Position numbers and translations under genes: made by a program. Shown here in pieces: positions 1 through 64,000 of a stretch of DNA of 64,000 nucleotides. Origin of the DNA: Ectobius pallidus (Eukaryota; Arthropoda; Insecta; Blattodea; Ectobiidae). Location: NCBI GenBank assembly GCA_964059195.1, contig CAXKWD010000006.1, positions 14,934,530 to 14,998,529 on the forward strand, read 5' to 3'. The number at the start of each line of letters is the position of its first letter. The stretch's first letter is position 1. The notes beneath the pieces are model-generated. The model saw only the letters and a list, made by a program, of their open reading frames with translations. It searched no databases and was not told where the DNA came from.

Positions 1-87
1 CTATTCCCAACATTCTCCCACCAAGTTAACGGATAAATAGGAGTTAACTTAACCTAGTTATGGGAACACAAATTCTGCTCATTGGAA

Positions 88-369
88 CTAATTAACATAA
101 AACAAATTCAACTTAGTCCAAATATCTTTTTGGAACATTAATAATTCTTCCACATAAGGAGTTCTTTTTACTTCTTCTTCATCATTTACATGACCACAAG
201 ATACATCACTATCCTCTTTCACAGTCTGCTCTCTCCGTTCACAGTCTGGAATAAAAGATTTAATCTCTGATGATGGTCCACTAACTTTCGCTTCTAGAAG
301 GGGGTAAAGTCTTTGAACTGGACGCAGAGCTTCTCCAGATGCAGTCTTCAAGCGAACAAGGCGGATGAC
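88..369 (-). pseudogene. Pao integrase C-terminal tail after the in-frame stop
   Basis: Continues the DUF5641 domain in the same frame beyond the nonsense codon, with RLVRLKTASGEALRPVQ matching the usual end of BEL/Pao polyproteins. An acidic tail of about 60 codons follows. From its end to 23 there is only short non-coding sequence before the polypurine tract. Confidence 0.7.
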
Positions 370-2062
370 TTAATCCTTTCCAGGCATAGTTTCTATCACC
401 TTTCCTAAAGGCCAGTCCAGTCTCTTCAAATTGTCATTGCCAATTAAGACGACATCACCAACTTGAATACTTCCAAATTGTTTGGCATGCATCTGCTGTT
501 GAAGTTGACCCAAATATTCACTGCGGAATCTTTTTCTCAGATTCTCTCTGAGCTTTAATCTGTACTTCAATCTCTTGTTTAAGCTAGAGGATTCAACGAT
601 ATCAATCTCAGGCACAGACACTTCGTGAACATCCTGAATAAACATTGCAGGTGTTATGGCTTCTAGCTCATTTGAATTATCAGCTATATATGTCAGAGGT
701 CTCGAATTTATCACACTCTCACAGTCACATAATATTGTTTCCATCTCCGAATATGTGAGAGATGAACGTCCTAGTGTTCTCCGAAGTAACCTTTTTACAA
801 GGCCTATTAACCTCTCCCACCAACCTCTCCACCAGGAAGCAGTTGGAGGGTTGAATTTCCACTTTATTCTCTCAACCGAACAGTACTCGAGCACCTTGGA
901 CCAATCAATTCGCCTGAAAGCAGTCTCAGCACCAGAAAAATTAATCCCATTATCACTAAAAATTACAGCTGGTCTTCCTCTCCTTGCTACAAATCGCAGG
1001 AATGCTTGCAGAAAGGCATCTGTTGATAATGACAAGAGTAGCTCTAAGTGGACAGCTCGAGTAACTCCACATGTGAATAAACAAATCCATGCCTTTTCAG
1101 AGTTTTTCAGGAAAAGGGGTCCAGCCAGATCCACGCCTGAAATTTCAAAGGCAGCAGCATCTCTTACACGTTCTGCTGGAAGTGGTGGAGTGGGAACTCC
1201 TAATGGTTTAGCTTCCTGGCGCTTGCAGATAATACATTTAGTTAAGACTGATCTCAGGGTTCTTCTTCCACCTATCACCCAGAATCTTTCTCTCATAATT
1301 GAAAGCATACTCTGAACTCCAATATGACACTTTCGAACATGAGCATCCATAATCAATCGTGACACAAAGGGATGATTCCTTGGTAGAAGTACAGGATACC
1401 GAAAGTCATGGCTATCAGGTCTGTTGGAGATTTTAGTACGTATGCGGAAAAGACCATCATGATCTTCAAAGGGTTGAAGACTGGAGATTCTGGGGTCTGT
1501 AGTGCTAGAAAATGCATCTTTCTGAACTAAATACAGGACCTTTATTTCAGCAGAGTTAACTTCTTCAGTAGAAAGAGGTCCTGTTTTCTTCATATAATTT
1601 TCAGAGCCCACAGCTCTACAATTGTTCATGAACCGACACATCCAAGCAATCATTCTAATAATTTTTTCACTCTTTGAAAAGTATTTGTAGTACCAATCAC
1701 TTGGAAGGGGATCAGCTTCTTTACAAAGCATAGATGAAACAACCGTACTCTTTCTTTCTTGAGTTATAACATCCTCTTCAAATTCAACGTCACACAAAGG
1801 CCAATTACTTAGTGGTTGGTACAACCATTCAGGTCCCTCCCACCATGATGACTGAAGCAGCTTTTTTCCAGAACAACCTCTAGATGGCAGGTCACCAGGG
1901 TTACAGATACCTGGAACATGATGCCACTGTTCTATTTGAGTCAGCTTTTTAATCTCATCTACTTGGTTTCCCACAAATGTAGCCCACTGATCTTCCCTTT
2001 TAATCCATGCTAAGACAGTGGATGAATCGCTCCAAAAGTATGATTTACACCTAGTAAATTAT
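370..2062 (-). pseudogene. Pao integrase (RNase H tail, HHCC, DDE core)
   Basis: The frame starts within the RNase H tail (about 2060), carries an HHCC zinc-binding segment (AHVRKCHIGV ... CIICKR) and the DDE integrase core. The acidic residues are visible in GVDLAGPL, IFSDNGINFSG and WWERLIGLVKR. The C-terminal DUF5641 domain (GDVVLIGNDNLKRLDWPLGKV) follows. It ends at an in-frame TAA at 370, and homology resumes directly in the same frame (RLVRLKTASGEALRPVQRLYPL, to about 290), so this stop is a point nonsense mutation. Integration of the cDNA is the known family role. Confidence 0.85.
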
Positions 2063-3300
2063 CGATGCATGAAGTCTAGCACCAATCATAGCTGCTAGCA
2101 ATTCTAGGCGAGGTATAGTGACTGTATTTTTAGTAGGGGCAACCCTTGTCTTTGCTTGGATCAGCTGTACATTTACTTGCTGACTCGTCTCTACCCTCAA
2201 AAATACAGCTGCAGCGTAGGCATCCTTGCTGGCATCACAAAAGGTGTGAACACTCCATTCACCAGGTTCACTGTTAGAAGGTAGCCATCTTGGGATCTTC
2301 ACATCTTTCAAACATGCTACATCACCTGCCCATCTTGCAAATCTGTTTGCGATATCTTGATCCACCTCTTCATCCCATCCAATCTTCAAACTCCACAATT
2401 CTCTTAAGATAAGTTTTGGTTCTAGAGTCACAGGAGATGAAAAACCAATTGGATCAAACACTTTATGGGCTGCAGAAAGAATAGTCCTTTTGGTAATTTT
2501 CTCTGGAACATTTTGGAAACATTCTGGACTTATTGCCAATGTGTCATCTCTTCTATCCCAGACTAAACCAAGTACATTAGTGAGGCAAGTCTCTGGAGGA
2601 GCATCTGGATCTGTGAACTCCCACCCTCGTAATTCGAATTTGCCATCAGCCATAACTGATGTAGCTTCTTGAATGAATGCTTTAAGCTGCCTGTCATTGT
2701 CAAGACTAATGATCACATTATCAACATAGAAGCTATCCGAAAGACTCCTAATAGTGGCCTCGGAATATGGGGAAACTTCAAGTTGGCACTCACGAAGAAC
2801 TCTTGTTAGATGAAGTCTTATAACAGCATTCAGCAAATAAGGACTACAAACAACACCAAACACAACTCTCCTGTGTCGATAAACGATTATATTCCCTGTG
2901 TCATCCTTCCATAAGAATCGTAGAAAATTCCTATCATTAGTACATATACTAATCTGCAAGAAAGCTCTCCGGATGTCAGCAACAACTCCTACTTTCTTCA
3001 GACGAAAACTTAAAAGAAGTGGGGGTATCTCTTCTATCAATACTCTCCCCTTCTCCAAGCATATATTCAATGAGGGACTGTTCTTTTCACGAGCTGATGC
3101 ATCGAACACAGGCCTAATTTTTGTAGTACTATTTTCTTTGACAACATGTCTGTGAGGAAGATAATGACATCTGTCACTAGCAATCTCTGAGTCAGGAACT
3201 CTTTCAATTACACCTTCTTCAATCCATTCTTCAAAAACATGTTCATATTCTGAGTACAGTGAATTAGCTTTTAACTTCTTGACTGTAAGAATCCAGTCGT
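2051..3300 (-). pseudogene. Pao reverse transcriptase / RNase H fragment
   Basis: The frame encodes the reverse transcriptase palm and fingers (KIRPVFDASA, VVADIRRAFLQI, active-site box FYVDN) followed by the A17 peptidase/RNase H-like region (HTFCDASKDAYAAAVFL, VTIPRLELLAAMIGARL). It would copy the element RNA into DNA. The fourth residue of the YxDD box is Asn. YVDN also occurs in BEL/Pao proteins as I recall them, so it is not by itself proof of inactivation. The frame stops at 2051 while homology (FWSDSSTVLAWIKRE, about 2000-2060) continues in another frame, marking a third frameshift. Confidence 0.85.
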
Positions 3301-4069
3301 TTTTCAGCAAGAATGTAATTCGATGGGAGATGAGGGTGCCTGTCCTTCCAGGGAAGCTGGACTTCATATCGACCTTCAGAATTTACCTTCACAGTCTCTT
3401 CAAAATGCTTGTCAACTTCTGCCTGCAATTCAAGTTTAGTTTTCCTATCTGCAGGATCAGTAATGCCTATCAGCTCCAATTTCCATAGATCTGAGATATT
3501 TAAATCATTAATTAGCATTGAAGTTACAATCATAGCAGTTGTAACCCTAGGTTGTTTAATGGGGTATTTGCCAAAAATTGTCCATCCCAACCTAGTCTCC
3601 ATAGCTACCAATCCACCAGATAAATTTCTGATATTACCAGTGAATAGTCTAGCAGAAACATCAGCACCAATCAGGATTTCTATTGGTCCTGGAATACTTA
3701 TAAATTGTTGAAAATTATTAGTATGACCAACTATTTCATTAACCAATGCTTTGTCCTGAACAAGAGGTACACTATCACAAATATTGTCTTGGTCCAGTAC
3801 CTCAAAATTGCACAGAAAGTCATTACTGAGACTGGCCAGATAAATTCTATACTTATCATGCTCACAACTTCCAGTCTTTTGACCTCCAAATAGTGAATGG
3901 ACAATTATTTCCTTGCCAACAGGTGAATAGTTCATTTCTTGTGCTGTCCTCTTCAAAATGTAAGAACGTTGTGACCCTGTATCAAGAACTGCCTTCACAA
4001 TACGTTCTGAACCATTTCCTCATACTTTCACTTGTAGCGTAGGAAGCAACACACTGTTATCACATGTCA
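3264..4069 (-). pseudogene. Pao protease and N-terminal RT linker (DUF1758)
   Basis: The fragment has the aspartic protease motif VLDTGSQRSYI and the following DUF1758 domain, which in BEL/Pao elements processes the polyprotein. The open frame is 3264-3998. Upstream homology (CDNSVLLPTL, about 4015-4060) is in the same frame but is cut by one in-frame TGA at about 4020, probably a decayed Arg codon. At the downstream end the frame is lost at about 3285 and the RT continues in a different frame, so a second frameshift lies there. No function is expected in this copy. Confidence 0.82.
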
Positions 4070-5395
4070 AATTGGCACAGTCATTTCTTCGGGCTTGGTA
4101 ACGTCCGTACTGGTAACCACATTCTTGTTTCTCTTTAAGTCAGGACACAATAAGATAACATGGCGTTTGTCACAAATCAAACACTTTCGCTTAAAGGTAC
4201 ACCTTTTCGCCATATGGTTTGGCTTAACGCAAATGAAACAATGTTTCTTAGCTTTAATGATATCAAGCTTCACTGAGAGCGGCATATCTCGAGCTTTGTA
4301 GCAGTCAGCGCTACTATGCTGTACATCATTGCAAAATATACAAACTGAACGTTTATCTTCTTGTAATGAGAGTAAACCCATGGCTGTAGGAACTTCGGCT
4401 TGTCTTGAATATGATTTTGGACTGCTGTCTTTCTGAACTTTCTTTGGTCTATCAGTTGACTGCTTAAAACCTGACATGGCAACATGGATGCGTTCTTCAT
4501 TTTGAACTTCAGCTTTCATGAATGACATGAACTTATTAAGCCTTTGTTCTGCATTAGATATATCACTGTATAATGAACTCCGCTGCCATACTCTTAAGAA
4601 ATCTTCAGTCATGCATGATTCTAACAAAGGGCAAAGGATTTCTGCACATTTTCCAGTTGTAACACCAAGAGATCCAAGTGCCCTCAAATGACACTCCAAT
4701 TTATCGTACATATCCGTGAGGGAACGGTATGATTTATTTGCAGGAAGGGTCAAACCGAGAAGATCCCTAATATATACTTCAATAAGAAGGTCCTCCCTAC
4801 CAAACCGTTCTTGAAGTGCCTCAATCACTAATGTGTAGTTATCATCTGTAGCTGGCAAACTGTCTACAACAGATCTAGCTCTAGAGTTTGGTAGAATAGC
4901 TTGCATCAGGTAATAAAATTTATCTACCGGGGCAATCTCTTCATTATTGTGTATACGTTGGAATTGGTTCCAAAATGGCAGCCATTCCCTGAGTTCACCG
5001 CCAAACTTGCAAAATTCAATGGTGGGTAACTTGATTTTCCTATTTGTTTGAACATTAGATGACGGTTCTTCACTTGCAACAGATAGTTGATCTTGAGAAT
5101 CAGTTTTTGAGCACCGTACTTTTAACAGTGTATACTTATTACGATACTCATCAGCAGCTAATGCCTCTTCTTCTAATGCTTCCTCAGTTGCACCATTGTC
5201 CAACATATAATCTATAACTTGTTCATTCAGCACATTTATCTTCTCAAAATATCGTTCTATATTATCAAATGCTGCACAAGCTTCATCATATTTCTTCTCT
5301 TCTAAAAGCTTCTGCATTGTAGCTGCATTTCTGGTAAACAGACTTCTTTCAATTTTTCTTCTACTTTTAATTTTCTCCATTGTGGAAGTAATCAC
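4067..5395 (-). pseudogene. Pao gag (DUF1759-type) with two zinc knuckles
   Basis: An open frame of 442 codons encodes the capsid-like part of a BEL/Pao polyprotein. The N-terminal third is a charged coiled region. The middle (KLPTIEFCKFGG onward, about residue 120) matches the DUF1759 signature, in which a protein acts as the structural gag. The C-terminus has cysteine/histidine clusters, including CFICVKPNHMAKRC (CX2CX4HX4C) and CLICDKRHVILLC (CX2CX3HX4C), expected to bind nucleic acid. The frame ends after EMTVPI. Homology continues in another frame (about 4070), so the gag-protease junction is frameshifted. Either Met at the start of the frame could initiate. Confidence 0.82.
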
Positions 5396-5441
5396 AAAAC
5401 ACTGACAAAAACACTATCGTGCCGTCACTTTGGGTGCCAAA

Positions 5442-5632
5442 TGTCAAGTGTTTGGCCCTCCACCGAATGGAAAATAATTAAATATACTTAAAAAAGAACA
5501 CAGCTTTATTTCCCTTATAACAAAACCTCATGCCATATTTGTTCTTGAATTCTCAACAGTCACCAAGGCCTCCTAGATACTGACTACAGTATCTGGAAAC
5601 AAAAACATCTCACCCAGTACCTATTCCCAACA
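5442..5632 (-). repeat. 5' LTR of the Pao element
   Basis: About 191 bp, bounded on the minus strand by TGTTGGG... at 5632 and ...TTGACA at 5442, directly followed by the TGGCACCC primer-binding site. Only its outer 12 bp can be compared with the other LTR, which runs off the window. Confidence 0.65.
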
Positions 5633-6057
5633 CAGGGCTTCGATACCGAATATAAGCCCTCTAGAGGCGATTCACCTCAGAGCCAATCCATAGTGACGGG
5701 TGTGACATTTGGACAGATTTCATTACACTTATTTCTTTCTACCTCTGAACCATATTGCAGGAAAGTCATCAAAGTTTTTTGTGTTAACATACCAACCCAT
5801 TGGAAGTACAAAATATGATCTAATGTTTTTTCAAGGCTGTATGCTTGAGCTGGAAAATATATTGTGCATGTGACGGGTGTGACCATAATTGGACAAAGGT
5901 TTTTTCTTATGTAGGTTTAATTGAAATTTCTGTGAATTGATTAGCTTCACTATATTTGTTTTATTTTTTCAAGTAAGAGGACTGATAAACATACTGAAAT
6001 GCATAATTAGATTTTACAAAAATATTTATATAGTTATTGAAAATTTACTTTATCAGT
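5633..6057. repeat. decayed repeat with 14-bp GTGACGGGTGTGAC motifs
   Basis: Sequence between the Pao element and the SINE carries perfect copies of the 14-mer at 5693-5706 and 5870-5883. The minus strand is open over 5677-5886 and reads VTPVT at both motifs, so it may be a relic of a coding repeat. No known family was recognised. Confidence 0.45.
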
Positions 6058-6113
6058 GTGACGGGTGTGACGTGACGGGTGTGACGTGACAGGTGTGACA
6101 TGTCGGATGTGAC
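6058..6113 (+). repeat. tandem array of four 14-bp units
   Basis: Four consecutive 14-bp units: two perfect GTGACGGGTGTGAC (6058-6071, 6072-6085), one with a single change (6086-6099) and one more diverged (6100-6113). The same unit is scattered at 5693, 5870, 11929, 11952, 11975 and 12130. Confidence 0.85.
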
Positions 6114-6139
6114 AACATCAACTTATAACCAAGACTTAA

Positions 6140-6445
6140 ACTAAACTAAACTCCGTCCCTGGAGGGACTTGGCCTACCACCCGACCGCTGCATCATCTAC
6201 CGTAGGCAGATGGTAGGATTGGGGGGCATGTGGTCAGCACACCGACACCCACAGCCATTAATGATGGTTTTCATGACCGGAGACGCTACTTCTCTATCAA
6301 GTAGCTCCTCAATTTGAATCACGAGGCTGAATGCATCCCTACCAGACCTCCCTACCTCAGAAAAACTCAATGACGTACCGGGGATCGAACCCAGGCCGAT
6401 GGATCTGTAATCTGCAACGCTAACCACACTTTGCACCTTCTGCCT
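6140..6445 (-). mobile_element. tRNA-derived SINE, family B
   Basis: Minus-strand SINE of about 305 bp. The head has a pol III B-box (GGTTCGATCCC near 6385-6400), the body is conserved, and the tail is (TTTAG)n. A second copy lies at 21562-21880 on the + strand, about 80-85% similar by eye. The shared middle (TTCAAATTGAGGAGCTACTT) is unmistakable. Confidence 0.85.
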
Positions 6446-6494
6446 CTGTACCATTTTACATAAATTTCATGAAAATTTTTTGTGATAATATACC

Positions 6495-6637
6495 TATAAT
6501 AAAACAACGTATTCCCACTGACGAGTGGCACAGACTAAATTTTATTTAGAGACAAAAGACAAACAAACATGTCTACCGACAATGCAAGACAGATGGCAGC
6601 ACTAGTAACATATTGTGTAGATATTAGACCTTTAACA
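6495..6637 (-). repeat. copia 3' LTR
   Basis: 143 bp; begins TGTTAAAG on the minus strand and is identical to the 5' LTR except for one base. The polypurine tract lies immediately inside it. Confidence 0.93.
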
Positions 6638-6674
6638 CCCCCACTATATCTAACAATATGGATATACAAAAATA

Positions 6675-8045
6675 TTACAATCTTTGAATACCTAATACAT
6701 CCAAAAACTTATAATGTTTCATAACACATAAAGCCTTCGTGAATACATCAGCTGGCATCTCAGCTGTAGGCAAATACTTCACATTTACAATTTTATTTAC
6801 TACACATTCTCTACAAAAGTGAAACTTAATGTCTATGTGTTTTGTACGCTTGTGAAACATTGGATTCATAGTTAGCTTTTGTGCACTCTGATTATCGTTG
6901 AACAAATCAATGGTATACAAATTTTGTGTAATTTCATATAGTAAGTTTCTCAAATAAACAGCTTCTTTACATGCTTCTGTAATAGCCATATATTCGGCCT
7001 CACTACTAGACAAGGCTACAGTAGTTTGTTTTTTAGTTTCCCAAGAAATTACACAACCAGATAAAGTGAAAAAATATCCTGTATATGACTTCCTATCCAT
7101 AACATTTGCACCCCAATCTGCATCTACATATCCTTCTAATATTGAATTTCCATCAGCAGTGTACTTCAAACCGTAATTTTTAGTACATTTTAAATATCTC
7201 AATAGACGCTTTACATATGCACAATGTTCTCTAGAATAGCAATTGTTAAATTGACTCAAAAATCCAACTGCATAAGTAATATCAGGTCTGGTTAGAACTG
7301 CTAAGTACATTAGACAACCAATAACTTGCTGATATGGGAATTTTCCAACATAGTTTTCCCCCTTAGATACATGCAACTTAGTTTCCATAGGAGTCTGAAT
7401 GGGTTTGCATTGACTCATGTTAAATCTTTGCAACACCTGATCAATATAATCAGACTGGTTCAATGTGATAGTTTTCTCAGACTTATTAACACTTACATTG
7501 ACACCAAGACACTTTCTGATTTCACCTAAATCTTTAAGTTTGAAATGGCTAGCTAATTCATTTTTCAAATATTCTGTTTCTTTACAATCATTTGAAAAAA
7601 TAAAAAAATCATCCACAAAAAGTGTAACAATAGTCCTCAAATTATTTCTGACTTTTGTGAACATACATGGTTCTATCTTAGATCTCTTATAACCAATATT
7701 TAACAAACATTCATCCACTTTCCTGTACCATGCTCTCGAAGATTGTTTAAGCCCGTAGATTGCCTTTTTTAATTTAAGTACTTGACCCTCATGGGTCTGC
7801 TCGGAAAATCCTTCTGGCAACTGCATAAAAATGGTTTCATCAAGAGCACCATTCAGAAAGGCTGTAGTTACATCAAGGTGAGTAATGTCAAATCCTAACT
7901 TAACTGACAATGCAAATAGTAACCTCAATGTAGTATGCCTCACAACAGGAGAAAATGTTTCTGTATAGTCTATACCTTCAACTTGTGAAAAACCTTTAGC
8001 AACTAAACGTGCACGGAACCGAACTTTGTTATCACTATCATATTT
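6675..8045 (-). CDS. copia reverse transcriptase and RNase H (downstream of frameshift)
   Basis: Continues the polyprotein in a shifted frame. It contains ARLVAKGFSQVEGIDYTETFSP, the catalytic box FVDDFF (about 7610) and the Ty1/copia RNase H end (EGYVDADWGANV, KSYTGYFF, ALSSSEAEYMA, HKRTKHIDIKFHF). It has no stop until 6675, about 35 bp from the 3' LTR. The open frame nominally begins at a Met at 8114, but homology shows the true join is in the A-run, so those first codons are a shadow of the other frame. It would carry out cDNA synthesis and RNA removal. Confidence 0.92.
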   Translation of the reverse strand, partial: KYDSDNKVRFRARLVAKGFSQVEGIDYTETFSPVVRHTTLRLLFALSVKLGFDITHLDVTTAFLNGALDETIFMQLPEGFSEQTHEGQVLKLKKAIYGLKQSSRAWYRKVDECLLNIGYKRSKIEPCMFTKVRNNLRTIVTLFVDDFFIFSNDCKETEYLKNELASHFKLKDLGEIRKCLGVNVSVNKSEKTITLNQSDYIDQVLQRFNMSQCKPIQTPMETKLHVSKGENYVGKFPYQQVIGCLMYLAVLTRPDITYAVGFLSQFNNCYSREHCAYVKRLLRYLKCTKNYGLKYTADGNSILEGYVDADWGANVMDRKSYTGYFFTLSGCVISWETKKQTTVALSSSEAEYMAITEACKEAVYLRNLLYEITQNLYTIDLFNDNQSAQKLTMNPMFHKRTKHIDIKFHFCRECVVNKIVNVKYLPTAEMPADVFTKALCVMKHYKFLDVLGIQRL

Positions 8046-10611
8046 TTTTACGAAGCACCCACTTACACTGTACAACCCTACCATCTTGTGGACTTTCACA
8101 TAATTCCCACGCATCTTTTTCTTTGAAACACTGTAGTTCTTCTTGCATGGCCAACATCCACTGTTTCTTTTCTGGTCCGTTTAAAGCATCATGCAGTGTC
8201 AAACCTGCTACATCATCATAGGTTTCAGCGCTTGTACAAAGATTCGACATACCATATCTCTCTGGTGGTTTCCGTGTTCGTCTGGGTCTGTCCATGAAAT
8301 CTTCATTTTCACACTGAAGTGTACTCTCTGAGTCTTCACTGTTAGAGTTATCTTCAAGACTAGATGTTGATTCAAAACTTGTTACCTCCTGGCCTTGTTG
8401 TTCTGGTTTAACCTCATTTGATTCAAAACTTGTTACCTCCTGGCCTTGTTGTTCTGGTTTAACCTCATCCCCCACTGAAGCAACATTCTGGTCTTGCATT
8501 TGAATCATACATTCAGAATTGATTTCTGGCTCAATAATGACCACATCTCTACTTGTAAACACAGTCCTTGTTTCTGGATTATAGACTCTGTATCCCTTTA
8601 TGTCATCTGGGTATCCTGTAAGAATACATTTCACAGATTTCTTATCCCATTTCTTACGCTTTTGTTTAGCAACATGTACCATGACAGTGCTACCAAATAT
8701 CCTAATATGACTGATATCTGGTTTTGTGCCAGTCCATAGTTCATATGGCGTTTTATTATCCAACGCAGCAGCCACAGTTCGATTCTGCAGGTACACTGCC
8801 GTATTGGTGGCCTCAGCCCAAAACTCTTTTCCCAGGTTTGCATCAAACAGTAGACATCTCGCTTTTTCTACGACTGTGCGATTGAATCTTTCACATAAAC
8901 CATTTTGTTCTGGGGTGTATGGGTTGCTTTTCTGGTGGATAATACCAGCACTGTTTAGGTAATCTTCAAATTCCTTATTGCAATACTCTAAACCATTATC
9001 GCTTCTTATCACTTTTATTGTTCTTTTTGTTTGATTTTCCACCTGTGCTTTGAATATCTTGAAATACTTCAGAGCCTCATTTTTGTGCTTCAGAAAATAA
9101 ACAAATGTTATGCGACTGTAATCATCGACAAATAACAAGAAATACCTTGCTCCTCCTATCGATGTAGTCTCCATAGGGCCACAAATGTCTGTGTGCACTA
9201 AATCTAGCAAGTTGCTGCTTCTCTGACCACTGCCTTTAAATGGTAAGCGACACTGTTTACCTTCACAACATGTTGTACAAGAAGCCTTGCTTATTTCTGC
9301 TTTTTCATCAAATGACATTCCCAAGACAGCATTTTTCATTTTATTTAAGTATTCCTTGTTGACATGTCCTAATCTGCGATGCCATGTTACTCCTGACACA
9401 GCTGATGCAGCCAAATACTCCTGGGATACCAAGTTTACTTTGTATACCCCATTGACCAATACTGCTGTAGCGACTAACTGTTGCTTTTTATTGTAAACAC
9501 AACAGCTTTTATCTGTGAAAGACACACTGTTTCCTTTTTTTATTAGTTGACTGACTGATAGTAAGTTAGTAGTCAGAGATGGTATACAGCATACGTCTTC
9601 TACCACGATGTCGTACTCGCAATCATCAGTTGATGTCGTTATTTTAACATTGCCAGAACATAATACTGTCATCTTCTCGCTATTAGCTACAACAATTCCT
9701 TTATTTTGTTCATATCTGGCATTCATAACCCAACTTTCATTTGCTGTTAGGTGTACACTTGCCCCGGAGTCGATATACCAATCATTTTTGTTGAAATTCG
9801 CACTTAAAAATGTTGCACTAAATGCGTTTGATTGCATTCTTTCTTTATTTTTCTTATTTGCTGAATTATTTTCGTTATACATGCACTGATTTTTGTAATG
9901 GCCGACTTGTTTACATCGGTAGCATTTCACCGCCTTGGTGTTTGACTTCGACGGAATAGTAGTACTACCAACATTACAATTTTTCTTGGCCATAGACAAA
10001 TTATTCTTATTTTGCTTTGCATGATTTGAATGACTGACGAAAGCACCGTTCATTTCACTCTCGTTGTAATCTACCGACTCCATGTCTAATAATTTTGTCT
10101 TTATATTGTCTGCCGTAATGGAAATGCCCGAATGTTCGATTGCCATGATCATTGGAGCAAAACGATCTGGCAATCCAGCCAACAACAATGACCCTGTCCA
10201 TTGATCATTTATTTCAAATCCCGTTCCACTTAATTTCTGCGCAGTATCGATAATCTGCGTCACATATGACGTCATCGAACTGCAATTTTCTCGCCGGATT
10301 GAAATCAAATTTCTCAACAGACTTATTCTCCGTGAAAAGCCACTATCATCAAATAATTGCTGTAGTTTATTCCACAATTCTTTCGAAGATTTAACGGTTT
10401 TGACGTGGACATACAACGACTGGTCGATGGTCATAATCAATTTGGCTTTAGTTTTTTCGTCATCCGCGCTTGCTATTTCTTTTCCCGGTTCTGGCTTGAT
10501 ACAATGCTTCATGCCTTCGAGAACTAAGAAATTTTCTGCAGCGAAACACCACTCCGAATAATTATCGCGTCCCTTTAATTTCGGCACATTGATAAGGTAA
10601 TTGGTAGCCAT
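8038..10611 (-). CDS. copia gag, protease, integrase and start of RT (frameshifted copy)
   Basis: Open frame from the Met at 10611, chosen because the preceding in-frame Met gives an extra 10 residues that are not family-like. In order it has: the gag domain (LKGRDNYSEW); a CCHC knuckle CYRCKQVGHYKNQC; an aspartic protease with DSGASVHLT; an integrase zinc finger (WHRRLGHV ... CTTCCEGKQC); a DDE core (HTDICGPM, IRSDNGLEY, EQNGLCERFNRT); and the start of the RT (WMLAMQEELQCFKEKDAW). The product assembles the particle, matures it and integrates the cDNA. The frame ends early at 8038 because of one extra or missing A in the run at 8043-8049. A 17-residue in-frame duplication (EVKPEQQGQEVTSFES) precedes the RT. 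The break could be real or a homopolymer assembly error. Confidence 0.92.
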   Translation of the reverse strand: MATNYLINVPKLKGRDNYSEWCFAAENFLVLEGMKHCIKPEPGKEIASADDEKTKAKLIMTIDQSLYVHVKTVKSSKELWNKLQQLFDDSGFSRRISLLRNLISIRRENCSSMTSYVTQIIDTAQKLSGTGFEINDQWTGSLLLAGLPDRFAPMIMAIEHSGISITADNIKTKLLDMESVDYNESEMNGAFVSHSNHAKQNKNNLSMAKKNCNVGSTTIPSKSNTKAVKCYRCKQVGHYKNQCMYNENNSANKKNKERMQSNAFSATFLSANFNKNDWYIDSGASVHLTANESWVMNARYEQNKGIVVANSEKMTVLCSGNVKITTSTDDCEYDIVVEDVCCIPSLTTNLLSVSQLIKKGNSVSFTDKSCCVYNKKQQLVATAVLVNGVYKVNLVSQEYLAASAVSGVTWHRRLGHVNKEYLNKMKNAVLGMSFDEKAEISKASCTTCCEGKQCRLPFKGSGQRSSNLLDLVHTDICGPMETTSIGGARYFLLFVDDYSRITFVYFLKHKNEALKYFKIFKAQVENQTKRTIKVIRSDNGLEYCNKEFEDYLNSAGIIHQKSNPYTPEQNGLCERFNRTVVEKARCLLFDANLGKEFWAEATNTAVYLQNRTVAAALDNKTPYELWTGTKPDISHIRIFGSTVMVHVAKQKRKKWDKKSVKCILTGYPDDIKGYRVYNPETRTVFTSRDVVIIEPEINSECMIQMQDQNVASVGDEVKPEQQGQEVTSFESNEVKPEQQGQEVTSFESTSSLEDNSNSEDSESTLQCENEDFMDRPRRTRKPPERYGMSNLCTSAETYDDVAGLTLHDALNGPEKKQWMLAMQEELQCFKEKDAWELCESPQDGRVVQCKWVLRKKI
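8368..8469 (-). repeat. 51-bp in-frame tandem duplication inside copia pol
   Basis: Two adjacent 51-bp copies (8368-8418, 8419-8469), essentially identical. They encode a repeated 17-residue Glu/Gln-rich spacer between integrase and RT. The length is a multiple of three, so the frame is kept. Confidence 0.9.
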
Positions 10612-10774
10612 TTTTGACGAACAGTTTTTACACTTATACACTGCGATAATTAATACGATCAGTCAGTTCACAGCTAAATCGCACTGAATACTGTCTTTTA
10701 ACACTTGCTTTACTGCAAAATCCTTGTTAAAACGACTCAATACTGCAATTTTATGAGCTTCTGGGCCCATAACC

Positions 10775-10917
10775 TATAATAAAACAACGTATTCCCACTG
10801 ACGAGTGGCACAGACTAAATTTTATTTAGAGACAAAAGACAAACAAACATGTATACCGACAATGCAAGACAGATGGCAGCACTAGTAACATATTGTGTAG
10901 ATATTAGACCTTTAACA
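10775..10917 (-). repeat. copia 5' LTR
   Basis: 143 bp; followed inward by the tRNA-iMet-type primer-binding site and flanked outside by ATACC, the same 5 bp found beyond the other LTR. Confidence 0.93.
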
Positions 10918-10922
10918 ATACC

Positions 10923-11390
10923 AATCCTGGGGAATCCCAACACATGATCTCAGCATAAAAAAGAATTCCCTTGTTAAGTAGTCTTTTTTCCACTCTGTCC
11001 ATATGTTTAACAGGCTTGTGTAAAGTTGTGAAGTGAAATGTTCCTCCGGTACTAGTTAGGCAGTTTTCGTTGTCCTCTACTCTAAAATCCTGGACTACTT
11101 GGAAGCCTGAGCTCTTCACAAACTTTTACTGAATTGATCTGGATCTGGTTATTCTTGTCACCAGGATATTTTTGTTGTCTCTCATACAAAAATAATATTG
11201 TGTAGCTATATTTAGAATGGGTGATTGTTTTTCTATCTGTTCTCCTTCATTTGTTTCCATGTGGGCCTACTCATTTCATCGGCTGTTAGAGGTATTGTCT
11301 GTCTGAATTTCTTAGCAGTTCTAAGATACACAGTTACCAGTACAGAAATCAGGCACAGAATTAATTAGGCTATCACTTCTCACTTAGTTT
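10923..11390 (-). repeat. repeat relic into which copia inserted
   Basis: The minus strand is open over 10904-11119 (TSTGGTFHFTTLHKPVKHM...), a protein-like stretch I associate with dispersed repeats but cannot name. With 5633-6113 it is probably one older repeat split by the copia insertion. Confidence 0.35.
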
Positions 11391-11391
11391 C

Positions 11392-11695
11392 TTGGGGTAC
11401 AGTGTCATGCTGCTGGTTGAGGCACTGTGCTACAAACCGGAAGGGCACAGGTTCAATTCTTGATGAGGTTTTTGAGATTTTTCAATTGGCCTAATCCTTC
11501 TGCTGGCACTATGGCCCTGAGGTCAACTCATCCTCTAACAGAAATGGGTACCAGAAGCAATTTTGGGGTAAAGGTAGCCAGTGCATAAGACTGACAACCT
11601 TACCACCTTCATGTGCTAAAAGTTTAAAAATGTTGAAGGTTGAACATTTGAACCCTAAAAGCCTTCATGGCCATTATGGGGATCACTAGATCTTT
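11392..11695 (+). mobile_element. tRNA-derived SINE, family A
   Basis: Contains a pol III-like head (GGTTGAGGCACTGTGCTACA, then the B-box AGGTTCAATTC) and a body reading CACTATGGCCCTGAGGTC and CTTACCACCTTCATGTG. The same family occurs on the minus strand at 38745-39620, where it is split by a MITE. Confidence 0.8.
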
Positions 11696-11928
11696 ACCTC
11701 ACTTCTTTACCAACATTAAAACATTTGTGACATTTCCACCGGTCACCTATATCATCCATAGCCAAAGCTGGTAGATTGTAGTTTCTTTGTCTTGCAAAGA
11801 GGTTCTGTTCTCTACCACGGAAGTCCAAGAGCCATTTTAAAGATAGTATTAATGCAAACATATGATTTATTCAACATCTGCATGAAATAATCACTATACA
11901 AAAGCTGCAAAAGGCATTTTACATAAAT

Positions 11929-12143
11929 GTCACACCCGTCACACAACATATGTCACACCCGTCACACAGCATGTGTCACACCCGTCACATCAAAATTAAG
12001 CCAAAATAGTAGGCATTTCAAAATTATATTTTAGGTGTGTCTTCTGTATTGAAATATCTTAACTTTTACCAAGTTTCCATTTTATACAATGATTACTTGG
12101 CTTTCTACCCAAACTATTACATGTTTTTTGTGACGGGTGTGAC
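11929..12143. repeat. second cluster of 14-bp GTGACGGGTGTGAC motifs
   Basis: Three perfect copies in reverse orientation (11929-11942, 11952-11965, 11975-11988) at 23-bp spacing, and one in forward orientation at 12130-12143. The reversal relative to the 5.7-6.1 kb cluster suggests two copies of one repeat in opposite orientations. Confidence 0.8.
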
Positions 12144-12479
12144 AAGGATACCTTGAAAATTGATTTGATGAATATCTTCACTTAAACTGATCTTAAAAAT
12201 TTGTTTTATGATGACAAAATCTTCACTTATTTGTGCTTTTGTGGGTGAAATTAAAAATTGCAGCAAATCTACTGATTCCATGAGTATAATGCAGTACTAG
12301 CCAACATGTTAAATTATAAATTTTAGTCAACGAAAAAAATTCACATTTCAGCAGTTATTATTATATGGATAGTTTTAATTTAATAGAATTATGAATCTAT
12401 TTTCAAATTCTACAGTCTTTTCCCTTTACTTTGATATATAACATGTCTATGTCACGTAAAAAAAAGATGTAACCACCTT

Positions 12480-13620
12480 TGTCCACTTTCACATGGATTG
12501 GCTCCTCAGCCCTTTTCTCAGGCTGAACTTAATGACCTGACTGAAGATCTGGGCCTTTCGAAAGAGGCAGCTGAATCATTGGGCTCCATATTTTCAGAAA
12601 AAAAAATATTTGGCCAAAGGAACCACTTTTTATTGGTAGAGGAATCGAGAAAAGGACTTTGTTAAGCCCTTTGAGGAAGAGGAGAACCTGGTCTATTGTT
12701 CTGATGTTCCCGGATTGATGAGCAAATTTAATTTCACCTATGATAAGATGAATGGAGGCTGTTTACAGATTCATCGAAAAGGAGCCTTAAAGCTGCCCTT
12801 CATCACGGAAGCCAGTATGCATCTGTACCGGTTGCACACTTGTTACATTTACAAGAATGCTATGAAAAGCTGGCTCTTGTCCTCACCAAAATAAAATATG
12901 CCAACCATGGTTGGACCATTTGTGGATAGGCCTATACAAAGTTCCCATATTTCATTTGTGAGTGGGACAGCCATGATAAGACTCAACATTGGGTCAAAAA
13001 AGAATGGGCAAAAAGACAAAATCTTGAACCAGGCACCAAGAATGTGATTCGGAACAGCTTAGTTGACCCCAAAAAGTATTACAACCCCCTTTGCATGGCT
13101 ATTCCAAAAAGATGGCCATTCCAAAAGATGGCCATTGTTTCAAATACCTCTGCAAAAAGTTTCCAGGTTTATCCGCAGCCAAGTTGGAAAAGGGAATCTT
13201 TGCTGGTCCAGATATCTGTAATCTCATGAAGGATAAAGACTTTGAGACTAGCATGACAACAAAGGAAGAAGAAGCTTGGGTTGCCTTCAAAGATGTGATC
13301 AGTAAATTTCTGGGGAATTACAAGGATGCTGACTATGAATCAATTGTTACGAATATGCTGGACAAATTTCAAGCGTTGGGTTGCTCCATGAGTGTCGAAC
13401 TACATTTCCTTCACTCACGTGTGGATTATTTCCCCGAAAATTTAGGAGCAGTCAGAGAAGTATAGGGTGAAAGGTTCCACCAAGACATCGAAGATATGGA
13501 GCGCAAATATCAAGGGAGATGGGAGAAGAACATGCTCGCTGACTACTGTTGGGTATTAACACGAGATAGGCCTGAGATTGCACATAAAATAAGAACGTCA
13601 AAAAGAAGTTTCAAAGGCAA
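12480..13620 (+). pseudogene. decayed copy of an uncharacterised multicopy arthropod protein gene
   Basis: Three frames, broken by several stops and shifts, together give one recognisable protein. It starts CPLSHGLAPQPFSQAELNDL (about 12480), then ENLVYCSDVPGLM, an open stretch at 13091-13465 (YLCKKFPGLSAAKLEKGIFAGP, EEEAWVAFKDVISKFLGN, ELHFLHSRVDYFPENLGAV), one stop, then GERFHQDIEDMERKYQGRW and LADYCWVL. I recall near-identical uncharacterised proteins in many arthropod genomes, present in many copies, which suggests a mobile element gene. The conserved His, Asp and Glu around HFLHS...D.FPENLG...GERFHQD could be catalytic, but the function is unknown. Recognition of the family is fairly sure; its nature is inference. 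Confidence 0.6.
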
Positions 13621-14620
13621 AAGGGTATGTACGTAAATATAAACTTTGGGGAAAATGGTACATTACGACACAGCTGAGTCCCCCACTCCTACTCTCAATC
13701 CCTCCCCTAGCGGCGGCATTTGATCTACTAGCAGTGACGGTGGTGCTATTTCTTATGCAACTGATGGAACAGAAAAAATAATATATTTCTTCTTTATTCT
13801 CTTCTTCTCTTCCTAGCATTATAGCTAGGAGTCTTAGCCATTACGCCACGAGTGAGTGTTGAGCAGTGAAGGAAGCTTTCGTATATTTGAGTTATGATAG
13901 GGGGGATTTCATGAGTTTTAACGCAAGAATATGTTTTTATAATTATGGTGCGATCTGGCAACAGTGGTTTTCTTCCATTTAAACCTATTAAAAATAAAAT
14001 CAATTGCTAAAAAATCAATTTTCATCACCAAGAATTGGTTTTACATAGATTTAAATGGATAAAATAACCATTGTTGCAGATAGTGTGTGCAAAATTGATG
14101 CGAGAATTCCTTTTCACATAGGATTTTAGCAAAAATATTTTTATCGATTCTATAAAAAATCCTGATGTGATCTTCGAAATCAGCATACCCAATGACATAA
14201 AACTCAGCGAAAACGTCTCTTGTATTTTTCAACAACTTCGATTTCGCAGGCCTGTGATCTTTTATTAAAACACAAAGTATTTAAATGGTAAAATATTTGA
14301 ATGATTCTCCATTGACACATGTTGACTCCTTTTACTATCTTGCATATATATAAGTAGCCGGCGGGTGATAGGTACTGTACAGTGTTAAATAAAAGAATAG
14401 GCCTATGTATCTCTCACTCTTAAGTAGATATTAGTAATGTGCTAGAGTGAGACAGACATACTTGTTTAATATAGGGCCGGTTTTATACTTCATCCAAATG
14501 TGTATGGAGCAAAAGTAAACAACCGAGTGTGAAAATACAAAGCATAGTTCACAAGAGTTCGTTATGAGACTGTTTAGTTGATTATATACAGTAAAGTCAA
14601 TTTAACTTTCTTTTTTATGT
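13621..14620. other. non-coding stretch, no gene seen
   Basis: AT-rich sequence without a supported gene. The minus strand at about 13815-13860 has a tRNA-like head (GTGGCGTAATGGCTAAGA), probably a short SINE relic. Confidence 0.4.
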
Positions 14621-14624
14621 TACC

Positions 14625-14680
14625 GTAAGCGCCGAAGATCCCGGGTTCGATTCCCAATTCTGCCAAGTGATTTTTTTTTT
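14625..14680 (+). mobile_element. truncated tRNA-derived SINE, family C
   Basis: GCCGAAGATCCCGGGTTCGA around 14630-14650 is the B-box half of the same tRNA-like head seen complete at 60980-61052; a T-run follows. Confidence 0.5.
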
Positions 14681-15150
14681 AATCTTTGATTTTGATTTAA
14701 TTTTGACCAATGACTTGACACCTCCTATAGATCTGTATTCTTTTAGGACTTTGAAAATCATACTTGAAACTACTCCCACATTTTGCACATAGATTCTTCA
14801 GGGCTTTCGTTTAATGTTTTGTATATATTTACAATCTGTAACTTATCACCACTGGATAAACTTTCTCCTCACATATTTCTTCATTAGTGATATAAGTTCT
14901 GAAGGCCCTGGCTCGCAATTTTCTTCTATGATACAAATTATTATTAGGGCATGCCTATTACTTTTACTTACAATATGTGGTGTACTTCATCATACATTAC
15001 GTAAATGAAAAGCTCAACGAATTAATTAATGATGATATAAAATACATCTTATATTTAATAACTTATGTAACTTTTTTCAAATTCAACAAATATGCCAAGG
15101 CAAGGATAAAATTGTCACACAGTGATTCAGATCCCAGGTGGCAGACTTCT
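14681..15150. other. no feature recognised upstream of the first visible exon
   Basis: AT-rich, with short open frames only. I searched here for the missing first half of the fucolectin domain and a signal peptide and did not find them. Confidence 0.4.
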
Positions 15151-15154
15151 ACAA

Positions 15155-15330
15155 CATAGGTATTCAAAAGTTGGTCCCACGGTATGACAAATGTCTCAAC
15201 TCCTGTGGCAAATATTTTGAAAAATAGCTGAACAGTGGGTGTGTCTGTTGCAATAACTATTTACTTGAAATTGTGATTGGTTTCTGTAAACATCCCCAGG
15301 AAAACTTACTTTGTGGATGGTCCTCATACA
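15155..15330. mobile_element. half copy of a palindromic mariner derivative (type M2)
   Basis: Matches the right half of the element at 31647-32266 (AAAAGTTGGTCCCACGGTAT, then CTTACTTTGTGGATGG...). It ends about 60 bp before the first visible exon. Confidence 0.65.
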
Positions 15331-15392
15331 TTTTCAAGCTGTAAACTGTAGATAATGTCTTTTAAAATTTTTATACTGTCTTATTTTTGTAG

Positions 15393-15613
15393 GAAGAAAT
15401 CTTCCAGCTACTGTGGTTGTAAGAGTTGGGAATAACCGACCAGACCTCGGCACCAATCCCATCTGTAACAGGTTCACAGGGCAACTGGAAGAAGGCAAAC
15501 CACTCTTCTTACCATGTAACCCTCCAATGCCGGGTGCCTTCGTCAGCGTACATCTGGAAGGTGCTAGTCTCAGTCAGCTCTCAATATGTGAAGCGTTTGT
15601 GTATACAGATCAG
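15393..15613 (+). CDS. fw: exon: C-terminal half of fucolectin-like (F5/8) domain
   Basis: Acceptor TTATTTTTGTAG and donor CAG/GTAAAT. The exon completes a codon with two bases and then encodes 73 residues, ending in phase 0. RNLPATVVVRVGNNRPD, then NRFTGQLEEG, PGAFVSVHLEG and LSICEAFVYTD, form the second half of a fucolectin tachylectin-4/pentraxin-1-like domain. The two Cys in ...NPICN and LPCNPP are typical of the fold. The domain binds fucosylated glycans in other proteins; whether this one does is unknown. The first half must lie in an upstream exon that is not in this window or was missed. Confidence 0.85.
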
Positions 15614-15752
15614 GTAAATGTCAGTTGTAATAAAATTGACATCAAAAGTTTGTAATTTCTGTAAGTGACAAGTTTAATAATCTGACCACTTTTTTTATTA
15701 AAAGTAGATTTTGATTTATTATAAATAAATTAGGTCTTTGAAATACACAATA

Positions 15753-16947
15753 GGTGCTATGCATAAAATGGTAGTAGATGATATATTACGTGGGTTTTTT
15801 TACAGTGATGTGTTACTATAAATAATGTAGTATATGGTCGGTTGTTTAAACTCAAACTTCACTTACTTGTTTCTTTTCAAGAATCATGATTTCAATCAGC
15901 ATCCTGATCATCCTCAGCTTGTGTCTGACTCCAGTCCGACCAGTCAGACACAAGCTGAGGATGATCAGGATGCTGATTGAAATCATGATTCTTGAAAAGA
16001 AACAAGTAAGTGAAGTTTGAGTTTAAACAACCGACCATATACTACATTATTTATGGTAGTAGATACTTTTACTACACTGTTCTAAGGCAATACTAAGATT
16101 TGTATGAATAAAAACCGTAGAAAAAGCTTTTTCTCTTAGCATAAAATCAATCTTATAGGCCCTGATTATATTTCATTTGACCCTTAGAATAATCTACAAA
16201 TTGTATGCATAATCTGTAGTATAGAACTTTGCTTTGTAGGTTTTATTAAGAAAAATCTTAGCATGCATCTTTTGTGGCTTAGATTGCGTACTTAATGGTT
16301 GGTGGTAATTTGCATGACTGTGTTTTTAAAAATAAGAGATAAAAAGAAAATGTTGAATGGTTAAATGATTATTTTATAGGTTATAGTGACAAAAGACGAG
16401 GATCAGCTCTAACCCTTAAACAAAAAATGAAGATTCTGTTGACATACGTGGCAGACTTATGATTTTGGGGTTCACCAGAGCATTGTTTCAAGGGCAGTCG
16501 CTTTTGTAAGAGATAAAATTACGGAAAAAGCCTATGTATGGATAAAATTTCTTTCCACGAATGAAAGTTTGTAGACTTTCCTTTTTCGGATACATAAATG
16601 CAGCCATTTGTGCTTACGAGAAACCTTTTGCTTAGCTAGCGAAGGCATGACTTAGGCAGGCTTTGTGATAGGGAATTTAGAAACTATGTGAGAAAATAAT
16701 GAAATTTATGGTTAATGCTTTCTCATCATAATCACAAGCATGCCAGCATTCAGGTAGTCGCGAATAGTAACGCAAATCCCCAAAGAGTGCAAAATCGATT
16801 ATTATCGCAAAGTAAAACCTACGGTACGCTAGCATTCACTTTGTAGCAAAAGAATTGTGTATGTGAAAATGATATGAAGTTTATGCTTTTCCTTTCACCT
16901 TTTAGGTAAAGTAAAAGCATTGAATGCGATTTTATGCATACTGCCCA
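15753..16947 (+). mobile_element. R1 repeat copy 1 (TIR DNA transposon-like), with hairpin insertion
   Basis: Ends in inverted repeats built on TATGCATAAAAT (15758 onward) and ATTTTATGCATACTGCCC (up to 16947). A second copy occupies 33759-38190. Without the 273-bp insertion and one 12-bp duplicate it is about 910 bp. No transposase was recognised and the superfamily is undetermined. Confidence 0.7.
15768..16064. repeat. hairpin insertion 1 with 12-bp target duplication
   Basis: Insert 15780-16052 is flanked by ATGGTAGTAGAT at 15768-15779 and 16053-16064. Inside is a perfect inverted repeat, arms 15818-15930 and 15942-16054 (113 bp each, no mismatch), with an 11-nt loop. The 38 nt to the left of the hairpin are unpaired. 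R1 copy 2 shows the empty site at 33775-33786. Confidence 0.93.
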
Positions 16948-17884
16948 TTGTAAGTAATAAGACAAGATTGTAAAAATGAAAATATTTTTTGTAACGCAAC
17001 AAAACAAACCATTAAGAAGGACCTATTGTAAGATTACCAAATGTCCCCATTTCCCAAGGACAGTCCCCAGATTTAACTTTCTCCCCTGGGCAAACATACC
17101 CCCCCCCCAGATTTATCTTTCAACACTTTATTTATTTATTTATTTATTTATTTTTTTTTTACATTTTTCTGACTACAGAATAATAAATTCAGTTTACCTT
17201 TACATAGTAAAATATTGCTAACAAGAAGTAATTAAAAGAGGCTGTAACACAATTGAACAGGTCAGACAATTAACCAAACCACTAATTAAAGAGGAAACAA
17301 AAATACATTACACTCTTCCAGCCAAACAGAATCACAGAATGTGAGAATCATTTAACACAACACATTAACGAAAACTTCAACTACTGTAGTTTACTCATTT
17401 GACGTGCCTTCAGATAAGAGAATTACTGTGAAGATTGGACAAGTTTCCCAGTGTCACTTGAAGCTCTGTTGCTCGTCTGCCAAATAACAACAGGATTTCA
17501 GTTAAGGAAAACTCTCTTTTTGATAAAATTTCGTACCATAAACGAATTTGGTTAATTTACCTTTGTGATTCATTTAAGTTTAATGAAACTCATAAGCTTG
17601 AAACTAGTATTGATAGAAAGAGAAATTAAACAAGTTTTATTCAGTTATCTCAAAGATGTTCAATGTGATTACAGCCTGGCAATATGGGTCTCGGCAGTGA
17701 AGCCTAGCCTTGTGCTCATCTGAAATCTTGGCTCACTATAAGACACCCATTAAACTACACACAGTCTAACAGGAATCTGTTATGAGAACTTAGATTAAAA
17801 AATATTTTCACTATTTTCTATTGGAAATTTCGTATCCACTGGTGAAACATACTGAAACCACATTGAAAAGCAACTAACTTACTT

Positions 17885-18375
17885 ACTCAATGGCAATAGA
17901 CAATTCCTCATCAAGCCAAAGGAATATTATCTATTTTATGGAACCCGAAGGTTCATTGCCGCGCTTACCTGAGCCTGCCATTCAATCCTATTCTGTGCTA
18001 TCATCCCTCGCAAATCCTACTTCCCTTAAATCCATCCTAATATTGTCCTCCCACCTACGTCTAGGTCTTCTAAGTGGTCTTTTCCCTTCGGGTCTCCCAG
18101 TAAATACTTTTGAGATATTATGTCTTTCCTCCCTTTGCGTGCAACATGTCCAGCCCATTTCATCCGTGATTTAATTGCATTTGCTATATCCGGTGAAGAG
18201 TACAGATCATGAAGTTCGTCGTTAAGAAGTTTTCTCCAGTACCCATTTTCATCTCTCTTAGGCCCAAATATTTCCCAACCACCCTGTTTATGAACACTCT
18301 CAGATTATGTTCTTCCTGAAGAGTAAGCGACCATGTCTCACATCCATATAATAAGCAACTATTATTCTTAATTAT
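17885..18375 (-). pseudogene. LINE ORF2 C-terminal relic
   Basis: The minus strand carries the familiar tail of non-LTR retrotransposon ORF2 proteins: GKYLGLRENENGYWRKLLND, ELHDLYSSPDIANAIKSRMK, WAGHVARKGRKDNISKVFTG, RPEGKRPLRRPRRRWEDNIR and MDLREVGF. It is split by frameshifts and is clearly dead. The clade (Jockey-like or RTE-like) is not certain. Confidence 0.75.
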
Positions 18376-18714
18376 TGGTTTCCAATATATGCTAAAAATT
18401 TGGTTTTTTATGGCATAAAATTTGACATTTTATCAGTCATCTAAGGAGTACACGTTACGAGAAAAACACTCTAATAAATAAGGATTTTTTCCCCCCATTA
18501 AAATTAGGAACTCTGTAATTGGAAGACAGGAAAGAGAGTGCAATAAGAACAATTCATACTAGTTTCATAAGTTATTACTGAACTGCAAAATATTACCTCT
18601 ACTGTTTTTTATTTTGATTTAATTTGTTTTCAGTCCATTAAAACATATTTGAAATTTTATTTCTCAGTATCTTGCAATACAAGTTTCTGACGTTGATGCA
18701 CGGTCGCCATATTA

Positions 18715-19085
18715 CTATACTATAACAGCTGATCAATGTGGCTTCACTTCTGCCAATAGTACAGCATGCCGGTCTATCTCTATATATCTGTGAATGTGAG
18801 CCTTGTTGGTATCACAGCACACAACAAGCCAACAGTCAATTTCCATCCAGGTAGGTTGTAGCATTTGATGGTCAACTGATGTGATGGCTACTATGATGCG
18901 CTCTTTCAGGTCAAGGACAGTCTTTGAATGGGGTGGCTTGTACACAGTAAATTTAACATACCTCCCCCAAATAACGACAAATGACATCAGGTCAGGTGAA
19001 TGTGGAGGCCAACAAAGAAGTTGTCTATCATCATGACCAGCATGGCCTGTACATTTGTTCAGTAGTCTGTTGTTGAGCTCCAATC
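18715..19085 (-). pseudogene. Tc1/mariner transposase C-terminal relic
   Basis: The 116-codon minus-strand frame reads RQLLCWPPHSPDLMSFVVIW, VYKPPHSKTVLDLKERI and ML..TWMEIDCWLVVC. This resembles the last third of DDE_3-type insect transposases, around the third catalytic Asp. It lies just upstream of the lectin exon. Confidence 0.65.
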
Positions 19086-19189
19086 TGACTTTATTGTGAA
19101 AATGTGGGGTTGATCTTGTTGAAACATGAAATTAAATATTTCCTCCTCGAGCTGTAGTATATAATATAGATTCTTGTGAATGATTGCAG

Positions 19190-19401
19190 GCGTTGCCAAT
19201 AGAGCGCTGTCCTCAGTTCAGAGATCAGCCACCAGGAAGTACAGCCACATACAATGGAAAGTGTTACATTTTCTACAACAGACAGTCTCTAAATTTCAAA
19301 GAGGCCCTAGCATTCTGTCGTAGCAGGGGTGGAACTTTGGTTGATGAAAGCAATCCAGCTCTACAAGGATTCATCAGTTGGGAGCTGTGGCGAAGACACA
19401 G
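19190..19401 (+). CDS. fw: exon: first half of C-type lectin domain
   Basis: Acceptor TGATTGCAG, donor ACAG/GTTTGT; starts in phase 0 and ends in phase 2 (70 codons plus two bases). ALPIERCPQF links from the fucolectin domain. YNGKCYIFYNRQSLNFKEAL and AFCRSRGGTLVDE are the first strand, helix and Cys of a C-type lectin fold. The second half is in the next exon. Confidence 0.88.
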
Positions 19402-19506
19402 GTTTGTGCTCTGGGGGGTCTGTTAGTGGAAGATTCATTTACCAAAGTGAACTTAACACTAGAAGGATCAACCACTAATTTTGTGCTTATTAAAACTTTG
19501 TAATTA

Positions 19507-20117
19507 CCGTATTTTACAGACCATAAGACACACTTTTTTACCTTGAAAACAAAGCCTTGAAAGTTGGGTGCGTCTAATGGTCCGAACTGCACAAAAAAAT
19601 TAAAAATATGGCAATACCATAGTTATAAACGATAAGATAGTTACAAATTTTGGCACAGAACTGTACATTAGTGCATTGTCACAATTGTAAAATGTAGGTA
19701 TACAATGTGAAAAGAAAGGAATTGTTGAGTTCTTTTATATGAAAGGAGTTGTCTCCGTCGGGTGGTTTAAATGAAGGCAATGACCTCTAAACAGCCTTGT
19801 CCTGTTACACTTACCGCGTGGTGAACTGAGGGTTAGAGGGTGTAAAAGTATTTTCAGTCTTTCATGAGAAATCAGTTCAGTTAAAATTTACGCGATGCCG
19901 CCTGTACAAAAGAGATTTTCATGTGCAGATTTAAAGTTAGAAGTGATTTACACCGATTCCATTGTACAAGGTTATAATTTGTTTATGCAATGAAGTGCAT
20001 TATTTCCTTTAAAATTTGTCATTTAGAATCGCATTAAATTTCTTTTCCTTAAAATTTCCATTCTAAAATCTAGGTGCGTCTTATGGTCTGGAGCGTCTTA
20101 TAGTCCGTAAAATACAG
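19507..20117. mobile_element. MITE with CCGTATTTTACAGACC terminal inverted repeats
   Basis: 611 bp between TA dinucleotides (19505-19506, 20118-20119). The left end CCGTATTTTACAGACCATAA matches the right end ...TATAGTCCGTAAAATACAG inverted. The TA flanks suggest Tc1/mariner-type insertion. No coding capacity was seen. Confidence 0.7.
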
Positions 20118-20205
20118 TATTTCATTTTTTTCTTTTTTGGCTTCGTGACTTGTTTAATTCCCTCACTTAAAGTTCCTGAAAAATTCAGATTCAAAATATT
20201 ATGAG

Positions 20206-20705
20206 GGGGAGTCCAAAAATAAGTTTCCCCTGGCGACTGTGTAAGTTACAGAGGTGTGGATGAAAGACAAAAAGTATAATGAGACATTAAGACGTACCTT
20301 TATTTTGCCACATAATTACCATGTACATTGAGACATTTGTCATACCGCTTTAGAAGCTTCAAAAAGCCAAGCCAGGAAAAAATCATGGCTCTGCATATGG
20401 AAGAAGCATCAAAATTGAAGGAGGCGATTTGGAAAAAGTGGCCTGGCCTTCTCCAATCTGGCATTCTGTTGTTGGATGACAATGCGAGATCACACTTGCT
20501 GACGGCAACGCAAAACCATATTGCAACTCTTGGTTGGGAGTGCCTAGCCCATCTGCCATACTGTCCTGATCTCGCATCCAGTGACTTCCATTGTTTCCAG
20601 CTTTGAAGAAGACTGCTTCGGGAGCACTGCTGATATCACACAAGCTGTTTGACGCTTCTTCTGTATGCAGAGCCCTGATGTTTTCCTGGAGGGCTTTTGC
20701 TTTTC
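20206..20705. mobile_element. rearranged mariner relic (type M4)
   Basis: The left part (20250-20370) encodes, on the minus strand, the end of a mariner transposase (LKRYDKCLNVHGNYVAK). The right part (20400-20606, + strand) encodes the catalytic stretch GILLLDDNARSHLLTA and HLPYCPDLASSDFHCFQL. The two parts point in opposite directions, so the copy is inverted internally or was formed by fold-back. Confidence 0.72.
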
Positions 20706-20709
20706 AATA

Positions 20710-21215
20710 ATGAATTGCTCAAAGCAATTTAATAATTAACAGTGCGTTATATATGAATTTACAATGTAAATCACACATAGTTGTTACTAAAGAAGTGAGT
20801 AATAGAATAGAAATATGTGTCATTTAAAAATAAAGAAAAAATAATAATTCTTTATTGCTAAAAGACAACCTGCTGTGGTGTTTACAATAAACTTTCATTA
20901 TAATGAACTATGAAAACTTGGCAGAGATTCTTAAATAAAAACGATTATCTTTTGTCTGAAAGTTGCGATTTGTACATGGAAAAGCTCCATTCTAACCTCC
21001 ACTGAAACATGACCTAAAAATGCCAAATATGACCTAAATATTGCCAAAAAAATGCCTATTTCCTGAAAATGACAAAAAAAAATGCAAAATAAAGGAAAAA
21101 ATGCAAAAACAAATTGCCCTTATTTAATCAGTTATTTCACATACACATTTATATATATTTGAGCTATCTTTTAACCTTCAGATAAAAGAGATGTAAAATC
21201 ATAACATGCCTTGCC
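20710..21215 (-). mobile_element. hAT-like non-autonomous element D, copy 1 (truncated)
   Basis: The right end TGCCTTGCCCTA is the D-family terminus. The body is the reverse complement of copies at 35959-36687 and 44224-45142 (ACCTAAAAATGCC, TAACCTCCACTGAAACATGA). The other terminus is missing. Confidence 0.7.
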
Positions 21216-21256
21216 CTAGCCATTGCAAATTCTCAATTGTATATGAATGAATCTGC

Positions 21257-21307
21257 TTTGTATTGTATTGTATTGTATTGTATTGTATTGTATTGTATTG
21301 TATTGTT
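21257..21307 (+). repeat. (TATTG)n microsatellite before an exon
   Basis: About ten TATTG units lie 9-58 bp upstream of the acceptor of the second lectin exon, where they replace the usual polypyrimidine tract. Confidence 0.95.
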
Positions 21308-21315
21308 TGTGACAG

Positions 21316-21524
21316 GAGTGATTCAAACAGTCAGTACTGGATGGGAGCTGTGAGAGACCCACAAGATCGCAACAACTGGAAATGGCTTGGTGGAGATGAT
21401 GTGACAATTTCTTTCTGGAACCTTCCTGGTGGAAATGAGAACTGTGCTCGTTATGATGGCTCCAAAGGCTGGCTTTGGTCTGACACAAATTGCAATGCGA
21501 AGATTAACTTCATATGTCAACATC
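21316..21524 (+). CDS. fw: exon: second half of C-type lectin domain
   Basis: Acceptor TGTGACAG, donor CATC/GTAAGT; phase 2 in, phase 1 out. It encodes QYWMGAVRD (the WIGL-like strand), WKWLGGDD, NLPGGNENCARYD and WLWSDTNCNAKINFICQH. The Cys pair CARYD..NC and ICQ matches the conserved C-type lectin disulphides. The usual sugar/Ca motif EPN or QPD is replaced by LPG, and WND by WSD, so classical Ca-dependent mannose or galactose binding is doubtful. That fits fw-type and other divergent insect lectins. Confidence 0.9.
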
Positions 21525-21561
21525 GTAAGTGTATTATGCATGGAGTAAGTTTAGTTTGACT

Positions 21562-21880
21562 GCCGGCGTGGTCTTGTGCTTAGCGTCGCTGACTACAGAT
21601 CCGTCGGCCCGGGTTCAATCCCTGGTACCTCCTCGAATTTTTCTGAGGTAGGGAGGTCTGGTAGGGGTAAACTCAGCCTCGTGATTCAAATTGAGGAGCT
21701 ACTTGATAGAGAAGTAGTGGGTCCGGTCATGGAAAACCACCATTAACGGCCGTGGGTGTCGGCATGCTGACCACATGCCCCCCAATCCTGCCATCTGCCT
21801 ATAGGTAGACGACGCAGTGGTCGGGTGATAGCCCTTGTCCCTTCGGGGATGTCATGCCACGGAGTTTAGTTTTTAGTAAG
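21562..21880 (+). mobile_element. tRNA-derived SINE, family B, copy 2
   Basis: Begins GCCGGCGTGGTCTTGTGCTT, has the B-box GGGTTCAATCC (about 21608) and ends GGAGTTTAGTTTTT. It is the same family as 6140-6445. Confidence 0.88.
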
Positions 21881-23801
21881 TTTAGTTTGCACACTTATTC
21901 TACATGAAAGTAGCTTTAATGATAATGGTCTCCATAATCTTGAATTTTACTAAAAGTAATCTTGCCAATTGAAATAAAAAAGCTAGAACACCTTATTTCC
22001 AATTACATTTTTACCTTTTATTCTAAAGGATTAATAATTAAATGCATAGTTTTTAAAATTTGCATCACAATTTTATATTTTATTTTTATTCTCGTTAGTT
22101 TCTAAGTTAAATAATAACCATTGTGGTCATAACAGTGATAATTTTCATGAATTCAGACAAATAATTGTTCTTTAGAATTTTGTATTATGTATTGAAAAAT
22201 GAAACTTTCAAATAAAATGTACAGTAGATCCTCTACTTGAAGGCACCCTCCAAAAAGAATTAGTAATTGGAATTCTTCCCTGAAACTCTACAGAAAACTG
22301 TATGCTTATTTGTTAAGCTATAAAAAAAATCATTTTGTGACAATTTTCTACTCTATGAATCCTGAAGTCAGTTTATTTGCTTGATTATTATTACTTCTAT
22401 ATTACTGAAATCATGCAATAAGACATCCAAAAAAATTGTCACCCATTCATCTATTGACGTACATACATTGACGTATTTTAGAGGCAATATTTATTGAAAA
22501 TTAGTATTGGTAATAATAATAATAATAATAACAACAATAATAATATAATGATTGTTTTTATTCTTTATTTACCGATATAATATACAACTTAGGGTAGTCC
22601 AAAAAGGGGACATTTTCCTTTTTTTAAAACAAAATTGCAACTCACCCCCTAGTTGGTTCCCAATTGATATTAAATTACTTTTAAGACCCATCTCGATCGG
22701 ACGATTTCCGACTGCCCCACGCAATTCTATTATTTCCATAAGTGAAACACATCAAAAAGTTCAGCAATCTGTAAAACCGACCTTCTGGTTAGTATCGCTC
22801 AATATATTATTTCCGACTGCTTTAGAAAGGAAGTGGTAAGATAAACGTCATAAAACAAGCAGCCCAAAGGTTATCCTCGCTGCAATAATTTATTTTTTGT
22901 ATACATATTATTACAATAACAAAAGTCGCTTTCTTAAAATATTGTCAACGACAGATATTTCACAGGTTGTTTTCTAACCTACAGAACATTAGAAATATTA
23001 ATAGACAGATATTTTTTGCAGTAGTAGGCTACCATTTGAAATGCTGCCTGCTTTTTTTCTTCGTCAGTAGTAAACTTTAAATGAAAGTCTTTCATTAATT
23101 TAACTGCTCTCTCAGCAGCATCGTTTGTTAATTGAGCAATGTTTTATGATACACGATGCCTCTTGGAAATCTTTGTCATTTTCCCAACTTTTTTCTAAAA
23201 ACGATTTCGGCAACTCTAGTCTAAAAAAAACCAAGTGAACTCATACTGGCAAAGTCATCTAATGATTATTATTATAGTGTTGGGTCAAAACACGTTAAGT
23301 CCGTTACTTTTGAAACTTTAACTATAAAAATATGTGTTTGAAAAGAATGATTTGACACACCCAATACATTTAACTATATATTAATTACTGATTCCGATCA
23401 GAAAAAAATATTGCAAATTCGTTTGATAGTTTGGCCACAAACAGTTTTTCGTCGTTCCTGAAAAATCATTATTTGTGGTCTAAACACGTTTTGAATCGAC
23501 GCTCCTCATATGTTGTCATAAACAAGAACAAAGGGAACGAACAAAGGTTGTAAATTAATGTTCTTTCCCTTCTTGTTGTATGTTGTTAGTTATTTCTGTC
23601 CGTGGAGTATTAGAAAAAGTTATAAAGTTACTACATTTTTAAATTTGGTTCTTCTATCAATAATTTAAACATTTTTATTAAAATTTTTATTAACATTACT
23701 TACTTACATTATTATTATTATTACACATCTCCTCTTATATCGAGGTATCGAAAGTATCGAGGACCCATCCCTAGTAAATAGTCTTGCTTATTTTATTTCA
23801 G
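21881..23801 (+). other. fw: intron remainder, mostly unassigned
   Basis: Contains (AAT)n near 22512-22545, a partial pogo-like end near 22220 (TACAGTAGATCCTCTAC) and a short protein relic at 22960-23140. Otherwise AT-rich with no gene seen. Confidence 0.5.
22990..23140 (-). pseudogene. relic of a repeat-borne protein of unknown function
   Basis: The minus strand reads QLTNDAAERAVKLMKDF, then TTDEEKKQAAFQMVAYYCKK, then a stop. The motif NDxAERxVKL is one I associate with uncharacterised multicopy arthropod proteins. It is too short to name. Confidence 0.35.
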
Positions 23802-23978
23802 AGCCTAAAGCTTGTGGGAAGCCAGAACAACCACCTAATTCAACAATGATTGCTAAGAACTTCAATGTCGGAGCCGTAATTAACTACACTTGTGATGAAG
23901 GACATCTGCTAGTGGGTCCATCATCCAGAACTTGCTTGCCCACAGGTTTCTACAATGAATTTCCTCCTGTATGTAAAC
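23802..23978 (+). CDS. fw: exon: sushi/CCP domain 1
   Basis: Acceptor TTTTATTTCAG, donor AAAC/GTAAGT; phase 1 to phase 1. It encodes PKACGKPEQPPNSTM, VGAVINYTCDEGHLLVG and RTCLPTGFYNEFPPVCK. The four Cys and the final aromatic/Pro pattern are those of a complement control protein module. Such modules act as spacers and protein-binding units in selectins. Confidence 0.92.
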
Positions 23979-26667
23979 GTAAGTATCTATGACACATAAA
24001 ACAAAAATAATTTGTGCTTACTAACTCTCTCTGAAATATAAGTTCCCAAAGATCAGTGAAGCGAAACTACAAGAGGGAATATTTTTTGGTCCTCAAATTA
24101 GGGAACCCATGAAAGATTCACATGTAAATGCCTGTTAAACTTGTAAGAATCAGTTGTATGGCTCTCTTTAGCTGCGTCTCCATTGATATACATTTAGCAC
24201 CAACATGTTGCAGTTAACATATGTTAAATGTTTATCATCAACTTGTTGACATATAGAAGTCAAGTGGTTTGCCAATTAACAACTGTCTCCAAAACAATGT
24301 TTATAGGTTAACATGTGTTGGCGCAGTTACGAACAGAAATTAATGAATAACAAATAACATTCCAAAAGAAAACGCCTCTGAAGAGGGCAGCCAACATTAC
24401 AAAATGAGAGTAATTTTATATACTCGTTATTATTTTCTTGTTAACTGTCTATGACTTTCTTAAATACTTATTTTGTGTAGATGTTTTGATATTTTCAAAA
24501 TAACTATCACATTTTTCAACAATGGAGTATGCCATAAAAAATAATTTTAAAAGTAGATGCAATACTATTGAGAACAGTGATATACTAAATACTCACATAA
24601 TACAAAATGGATGCTGGCAATATTGAGGAAGCTGTCGACTGCTTTTTGTGCACACGAAAATTCCTGAACCAAAGGCGATTAAGCTGGTGATCGCTTTTTG
24701 TTTCCCGAAAATTCCCGAAACAAAGCCAATATCGACCGACTAGTCAATTGACTTGGCATATTGTCCATTTTCTCCAGAAAACAAATTGACATCTGAAAAT
24801 GTTTAGTACAACACGCTGGGTTTGCATGTCAAGTCAATTGGAACGCGAAATTGCAATATCAACTTGTTAATATTGACATGTTGGTGTTAAATGTATATCA
24901 ATGGAGACGCAGCTTTTCATCGCTGAAATGGAAAGTCGTTACCTGGGAAAATGGAAACTACCATATATACTCAAATACTACCCGCATATTTAAAAAAAAA
25001 AATCACGAAAGAAAAACTGGGGTGCGGGTATTATTTGAATACTGGACTTCTCTCATCTGAATTTCGACAATTTTGTCCCTTATCGGCTCAATATATCGCA
25101 ATGCTTTGTAGTAGCATCACAGTATAGCATAACAGTAGCAAAGCTGTAATGAAAGGAAAATCAAAAAGAAGATGCTTTCTTATGCACATCGTCTACATAG
25201 AGACGCCAAGAAAACAGTGCAGTACAAGCAGAACCACTAATTCGGGAAAAGTTTGGTGAATTTCCACATGACTTTGACCTTGGGTCAGACGCTCGTCATC
25301 GCGTGTGATTCCCACTGAACAGCTGGATTCATGAATGAAGAGTTATGACATTGTTATGCCACACGTAATAAGCGTGTCAAACAAAAAGTCATGTTTGAAT
25401 CCTTTCCTCTTCCCTTACATTATCGAGATGCTACACTGAAATCCATATAATGCAAATAAATGTTATAGACTTTTAATTAGCTTATCACTTTTGATTTATT
25501 TTCAAGCTAAGTAATGTACAGATAAACCACCAAGAACAAGTTTTCAGACAGAAGAACCATGATTATTCAAAATTTACAGTCTGCAAAACGCAACAAGGTG
25601 TTAATCTGATGATTATGAATGACGATGGTCTTCGAAACTAGTTCACGTATTTATACATAAAGTGAAGTATACGTGCTAGACCCAACTCAATATTATATCC
25701 TTTACAAGGAATAGTTACTTGTTTGTTTAAAAAAAAAAAAAAAACTGTGTCAAAATTATAATATAATATTTTCGGTCTTAATATTAGTGCTCATTATATG
25801 TTTTATTAAGACTGCTAAAATCGTTCATTTAAAACCTAAAAAGGGCTGTTCCACGAAAATATAAGGCTAAAATACTTTTGTAAAAGCCTAAAAATCCGGG
25901 CCCTAATTATGAGTTAAAATATTGGTTTGTAATATTTGTCCTTTTAATTTTTATTTAATTAGATCTTTTTACATTTAACATGGTGTATACCACTTGCTTT
26001 CCTCCTCCATTAAGGCCCTTCCTTCCTCAACATATCGATACTTTGAATAACAAGAAACTCTATCCTGTAGAGTTTTGCATCCCAAGCCATTCACCACTAT
26101 AAGCTCTGCTACCTGTAGGAGGGTACTGCCCATTCGCCCTTGGTGAATATCCATTCGTTCCACACATTAGCCATTTCTGTCTGTAAACATTGTCCCTCTT
26201 TACCACAGGAAATCTTAGCTATGAATTTGTGTGTATCGTAATTACTAGTTTGACATTTCCTAAGCCCTTTATTGCTTTTGGAGAGAATTCTAAAATACAG
26301 AATACACTACAACAAATTTGAACTTTTTTCTGTCCTTTATAAGAAACTATGTGATTCTGTATAAAGAAAAGGTTCTTGATTCACATATCAAAACAAAAAT
26401 GGTCCAACATGTACCATTTTTATAGGAGACAACTCATATTTATGTAAAAAGCAAAAATGTGGATTTTTGGAAAATGATGCATGGTAACAAAAAAATAATT
26501 ACAGAATCGTTATTTTCAGCCAAAAATATACAAGAAACATATTTTCATATAAAGGAAATGTTTCATGTTGTACAGTGATATTCATTTTATCTTTGAAATA
26601 ATATTAGGCATCTAGCAGGCACTACACAGATGTATTAATTTGTAATTATCCATTCACTTTTTTCTAG
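23979..26667 (+). other. fw: intron with a MITE fragment
   Basis: Contains the partial MITE at 24961-25283. The rest (24000-24960, 25290-26660) is AT-rich with no recognised element. CAACATGTTGCAGTTAACAT-type direct and inverted words near 24190-24330 and 24790-24890 suggest another decayed TIR element. Confidence 0.45.
24961..25283 (-). mobile_element. partial copy of the CCGTATATAC-ended MITE
   Basis: Reverse-complement match to the complete element at 56989-57438 (TACTACCCGC terminus, GAAAGAAAAACTGGG, then GACTTTGACCTTGGGTC at the far end). The far terminus is lost. Confidence 0.75.
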
Positions 26668-26847
26668 GCATTATTTGTGGATTCCCTGCAGAAATTCCTA
26701 ATGGTCAATACCAGTTGATTAATGGTACTGTAAGCTACATGAGTCGTGTGGTGTATTCTTGCGATGAAGGTTATGAGCTCATTGGAAGAGCCCAGCTGAT
26801 GTGTGACATTGATGAAAGATGGAATGGACCTCCGCCTCGCTGTGAAC
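26668..26847 (+). CDS. fw: exon: sushi/CCP domain 2
   Basis: Acceptor TTTTTTCTAG, donor GAAC/GTGAGT; phase 1 to phase 1. It encodes IICGFPAEIPNGQYQ, SRVVYSCDEGYELIG, AQLMCDIDERWNGPPPRCE. It has the complete CCP pattern of four Cys plus the invariant Trp before the last Cys. Confidence 0.94.
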
Positions 26848-26934
26848 GTGAGTGTAAATTAATACAGTGTATAAAACTATTAGAAAAACTATTATAGAAA
26901 AAACTATTATAGAAAAAGTTTGTAATATAATGTA

Positions 26935-27682
26935 CAGTCAGTCAAATAAAAAACGTCGGGCGGTATTTGATTAAGTATCACGAACGAGCATATGCGCATG
27001 TACAGGAAGACTTAAGGTTAGGTTCACACATGCCTCTTATCTATCCATGTATTTTCTTGATTATTTAGTCAGTTTTGTTCCAAAACAAACATGTATAGAA
27101 GGCTGTGGCTATATGCCTCAAATCCGCCATATTCTTGCATGGAAGTTCTTATAATAATAATGAATAAATTTGCGAGGAATATGTTTATTCAAGGAGCATT
27201 TTTTAAAGATTTTATTTTATAATACCGGTACTTGTAGTGCAAAATCAATAACTTACGCTCAACTTCTGCAACCAATCTAGCATCGAATTACGCGGCCGGC
27301 CAGATCCACATTTCCTATGAAAACTTCTGGCCGCATTATAGTAAAGTTCCCACGTCTGAGCTGCTCTTTCATAAATATGGAACCTTCTCGCTGCTTCAGA
27401 GGCCGAAAAATGCAGGTCAATTACAGCTCTAACTACACTTTCTCTCAAGCTAGCATTTATATATGGCGCCATGACACAAAGCAAAATGAATTATGACAAT
27501 ATATTAAGTTGAATATCGTGTGTTGTGCTTTCCGCGTTCATTTCTTCCCTCCTGTCGCATGGCCTCATATGTTCCGAGAATGATCTGTATTTTATGTGTT
27601 TTATAGGAAACTTGTGAACTAATGCGTTAAAACTTTAATCTTAACTGCATACGAGTCCCGACGTTTTTTATTTGACCGACTC
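26935..27682 (-). mobile_element. Tc1/mariner-type non-autonomous element with HTH relic
   Basis: 748 bp between TA dinucleotides. Ends are CAGTCAGTCAAATAAAAAAC and the inverted TTTTTTATTTGACCGACTC. A minus-strand frame (27245-27484) reads SASEAARRFHIYERAAQTW and CGSGRPRN, a transposase N-terminal helix-turn-helix followed by the GRPR-type hook. The catalytic domain is absent. Confidence 0.8.
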
Positions 27683-27780
27683 TACATAAACAAGTGAAGA
27701 TTAACAAATACTTGTATAATATGTTTCAAGGGTCTTTACCCCATCTACATTACTATCTAAGATTCATATTATGACATTTC

Positions 27781-27850
27781 CATCATCATCATCATCATCA
27801 TCGTCATCAATCATCGTCATCGTTGTCGTCACCACCACCACCACCATCAT
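27781..27850 (+). repeat. (CAT)n / (ACC)n simple repeat
   Basis: Runs of CAT, interrupted CGT/TCA units, then ACC units. Confidence 0.9.
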
Positions 27851-27949
27851 TACCATTGTTGGTGCATAGCCAACCATTAATTATTTTTTTTAATATGGCA
27901 CACGCTATGCCACAGTCTTTCAGTAGAAGCCCAGCCACAATAATAATAA

Positions 27950-29972
27950 TCTAATATATAAAGTCGAATGTGTGTTTGTGGGTATGTATGTATGTATGTT
28001 TGTTCCTTATACAAATCTACATTTCTTTACCAATTTACATGGAATTTTGCACACATACCCAGTTAAGCCCGGAAAGTATAGCGGTCAACATTAAAATTGA
28101 AACAAATCAATCCTTCCCTTGAAAATTATATAATTTCTGTGAATATTCTATTGAAAAAAATCTGATGTGAAAGTCACATAACTTCCTCTGCCCAAATAAA
28201 AGTTTGCAGCATTTACGCTAATTATGCTATAAATATCTTATACCCCTTCTTTGAATGTTGCGACTAAAAACGCATGCTATGGGGAAAAAACAAGTGACTG
28301 CAAACGTTTATTGAACTTTCTGCTGTTAAGAATAATTTCCGAAAATTATCAAATATTCCCCTCAGACATTTCTTTACTGTAAACAGGGCAACAGTACATT
28401 TTTCTCTCTTCACGTGCTTATATAGAATAAAATGCCTTAAATGTCCGCGTATTAAGTTGTTCACCAGGCAAGTTGGTAGGTTACATCCACCCTTCAGAGA
28501 ATGTTTTTGAAATGGTATAAGCAATCCATGTACAAAATTTAAAGGAAATTTTTAGAGCCGTTTATGAGAAAATAGCAAAAAACAAAATATTCTTCATGTA
28601 AAGTCCCCTTAAATATAAGAAAAGGTTGTAGTCAATCTTCACAGCCTCAGAAGGTACCTAACCCAAATACAAAATTTTGTTTTCGTACGATTTACAAGAA
28701 GCCGTATTGCAAAAAGCACGTATTCACAGTGGGTTGCTTATAACTACCCTTCAGAGAATTTGTTCGAAAAAATGTTTCAAATAAACGTTTTAGCTCTTGG
28801 TACAAGCAATCCATGCGCAAAATTTAAAGAAAATCGTTAGAGCCGTTTTCGAGAAAATCGCGAAAAACGAAAATTTCTTCATGTAAAGTCCCCTTAAAAA
28901 TAAGGGAAATTTGTCGCCAATCTTCGAATCACATCTTCAGAAGGTACCTGACCCAAATACGAAATTTTGTTTTCATACGATTCTCCGTTTCGGAGCTAGC
29001 CTGTTCACAAACTTCCACACAGACAGACAGACACACAGACACACACACAGACATGTTTCCAAAAATAGTATTTTTGGATTCAGGGGGCTTTGAAACGTGT
29101 ATATATGCTAAAAACTCAACTTCGAATTTTAGGGTCGAAAACAATACTTCCTCTACCTATAGTACCTATGGTACGGCCAGAGGAAGTAAAAATGAAATGT
29201 TGTTCAGTTCACATGGCAACAGTGAATTGTTTACTGTGATTACATAGGGCCTTGGCAACTATATAGCCTAATGCTGGACTTTAACGAATTATGATTCCAT
29301 GTAATATATTGGCGAAAATAATTACTGAAAAATGAATTACACGAAAATAAAGCACAGTGTGATGCAGTTACATAACATAAGAAATATTTTCTCACTTCAC
29401 ATTTTGATGTAGAATAAGAGGTCGTATTGCAGGAACAACTTAAGTGTGTGAGTATGCTATATCAGAAGTCTGTAAATAGTCAGTTATCCATAGCTGTAGG
29501 CTTTGTATTAGTTGAGATTTATTATAGGCCCTAAGCATGGGATGGAACATTTTGAGTCCTATACTCGCAGTATATTATGTCCCGGGTTTTAGGGGAGGAA
29601 AGTATGAAAGTGATACTGCATTTCTATTTTATTTCAGGCCCGAAACGGTTTAACATGAGAATGAGAAATAAAATTTTCCGTCAAAGTCAATACAATCTTA
29701 CGTAATTTATGTTTCTTCTTATTTCAACCCCTCCCAGGCATGATGAGTAGAAGCAACGGAATGCAGCATTCGACATCCTCTATGAACCATAAAAAGCTAT
29801 ATCTAGCGTTTTCTGAGGGAATAGTCTGAGTGCCATATGTTGTTCTTCCTCATTTCGAATTCTACATACATTATTATATCAGGACCTAGAGTTTCAACAT
29901 CGAAAGTCCTCCATAAGTTAATTTCAAATTACAAAATACAAAGCCCGGGCGATGCCGGGCCTTTTCAGCTAG
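27950..29972 (+). mobile_element. non-autonomous Helitron
   Basis: The 5' end is TCTAATATATAAAGTCG. The 3' end has the GC hairpin GCCCGGGCGATGCCGGGC (29943-29960), ten bases, then CTAG. The base before is A (27949) and the base after is T (29973), the Helitron target. No Rep/helicase gene is present. An internal (CAGA)n tract lies at about 29020-29050. Relatives lie at 42115-42813 and 51287-51545. Confidence 0.9.
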
Positions 29973-29977
29973 TAATA

Positions 29978-30025
<48 letters not shown>
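29973..30025 (+). repeat. (AAT)n microsatellite at the Helitron 3' edge
   Basis: About 16 AAT units immediately follow the Helitron terminus; the 5' edge also abuts AAT units, consistent with insertion into the microsatellite. Confidence 0.9.
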
Positions 30026-30249
30026 TTTATTTCATCAGTATATCAATTACATATTGATTTTGGACATGTCAAAACTTAAATCTAATTACAGACTATGATC
30101 ATACCAGAATACAAGATTCATTAATTAACAGATATCATAGAACTATTTATCCTAGGCCTACATCTAATTTAGAGTTCATCTATCACAAAAGTAGCTTTTT
30201 AATTTTTGAGTAAATTTTTTCCCAGTGCACTGTTTTAAGGTGTTTGGTA

Positions 30250-30780
30250 ATTTATTATAGAACTGTTGCCAAGTTTCTCAACACATTTCACCCATTGTGA
30301 TACCAGTTTCAAAATACCCTGTTCATAGAAGTCCGTTCGGTTGAAGTATAGCCATCTGCGGACTGCTGTTTTCACTTCTGCATCTGACGAACCTAATCTC
30401 AGCAGTTCAACATTTCATACATTCTGGTGTACGATATTGTGCATGACACATTGAAGTTTTGTAAAGTTAGTGCTCGCTAGGTGCCTAAGAACCTGACAGA
30501 TGACCACAAGGGCCAGCAAATGATGACAAGCTTGGATCATCTATCACATTACGCTTTCATTTCTTTGATCCCATGAAGAAATTCCTGGCCGGTAAACGCT
30601 TTGTGTCCGATGTGGAAGTGAAAACAGCAGTCCGCAGATGGCTACACTCCAACCAAACGAACTTCTATGAACAGGGTATTTTGAAACTGGCATCACGATG
30701 GGAGAAATGTGTTGAGAAACTTGGCAACTGTATAGAAAAACAGACAAAAGATGTCCCTTCGTGTGTGCATTTGTTTGTAA
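30250..30780. mobile_element. palindromic mariner derivative (type M3)
   Basis: The right arm (+, 30573-30750) encodes a mariner transposase C-terminus (FLAGKRFVSDVEVKTAVRRW, FYEQGILKLASRWEKCVEKL). The left arm (about 30256-30393) is its reverse complement. The catalytic domain is missing between them. Confidence 0.8.
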
Positions 30781-31165
30781 TTATACCTATTAAACTTTGT
30801 GTAAAAAAAAATTGTGCATTACTTTTTGATCCACCCTTGTATTTATTAACACCTCGTTCGTTCATAAGGTATAGGAATGCCAAATTTTCCCTTGGCAGGA
30901 AAGGACCCACAGTTGTGGCCGTGTTAGGGAATTGTGTCTCTTCTATTGGGGAAGTCTCCTTAATTGTTTTCGTATAATCCTTAACTATGAATGCTACAGT
31001 CAGACTTTCATTTGTTATGGGAGAAATATGTTGAGAAACTTGGCAGCTATATAGAAAAACAGACAAAAGATGTCCCTTCATGTGTGCATTTGTTTGTAAC
31101 TATACCTATTAAACTTTGTGAAAAAAAATTATTTTGCATTACTTTTCGATCCACCCGATCCACCC
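30699..31165 (+). repeat. direct duplication of about 150 bp
   Basis: GGGAGAAATGTGTTGAGAAA... through GATCCACCCTTGTA at about 30699-30840 recurs at about 31019-31168 with scattered differences, including a longer A/T run and a duplicated GATCCACCC. Confidence 0.8.
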
Positions 31166-31646
31166 TTGTACTTGGGATGACGTTTCTCACTGACAGCATT
31201 GAAAGAACACATCTGACTGCACTCTGTCGGTGTCACCATCTATCCAAGATGTAAACAATCAGCAGTATGTTGTCTGTTGCCAAAAAATAAAGTTTCATAA
31301 TTACATTAAATTGGTTTCAGACACTTATAATCATGCATCAAATCAAGAAACACAATCCAAAAACAAGGAACAGTGTTGTTAAACATACCGTAGAAGCAAC
31401 TACTTATATTTCCTAACAAATTGCCCTAAAAAGAGTGCATAACCTCAAAATTCAAATGCAAGCACCTGCTAGTGATCAGCTGTTATAGGTACTGGCCTCT
31501 TTATTATTTATGTAAAGTTTAAGCAAGGGTGTCAGGCTGTGTAAACTGTGTACAACCTGCCAATATCGAGTTGCATACAATCAGTCAGGGATTATTATTA
31601 ACATATTTCCCCTCAGCTGATGTAAATGTTAGATTTGGATTATATA

Positions 31647-32266
31647 CAAGGCACGTCCATAAAGTAAGTTTCCTTGGGGCTGTTTACAGAAACAAAACAC
31701 AATTTCTTGGACATTCCAACAGATACAGAAAGTATTCAGCTATTATTCAACATATTTGCCACCAGAATTGAAACATTTATCATACCATGGAACCAACTTT
31801 TGAATACCCATGTTGTACAAGTCTGCCGCCAGGGATTTGAACCACTATTTGACAAACATCTCCTCCTCTCTCTGTCATTTCTTGAGGTGTTGGAAAATAT
31901 GGAAATCATTGGGAGCAAGGTCTGGGCTGTAGGGTGGATGTTTAAACACCTCCCAGCAAGTCTTCTGCTGAAGTTTGGTTGAGAGGTGTTTAAACGTCCA
32001 CCCTACAGCCCAGATCTCGCTCCCAATGATTTCCATGTTTTCCTACATCTCAAGAATTGACAAAGAATGACAGAGAGGTGAAGGTGGTTGTCACACACTG
32101 GTTCAATTCAAAAGTTGGTCCCACCGTACAACAAATGTCTCAATTCCGGTGGCGAATATGTTGAAAAATAGCTGAACACTGGCTGTATCTGTTTAACTAT
32201 TTACTTGAAATTGTGTTTTGTTTCTGTAAACAGCCCCAGGGGAACTTACTTTATGGTCATGCCTCG
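31647..32266. mobile_element. palindromic mariner derivative (type M2)
   Basis: 620 bp between TA dinucleotides. Ends are CAAGGCACGTCCATAAAGTA and its inverted partner TACTTTATGGTCATGCCTCG. The arms are long imperfect inverted repeats that meet near 31950-31990 (GTGTTTAAAC...). It ends 72 bp before the sushi 3 exon. Confidence 0.78.
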
Positions 32267-32338
32267 TAGAATAAATCCGAGACCTAGTTATCACAATTTG
32301 GTAGTTGGATCATGTTTCGGTGACTTGGTTCTTTACAG

Positions 32339-32521
32339 CCATTGAATGTGATGATCCTCCAGCCATTGTGAATGGAAAGTACTTTGTTAGCAGTAATCTA
32401 ACAATGGCTGGAACAACAGTTGAGTATGTATGCAACTCTCCGGAATTCAAGCTCATTGGACCACAGACCATTGAATGTCTTCCAACTGGAGAATATGACG
32501 AAGACCCACCAGAATGCAGAG
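32339..32521 (+). CDS. fw: exon: sushi/CCP domain 3
   Basis: Acceptor GTTCTTTACAG, donor AGAG/GTATGA; phase 1 to phase 1. It encodes IECDDPPAIVNGKYFV, AGTTVEYVCNSPEFKLIG, TIECLPTGEYDEDPPECR. Four Cys are in CCP spacing; the usual Trp before the last Cys is replaced by a DEDPP stretch. Confidence 0.92.
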
Positions 32522-32627
32522 GTATGACATAACTAAATATTGCACATACAAAAATAGGCACAGCAGTTTTTACTCCAATTTAATAGTAAAGAATTTATTA
32601 AGAATTCATTTTTAAAAATACAAGAAT

Positions 32628-32643
32628 TTATTATTATTATTGC

Positions 32644-32712
<69 letters not shown>

Positions 32713-32775
32713 TATCATCATCATCGTCGTCATTGTCATCATTGTCGTCATCGTCCATATCGTCCATCGTCGTCA
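32628..32775 (+). repeat. (ATT)n then (ATC/GTC)n compound microsatellite
   Basis: About 25 ATT units with a few interruptions, followed by CAT/CGT triplets. Confidence 0.95.
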
Positions 32776-33950
32776 TCGTCAGATAATTGTTGGACAAATT
32801 TTGCAGTGCCTTTATTGAGATCTGTTAACTATCGTCTCATACCTAATATGAGTATACATACAGAGTATTAATGAATAACACCGAAATATTTTACCTGTGT
32901 TTAGAAGGGACATAGACAAGCAACTTTCATTAGGAGACTTTACTCTATGATGTAAACTGTGTATGCTACAGGGTATTGAAGACATTAAGATTTGGTGCTC
33001 ATAAGTCAATAATTAAGTAAAATAGGGTTAAAATTTTCATTAAATTGACTTCATGCCTTCTTAATAATCGATAAAAACCTGATTCTTAATCATTCATCAA
33101 CAGCTATATCATAATTTAGAGTTTTCATAATCTGCAAAATTTACAGACTAATCACATGACTGGCACTCACTGCATTAGTTCTTTTTTTCATAACTACAGT
33201 ATTAACAACGAAGTTCCGTTGTTTTGCATTTTCTCAGATGTTAGAAGTCAATGGTGGCCATGCCCTGGGAGATTTTATGCTGTAACAGAAAAAATCGAAT
33301 CCATAGAATAAAAATCTCCTAATAAAAGTTACTTATCTATGTCCCCTCTATACACAGGTAAAATATTTTGGTGTTATTCATTAACACCCTTCATATGATG
33401 GCAAATTTCCATCAAGGTCTGTTTGCCTTATCGTCATCATTCATTCATTCATTCATTAAAGATAACATATAGGCTACAGGTATCTAGTATCGATAAAAAC
33501 TCTGATTGACCCATCTCTGTGTATTTCATGTTATCATGTATTAAAGATCCTCCAGTAGCAGGCACTTGAACTGTCTACTACAGTTGGTGGTGTAAACAGT
33601 CATATTTAATAGCATGAGCACAACCTTGTTGACAAAACATTAAAGCCGTCTACAGTTTTGTTGTGTTGCAGCCTGTGTATACACATTTAAAGTCATTGGG
33701 CACATCACAATTTGATGACTGTGGACACAAAGCCTAAAGGGGAGTCATTCAAACCTTTGGATGGTATGCATAAAATGGTAGTAGGTACTTTTACCACACT
33801 TTCCTAAGGCAATACTCAGATTTGTATGGATAAAAATCGTAGAAAAAGCTTTTTCTCTTATAGGCCATGATTAGATTTTACTTTGACCTTTAGAATAAGC
33901 TATGAATTGTATGCATAATCTGTAGTACAGAACTCTGCTTTGTAGGTTTT

Positions 33951-35334
33951 ATATTGACCAATAACATTTAGCAATTCCTCAGATATAGGCCAGTCACGAT
34001 TGTTTATCTTTTAAAATGCTTGCTATTAAATTGAAGAAGGGATTTTACCTGATAAAACATCAGCTTGTTACTGGACACATAAGCATCAATGTGCCTGTTT
34101 AATATGTCACATGGTGCCATTAAGCAGCATGAAATCAGATTATTTTATACCACATAACTTGTTTGGAAATGGAAGTAATATAAATGTATATTGATTAAAA
34201 ACACAATTAGGATTCGCTGCAAGCCAGTTGGTGTGCTTTTAGTCTGTTCTGCTGTTAGCTTACCTGAATGAAGTTAAATGCACCATTGGTAGCATTGGTC
34301 ACCACATGGTAACTCGAATCGATTCATGGATGGTTGATTCATAGTATGCCGTGATCTTGCAGCTGTTTGTTATGTTTTTCTATAACAAAGCATGGAAGTA
34401 ATTATTATTTGTATAATCCGTCATATTTTTATTCATGGAATAATCTTAATAAATCCAACTCGAGTTGACAGATTTTATCATAGGTAATCCCACGAGAGGT
34501 TACGAGTGTATCGATAGATTCGCGACTGCGCAGCAGGAGCGAATTTATTTTATGAAACTCGTAACCTCGAGTTGGATTTATTAAGACTATTTCACAAATA
34601 AAATGTAATAGATTACATGAATAATAATTACTTTCTTCTTGTTAGTTTAAAATGAAATAATTAATACTGTCAGTTGTCAGATCACGGCATACTAAATAAA
34701 TGAACAGTCTCCATAATGGATTACTAATCAATGCTACCAACGTATATTGACAAAATACCGTAGTGAACCACTACCAACGTATATTGATAAAATGACGTAG
34801 TTAACCTAAAAATCAAGATACGAAATAAAGACACATTTTAATTCAAGAACGTAATTTTAATATATGAGCAATCTGTTGCATTTCAGTTTCTTTAGTCAAT
34901 TTGTACTTACGTTCCTCACAAAACTATTGGAACTGGATCCATATGCATTTTCTATTTCTTTCGGTATTTTGTGGCCTAGCTTCCTTTATAATAATGTCAA
35001 TTTCGTCAACAGATGCATTACCAAACTTGAGGCTGCCATTTCTGTTTTCAATTTAGCGCTGACAATGAATGACGTAATTTAGTATCACTGCATACCGATA
35101 CTGTTACAGTTCAGTAACGAACAGCGTGTTTTACCCGATAAAATGCTATCCTCGCGATTCCTACAAGAATATTGTAAGATAAACGGCCGTGATTGGTCTA
35201 TATCCGAGGATTTGCTAAACGTTATTGGTCAATATCAAACACGCGGCATATGAGTGGAATAGTCAGATAAATTCACTCCTGCTGCACAGTCGCAAGTCTT
35301 ATCGATAAACTCTTAACCTCTCATGGGATTACCT
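33951..35334. mobile_element. long-TIR DNA element (composite), inserted in R1 copy 2
   Basis: The left end TTGACCAATAACATTTAGCA is repeated inverted near 35210-35240. A second inverted pair, CATAGGTAATCCCACGAGAG near 34488 and CTCTCATGGGATTACCTATG at about 35315, spans most of it. An inner 26-bp hairpin (34439-34464 / 34566-34591) has one mismatch. A related end lies at 55975-56100. Exact borders are uncertain. Confidence 0.6.
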
Positions 35335-35958
35335 ATGAAAAATCGTAGCATGCATTGTTCGTGGCTTAGATAGCTTAGTTAATGGTTGGTGGTAATTTGC
35401 ATGACTGCGTTTTTACAAATAAGAGATAAAAAGAAGTATAAAGAGCGTCATCAGTTTCTGTTTACAAGAAACTTTATAGATTTGGGAAAGAAAGTGTTGA
35501 ATGGTTGAGTGATTATTTTAAAGGTTATAGTAGCGAAAGACGAGAAGCAGCCCTAACCTCCAAACAAAAAATGAGGATTCCATTCAAATATGTGGCAGAA
35601 TGGAATAGGTGAATAAATAGGGGTTCACCAGATAATTGTTTCAAGGGCAGTAGCTTATGTAACGGATAAAATTATGGAAAAAGCCCATTCATAGATAATT
35701 TCTTTCCATGAATGAAGGTTTGTAGACCTTTTTTCGGATATTCATAAACGCAGTCATTTGTACTCATGAGAAACCTTTTGCTTAGCTAGCAAAGGCACGA
35801 CTTAGGTAGGTTTTATGATGGGAAATTTAGAAACTAGATGAAAAAAACATTGAAATTTATGGTTAATGCTTTCTTGTCACAATAACAATCATGCTCAAGA
35901 TTCAAGGTAGTCACAAATACTAACAGAAATGCCCAAAGAGAACAAAATCGATTATCGC

Positions 35959-36687
35959 TAGGGCAAGGCATTTGATGATTTTGCATCTTTTTTATATGAA
36001 GGTTAAAAGTTAGCTCGAATAGATATAAATGTGTATTATGAAATGATTGATTAAATAAGGGCAATTTGTTTTTGCATTTTTTTGCTTTATTTTGCATTTT
36101 TCGTAATTTTCAAGAGATAGGTAATTTTTTGACTATTTTTAGTTTATTTTTGGCATTTTTAAGTCATTTTTGGCATCTTTATGTTTTTTCTGGCATTTTA
36201 GGTCATGTTTCAGTGGAGATGAAGAAGATCTTTTCCATGTACAATTTACTTTAAGACAACAGACAATCATTTTTATTTGAGAATCTCCGACAAGTGTTCA
36301 TAGTTAATTTTAATTCAGGTTTGTTGTAAAGACCATAGCAGTTTATCTGGCAGCAATAAAGAATTATTTTTTCTTTCTTTTTAAATGGCATATATTTGCT
36401 AGGGGCAATTTGATGGGCATGCCAGTTTAAAATAATTTTTTTCCTTAAGGGTGTTTTATTAATAAAATAAGTGTGTTTTATATTGTAAATTCATATATAA
36501 TGCACAGTCATCCATTGTTGCCTTTCTCAATTCATTACTTAAAAAACTGACTAAAAGTAATAATGGTAAATTTATTGGTCATTTTCTTTTAAATTTTGTG
36601 TCATTTTTCCACTATTTTTAGGTCATAAATTGCATTTTTTATTTTGCATTTTTTCACTGTTTTATGGTCTTTAAATGCCTTGCCCTA
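35959..36687 (+). mobile_element. hAT-like non-autonomous element D, copy 2
   Basis: 729 bp. Ends TAGGGCAAGGCATTTGATG and ...TTAAATGCCTTGCCCTA. Flanked by an 8-bp duplication ATTATCGC / ATTATTGC (one change). R1 copy 1 shows the empty site near 16800. The 8-bp duplication and the termini fit hAT. Confidence 0.85.
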
Positions 36688-36823
36688 ATTATTGCAAAAT
36701 AAAGCCTATGGTACACTAGCATTCATTTATTAGCAGAAGAATTGTGTTTATGCATACGGTATGATGGTATGAAGTTTGTGCTTTTCCTTTTACCTTTTCC
36801 TGTAGGTACCTTTTTCTGTACTA

Positions 36824-38168
36824 CAGGGCGATCCATATAAAACTGAACACTTTTAAAGGCTTATAACTTTTAAACTAATAATAGCATACATATGCAACTG
36901 TGCTGAATTACAGAGTACCTTTGGGAGATTCCTCAGAGTAAATGTTGAAAATGTCCTCCACCTGCATCCATACACAACTGTACTCGTCGCACCATATTCT
37001 GAGACGTTTTCCGAAGCGTATCCTCGTTAATGTTACTGATTTCATTCCTTATTGCTTCACGGAGTTCAGCAAGTGACTGCGGTCTATTCTTGTACACCCT
37101 GTCCTTAAGGTAGCCCCACAAGAAGAAATCTGGAGATGTCAGGTCTGGCGATCTGGGAGGCCACAGATTGTTTGAGACAAGACGATCACCGAAGAAGCTG
37201 GCTATAAGTTTCATGGAATCACCAGACGTATGGCATGTTGCGCCATCTTGCTGGAAATAACCTTCTGTTAATTCGATGTCGTCCAGTTGTTCCACGAATG
37301 TATTGAAGATGCAACCATAAACCGCAGTGTTTACCTTGGTGTCGTAGAAAATGGGACCAACAATTCTGGTAGCTGACACCGCACACCAGACCCCAACCTT
37401 TTCCGGATGCAATGGAGCTTCGTGGATAATATTCGGGTTCTGCTGTTTTGAGTGTTGATGTAGCCTGAGAGGTGAAACCATGCTTCATCTGTAAACCAGT
37501 TTATGGAGAGAATGTCTGGGGTTGCAATAAGAAGAGCCTGAAACCATTGGCAATAACACATTCGCTTTTCCGCGTCTGGTTCTTTTAACTGATGCACTAC
37601 ATGCACTCTGTATGCTCGTAGGCCTGCTTTCTTTGCAGCTCTCTGACATGTGCCATATGAGTAGCCTGTCTCCTGGCTCAACCGGCGCAATGATTTCTTT
37701 GGTGAGTTCACAAAACGTTCTCGAACATCATTAACACACTCTTGACTCATCACAGATCTTTTTTTCCCAGTTTCGCTGAGGAGAGAGCCAGTTGTCTCCA
37801 GCTTCCTCACCATGGATAAAATTGTTGCCCTTGTTGGAATATTGCGCACATTGAATTGTCTTCTAAATGCCCGTTGAGTTTCAATCAATGACTTCGTACA
37901 CCAATATGTTTTCACAAGAAAAACACGCTGCTGAATTGAGAACTGCATTTTCGTTTCTGACTGCAAAACTAGAGACTGAAAACTAATTACTAATAAACAA
38001 CAATAGTCGTAAGGCAACAATGCATGGATGGTAGGAGTACAAACATTATTACCAATATCGATTCTCCCAAAGCCACTGAGATCATAAAACCAAATTTCAA
38101 TCTTTTATTACTTTCCAGAGGGAAATTATAAGTCTTTAAAACTGTTCAGTTTTATATGGATCGCCCTT
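36824..38168 (-). mobile_element. Tc1/mariner-type element with DUF4817/DDE_3 transposase
   Basis: 1345 bp between TA dinucleotides (36822-36823, 38169-38170). Terminal inverted repeats of about 40 bp contain GGGCGATCCATATAAAACTG on both ends. One transposase gene on the minus strand is broken by a single frameshift. R1 copy 1 supplies the empty site. Confidence 0.92.
36933..37948 (-). pseudogene. Tc1/mariner transposase, one frameshift
   Basis: The start Met is at 37948 (MQFSIQQRVFLVK). An N-terminal DUF4817 helix-turn-helix is followed by a second HTH (LRRLSQETGYSYGTCQRAAK). The DDE core has FTDEAWFHLSGY (first Asp), YFQQDGATCHTS (second) and WPPRSPDLTSPDFFLWGYL (third). The frame shifts near 37440, just after the first catalytic motif, and continues to the stop at 36933. 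All three Asp are present, so only this shift breaks the gene. The product would cut and paste the element. Confidence 0.9.
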
Positions 38169-38236
38169 TACGATTTTATGCATACTGCCCATTATGCTAA
38201 GCATGTATGGTAACAACTATATGAATTTAATTGCAG

Positions 38237-38572
38237 AAGATGTACCAGAAGCTGCAGGCATTCCATTACCAACAGGTAAACCTACCCACCCACCAACCTC
38301 CAGTAAGCCTCGCATTCCAAGTCCTACTCGCCCCAGTCTACCTTCAGCTCGACCTGGTCCACAGAGTCCACAGAAACCTGCCAACAGAACACCGAAGCCT
38401 GGAGACAGCAGCTCTTCAGAATCAGCGCATGTACCGCATGTTGTTGCCAACCATCCACAGGACAATGAGATTCCTGACAGCGTTAATGTGAGAAGCGATC
38501 AGGCTCCCAACGTTAACATCGCTCATTCTGTAGATGAAGAGAGAAGAGAAAATGGAGCAAGACTTAATCTGG
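38237..38572 (+). CDS. fw: exon: Pro/Ser-rich stalk
   Basis: Acceptor TTTAATTGCAG, donor CTGG/GTGAGT; phase 1 to phase 1. The 111 codons are rich in Pro, Ser, Thr, Arg and Lys (PLPTGKPTHPPTSSKPRIPS; RPGPQSPQKPANRTPKPGDS) and then turn acidic and polar. There is no folded domain. It is a likely extended, O-glycosylated stalk between the last sushi domain and the membrane. One N-glycosylation sequon (NRT) is visible. It begins only 46 bp after R1 copy 2. Confidence 0.88.
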
Positions 38573-38744
38573 GTGAGTTTGTATTCATGCTTAGTAAAAT
38601 ACAGGGTGTGGCGTGCACAAAGCTCATATTATTTCCTCTTTTAGTAAACCTTACTTCTTTAGTTCTAACTACTTGAGTAAGTGATGGAGAGCTCAGTTTA
38701 TAGTTACTTCTTTAGTTGTAACTAAAGTAAAATAAAATTTACGT

Positions 38745-39620
38745 AAGGTGTTCCCTAGACAGTCCATGGAGGCCCAGAGGGTTCCAGAAGGTTAAGGCTC
38801 CCAGATTTTAGACATTCGACATATGAAGGTGGTAAGGTCAGCCTTATGGGCCATTCAGATAGAAAATTAACCGTAAACATAACGTAAACTTAAAAGTTTG
38901 GGGCCATGTTTTTCAATGTGACCATTCACAATGAATCACGCAAATGTGAAACTTAAACGTAACTTAGAACTTTGCAAACACCAAGCTTCTGCGTTACGTT
39001 TATGCGAAAAATAGCAATACAACCAATCAGAGAACAGAACAGGAGACGGAAGTGGAAGTAGCCAAGAGATTGCATCTATGAATGAGAAACTCGTCATTAT
39101 GATAAATGACATCCATTATATAAAGATGCAGCATTGAAGGAAAATATATGAACATTAGTTCACCAAGAAATGAACTACAGTAATAAATACAGCCCATATA
39201 ATATTCTGTTAATTTTTATATGTCTGCATATGCTTGTATGATTTCAATTTTTAATGGCCTACACATGTTTAATAGAAACATGAAAGTATTTTCATATGCT
39301 GCAGCCATTTTATCAGCTATTCACGTTCTCAATTTTTATTGGTTGTTATCTACGTTTAAGTTTTCATTGCGAATGCTCAATGCTGTGCTAAAGTTTGCAT
39401 TTAAGTTTACGGTTAAGTTTCTATCTGAATAGCCCATTATGCATCGGCCACCTTTACCCCCAGGATTGCTCCTGGCACTCATTTTTGTTAGAGGCTGAGT
39501 CGATCCCAGGGCCATAGTGCCGGCCTTGAAAAACTCAAAATACCTGATCAGGAATTGAACCTGTGACCTTCCGGTTTGTAGCGCTGCGCCTCAACCACTA
39601 CGCTATGGCGTACCCCTGTA
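38745..39620 (-). mobile_element. tRNA-derived SINE, family A, copy 2 (split by a MITE)
   Basis: The head is at 39620-39540 (GTAGTGGTTGAGGCGCAGCG, then the B-box AGGTTCAATTCCTGATC on the minus strand) and the tail at 38849-38745. The two parts are separated by the MITE 38847-39436, and the join across it restores the family sequence. Confidence 0.8.
38847..39436. mobile_element. Harbinger-like MITE with TTA target duplication
   Basis: 590 bp. Ends TGGGCCATTCAGATAGAAA and inverted TTTCTATCTGAATAGCCCA. Flanked by TTA on both sides (38844-38846, 39437-39439). The 3-bp TTA duplication and GGGCC-type ends fit PIF/Harbinger. It sits inside the SINE. Confidence 0.82.
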
Positions 39621-40549
39621 ACTAAAATAGTAAACAATTTTTACTAAAGAAGTAGATTAATTCTGTGCAGAACAGAGCAGAAACATTAGTGCAGCACAGC
39701 ATAACACGTGCATTTCATACTTATAGACCATTATATACGTTGTTTTTTTAGCTTGAACTTTTTTACATAATGTATTAAATTTATATGAATATAGCCTATC
39801 AAGAGACCATTAAAAAACAAGCTTTTTATTTTTTTAACATGTCTAAACACAGATTTAAGCTGAAAACATGCAGAGTATTCTTATGTTATTGTATAATGTG
39901 CACAATCAATTATAAATGTAGAAAGTAAACTAATAAAAATAAAAAGTAAAGAATTAAAACTGTGGGAGGAACAGAATGGCTATGAGGGGTGAAGAGGAGG
40001 CCATTTTGAAAAAAGAATATTTCATTTATTTATAATAGATAATACGTTAAAAAACTTAAATTTAAGCTGAACTTTTCCTCCAAAGAAATCTGCAGGTTTT
40101 CAGATTGTGTAGACTCTTATTCAAGATCCGTTTTCAGTTGCTACAGATAAAAGCAGTAATACAAACAAACTCCAAACTGTACCACATTGTTAATAACGGT
40201 ATATTAGTATAATGTATTGTATTTAGCTTTGCCCCCCCCCCCCCACAGCCCCCTTTTCACTCTGTGTGTCTGTCCTTTATTTTAAAACTTTTCAGTTGGA
40301 CACACTGAAGTTACGACATAAATTTCAAAATTCCGTTTTATATGAAGCAAAATGTACTAATAAGCTATTTTATTTATTTTTTCGTAACTACCATACCCTT
40401 CAAAAATTCAGGGTCGTCTTATATATGAGCCTGTCTTATATTCGGGCCAATATGGTATTCACCCCTTTAGATCAAAATGAAGTTTACCAACCAGAATTCA
40501 CTTTCAATTTAAAAGCAGACTAAAGTTTTGTTGTATTAACTTTCTACAG
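39621..40549 (+). other. fw: intron remainder before the transmembrane exon
   Basis: Poly-C at 40229-40246. A MITE end at about 40405-40457 (GGGTCGTCTTATATATGAGC, ending GGCCAATATGGTA) has no partner seen. Otherwise nothing recognised. Confidence 0.5.
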
Positions 40550-40631
40550 GAGCCATCATAGCACTCGGTGTGTTTGGAGGATTTGTATTCCTCGCAGCTG
40601 TCATCACAACAATAGTCATCTTAATACGAAG
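40550..40631 (+). CDS. fw: exon: transmembrane helix
   Basis: Acceptor TTTCTACAG, donor CGAAG/GTAAGT; enters in phase 1 and leaves in phase 2. It encodes GAIIALGVFGGFVFLAAV followed by ITTIVILIRR. This is about 25 hydrophobic residues ending in a positively charged stop-transfer pair, so a single-pass type I anchor. Confidence 0.93.
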
Positions 40632-41160
40632 GTAAGTTACAAAACATTTTAAAAATAAGCTTATACTTTTTAAATCTGATATTTAAAATGGAATGTGCAA
40701 TGGAGTAGGTAAGGAAGGTGGGGAAGTGAATTGGTGACCTCAGTCAGAAGTATCTATTTAATTATGGTATCATGAAATGAAGTACAAAAATCCCTTTAGG
40801 CAGGCCTACAGGCTGAGGTAGATTTCAAAGTGCTTTTGGTTTAATTTATTGTCGCTGCGCAGCACTCTTCTTTTTTAGCCTTGGCATGACAAACCTGCAA
40901 TAATAACTGCAAAAAAGAGGAAAGAGCACTTTTTAAAATATTCAAATCTCACCTTATATGAGAACTATCGAGAAACTAGTTATTGATTTGTAGAGTACTC
41001 AACAAGAGCTTTTCAGCGATACCCCACAAGACGTGGTTTCAAAAATTTCGAATTTCCATCCCACCACCCTCACTCGTACCCCCAAAACCCTCGAATCGTT
41101 GGTTTTACTGTGAACTCCATAGGGAGTACTCTAATTTATTAAAACAAACTTTCCCTCTAT

Positions 41161-41329
41161 AGTTCATAGGGACCGAGATATAAAGTTTTTAAAAGTTCAA
41201 TCCCCTCCTCGACCCCCCCTCCTTTGGGCCATTTTGCTCATTAACGAACTTGTCCGAACTATTGGCCTACAATATCATAATAAAATTTGGTTCAAATATC
41301 TTCAAAATTGCAGCTGCTAGCGTGTAAAG

Positions 41330-41412
<83 letters not shown>

Positions 41413-41957
41413 CATAGGGACCGAGATATAAAGTTTTTAAAAGTTCAATCCCCTCCTCGACCCCCCCTCCTTTGGGCCATTTTGCTCATTAACAAACTTG
41501 TCCGAACTATTGGCCTACAATATCATAATAAAATTTGGTTCAAATATCTTCAAAATTACAACCGCTAGCGTGTAAAGATATATATATATATATATATAGT
41601 TCATAGGGACCAAGATATAAAGTTTTTAAAAGTTCAATCCCCTCCTCGACCCCCCCCCCCTCCTTTGGGCCATTTTGCTCATTAACGAACTTGTCCGAAC
41701 TATTGGCCTACAATATCATAATAAAATTTGGTTCAAATATCTTCAAAATTACAGCCGCTAGCGTGTAAAGATATATATATATATATATAGTTCATAGGGA
41801 CCGAGATATAAAGTTTTTAAAAGTTCAATCCCCTCCTCGACCCCCCTCCTTTGGGCCATTTTGCTCATTAACGAACTTGTACGAACTATTGGCCTACAAT
41901 ATCATAATAAAATTTGGTTCAAATATCTTCGAAATTACAGCCGCTAGCGTGTAAAGA
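41161..41957 (+). repeat. four tandem 170-bp units separated by (TA)n
   Basis: Units 41161-41330, 41409-41578, 41598-41771 and 41789-41957 each start AGTTCATAGGGACC and end GCTAGCGTGTAAAGA. They are almost identical apart from a variable poly-C stretch. Spacers of about 78, 19 and 17 bp are pure (TA)n. Confidence 0.95.
41331..41409 (+). repeat. (TA)n microsatellite, about 39 units
   Basis: Uninterrupted TA run between the first and second 170-bp units. Confidence 0.97.
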
Positions 41958-42038
41958 TATATATATATATTTGTACTAAGGGAAGCATGAATTGTAAAGA
42001 TATGAAAGAATTTTTTTAAACTCATGACATGGTATCAA

Positions 42039-42105
42039 TGAAGAGCGTTTTTTCAAAAGCCGATATCTACAATGTAGATATCGGCTTTTGAAAAAACGCT
42101 CTTCA
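42039..42105. repeat. perfect 33-bp hairpin
   Basis: The arms are exact reverse complements around a single central base at 42072. It lies at the edge of the Helitron-like fragment. No clear target duplication was found. Confidence 0.95.
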
Positions 42106-42114
42106 ATTGCAATA

Positions 42115-42813
42115 GGTAGGCTTTTCTTCAAAATCTAGCTAAAAATCTTATGTGAAACTCACATACGTTCCTCTGCCCACATAAAGTTAGCATCTTAGTA
42201 TATATAATAAGTATCCAACCTGAAATAATAAAATAAGTTGTCAGTAAGTTGACTGGACAGTTGCCGTTAAAATAATGGTAAAGTTGCCAGTATTCACATA
42301 TTATCCATGTACAGAAACGCAAGACACAATTTTACGCTAGTTATGCTATAAATACCTTATAACCTCTTCTTTGAATGTTGTGACTAAAAAAAGCAGACTA
42401 TGGACAAACTAAAAAAGAAACAAAATTGACTGCAAACGATGATTTGAACTTTTCGCAGTTAAGAATAATTTCCGAAATTTATTGAATATTCCCCTTAGAT
42501 ATTTCTTTACTCTATGCATGGCCAACAATACACCTTTCTCACTCCACATTCTTATATAGAATAAGAGGCCGTGAAAGAGCGTGTATTCAGTTATTCATCA
42601 GGCAAGACAAAGAGTTTCCACAAACAGTGGGTGGCTTATAACCACCCTTCAGAAAAAAATTTTGAAAAAATTTCAAATACAAGTTTTAGCTCTTGCTATG
42701 ACCACTCCATGTACAAAATTTAAAGGAAATTGTTAAAGCCTTTTTAGAGGAAATTTCAAAAAACGAAATTTTCTTCATGTAAGGTCCCCTAAAATATAAG
42801 AAAAAGCTGTCAT
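42115..42813 (+). mobile_element. Helitron fragment, related to 27950-29972
   Basis: Follows the internal sequence of the complete Helitron (TTATGCTATAAATACCTTAT, GACTGCAAACG, CTTCATGTAAGGTCCCC) with a small local insertion near 42190-42320. Neither terminus is present. Confidence 0.78.
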
Positions 42814-44223
42814 AGAGCCAGTGTTATCCGAGGTACCCTCAGTTCACATTACTTCAGATAATCAAGGCTCTACTGTACATACATATATACACCATTCTTA
42901 TATAGGCCTACATACATACATCGATATGAAGCATGGCTGAGAAAGTATAAAAATTGTAACTATAAAATTGTATTAACTACTTATAGAATGCATTAAAGTT
43001 GATATTAAGGTCCTGTTTCCACTTGTATATAAATATAAAAAAACAATGTGTCCAAGAATAAAAAAGTGGATCTTGATTAAAAATAATACATACATTTTAA
43101 CTACTTAATAAGCGTAAACTGAATATTATACCACAAAGGTTGCACTTGTGGTAAAGCAAATGGCAAGGTGTCCATACTGTTAAAAGTAAAGGAAAGGTTA
43201 TTTTAAAATCATGTAAGAAAATATTTGCTCAAACAAATTAAGATTCTATTCTCAAGTAAGCAATTTTTCACTCTAAGGTGTTATGCATCTGTTTCTCAAA
43301 TTTTCTCATCCACAGTTCAGATCTTCATTTAATCCTTTCAGGGCTTAATTTATATTTTAATATATGCATTCATCAAGTAAAAACACTTGTAGCAAGGTCC
43401 TTCTGCGCCCTTGGCAAGTCTGACAAATCTGGGGCCACATTTTTTATTTTTTTATTTTCTGTAAAATTGCTTTATTTTAATATAAAAACACTATTATTAT
43501 GAATGAAAACCTAAACCTCAATTTGAAAATGAACTAAGTGTTGGACTTTCAAGATACTAAAACCTTATTTTCAGACAATTGAACTTCTTAAAAAATAATT
43601 AATTCATAAAATCTAGAATTTTTATTGCTTGATAAATTGCCTAAAAAAGGTGGTATTTTTCATGGTTAATTTTGCGCCCTCTTTATACCTGCACCCTTGG
43701 CGGGGGCCCATCTCGCCACCGCCCTGCTAATGTGTTAGGCGTATATCTTTGAAATCAACTAAAAAAAAATTTAATGCAATAGCTGACTTCCACGTATTAC
43801 AAGATAAAAACATATGATTCATATACATAACTGAAAAAGCCTCTAACTACAGAATGGTAATAATACTAGTAAAGTATGCCTTTGCTTGTAGATCTGACTT
43901 CTGTTCATGTGTAAACTGTTGGAAATAATACATTTGTTTGACTGCATCCATTTAATGTCCTTTCATCCAGTTCTGTTTTTTTTTTAGTGATTAACAACTA
44001 TCCTTGAAAATAGGCTTTTGGAGAAAACATTTTGTAGAAGCTATAAATTTTTTTCCTTTGAAGCTAAATTGTCTCAATTAAACAACCATATAAATGAGCC
44101 TTTCATAGACTGTTGTAACATACATTTACAATAACTGTGTAATTTAAAATCTACAGTATTTGATTTCAGAAAAAGAAATGCAATTTTTTTATTTTGACCA
44201 TTGATTGTATATACACTGATTAG
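42814..44223 (+). other. fw: intron stretch with transposon ends only
   Basis: A pogo/Tigger-like end near 42820-42873 (inverted TACAGTAGAGCCTTGATTAT) and a hAT-like end near 43670-43730 (GGCGGTGGCGAGATGGGCCC on the minus strand). No gene was seen. Confidence 0.45.
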
Positions 44224-45142
44224 TAGGGTAAGGCATTTGATGGTTATCCATCTTTTTTATATGAAGGTTAAAAGGTAGCTCGAATATATATAAATGTGAA
44301 TCTTGAAATAATTGATCAAATAAGGGCAATTTGTTTTTGCCTTTTTTTTGCTTTAATTTGCATTTTGTGTCATTTTCAAGAGATAGGTCATTTTTTAGCA
44401 ACTTTTAGGTCATTTTCACCAATTTTAGGTCATGTTTCAGTGGAGGTAGAGAGGAGCTTTTCCATGTACAAATCATTACTTTCAGACAACAGACAATCGT
44501 TTTTATTTGAGAATCTCTGCCTGGTGTTCATAGTTTATTTTAATTCAGGTTTATTGTAAACACCGTAGCAGTTTGTCCTGTAGCAATAAAGATTTTTTTT
44601 CTTTCTTTTTAAATTACACATATATACTGGGGGCGATTTGATGGGCATGCCAGTTCAAAAAAGAATTTCTTTTTCACTAAGGGTGTCCAAGTAGTTTACA
44701 TTTTCTTACTTCTTTAGTAACAAAATAAGTGTGTTTTATATTGTAAGAGCAGAGGTTTTCCTGGTGAAGAATCTGAGTGAAGGTTTCTTGGGTAGTCAGC
44801 CAGGTGTGGAAGTCAATTTTCCCCGTCGTTTCGAAGGCCCAGCATTGAACGCCCTTGAAAATGGAGGCAGCGTGGGCCTTCAAAATGTCGGGGAAAATTG
44901 ACTTCCACACCTGGCTGACTACCCGAGAAACCTTCACCCGTATTTTATATTGTATATTCATATAATATAACACACTGTCATCCATTGAATTCCTTTTAGC
45001 AATTCATTACTTTAAAAAAGAATTATAAGTAGTAATGGTAAATTTATTGGTCTTTTTTAAAAAATTTGTGTCATTTTTTCGCTATTTTTAGGTCATAAAT
45101 GCATTTTTTCACTATTTTATGGTCATTAAATGCCTTGCCTTA
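44224..45142 (+). mobile_element. hAT-like element D, copy 3, carrying hairpin insertion 2
   Basis: Ends TAGGGTAAGGCATTTGATGG and ...ATGCCTTGCCTTA; flanks CTGATTAG / GTGATTAC are a worn 8-bp duplication. A + frame (about 44430-44560) reads VEVERSFSMYKSLLSDNRQS then FLFENLCLVFIVYFN, the C-terminal dimerisation segment of a hAT-type transposase. The family therefore derives from a hAT element. Confidence 0.85.
44734..44954. repeat. hairpin insertion 2 with 12-bp target duplication
   Basis: Insert 44746-44942 is flanked by TTTTATATTGTA (44734-44745, 44943-44954). Arms 44777-44841 and 44873-44937 pair with about four mismatches in 65 and leave a 31-nt loop. A 31-nt unpaired leader is on the left and five bases are on the right. 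Element D copy 2 shows the single empty site at 36477-36488. Confidence 0.9.
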
Positions 45143-45360
45143 GTGATTACTTACAACATTGTACATGTAGTATTGTAATATAATTACAAGATCAAGGTAT
45201 GTAGTGTAAATACATATTGGTGAAGGTACTTACTCTCAGGCCAGTATATGTTACTCTGAAAGCCTATGATCCTTCAAACTTTCCTATCCATGTAACATAT
45301 TAAATTTCATCAACACCCAACTAACCCAGGATTTTTCTGTCCCTTCCCTTGCTGTTCTAG

Positions 45361-45523
45361 TGGGAAGAAACGCAAGCTTCCCCCTGCACGAACCATGCCG
45401 TCACGCTGGTATACTCTCCTCGCCTTGCCGTTCCCAGATCAACAAGTGGGGAGACGCGAATTTTCTCGCGGTGCTGCCTATAGAAATCGCACCACGGCTG
45501 GGTATTTCTCAAATCCACTCTAG
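45361..45523 (+). CDS. fw: candidate alternative last exon (short cytoplasmic tail)
   Basis: A good acceptor (CCCTTCCCTTGCTGTTCTAG) is followed by a frame that fits the phase 2 donor of the transmembrane exon. It would give SGKKRKLPPARTMPSRWYTL ... GYFSNPL and a stop at 45521-45523, a basic tail of 54 residues. The stretch is much richer in GC than its surroundings and lies between transposons. All neighbouring frames are also fairly open, so the evidence is the splice site, phase match and composition only. Confidence 0.3.
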
Positions 45524-45762
45524 GTTCAATAAGGTACGGTACTGATGCAGCACCGACATTTGCACCAGTATTTGTTCTTTCTGCACCAATTGCACTAATC
45601 ACACTTCATAGACAGTATAATTTTGATCATAGGAACTACAAAAAATACTATCAATATACAGTAAAACCTCTATTTAAAGACTATTGATGGTTTCAGAGTA
45701 AACTAGTTTTTCAAAGGGTGGTCTCTTAATGTGGGGAATGCACTTTGATGTATGGTAATTGA

Positions 45763-46828
45763 TCAGGGCCCAGATTTTGATGACCTAAAAATACTTTTTT
45801 GCACGACGTAACTAATTAGTGGTACTTACGAATATTGTTGCCGTGGATCGTAACTTGACATTCCCGCACACAATCTGGTTGCTATGAAAACAAAAGAAAT
45901 CTCCGTGCGGTAAAAATTACAAAAAGCACAAGTGCCGTAAGTAAATTCATCATAATACAAGCCTTTATGGAAGACCGGAACCAAGGCCCCCCAGTTTGTG
46001 GCGACTTTAACAGGACAAATATTCGGTTCTCATAACAACAAACACACGTGAATCACTTTCTGAAATATAACACCCATCTTCAATAGTGTATATACATAAT
46101 ATTTTCAGCTAATATCTCAATTAATGTAAATAAATTGATATAAATAATCATCGTGCAAAAAATACCATGAATACTCGTGCCGTAAGCACATAACGAATCT
46201 CAGAAATTGAAAAAACTCTTTCCTCAATCCGTATGCACCGCTTACAGCACTTGTATCGCAATATACTATTAAAATGAGCTATAAAATGACTTCAAAATTA
46301 CCAAAAAATGACCCAAAAATTGTAATGAAAATACTACTTTATTCATCATATTTGTTTCTATTCTACATTTATGTTGTTGACACAATTATAGACTTGTAAT
46401 TAGTTAATTGTTAGGCTACATATGGTTAAATGCAAACAGCAAACACAGTCTTTCTGTATCCAAATTAAAATAATAACAGGATTATTTATTTATGCTTATT
46501 TAGCGTTCCGATAGTAATCAATGTAAGTAAATGCACAAAAACTCTATATAATGCATGAAACAACACAAAATGATGACTTTATATTTTTAAAAATACTTAA
46601 AATTATGAAATGTGAAAAAAAGTTCGTAAATAACAAAATATTTACCAAATAATGACATTACATTCTAAAAATTGGTCTAAATATGAAATATGGGGGAAAA
46701 TGACCAAAAATAACCCTAAAACATGCCGTTTATATAAGTTAGGAGTCATGATCAGAATATCTGCACTAGTGGGCAACGTCCATGATGTACCAGTTAAAAG
46801 ATGACATGTCATCAAATTCTGGACCCTG
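45763..46828. mobile_element. hAT-like TIR element nested in the pogo-like element
   Basis: Ends TCAGGGCCCAGATTTTGATG and inverted CATCAAATTCTGGACCCTG. Flanks GTAATTGA / GTAATTAT resemble a worn 8-bp duplication. No coding frame. Confidence 0.72.
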
Positions 46829-47362
46829 GTAATTATGGAGCTGTAACATAAAGATTATGTATCACCATATATTGTTATTTCAAGATAATTTCAATTATTA
46901 TTATTTTTTTTTTGTTTGAAGGAATTGTCAGTGTTGTCTATATTTAATATAGGCTGTGCCTAAACATATTTTTCTACTATCTCACTTCCAAATTATCTTT
47001 TAGCATAATATTAAAATGTAGTACAATCCCAAATTACATCCAGCATCTATTTACAGTTAAAATAGCGAAAGAGTCACTCAGGGAAGAGAGTTTGGACGAT
47101 CCCATTCCTCGCCCCTATTTCCTCCATTTTAAGTATGATCACCCCCTCAGAACAGTAACTCAAAACATTGTGTCCTTGTTCATTATTCTTTTCATAATTG
47201 TATGAATTCTAGAAATGATAGAAGCAGTATTGACTTAAAGTATTTCTCTTCAGAGTGTGGAGGTTAAAAAGGGGTTAAGAACCAGGTGGTCTCTCCATAG
47301 AGGTACAAATTACAGTGATGTTATGGTCTTTAATATTGGTTCCTACAAAAATCAGTCTTTAA

Positions 47363-48273
47363 GGGGGGGAAATACAGCTTTAGATGAAAAAATATTTGAG
47401 AAATAGGTGAATTTCATTATTTTTTTCCTCAGTAATGAATTGCTCTACAATCTTGCAATCTGACATACTCTTTTTAGACTACTTCTACAGTTACATACTA
47501 TTTTCAAAATTAATCAAACTATTCCAGTTATGGGAAATTATCGTTACAAAATGGCAGCCATGTTTCGTGCACTCAAATGCTGTTTCCGTGATAATTTCTA
47601 TAATTGGCAATATTTTTGAGTAAATCTTTTTTCTATTTGCAATCGTCATATGAACACGAATGTACATTTCTACAATCTTTGGAATTTCTACAGAATAAGC
47701 AGTTTTAAAAAGATTAATTTTTAAAATTTTCTTTTTCATTAAAATATATATATTTAAAACATTTCTACAGAATAAGCAGTTTTAAAAAGATTAATTTTTT
47801 TAATTTTCTTTTTCAATAAAATATATATATTTAAAACATTTCTACAATCTTTGGAATTTTTACAGAATAAGCAGTTTTAAAAAGATTAATTTTTTACATT
47901 TTCTTTTTCATTAAAATATATATATTTAAAAAAAAACTATTAATGTTAAATGAATGATTGTAGATAGTGTTGTTCATATGATGTTTGCAAATAGATAGCA
48001 AAAATAATAACTCAGAGATATTAATATTTGTGGAAGTTATCAAGAAAACGGCATTTCAGTGCATGAAACGTGGCTGAAATTTTGAAAATGATAATAACCC
48101 ATAACTGTAACAGTTTGATTAATTTCGAAAATAGTATGCTATTGTAGAAGTAGTCAATAAAGAGTATGTCAGATTGCAAGGTTGTAGGGCAATTCGTTGC
48201 TGAGGAAAATATAATGAAATTCGCCTATTTCTCTGTTATGAATCCCATGGAAAGCTGTATGTCCCCCCCCCCC
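47363..48273. mobile_element. TTAA-flanked long-TIR element F, copy 1
   Basis: Flanked by TTAA (47359-47362, 48274-48277). Arms of more than 250 bp are inverted copies of each other (ACAGCTTT..., TGCTCTACAATCTTGCAATC). The TTAA target fits piggyBac or Kolobok. The centre has three tandem units of about 78-95 bp (47665-47935). Confidence 0.8.
47665..47935 (+). repeat. three tandem units inside element F
   Basis: ACATTTCTACA... through TTAAAATATATATATTTAAA repeats three times, with the middle unit shorter because it lacks the CAATCTTTGGAATTT stretch. Confidence 0.88.
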
Positions 48274-48594
48274 TTAAGCAACGGGTGGTCTTTAGCACAT
48301 GTTTTACTGTAAATTGCATCTTCTGTACAAATAAAGGCAGCAGTATTTTAACTGTGAAGCTGTAGTGCATTTAGCATCTTAGATTCTTCTTCCTCTTGAA
48401 ATCCTATCTGTAAAATACTGCTACAACTTGAAGGGAACTAATTCCATCATTCATGCTTTTCAGGAAAAATTCCCACCCTCTTTATTAAATGGATTGCAGA
48501 TGAAGTATTCCAACATCAGGTTGGCAAATCATTATTCTTCTTCTTATCTGTCTTTCCTTATCTTTCTTCATCTGGACTTGACAGACCTGTAGTA

Positions 48595-49282
48595 TGAGGG
48601 CTGTTTTTTTTTCAACCTCCGATGGGGCATAAAATGAAAACCACATTGAAAATCAAAACTGTTTTATTTGGAACATTTAGGTACACCTTCTAGCTACTTC
48701 TGTACGTAGTTTCGTTCCGATTGAGACATTTGTCGTAGCGTGGTACCATTTTTCCAATACCCTCTTCATAGAAGCTTGCCGCCAGCGTATTGAGAAGGGT
48801 CCTCACGGCATTTTGAAGTGTTTTGAATTTCTTCGTTGGTGTGGAAGCTCTGTCCTTCCAGATCTTTCTTCAGCTGCCGAAAAAAATGAAAGTCACTTGG
48901 CACGGGAACAAGTTTTTGAAATCCATCGTGACACGGGATGAAACGTGGATTCGTTACGACAATCCTGAATCCAAAAAACAATCCAAACAATGGATGCACA
49001 CAAATTTCCCGAACAAACCTAGATCTGGCTTCCACACCAACGAAGAAATTTAAAAAAAACTTCAAAATGCCGTGAGGACCCTTCTTATACGCTGGCGGCA
49101 AGCTTCTGTGAAGAGGGTACTGGAAAGTTGGTACCACGCTACGACAAATGTCTCAATCGGAACGAAACTACGTACAGAAGTAGCTAGAAGGTGTACCTAA
49201 ATGTTCCAAATAAAACAGTTTTGATTTTCAATGTGGTTTTCATTTTATGCCCCATTGGAGGTTGAAAAAAAAACAGCCCTCG
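48595..49282. mobile_element. palindromic mariner derivative (type M1)
   Basis: 688 bp between TA dinucleotides. Left and right arms (about 48595-48860 and 49020-49282) are inverted copies of a mariner 3' region. The centre (+) encodes KSIVTRDETWIRYDNPESKK and QSKQWMHTN, the first catalytic Asp motif of mariner. A half copy lies at 60333-60640. Confidence 0.88.
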
Positions 49283-49462
49283 TATAATACCAATAGTCTT
49301 ACTTCTTACATTTCTTACTGACAAATTATTTATGTAGATAGACAAAATAGAAATCATTAACCCTTCTTGGTAGTTTTAACAATGAAGAACCAGCTGTACA
49401 TATCAATGTGCTTGCAGTACCAGTAATACCAGAGGAAGCATGTAAAACAGTGAATAGGTTAA

Positions 49463-50085
49463 GGGGGACGTACAGCTTTCGGTGAAATTCCTAGGTGAGA
49501 AATAGGCGAATTTCATTATTTTTTCCCTCAGCAATGAATTGCTCTACAATCTTGCAATCTTACGTATTCTTTATTGACTACTTCTACAATTGCATACTAT
49601 TTTCAAAATTAATCAAACTGTTAGAGCTGTGGGTAATTATCGTTACAAAATGGCAGTCATGTTTCGTGCACTAAAATGCCATTTCCATGATAATTTCCAG
49701 AAAAGGCAATATTTTTGAGTGATTATTTTTTCTGTGTATTTGCAAACATCATATGAACATCATATATACAGTCTTTGGAGGATCTACAGTAGAAGTATTT
49801 TTTTTAAATTCTCTTTTTTTATTAAAATATTTGTATTTTTAAAACATAAACTATTAATGTTAAATGAATGATTGTAGATAGTGTTGTTCATATGATATTA
49901 ACAAATGCACATAAAAATAATCACTCAGAAATATTGATATTTGCAGAAGTTATCAAGGAAATGGCATTTCAGTACATGAAACGTCGCTGCCATTTTGAAA
50001 CAATAACAATTTGATTAATTTTGAAAATAGTATGCAATTGTAGAAGTAGTCAATAAAGAGTATGTCAGATTGCAAGATATCAATG
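49463..50085. mobile_element. element F, copy 2 (right end lost)
   Basis: Left end after TTAA (49459-49462) reads GGGGGACGTACAGCTTTCGG. Inverted arms match copy 1. It stops at GTCAGATTGCAAG, short of the expected terminus. Confidence 0.75.
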
Positions 50086-50594
50086 AACAATCCAGCATAA
50101 GAATATGTGGAGTTCAATCACTTGCTTGTATAGTTTTATTTTGATCACACCTATGTGCACTTGCTTGCATGTAAATTCATAAGGATATGACACTAAAACA
50201 TCTTCATAGCTGCTTTGAATAATTGAACACAGTGATTGAGTATTATAAGCTGTATATGAGCAAAACGAAATATGAAAATAATACTCATTTTGGCAAAAAC
50301 CAAGAACAGGTTGCCCATTAAGCTCCGCCCACTCTGATCGTTGAGTTGCTATGGTGACCCATCACATGACGTATGGTTGAGGTTGATTTGTGAATGAGAG
50401 TTTTAGATTTCAATGGTATGCCACCCTCAAGACGAGTTGATTAGTAAAACCAAAATGACCCTTGTACCAATTAAAACTTCCCTTAAACCAAAAGGATATT
50501 TCACATTGCAATTAATAGGAAATTATCAATCTCTGGTATATCATGCAGCTCTCTAAACTGAAATAGATGAATTCTCGCTTCATACTACAACAAT

Positions 50595-50690
50595 CACTTG
50601 ATGGCGTTGTGGTTTAGATGACTGGCTATTGTGCTAGTGTTCCCACGTTCGAATCTCATTAGGTGCGAAAATTTGTAGAATAGGAATAAG
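50595..50690 (+). mobile_element. tRNA-like SINE head
   Basis: GATGGCGTTGTGGTTTAGA followed by the B-box ACGTTCGAATC. The remainder of the element was not recognised. Confidence 0.45.
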
Positions 50691-51286
50691 TTCCAAATAG
50701 GTAGATAGGGTAAAGGAGAGAAGGGATTGAATAGTAGAAAGGGAAAAAGAAGAAGAGAAAAGGGAAAAAATAAAATTCTCCAAATTTTCAACGCTGCTAA
50801 GCAACGAGAGACATCTAGGTGACTATGGTGGAACTACTAGCAGTCCCGATAGTGAGTCGAGTGGGTGGAGCCAAAGGGGTGACCTGTTCTTTTGGTTTTT
50901 CCCCTCATTTTATGTGTGGTGAAGCATTATAAATCTAATATAATAATACAATATTAATGACACTAGGTTGTGTACTAGCAAACCGTTTAAAGGAAAAAAT
51001 AAAACTATATTTTTTTGTGGAAGTTCTGTGTTCTGTAATTTATTATTGGAAACAATTTAATTAATTAAGATCCATGTGCATGAAAATCAACAAACTGGTA
51101 CTATGGCAGGCAATTCTAAACATTTTGGAGAGGTATATGAAGAATATTAGTAATAGAAGAATAGAAGAATATAAATAAGTAGGATGTTAATGATATGCCT
51201 TTTTTATTTGCTAAATAGTCACAATAAATATAATTTGAGGCCCAGATTTCCTCAAGATAAATTTAAGACCTCTCGTTTATTAACTA

Positions 51287-51545
51287 CTAGCTTAAAAGGT
51301 CCGAAATCATCCGGGTTTTGTATTTTGTAATTCAAAATTCAATTATGGAGGACTTTTGATTTTCAAGCTGTATGTCCCTATATAGGTATCTAGAGTTAAA
51401 AGCGAAGAAGGATGACTTATGACTGAAATTATTTCCTCAGAAAACGCTCGATATGGCTTTTATCACTCACACAGGACTTAGGATTTTGTAGCCCGTTGCT
51501 TTAACACACCATGCCTCATAGGGGTTGAAATAAGATGAAACAAAC
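51287..51545 (-). mobile_element. Helitron 3' fragment
   Basis: Minus-strand 3' end with CTAG at 51290-51287, preceded by CCTTTTAAG and a decayed GC hairpin (ACCCGGATGATTTCGGACC). The body matches the complete Helitron from about 29700 to its end. Confidence 0.8.
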
Positions 51546-51725
51546 GGTTGCTGAATGTGAAGCAAAACAGCTCGGAGGAGGGTGACGAGTTTAATGACCT
51601 TTGAACAGTGTCGCAAGCACTTATTTTGGCATGTGAGATTTGCAATTATTCAGAATATTTTACAGCTTTGAACTGTTAAAGAAAACTCCTATGACAATTA
51701 ATGTACGGTAGGTAAAATTATAAAC

Positions 51726-51866
51726 AATACATTGTTATGAAGAGAGATAATGGAACTTAATACAGCGAAGCAACAAATTATGTAATTAACTAAGTTGTTG
51801 ACTATTAAAGTGAAGCCTAAAGTGTTTAATAGTCAACCACTTAGTTAATTACATAATACATTGTTA
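51726..51866. repeat. hairpin insertion 3 with 12-bp target duplication
   Basis: Insert 51738-51854 is flanked by AATACATTGTTA (51726-51737, 51855-51866). The arms 51778-51809 and 51825-51856 pair over 32 bp with one mismatch and a 15-nt loop. A 40-nt unpaired leader is on the left, and the right arm runs 2 nt into the duplication. Confidence 0.9.
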
Positions 51867-52925
51867 GTTTTGTTACATTGTGTATTATAATAAAAAATAT
51901 GTTTTCTACAGATTGTGATGAATATTCTCATAAGATAAGGCAACATCGTGCTGGAAAATCTAATCAGACCTTGGAATATTTTGAGTGAAGAAAGCCACCC
52001 TTCAGAATAGGAAAACAACCACTCGAGTGGTTAACAAGAATTTTATAACAATTGATATTATAAGTTATTTATTAGTTACTGGTACCACAAAAGTATAGAA
52101 AGTAAAAAAAAAAAAAAAATCACTATGCAAAATAGGAATTTGATTTTAAAGCTTTTATACACATTAAAAACAGGTCCTTTTTCCATTACGTCGTGAATCA
52201 TAAAACACAGAAATTAAAACATTTATTGCAATGGATCACTCCGAAAAAGTTCTCATAACGTTTCAGCCCCACCACGGGGTCTTCCTCAGATGCAACTGAA
52301 TACTGCTTCTAGGTTATACGTTCAAAACCACGTTAATGTGTGAATACCGTGCAGCACTTGCAATGCTGGCAATAGAGAAACGTCTAGTGCGCGAGAAGAA
52401 AGACTTCAACTTTAAAGTTGTCGAGAAGTTCGCTGCACAGAAAGAAAGAAGAGTACATTTTCTCTACAAGTGATGAGATTCGTAAGTCCTGTATTTTGTT
52501 TTTCTATTTTTAGCCCCATGTGAACACCCAAATATTTTACCCACGTGACGCCACTGGTAATGAACATTTAATTTTCAAGAATTTTCTCCTGTTTGCTCAC
52601 TTCATCAGCTCCAAATAATATTTTGTAGACCTTGCATGCCCCTATAAAATATGAACAACTGCATTAATTTTAAAATTAAGTTACCTGTTAATTGGGCATA
52701 AACATTGAATTAATTAAATGAATTTCAAATTTAACTCGACCATTTAGTGCAAATACTTTAAGTTATAAGTGTGCTCCTTTACCGATGTTATAACTGAAAT
52801 ATGACGTTAAATTACTAACATGACCAAGACCATAAAAATGACCAAAATATGACTTTATATGCAACATAAAAATAAGTTTGCAATTCGTTTTTAATTTGTG
52901 TTTGCGGCAAGAATGGAGGTCAGAA
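51867..52925 (+). other. fw: intron stretch, nothing firmly assigned
   Basis: Near 52790-52860 there is D-like text (TATGACGTTAAATTACTAAC, CATAAAAATGACC), too decayed to delimit. No gene was seen. Confidence 0.4.
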
Positions 52926-53600
52926 TAAAAACATTATTATTATTATTATTATTTATTATTTATTTATTTATTTATACTGGCGCAGTTAAGGCCATAAGGC
53001 CTTTTCTTCCACTGCACCAGTAAAACTAACACATATCGTCACTGTGCTGCCATAACCACGAATGTGCAAAAATAAAAACTTAACGAATGGGTCACATTTG
53101 TTATTGTAGCATAACAAATAAAGCAGAACTTGTACTTTCATTGAAATGGAACTAACTGTTAGTAACCAAGGAAAGAAAATACAATGTTTCTGGTTCCTCC
53201 AGAACAAAGATTAATGTAAACAGATGCAAGCAATGCAGTGAAGTCAAAATCTGAATTTTTGCACATTTGTGGTTATGGCAGCACAGTGACGATATCGTAA
53301 ATAATACATACTACAAACAATACAAGAAATTATAAATTAAAACTAAGCATGCTACAGACAATAAAATTACAAGGATTTAATTACAAGTTTGATAAACTAA
53401 ACTAAAATAAAATTAATGACTAATGAAATGGATATTCAATTTATTTCTAAATTGTGGTACATTTTGACAGTCTCTGATATGACAAGGCAATGAATTCCAA
53501 AAGCGAGGAATTGATACACTAAAAGATGAAGAATAGAATGATGTTGTATGTCAGGGAATAAGCATTATGACATGTCTTAAACATCTGAACCCTCCTTAAA
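52926..53600. repeat. retroelement-like repeat with (TTA)n/(TTTA)n edge
   Basis: Starts with ATT/TTTA units and GGCGCAGTTAAGGCCATAAG, a sequence I associate with insect retroelement 3' regions. It contains an inverted pair, 53034-53073 and 53255-53294 (40 bp, one mismatch, 181-nt loop). Confidence 0.55.
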
Positions 53601-53659
53601 ATGTATATTCTGGTTTAGTTGTTAAAATAAATAATTATGACCTGCTTTTGTATTTATAG

Positions 53660-54092
53660 GAACCGTAGTACAAAACATTACCGCCATCGTGCATCGCCAG
53701 ACTGCAACACGGTAGCATCATTTGATTCATCAGGCTCAGAGAGTAGAGGAGGACTGAATCGTTATTATCGCCAGGCTTGGGAGAACTTACATCATGAGTC
53801 AGTGGCAGCCGGCAAGTCTAAGAGCTCAAACCACTCTCCACTGAGACGCAAGGAAACAATGGATGAACCAGTGGGCAGTGGATATCGCAATGTTGGTGGC
53901 ACTGAACGTGATGGAAGTGAATTGGTGGTGAATGACACTGCGGCTGCCGTATATCCACCGAAACCTTCAGCTGTGGCTGCTGCCGAGAAGAAAAGACATC
54001 ACCACCATCATCACCATCATGCTAGCAGTGGAGCCATGCCAAAGGAATCTGGTGCAGACTGGAGACAGCAGGAACGCAAGGGCAGGTATTAA
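53660..54092 (+). CDS. fw: exon: cytoplasmic tail and stop
   Basis: Acceptor TGTATTTATAG; enters in phase 2 and gives 143 codons and a TAA. The tail is basic next to the membrane (NRSTKHYRHRASPDCN), then Ser/Gly-rich (SFDSSGSESRGGLNRYYRQA, WENLHHE). It ends in a run of eight His (KKRHHHHHHHHASSG) and a charged end (DWRQQERKGRY). No signalling motif was recognised. The preceding intron is 13 kb. Confidence 0.88.
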
Positions 54093-54982
54093 AATGCATT
54101 CCCATCCCATGATGTGTGGGCAAAGTGTGTTATTAGATAAATCAGTGATTCAGTTTAACATAGGTAATGTGTTTTGGAAAGACATGCCATATTCAGATAA
54201 CTCAAAATAATTTATACTCATTCAAAGAGTTTAAAGAGCCTGAAGAAAACAAGTTACTTTTTTCTTTAATTTTATAATGCAAGGTTCTGCCACTGTGGGC
54301 ATGGGGAGTTAGTAGTATGGCAGCTGGTCGGGTCAGGGATTTGTCAGTAGTGCAAAATTTCCTTCCTGGCTCAGAACTAGTTGTTGTACTGTTCTTTCAT
54401 CCCTTGCCACATTAGGCAGTGGCCAATCTCTAATGTGTCATCTGGACCTGGCTCTGCATCAACTGCAAAATAGAAGCAAAAGTGCTCAGGGAGAAAATTG
54501 GTTATACTTTAATTCCAACTTCACAGTTTAAACTCATATAGAGAGATCTAACAGTATTAAGGTAGCTGCTTTGTTCATTTTCAAGTTTTGGTTTCTGCTG
54601 TGCATATTTTATGCGAAAACGATAAGTTTTATATACATAGCTTTCTTGTAAAAATAACACACTTTCCCCATACACCAAGGATTTTGGAGCAGAGAGGTGG
54701 CCAAAGTAGATTTGTAAAGTCTGATGATTAATTTAAATGGAATTTCTTGTTTTCATTTTGTTATATTAGTCAGTCACAGGCACTGAAATATATTGTGACA
54801 TAATCTCCAGTTAACGGTACTTTGCCTGGCTAGCAAAGTAAACCCTATTTCGGACAAAGAGAATGCCTTTTACTTTGAATCACAGAAATGTTTTGATACT
54901 GGTATTACCTTAGTTAAACTTTTACACTGACAATCACTACTACTTTTGGTAACGTGGATTACCTTGTATACCGGTACCTATG
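54093..54982 (+). other. fw: presumed 3' UTR and downstream sequence
   Basis: No repeat family was recognised in the first about 900 bp after the stop, which fits a 3' UTR. A polyadenylation signal could not be assigned with confidence. Confidence 0.4.
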
Positions 54983-56300
54983 GGCAGTGGCACAGCCATG
55001 GAGGGGGGTAAGGGGGTAAAGCCCCCCTACCAGATCTGAATGTACCATTTTTACTTAAGTTCAATTACTGATAAGAATGCAAGATCATTTTAAATATTTC
55101 ACATACAATGTTTGAAATTTTTGATTGGATTAATAATTAGTTTTCGGCGTCACTTTACATTTGCCGAATCAGGTCCAAATCCCACTGTACAAAGTTTTCT
55201 GCAGGATTCATAATGGCAGATTATGATAAAAACAATTTAGTAAGTTTAGTTGTGTATATTACTGCAATAACACCGTTATTCAATCTTCAGTTGTTTAACT
55301 CTCATTTGCTAAGCGCTTCACACGATCGCTGTAAAAACACACAGAACCCAGTATTATTGGCAGGCAGATTCAGTTGTGATTAGGCCTACTGATACAATAA
55401 CTGTGAATTTCAAAAGTTAAATAAAATGCTTTATACTGTAATGTGTTAAAATAGAATATCAAAGTTTTCATAAACAGTAGTCAATTGGAAATTCGTGATG
55501 ATGATATATGATTTGATATGGTGATGATAATGGTAATAATAACAACTTCATTGAATAAGTTTTAAAGAAAATTGAAAAATTAATTTTAACCAACTTAAAA
55601 TAAGTTGTTTTTAAAATTTTATTTGCATGTATGTTATAAGTTTTAGTACCCCCTGATCAAAATCCTGGCCTATAGAAAAAGTGGAAGCCTAACCTAATTA
55701 AATAACGAGCCCAACTCCGTGCTCATGGTGAAGATCCCAAGATGGATACCGGAAAATGAGAACTTAGTTTCTTCTGTTCTGTTAATTTCTAATACCGAGC
55801 TGAGTTCATTTTTACAATAGCTAAAGATGGTCCTGCAAAACAAAATTTACACAAACATTTACATAAATGTCATTGTAACAGTTAATTTAGATTTATTTAT
55901 ATTTTAAATTTTACAATGGTTTGTGATGATTTTTATTAGGTCTAATCTATAATATTACATTTAACAAGGACTATTCCACTCATATGCAGCGTGTTTGATA
56001 TTGATCAGTAACGTTTAGCAATTCCTCGATCATTTACCTGCACAGTCGTGAATCTATCGATGAACTCATCAACTCTCATGGGATTACCTGTGATAAAATT
56101 TACTTAAATAAAATAAATGAAAAGATTTCACCATTTGTATTAAGAATAGGTCCCAAGTAAATTGTTTTGATTGAAAAGCTATTCATAGTTTGGCCCAGAT
56201 ATGTTATAGTTAAACATAAGTTTTAAAAATTATGCTTAGATGGAGATTAAGCCTCCATTAGGGCCATTAAGGGCAATCAGTCATAGGAGAGAGGTTCCAT
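54983..56300. other. downstream region with transposon ends
   Basis: A hAT-like end near 54985 (CAGTGGCACAGCCATGGAGG) with a matching CCCCCTGATCAAAATCCTGG at about 55650. At 55975-56100 is a copy of one end of the long-TIR element seen at 33951-35334. No gene. Confidence 0.5.
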
Positions 56301-56318
56301 CTGGTGCTGTGAATTGAA

Positions 56319-56392
56319 CTCTGGCTTAGCTCAGTTGGTAGAGCATTGGCGCAAGCAGCCAAATGCCCTGGGTTCAAGTCCCAGTGTCGGAG
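56319..56392 (+). tRNA. tRNA-like sequence (tRNA relic or SINE head)
   Basis: Folds as a cloverleaf. The acceptor CTCTGGC/GTCGGAG pairs at all seven positions with wobble, the D-arm is GCTC...GAGC, the anticodon stem TTGGC/GCCAA is perfect and the T-arm CTGGG/CCCAG is perfect. The loop GCAAGCA would give anticodon AAG, but position 33 is C rather than T and only one unpaired base precedes the D-stem. A functional tRNA-Leu would also have a long variable arm. It is therefore more likely a tRNA-derived relic. Confidence 0.4.
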
Positions 56393-56538
56393 GAATTTTT
56401 CTCCTATAATATTCTTAAAAATGGAATGTCTTGTTTAGTGTGTTTGTATAGTCCACATTGTACAAAGACACCAAACAATACAACATAAACATCTTAACGG
56501 AATGACTACAATTCAGATCACATATACTGTACAAAAAG

Positions 56539-56540
<2 letters not shown>

Positions 56541-56580
<40 letters not shown>

Positions 56581-56581
56581 G
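56541..56581 (+). repeat. (ATC)n microsatellite
   Basis: About 13 perfect ATC units. Confidence 0.95.
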
Positions 56582-56988
56582 CCTGACCGTAACGCTGGCA
56601 ACATGAATGTCAGTAGATGATGATGCAGTTAAAAGGTAATTTTACTTCACCAAAAATAGTAGTTGTTGTCACTATGTTAGTTTCACTTCATAAATAGCTT
56701 TCTAAAACTTGAAGGCAATTCATATATGATTGGGTGAACTTGTCTGAAATTCTGTTGTTAGTACTAAACAAATTTTAAAAAACATCAAATTAAAAATATT
56801 AAACTGAGCTCTACAATACATTTTGGGTACTGTATGTATGTAAGCCTCGATTGTGGTATTTCACTATGTAACAAATAAAACCTTAATTATTGTAAATATC
56901 AAATTAGTGAAGTCCAAAATAATGAGGGCTTACTGCAGTAAACTTTAGTCCTGTTACATCTGAGGTTGTCCTTGATACAGTAGAATTA

Positions 56989-57438
56989 CCGTATATACCC
57001 AAATACTACCCGCCCCCAAATAATACCTTCACCCCAACTTTTCTAAAGAAAATTTGGAAAAAAAAAAAAAAAAATTGCGACCCAAGGTCAAAGTCATTTG
57101 GAAATTCACCGAACTTTCCCCGAATTAGTGGTTCTGCTTGTAACTGCATTGTTTGCTTGGTGTCTCTAAGCGTAAAGCTTTGTTTCACTGCCAGACTGAC
57201 GGACTATGTGCATCAGAAAGCGTCTTCTTTGTCTCATTTTCCTTTCATTCCAGCTTCACTACCATTACAACATACTGTGAGGCTACTAGAAAGCATCTAT
57301 TATATTGAGCCGATATGGCATAAAATGTGGAAATTCAGATGAGAGGAGTCCAGTATTCAAAAAATACCCACATCCCAGTTTTTCTTTCATGATTTAAAAA
57401 AAAAAAAAATTATGCGGGTAGTATTCGAGTATATACGG
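56989..57438. mobile_element. complete MITE with CCGTATATAC ends
   Basis: 450 bp between TA dinucleotides (56987-56988, 57439-57440). Ends CCGTATATACCCAAATACTA and inverted TAGTATTCGAGTATATACGG. A partial copy is at 24961-25283. Confidence 0.85.
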
Positions 57439-58484
57439 TATCACTCATTCAAAATTATTCACATTTAAGTGATAATCTCTCTAATAAGATAGATTAAATT
57501 ATCTTAAAGCAGGTCATAGAAAAGAAACAGCAACTGGTGCATTACTCAAAATGCATTAATACAAAGACTGATTCTTTAATGATGGCATAACATCTGTAAA
57601 TTGAAACAGAGGAAGTTTATACCGGTACCACTTTTACCAGATATTCACTGGATGTCCTGCATATCTCAAGGAAAAATGGATTTTCTCTATAACAACACAT
57701 GCTTTAACAATAATAAGAATTGATTGAGCTGTCTCTACGTAGTTGAATTAAAATACTTTCCGTAACGCACTTTATTTACCAAACTTTACCAAGGTAAATA
57801 AAGTGTGTTATGGAAAGTATTTGAATTCAACTATTGTAATACACCACGCTAAAGTTTGGACACAAAAATAAATGTTTCTACACATCGGTTACAAATTATA
57901 TTTTTAATTTCAAACAGAGGAGGAATTGCTAAAGTCATGGATAAGTATGTGTTTTTTAAAAAGCAATCCCGTGATGGAATTTTATGGAGGAAGAAAGCTT
58001 CATTACTTTCAATAAAACAGCTAAGAATCAGTCTTGTTCAATATATTGAATGCTAGCATTGTATTAATGGTGAGACTACTTTGATCTGTGCTGTATAGGA
58101 CATTGTTTATATTTACAATAGTCTTAATAGTGCCTTTATAGAGTTACTGCAGCAAGATTTTTAGCATAGGATATTTTATTTCAAATTTTGTTTATAGTTA
58201 AGTGTAAATTCATTTAATTTCATTGTTTTAAATGGTTACATTAGAGATACTTTATTTATTTTTTTGTATGTCAGAAACATAAAACTTCTCATTAATATAA
58301 TAAAGAGAAAATAATTTTTTACTTTTATTTATAGAATCATATTTTGGACGAAGATCATTATTAATCAATGACAATTATGGTATCAATAAATTTTAATGTA
58401 TTAAAAAATATTTCTAAAATGAGCGATGGTATTAATTTGAGAAATGCATTAAAAAATGACAATATAAAATTAAGGTACAGTATA
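57439..58484. other. intergenic stretch with one hairpin
   Basis: Holds an imperfect hairpin, arms 57740-57780 and 57793-57833 (three mismatches in 41). No gene was seen. Confidence 0.6.
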
Positions 58485-58824
58485 CAGTCAACCCTCGATA
58501 TAATGCCACCATCCATTCTCTAACCTTTAGTGGCATAATGCAAGGGTGGCACTAAAACGAAATTTAATTTTTAAAATAAAAATGGTATTATACAGTGCTG
58601 AAGGCAAATAGAGAACTTGAGAACCAAATAAAATATTGTACAGAAACTTAATTTATTACATTACAGTATATGTCCAGTGCGTTACGGAAAGTATTTTAAT
58701 TTGCAAAAACTTTATCTTATATTGGCACAGTAACGAGGTTTCTTATGCATTTTATATGGGAGGAGATCCGTTCACTTGCATTTATTGGCACTGTAAAGAG
58801 GGGCATTATATCGAGGGTTGACTG
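58485..58824. mobile_element. pogo/Tigger-like MITE
   Basis: 340 bp between TA dinucleotides. Ends CAGTCAACCCTCGATATAAT and inverted ATTATATCGAGGGTTGACTG. Confidence 0.88.
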
Positions 58825-58826
58825 TA

Positions 58827-60332
58827 GTTTGAAATTATTACTTTAAAACTGTGTCATTTTATAATTGAAAAACTCTCTTCAAATTTAAAAAAAAAAGTAT
58901 GTAAGTACAAATTTATTATAGTGAACGAACAGAAAAATGAGATATAAGCAAAACAAAATAGCCTTGTGACTGTCTACTACATTGGAGACTATATATAACA
59001 TTTCAAGGAATATCTAATATAAGGCAGTATATAGCAACTTTGTGTACCATAGTAATATTAATGACAGGTTTTACTATTTCTGTAACTTATTTCCTTTACA
59101 AAGAGGGGTTGATACTGCAGAATTTGGAATACACACATGTCCAAAAAACTACTGGAAAATTGATTTTTTAGTAAACGCTCTCTAAAACAGCTGCTATCGG
59201 ACTGGTAACACGCCGAAAAATTGCATTTTAGCAACCACGGCCATTAAAATTGCATAAAAGTGCATTCAAAATGCAGTTTTATCGGCCTTGTACTTTAAAG
59301 TCGTCATGGCAATCTATAAACAAAATCCAGACAGCATTGACCAGTCACGCTAACTTAACATGGATTTTTGCATATAATTGGTCATAAAACAAATTTAAGC
59401 AAACATGTTTCTTTATGATAATCAGAAACTTTACCAGGGTTTTTTTCGCAAAACAAGGTAGCCTACTTCATCACGTAACAACAAATATAAGACAACAACT
59501 TTTGACATCTTCATTAACAAGAGAATCACTACTTACTGTGGTGGATGCACCAACATTTAATTGTAATATATTGCTTCTCATAATGTATTGCTGCTGTGAT
59601 GTTGCTGGCACCAGCTTCAATTCAATGTTTCTGGCTTGAATTGAAATTTCCTCTGGATTATCATTTATATTTTCACAAGCTTTTCATTAATACTAGTTGG
59701 TATGCAATATTGTTTACAAACAAGGGACTCATATATTGTGCATCTACCACATTTGGTATTGGTACGTACGATCATTGTTTTATGATTGAGATGGCCGTGA
59801 GAATATGGCTGACTATCTTCCATTATAATTAATTACACTGTATTTTTGTTTCATTTCATACAATTTAGAGAGCTTTTACTAAAAAAAATATTGTATGCAC
59901 CACGTACGCAAAAACTTGAGCAGACTCATCCAGTATTTCAGCCTCGGCCGCTATACTAGATTCATCCGCTAAAGTGCTTTTTGCGTACTTGATACATAAA
60001 TAGCTATTAGAGGACTTTGTGGAATGGACTGTTATCTGCACCTCGTATCTACAGCACACAAAAAATCGATGAAAGCCTCGGCCTTTCTTTGGAGCCTTCA
60101 ACACATTATGTAGATGTGATAATATGAACAAGGGTAGGCTGATGACATTCATGGGAACTGGTGTTGTTATTGAAGGATCTGTATATTTATTGTTATAATT
60201 GTCTATTACTGGAAATATTTTTATAATATGGCAAAGTTTTCAAAGTGAAATTGGTATTAAATTAGTTCTGAAATTTTAGTGCCATGATTATGGCATATTA
60301 ATTAACTCACAATGTTTTCATAATTCAATGTA
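58827..60332. other. intergenic, no gene recognised
   Basis: Near 59215-59285 short GCATTTTA/TTGCATAAAAG words resemble a decayed TIR element. Open frames here are short and unlike any known protein. Confidence 0.4.
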
Positions 60333-60640
60333 TGAGGGCTATTTTCTTTTTCAACTTCTGATGGGGCATAATATGAAAACCACAGTGAAAATCAGAACTG
60401 TTTTATTTTGAACCTTTAGGTACACCTTCTCGCTATTTCTCTATGTAGTCGCGCTCCGATTGAGACATTTGTCGTAGTGTGGTACCAACTTTTCAATACC
60501 ATCTCATAGATGCTTGAGAAGGGACTTCATGGCATTTTGAAATGTTTGAAGTTCTTCATTGGTGTGGAAGCACCGTCCTCCCAGATATTTTTTTAGCTGT
60601 CAAAAAATATGAAAGTCACTCGACACAGGAAGGAGCACAT
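60333..60640. mobile_element. half copy of mariner derivative M1
   Basis: Matches the left arm and part of the centre of 48595-49282 (GAGGGCTATTTTCTTTTTCA, GAGACATTTGTCGTAGTGTG). Confidence 0.82.
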
Positions 60641-60979
60641 CAATCTATATTCCAACTTCCATAATAGTGTGTGAAATCCCTATAAAAACATTAGTAATAC
60701 TGCAGTATTAAAGTACACCCTTAACAGCTATAAGAAGCACTTAAAAATGTATGCCCACAGAATTAATAAATAACGTCTATATATGATTCACTGAGGTATA
60801 GGTTTAGCATATCTTTACAGGTTAGAACAGGAATACAGCGAAACTACCTTAGAGCTGGAATGATAATTCTTTCACACTGGCTGTGTGTAGGCTAAGATGG
60901 ACACGTAAAGTCAGAGAACGCCTGGTGGTATACTGGGATTGCGAGTCAGTTGGAGAATTTAATGTTGTACCGGCACGTT

Positions 60980-61135
60980 GCCATGGTGGCTCAGTTGGTT
61001 AGAGCATCAGCATGGAGAGCCGAAGATCCTGGTTCAAATCCCGGCTATGGCATTGAATTTTTCATTCTGACTTCACATGTCTACCTTCAAGCTGTAAACA
61101 TTCCATCAGTGAATACATTAATACTGACACATTAA
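60980..61135 (+). mobile_element. tRNA-derived SINE, family C
   Basis: The head 60980-61052 folds tRNA-like: acceptor GCCATGG/CTATGGC is complete, D-arm GCTC...GAGC, anticodon-stem and T-stem have one mismatch each. An unrelated tail of about 80 bp follows. A truncated relative is at 14625. Confidence 0.6.
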
Positions 61136-61796
61136 ACTGAGGAGTATTTAAAGTGAAATATAGGCTATACATATTACAGTTTATTTGTTATTTTACATGA
61201 GGATTCAATAGATGCACAGGGGACCACAGAGATGGTAGCAATTCAAACTTACTTTTTACTTCTTAACAAATTTTACATCTGAACTAGCTTACAATTCATC
61301 TTTCCTCATTTCATATTCAAAACTTATAGTAACTCAAATAAATAAAATTAAGTAAATGTTAATTTGTTTGTATTTTTTTTTGAGGTATTTTAAAGATCAT
61401 TAACTTTATCTTGAGCTAACACTAAAAAATGGTGAAGACAGTCCATATCAAGAAGGTCTTGCTCAAAAATATGATCGCTGCTTGTTCCCAGTATTGCCAA
61501 AGTCAGAAAAAGTTTTCGTACAGGTACAAGCATTCTTGAACTACCATCAATTTTTTTATATGTTTACATTCCATTAACACATTAAACCGAAAATGGCAGA
61601 ATTAAATCCAGGAACATGGTCGATATAATTGACAACATAGTTAAAAGTGAAGATTGTTTAAACTAAGAAGTGTCAGACATCAGCGAATAAACAATAAACC
61701 AAATACATAAAATGGAAGGAAAAGCAATTTAATGTATTTTGAGCTGAACAAGTCAAGTTTTTTATTTTGCTAAAGTTGTGTTAATTACCTGCAGAC

Positions 61797-61836
61797 AGAC
61801 ACACACACACATACTTCCTCTCTCTCTCTCTCTTTA
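61797..61836 (+). repeat. (CA)n then (CT)n microsatellite
   Basis: Short CA run directly followed by a CT run. Confidence 0.9.
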
Positions 61837-62935
61837 AAATTGCAATTTTATAAAATCGAATTTTTAAAAATGTTTATTTTGAAATATTACTTTTTTTTAA
61901 GTTGCAATTTTTAAAAATCAACTTTTTAAAGTTACAATTTTAAAAAATCTACTTTTTAGAAATATTTATTTTTAAATATTGCTTTTTAAAATTACAATTT
62001 GAAAAAAAAACTTTTTTTAATTTGCAATTTTTAAAAATCGACTATTTAAAATTACAATTTTTAAAAATCCACTTTTTAAAAATCAATTTAAAAAATGCTA
62101 TTTTGAACATTTGCAATTTTAAAAGAATGCAATTTTGAAAATATGCAATTTTCAAAAAACTCTATTTTGAAAAATGAAAACTATTAAAAATCGCAATTTT
62201 GAAAGGTGAAATTTATTAAAAAACGCTATTTTGATAAATGCAATTTTCAAAAATTGCAATTTTGAAAATATTAAAAAAAATGCAATTTAAACTTATGCAA
62301 TTTTAAAAATAGGAAATTAAAAAAAAATCAATTTCGAAAAATAAAATTTATAAAAAAGTGAAATTTTGAAAAAATGCAATGTTGCAAATTGCAATTTTGG
62401 AAAATTCATTCAAAACATGCAATTTTCAAAGAATCAGATTTTGAAAAATGCAATTTTTAAAAAATGCTCCTCTCAAAAATTACAATTTTCAAAATTTACA
62501 TTTTATTAATTGAATTTTTGGCATTTCTCAAAATGGTATTTTTCAACTTTGAATTTTTAAAAAATAGCAATTTTAAAAAGTCTATTTTTTAAAAAAGGCT
62601 ATTATTACAAATTGCAATTTTAAAAAGTAGATTAAAAAATTAATTAAAAAAGTCGAATTTAAATAATCGGCCATTTTAAAGAGACGATTTTTTAAAATCA
62701 ACCTTTTTAAGAATTCAATTTTTAAAAATTCCATTAAGAATAGGGATTATAAAAAGTCGATTTTTAAAAATTCCAATTTTAAAAAGTAGATTTTTTTAAT
62801 TGCAATTTTAAAGAATGCAATTTTTAAATAATGCATTTTTCAAAACGGAATTTTTAAAAATTGCAATTTAACAGTAGATTTTAAAAATTGCGATTTTGAA
62901 ATAGACGATTTTTAAAAATTACAATTTTAAAATCC
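61837..62935. repeat. 1.1-kb degenerate A/T-rich repeat of TTGCAATTTTTAAAAAT phrases
   Basis: Almost every 20-30 bp holds a variant of TTGCAATTTT, AAAAATCGATTTTT or TTTTGAAAA. The phrase is close to self-complementary, so both strands look alike. There is no fixed period and no coding potential. Confidence 0.88.
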
Positions 62936-63080
62936 TCTTTTTTTCTCTCCCCTTTTCTTCTCCCACCCCTTTTTCTCCTCCCCACCCCTTTTTTCTCCCC
63001 CATCCTTTTTTCCTCCCTACCCCCTTTATTTCTCTCCACTCCCTTTTTTTTCCCTCCTTTTTTTTTTCCTCCCCCTTTTT
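62936..63080 (+). repeat. polypyrimidine tract
   Basis: About 145 bases of almost pure C and T (runs of C4-5 and T5-9). Confidence 0.95.
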
Positions 63081-63795
63081 CTGCACTTGTCAATTATCAG
63101 CCAGATTTCAAACAGTAGAAAAAATGAACGCTCGAAAAAACACTTCTCAAAAGTAAAATCTTATTTCTTGTTGTGTAATTGAACAATAATGTTTTATATA
63201 TAGTAAAAGCCATGTGGTTTGCTTCGAACAGTTTCATAAATTTTGTGACTCACAAAGTTAGGTTAGTGGCCACCCCCTGGTCTATAGCTAAAATGTCAAT
63301 TTTCCTCTTTGAGGTCCAACTAAGTTTCCCCTTGTCTCCTTTAGTTATTGAGACCTGACTGTACAGAAAAACTATATCTCATATGCAATATGTCTTTGCC
63401 TGTATTATAAAATAATTTCCAGGAAATCGCAGTTCCAGAACATTAAGAGGTCAAATGACTGTCACTTAATTGTATAGTGAGCATGTAAATTTACAGCTGG
63501 AAGGTATATTGAGAAAGAATGTACAGTGAAAATACTTAATGTTTACTAAAGTAATGAAGGATAATATTAGTAATTTCACAAAAAAAAAAAAAAGTTGACT
63601 ACTGTATGTTAGCTTATGTGTATTAAAATATTGTGTTTAATAATTCCACTTTTCTTGTGTGCACCTTTCATTCCAAAAAGCTTCCTATGTTTACAGGTTT
63701 CTGACAAGTACAAAGCAGATTGTGCAACTTATTTGAATTAAGGGGACACGCTACTGAGTTTTCCCTTTCACAGAGTTTTCAATGTATTCTCATGT
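63081..63795. other. intergenic, no gene recognised
   Basis: A pogo-like right end near 63290-63362 (TTGAGACCTGACTGTA) has no partner seen. Otherwise AT-rich. Confidence 0.4.
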
Positions 63796-63799
63796 AATT

Positions 63800-64000
63800 T
63801 TCATAATTAAGTTTCCCTAGGGTCGTTTACAGAAACAAAACAAAATTTCATGGAAGTATTTATTGCAAAATAAGTGTTCAGATATTTTCCAACAAATTCG
63901 CCACAGGAATTGAGACATTTGTCGTACCTTGGGACCAACTTTTGAACACTTGTGTCTGGAATTTCAACCTCTGTGTGACAACTATCTCTACTTCTCTGTC
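63800..64000. mobile_element. mariner derivative M2, left part, cut by window end
   Basis: TTTACAGAAACAAAACAAAA and GAATTGAGACATTTGTCGTA match the left arm of the element at 31647-32266. Confidence 0.75.

Follow-up and report, generated by a model that had tools for sequence, protein, structure and literature searches.

How did three short hairpins that share no sequence come to lie between identical 12-bp direct repeats in an insect genome? They occur in a window of 64,000 nucleotides from Ectobius pallidus, the whole stretch of DNA that was analysed, and a sequence-only reading had described them as three inserts of one design. On re-examination all three are present with a hairpin, a flanking 12-bp duplication and an unpaired leader (Table 1). 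The arms are identical at 116/117 positions in insert 1, 61/65 in insert 2 and 32/33 in insert 3, with leaders of 34-38, 31 and 39 nt and loops of 11, 31 and 15 nt, respectively. A local BLAST search against the window gave no insert-to-insert match, in agreement with the claim that no sequence is shared. Right-junction overlaps of 2-3 nt were seen in inserts 1 and 3, and since insert ends and target overlap over short stretches, the true stagger is ambiguous by a few nucleotides.

Inserts 1 and 2 are real insertions, since paralogous repeat copies in the window carry the respective target sequence only once and represent empty sites (Table 1). A second match to the insert 2 flanks (20600-20960, minus strand) also holds the repeat once, with 2 mismatches, and no paralogue of the insert 3 flanks was found within the window. 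The combination of hairpin and 12-bp repeat in the window is not due to chance. Among 12 non-overlapping close hairpins, a 12-bp repeat in the geometry of the inserts accompanies only these three; the best repeats of the other nine measure 5-11 bp, the 10- and 11-bp cases lying in AT-rich low complexity sequence, and 22 of 6000 random placements reached at least 12 bp. Elsewhere in the window, whose GC content is 0.30-0.40, 11 direct repeats of 12 bp were counted versus 2.55 expected, with insert 2's own repeat filtered out as simple. Three of the 11 fall in tandem duplications, and the repeat pairs at 22704, 28019, 30176, 33067 and 39853, read by eye, show no tail-plus-hairpin design; a further pair lies at 3396/3949.

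Table 1. Features of the three inserts and their empty sites (window positions; element positions counted within the respective family)
Feature	Position	Strand	Remark
Insert 1, target-site duplication left, 12 bp	15768..15779	.	ATGGTAGTAGAT; single copy (1 mismatch) at empty-site paralogue from 33762
Insert 1, tail ('leader'), family 1 3'-terminal segment, antisense on +	15780..15817	-	family copies start at query position 2-3
Insert 1, tailed arm, family-1 3' UTR and last codons, antisense on +	15818..15930	-	element positions to ~151
Insert 1, centre, 11 nt	15931..15941	.	close to position 150, where family-1 copies are often truncated
Insert 1, tail-less arm, sense strand	15942..16052	+	holds family-1 ORF end (AEDDQDAD, stop)
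Insert 1, target-site duplication right	16053..16064	.	ATGGTAGTAGAT; empty-site comparison
Paralogous repeat copy, empty site for insert 1	33762..33952	+	repeat once, 1 mismatch
Paralogous repeat copy, empty site for insert 2	36372..36693	+	repeat once, exact
Insert 2, target-site duplication left, 12 bp	44734..44745	.	TTTTATATTGTA; empty-site comparison
Insert 2, tail ('leader'), family 2	44746..44776	-	family-copy comparison
Insert 2, tailed arm	44777..44841	-	element positions to ~94
Insert 2, centre	44842..44872	+	continuous with tail-less arm (to position 123), missing from tailed arm
Insert 2, tail-less arm	44873..44937	+	
Insert 2, target-site duplication right	44943..44954	.	TTTTATATTGTA; empty-site comparison
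Insert 3, target-site duplication left, 12 bp	51726..51737	.	AATACATTGTTA
Insert 3, tail ('leader'), family 3	51738..51776	-	family-copy comparison
Insert 3, tailed arm	51777..51809	-	element positions to 72
Insert 3, centre	51810..51824	+	element sequence continuous with tail-less arm (to position 90)
Insert 3, tail-less arm	51825..51854	+	3 nt overlap with right duplication
Insert 3, target-site duplication right	51855..51866	.	AATACATTGTTA

The inserts are almost certainly truncated members of three families of endonuclease-bearing Penelope-like elements (PLEs), telomerase-related retroelements that make up a third class in eukaryotes. Every insert has its own multicopy family in the 2.12-Gb source genome, with a first look giving 815 (family 1), 691 (family 2) and 530 (family 3) candidates, some two-armed and some not. 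The outer end of the families is fixed or near-fixed and the flanks beyond are unrelated, as are those of family 1 copies outside the segment of the insert 1 tail; the last 4 nt (TGTA) of the left duplication of insert 2 also precede the tail in most family-2 copies. Longer copies of all three families carry GIY-YIG coding sequence, and family 2 also RT coding sequence. Three family-1 frames match the GIY-YIG domain (Pfam PF01541; 4.7e-07, 5.5e-06 and 2.4e-07), and no solved structures were found for this EN. The EN of family 2 resembles it (41% over 56 aa), with no Pfam match in the three frames tried; upstream of this EN, in a frame shared with it but broken by stops, lies an RVT_1 match (1e-07) with relatives in other insects and other animals. 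The EN of family 3, read from one copy (L087), aligns to that of family 1 at 44-59% in three pieces (tblastn, 4e-21) and reaches 6.2e-04 in Pfam, below the cut-off. The family-1 and family-3 copies retrieved are truncated and yielded no RT.

Apart from the C-terminal GIY-YIG endonuclease, the families share with endonuclease-bearing PLEs an optional 3' tail of 30-40 nt (nearer 28 nt in family 2), AT-rich target duplications (GC of those of at least 12 bp 0.223 in family 1 and 0.288 in family 2) and inverted copies, one of the arrangements (inverted or partial-tandem, as pseudo-LTRs) that characterise PLEs. Head-to-head inversion was found in 30 of 40 family-1 and 19 of 29 family-2 loci examined, five artefact rows of family 1 being taken as not two-armed. 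The inserts had been proposed to form an undescribed class; they do form one class of one design, but a known one, and their 'leader' is the PLE 'tail', lying between two reverse-transcription start sites. A hammerhead ribozyme motif was listed in none of the three inserts at E up to 10 and was not found in the window at gathering level.

Several other readings were discarded. A signal peptide in insert 1 (MISISILIILSL...) is really the antisense of the PLE ORF end. As an independent coding sequence insert 2 found no protein candidate with three shared words; it consists of the family-2 ORF end and what follows. MicroRNA-like Rfam matches of inserts 1 and 3 all failed to reach gathering scores; any long hairpin may be expected to give such matches. 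A search of viral and prokaryote contigs revealed no insect DNA, the queries being a mariner motif, a stretch of insert 2 and three of the window's transposon proteins.

Comparison of family copies, about 120-1800 bp long where two-armed copies were measured, shows how the arms are arranged. In families 1 and 2 every two-armed copy (49 of 49) has the tail on one arm only, the other arm beginning further inside the element, as found with queries that contained the tail and hence could not find pairs without any tail. The tail-less arm starts at positions 35-41 in 26 of 30 copies of family 1, 26-30 in 15 of 19 of family 2 and 38-42 in 9 of 13 of family 3. An end so nearly fixed within each family does not depend on chance microhomology with the target, and the proposed closure of the hairpin by such microhomology has to be abandoned. 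The arms agree at position 122, the one usable, well-split subfamily site of family 1, in 26/27 pairs (13.0 expected at random) and at 13 family-2 sites in 164/209 (138.6 expected), one of two sites in family 1 and three of 16 in family 2 being omitted for too few pairs; both arms thus derive from one source. Depth differs between the arms. The tail-less arm is deeper by more than 10 nt in 17/49 copies (9/30 in family 1, 8/19 in family 2), in family 2 by up to 1183 nt (1283 versus 100), and it is also the deeper one in insert 2 (123 versus 94) and insert 3 (90 versus 72). The tailed arm is deeper by this measure in 5/30 and 9/19 copies of families 1 and 2, and in family 1 the arms are equal within 10 nt in 16/30, 10 of these at 149-153. 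One snap-back strand cannot produce copies with a deeper tail-less arm, and the idea that the leader strand alone snapped back fails on the element sequence that this arm holds and the tailed arm lacks, inserts 2 and 3 being among these copies.

Exact repeats of 12-16 bp flank 39 of the 62 two-armed copies of families 1-3, with 12 bp in 16, 13 bp in 12 and 14 bp in 8 copies; duplications of at least 12 bp occur in 22/30, 10/19 and 7/13 copies of families 1, 2 and 3, respectively. The anticipated sharp peak of duplication lengths exists, at 12-14 rather than 12 bp. 'Exactly 12 bp' accordingly holds within the window and not beyond it, and the fixed staggered cut that had been deduced becomes a near-fixed one, not strictly of 12. 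Swapped-flank controls reached at least 12 bp in 9 of 2352 pairs in families 1 and 2, eight of them involving L055, whose left flank is element sequence, and in 0/156 in family 3 (longest 8). Among 13 scanned copies without a second arm, three carry a duplication immediately at the truncation: L031 of 12 bp, L050 of 11 bp and L058 of 14 bp. Before counting, family-1 rows L061, L062, L063, L065 and L066, with an internal palindrome scored as arm, were dropped, and duplicates were omitted (L002, L003, L005 and L007, the same places as L009-L012, and L054, which overlaps L055). For L036 the lower value was counted (8 bp; 12 bp with another arm choice), and L086 of family 3, in which an extra match disturbed scoring, was counted as a miss.

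We interpret the inserts as heavily 5'-truncated two-armed PLE copies made by priming from both nicked target strands (probability about 0.72). The PLE protein would cut the two strands of an AT-rich target about 12-13 nt apart, and PLE RNA from a single source locus would then be reverse-transcribed with each 3' end as primer. One cDNA would begin at an outer start and include the tail, the other at an inner start that lies about 28-40 nt inward. Both would end early, at separate points, and their ends would be joined, often at microhomology, with repair of the stagger leaving the target duplication. The 'hairpin' would consist of two cDNAs that cover the same 3' region and meet head to head, the 'loop' of the stretch by which one cDNA outran the other; extension of one strand only would give a simple tailed insertion. 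The priming step itself, from both nicked strands, is likely. A single source of the arms counts against it and is accommodated only when the same locus supplies both RNAs. Copies without an exact duplication of at least 12 bp (23/62, all shorter than 11 bp, as no 11-bp duplication occurs) also count against it. An obligate division of labour in the PLEs of this insect, with one strand using the outer and the other the inner start, RNA from the same locus and a 12-13 nt stagger, is favoured only slightly.

The most serious competitor, though an unlikely one, is self-priming: a tailed, target-primed cDNA would fold back and copy itself, stopping at the tail still covered by RNA or protein, with later deletions at the centre making the arms unequal. 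Snap-back directly predicts the single source of both arms, 10 of the 16 equal-armed copies of family 1 end at a near-palindrome (149-153), which also suits self-priming, and asymmetric deletion at the palindrome centre could yield unequal arms. The 17/49 copies with a deeper tail-less arm would need long one-sided deletions of the tailed arm. Very improbable is a model in which an unnamed element, or end joining, made a 12-bp staggered cut, the leader strand snapped back and microhomology closed the hairpin. It matches the anatomy in the window and the overlaps at the right junctions of inserts 1 and 3, but is contradicted by the membership of all three inserts in multicopy families whose outer ends are fixed or nearly so, the GIY-YIG coding, the target-independent end of the tail-less arm and its greater depth in inserts 2 and 3.

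Non-LTR elements (LINEs) end in poly-A or short repeats at the 3' end and use an APE or REL endonuclease; Foldback/MULE transposons have symmetrical terminal inverted repeats to both ends and a transposase. In LINE twin priming both target ends can prime on one kind of RNA, giving an inverted structure with target duplication in which the RNA is split into two largely non-overlapping parts with a poly-A end. A LINE with such a 5' inversion, or a hairpin transposon of the Foldback/MULE type, would account for inverted arms and target duplications but is scarcely credible, given that both arms repeat the same 3' region rather than split it, that no poly-A or microsatellite end was seen by eye in the inserts, that 31-39 nt stay unpaired at one end of all three and that the coding sequence is GIY-YIG with RT.

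Priming from both strands can be compared with two described systems. The report on endonuclease-bearing PLEs of the rotifer Adineta vaga describes a GIY-YIG endonuclease, head-to-head inverted segments (one 37 bp shorter in one element), a 31-bp tail that may terminate one of the inverted copies at its 3' end, junction palindromes and target duplications of 8-10 bp, absent from some copies; inverted structures are there attributed to self-priming on an antisense template (PMC3846280). These features have counterparts here, but the duplications centre on 12-14 bp in two-armed copies of the size given above, and the unequal arms favour priming from two strands over self-priming. For the Poseidon PLE of the lizard Anolis carolinensis, in vitro cleavage and extension of both strands of an AT-rich target and two RT start sites that bound a 30-40 nt tail are described, results that support priming from both strands; the steps from cut to finished copy are said to await experimental validation (PMC11167929). 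That study observed no strand difference in the start site used, whereas the genomic fossils pair one outer with one inner start in 49/49 copies of families 1 and 2, a discrepancy that counts against the two-strand reading.

PLEs, their tails and their inverted copies are already known; the interest lies in fossil evidence for priming from both strands, in which the shape of an insert records how a PLE copies itself into a staggered DNA cut. The roughly 2000 first-look candidate places (815 + 691 + 530; two-armed and other) form a natural data set on two-strand versus self-priming, where the two ends, the two truncation points and the target duplication are often readable. Short hairpin repeats classified as 'unknown' in insect genomes may be PLE fragments. 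If true, an obligate division between outer and inner start would settle the origin of inverted PLE copies and of the optional tail, with neither self-priming nor an antisense template.

The three hairpin insertions of the window (inserts 1, 2 and 3) are, judging from coding capacity and end structure, almost certainly minimal two-armed insertions of Penelope-like elements (PLEs), a known kind of element, from three families in an insect. Their design as described in the sequence-only reading, with a 12-bp direct duplication, an unpaired leader and a hairpin whose right arm reaches the right duplication, is borne out in the window sequence. A 12-bp direct repeat in this leader/right-arm geometry was found only at inserts 1-3 among 12 non-overlapping close hairpins, and 12 bp was reached in 22/6000 random placements. 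Inserts 1 and 2 lie inside copies of one dispersed repeat, other window copies of which are empty sites carrying the 12-bp sequence singly, with one mismatch for insert 1 and, for insert 2, exactly in a copy at 36 kb and with two mismatches in a copy at 20 kb. No empty-site paralogue of insert 3 was found in the window.

The host reads as an insect from the relatives of an exon at 53649-54092 and from Pao, Copia and mariner-like coding in the window. The assembly (2.12 Gb) was searched with the tail, i.e. the unpaired 3'-terminal segment that forms the leader, plus the arm of each insert. The best 40 of each search were scored among 815, 691 and 530 first-look candidates for families 1, 2 and 3, and among 1135 for a second family-3 query. 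Family-1 matches share one outer start base of the leader (query position 1-3); in family 2 the start is mostly the leader's first base, and in family 3 it mostly lies five bases further inside. Sequence outside these outer ends is unrelated between copies, and an inverted copy without the leader adjoins many matches. On the strand opposite to the leader strand, the longer copies of family 1 carry coding for a GIY-YIG endonuclease (Pfam 4.7e-07), the final codons of which are present in insert 1. Family-2 copies encode a reverse transcriptase (RT; RVT_1 1e-07) and, downstream of it without change of frame, a GIY-YIG domain. This domain, which Pfam did not score, is related to that of family 1, and the end of its ORF is insert-2 sequence. 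In family 3 one longer copy, L087, has coding for part of a GIY-YIG domain, with a relationship to that of family 1 (tblastn 4e-21; Pfam 6.2e-04, below cut-off); families 1 and 3 yielded no RT. PLEs are marked by an RT joined to a GIY-YIG endonuclease, a tail of 30-40 nt and copies in inverted arrangement (PMC3846280, PMC11167929). The class is almost certainly a described one, not an unnamed one; the original observation is correct and sharp, but of something known.

Two-armed copies were measured at 30/40 family-1 and 19/29 family-2 loci, window inserts included. The 13 two-armed family-3 copies are insert 3 and 12 hand-picked from 39 other tailed-match places, mostly for a visible inverted match, so that this sample gives no two-armed rate. 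Exact duplications measured 12 bp in 10, 13 in 7, 14 in 4, 15 in 1 and less (5-10 bp) in 8 copies of family 1 (n=30); 12 bp in 2, 13 in 5, 14 in 2, 15 in 1 and less (0-9 bp) in 9 of family 2 (n=19); and 12 bp in 4, 14 in 2, 16 in 1 and less (4-10 bp) in 6 of family 3 (n=13). None of these two-armed copies had 11 bp. Because only exact matches were counted, mutated old duplications are scored as short. Swapped-flank controls reached 12 bp in 9/2352 pairs for families 1 and 2, eight of them involving L055, a copy whose left flank is element sequence itself, and in 0/156 pairs for family 3. Lengths and controls thus delimit a narrow peak at 12-14 bp: of the fixed 12-bp duplication proposed earlier, the narrow genome peak stands but the exact value does not in the measured copies. 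Apparent lengths are inflated because duplications of at least 12 bp overlap the arm end by 1-5 nt (18/22 in family 1, 7/10 in family 2), and since TGTA precedes the tail in most family-2 copies, the insert-2 duplication is uncertain in 4 of its 12 bp.

The tail-less arm starts at element position 35-41, counted from the tail end, in 26/30 copies of family 1, at 26-30 in 15/19 of family 2 and at 38-42 in 9/13 of family 3. Both arms were tailed in 0/49 two-armed copies of families 1 and 2, found with tail-containing queries to which pairs without any tail could not show up. This near-fixed start and the lack of double-tailed pairs fit two RT start sites; such sites, and cleavage and extension of both target strands, are reported in vitro for a lizard PLE (PMC11167929). 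The tail-less arm outreaches the tailed one by over 10 nt in 9/30 family-1 and 8/19 family-2 copies (for example 1283 versus 100, 1017 versus 125 and 765 versus 161), the tailed arm goes further in 5/30 and 9/19, and the arms are equal within 10 nt in 16/30 and 2/19. The loops of inserts 2 and 3 consist of element sequence belonging to the tail-less arm. Among 13 single-armed copies scanned, L031, L050 and L058 carry duplications of 12, 11 and 14 bp right where they are truncated, a place at which the remaining 10 have none; the hairpin is thus one of the products of a common machinery. The near-fixed inner start, the depth differences in both directions and the single-armed duplications, taken together, favour, with a probability of about 0.7, reverse transcription of PLE RNA starting on both nicked target strands.

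At site 122 of family 1, the sole usable, well-split site, the arms agree in 26/27 copies versus 13.0 expected, with a weaker excess in family 2 (164/209 over 13 sites versus 138.6). Agreement at such subfamily sites indicates that both arms come from one source locus, and perhaps from one RNA. A common source counts against priming from both strands and suits self-priming, the snap-back of one cDNA proposed as origin in a passage of PMC3846280, as do the equal arms frequent at a near-palindrome in family 1 (10/30, in a biased sample). Followed by central deletion, self-priming is the less likely account, and would apply above all where the arms differ little, as they do in inserts 2 and 3. 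A strand templated by the tailed cDNA cannot hold element sequence absent from that cDNA. Snap-back of the leader strand alone, as first envisaged, accordingly fails where the tail-less arm outreaches the tailed one (17/49; inserts 2 and 3), and closure by chance microhomology with the target is contradicted by the near-fixed start in each family.

Among the family-1 loci considered for the end point at about 149-153 (L001-L028 and L059-L074), the arm pairs ending there lie near the near-palindrome GTCCGAC, as do the simple copies L024 and L071; the sample is biased to copies reaching this point because the query ends there. Such an end point could be an RT stop, the 5' end of the RNA or a place of annealing. 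Five family-1 copies (L061, L062, L063, L065, L066) have near-equal lengths, running for 775-786 nt as far as a palindrome located at element position 746-815, as if one fixed short derivative were being amplified.

Features of the window
Feature	Position	Remarks
Inserts 1, 2 and 3	15780-16052, 44746-44942, 51738-51854	between 12-bp direct repeats
Dispersed repeat, several copies	15755-16903, 20701-21223, 33762-36798, 44224-45148	hosts inserts 1 and 2
Pao-type and Copia-type LTR retrotransposon coding regions	370-5413 and 6675-10662	minus strand
Mariner-like element	36822-38170	minus-strand frames resembling transposase, DUF4817 in one of them; ends inverted (36822-36869/38123-38170)
Larger palindromic or inverted-repeat elements	31645-32268, 47363-48269, 48592-49284, 49549-50078	scanned zones lack an exact duplication of 12 bp; probably of a different kind from inserts 1-3
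Conserved insect exon	53649-54092	relatives in Dryococelus, Gryllus, Homalodisca and other insects, two named C-type lectin and putative CTL8
Two tRNA matches	56320-56392 and 60980-61052	above Rfam gathering score

No title or opening abstract lines among the papers found, in a literature with subscription journals mostly outside it, traced inverted PLE copies to priming from both nicked strands, nor did PMC3846280, PMC11167929 or passages of PMC8969392, PMC8469720, PMC11226609, PMC12910113 and PMC5718144. Within this literature, what appears to be undescribed is the legible trace that the copies keep of the making of their two arms.
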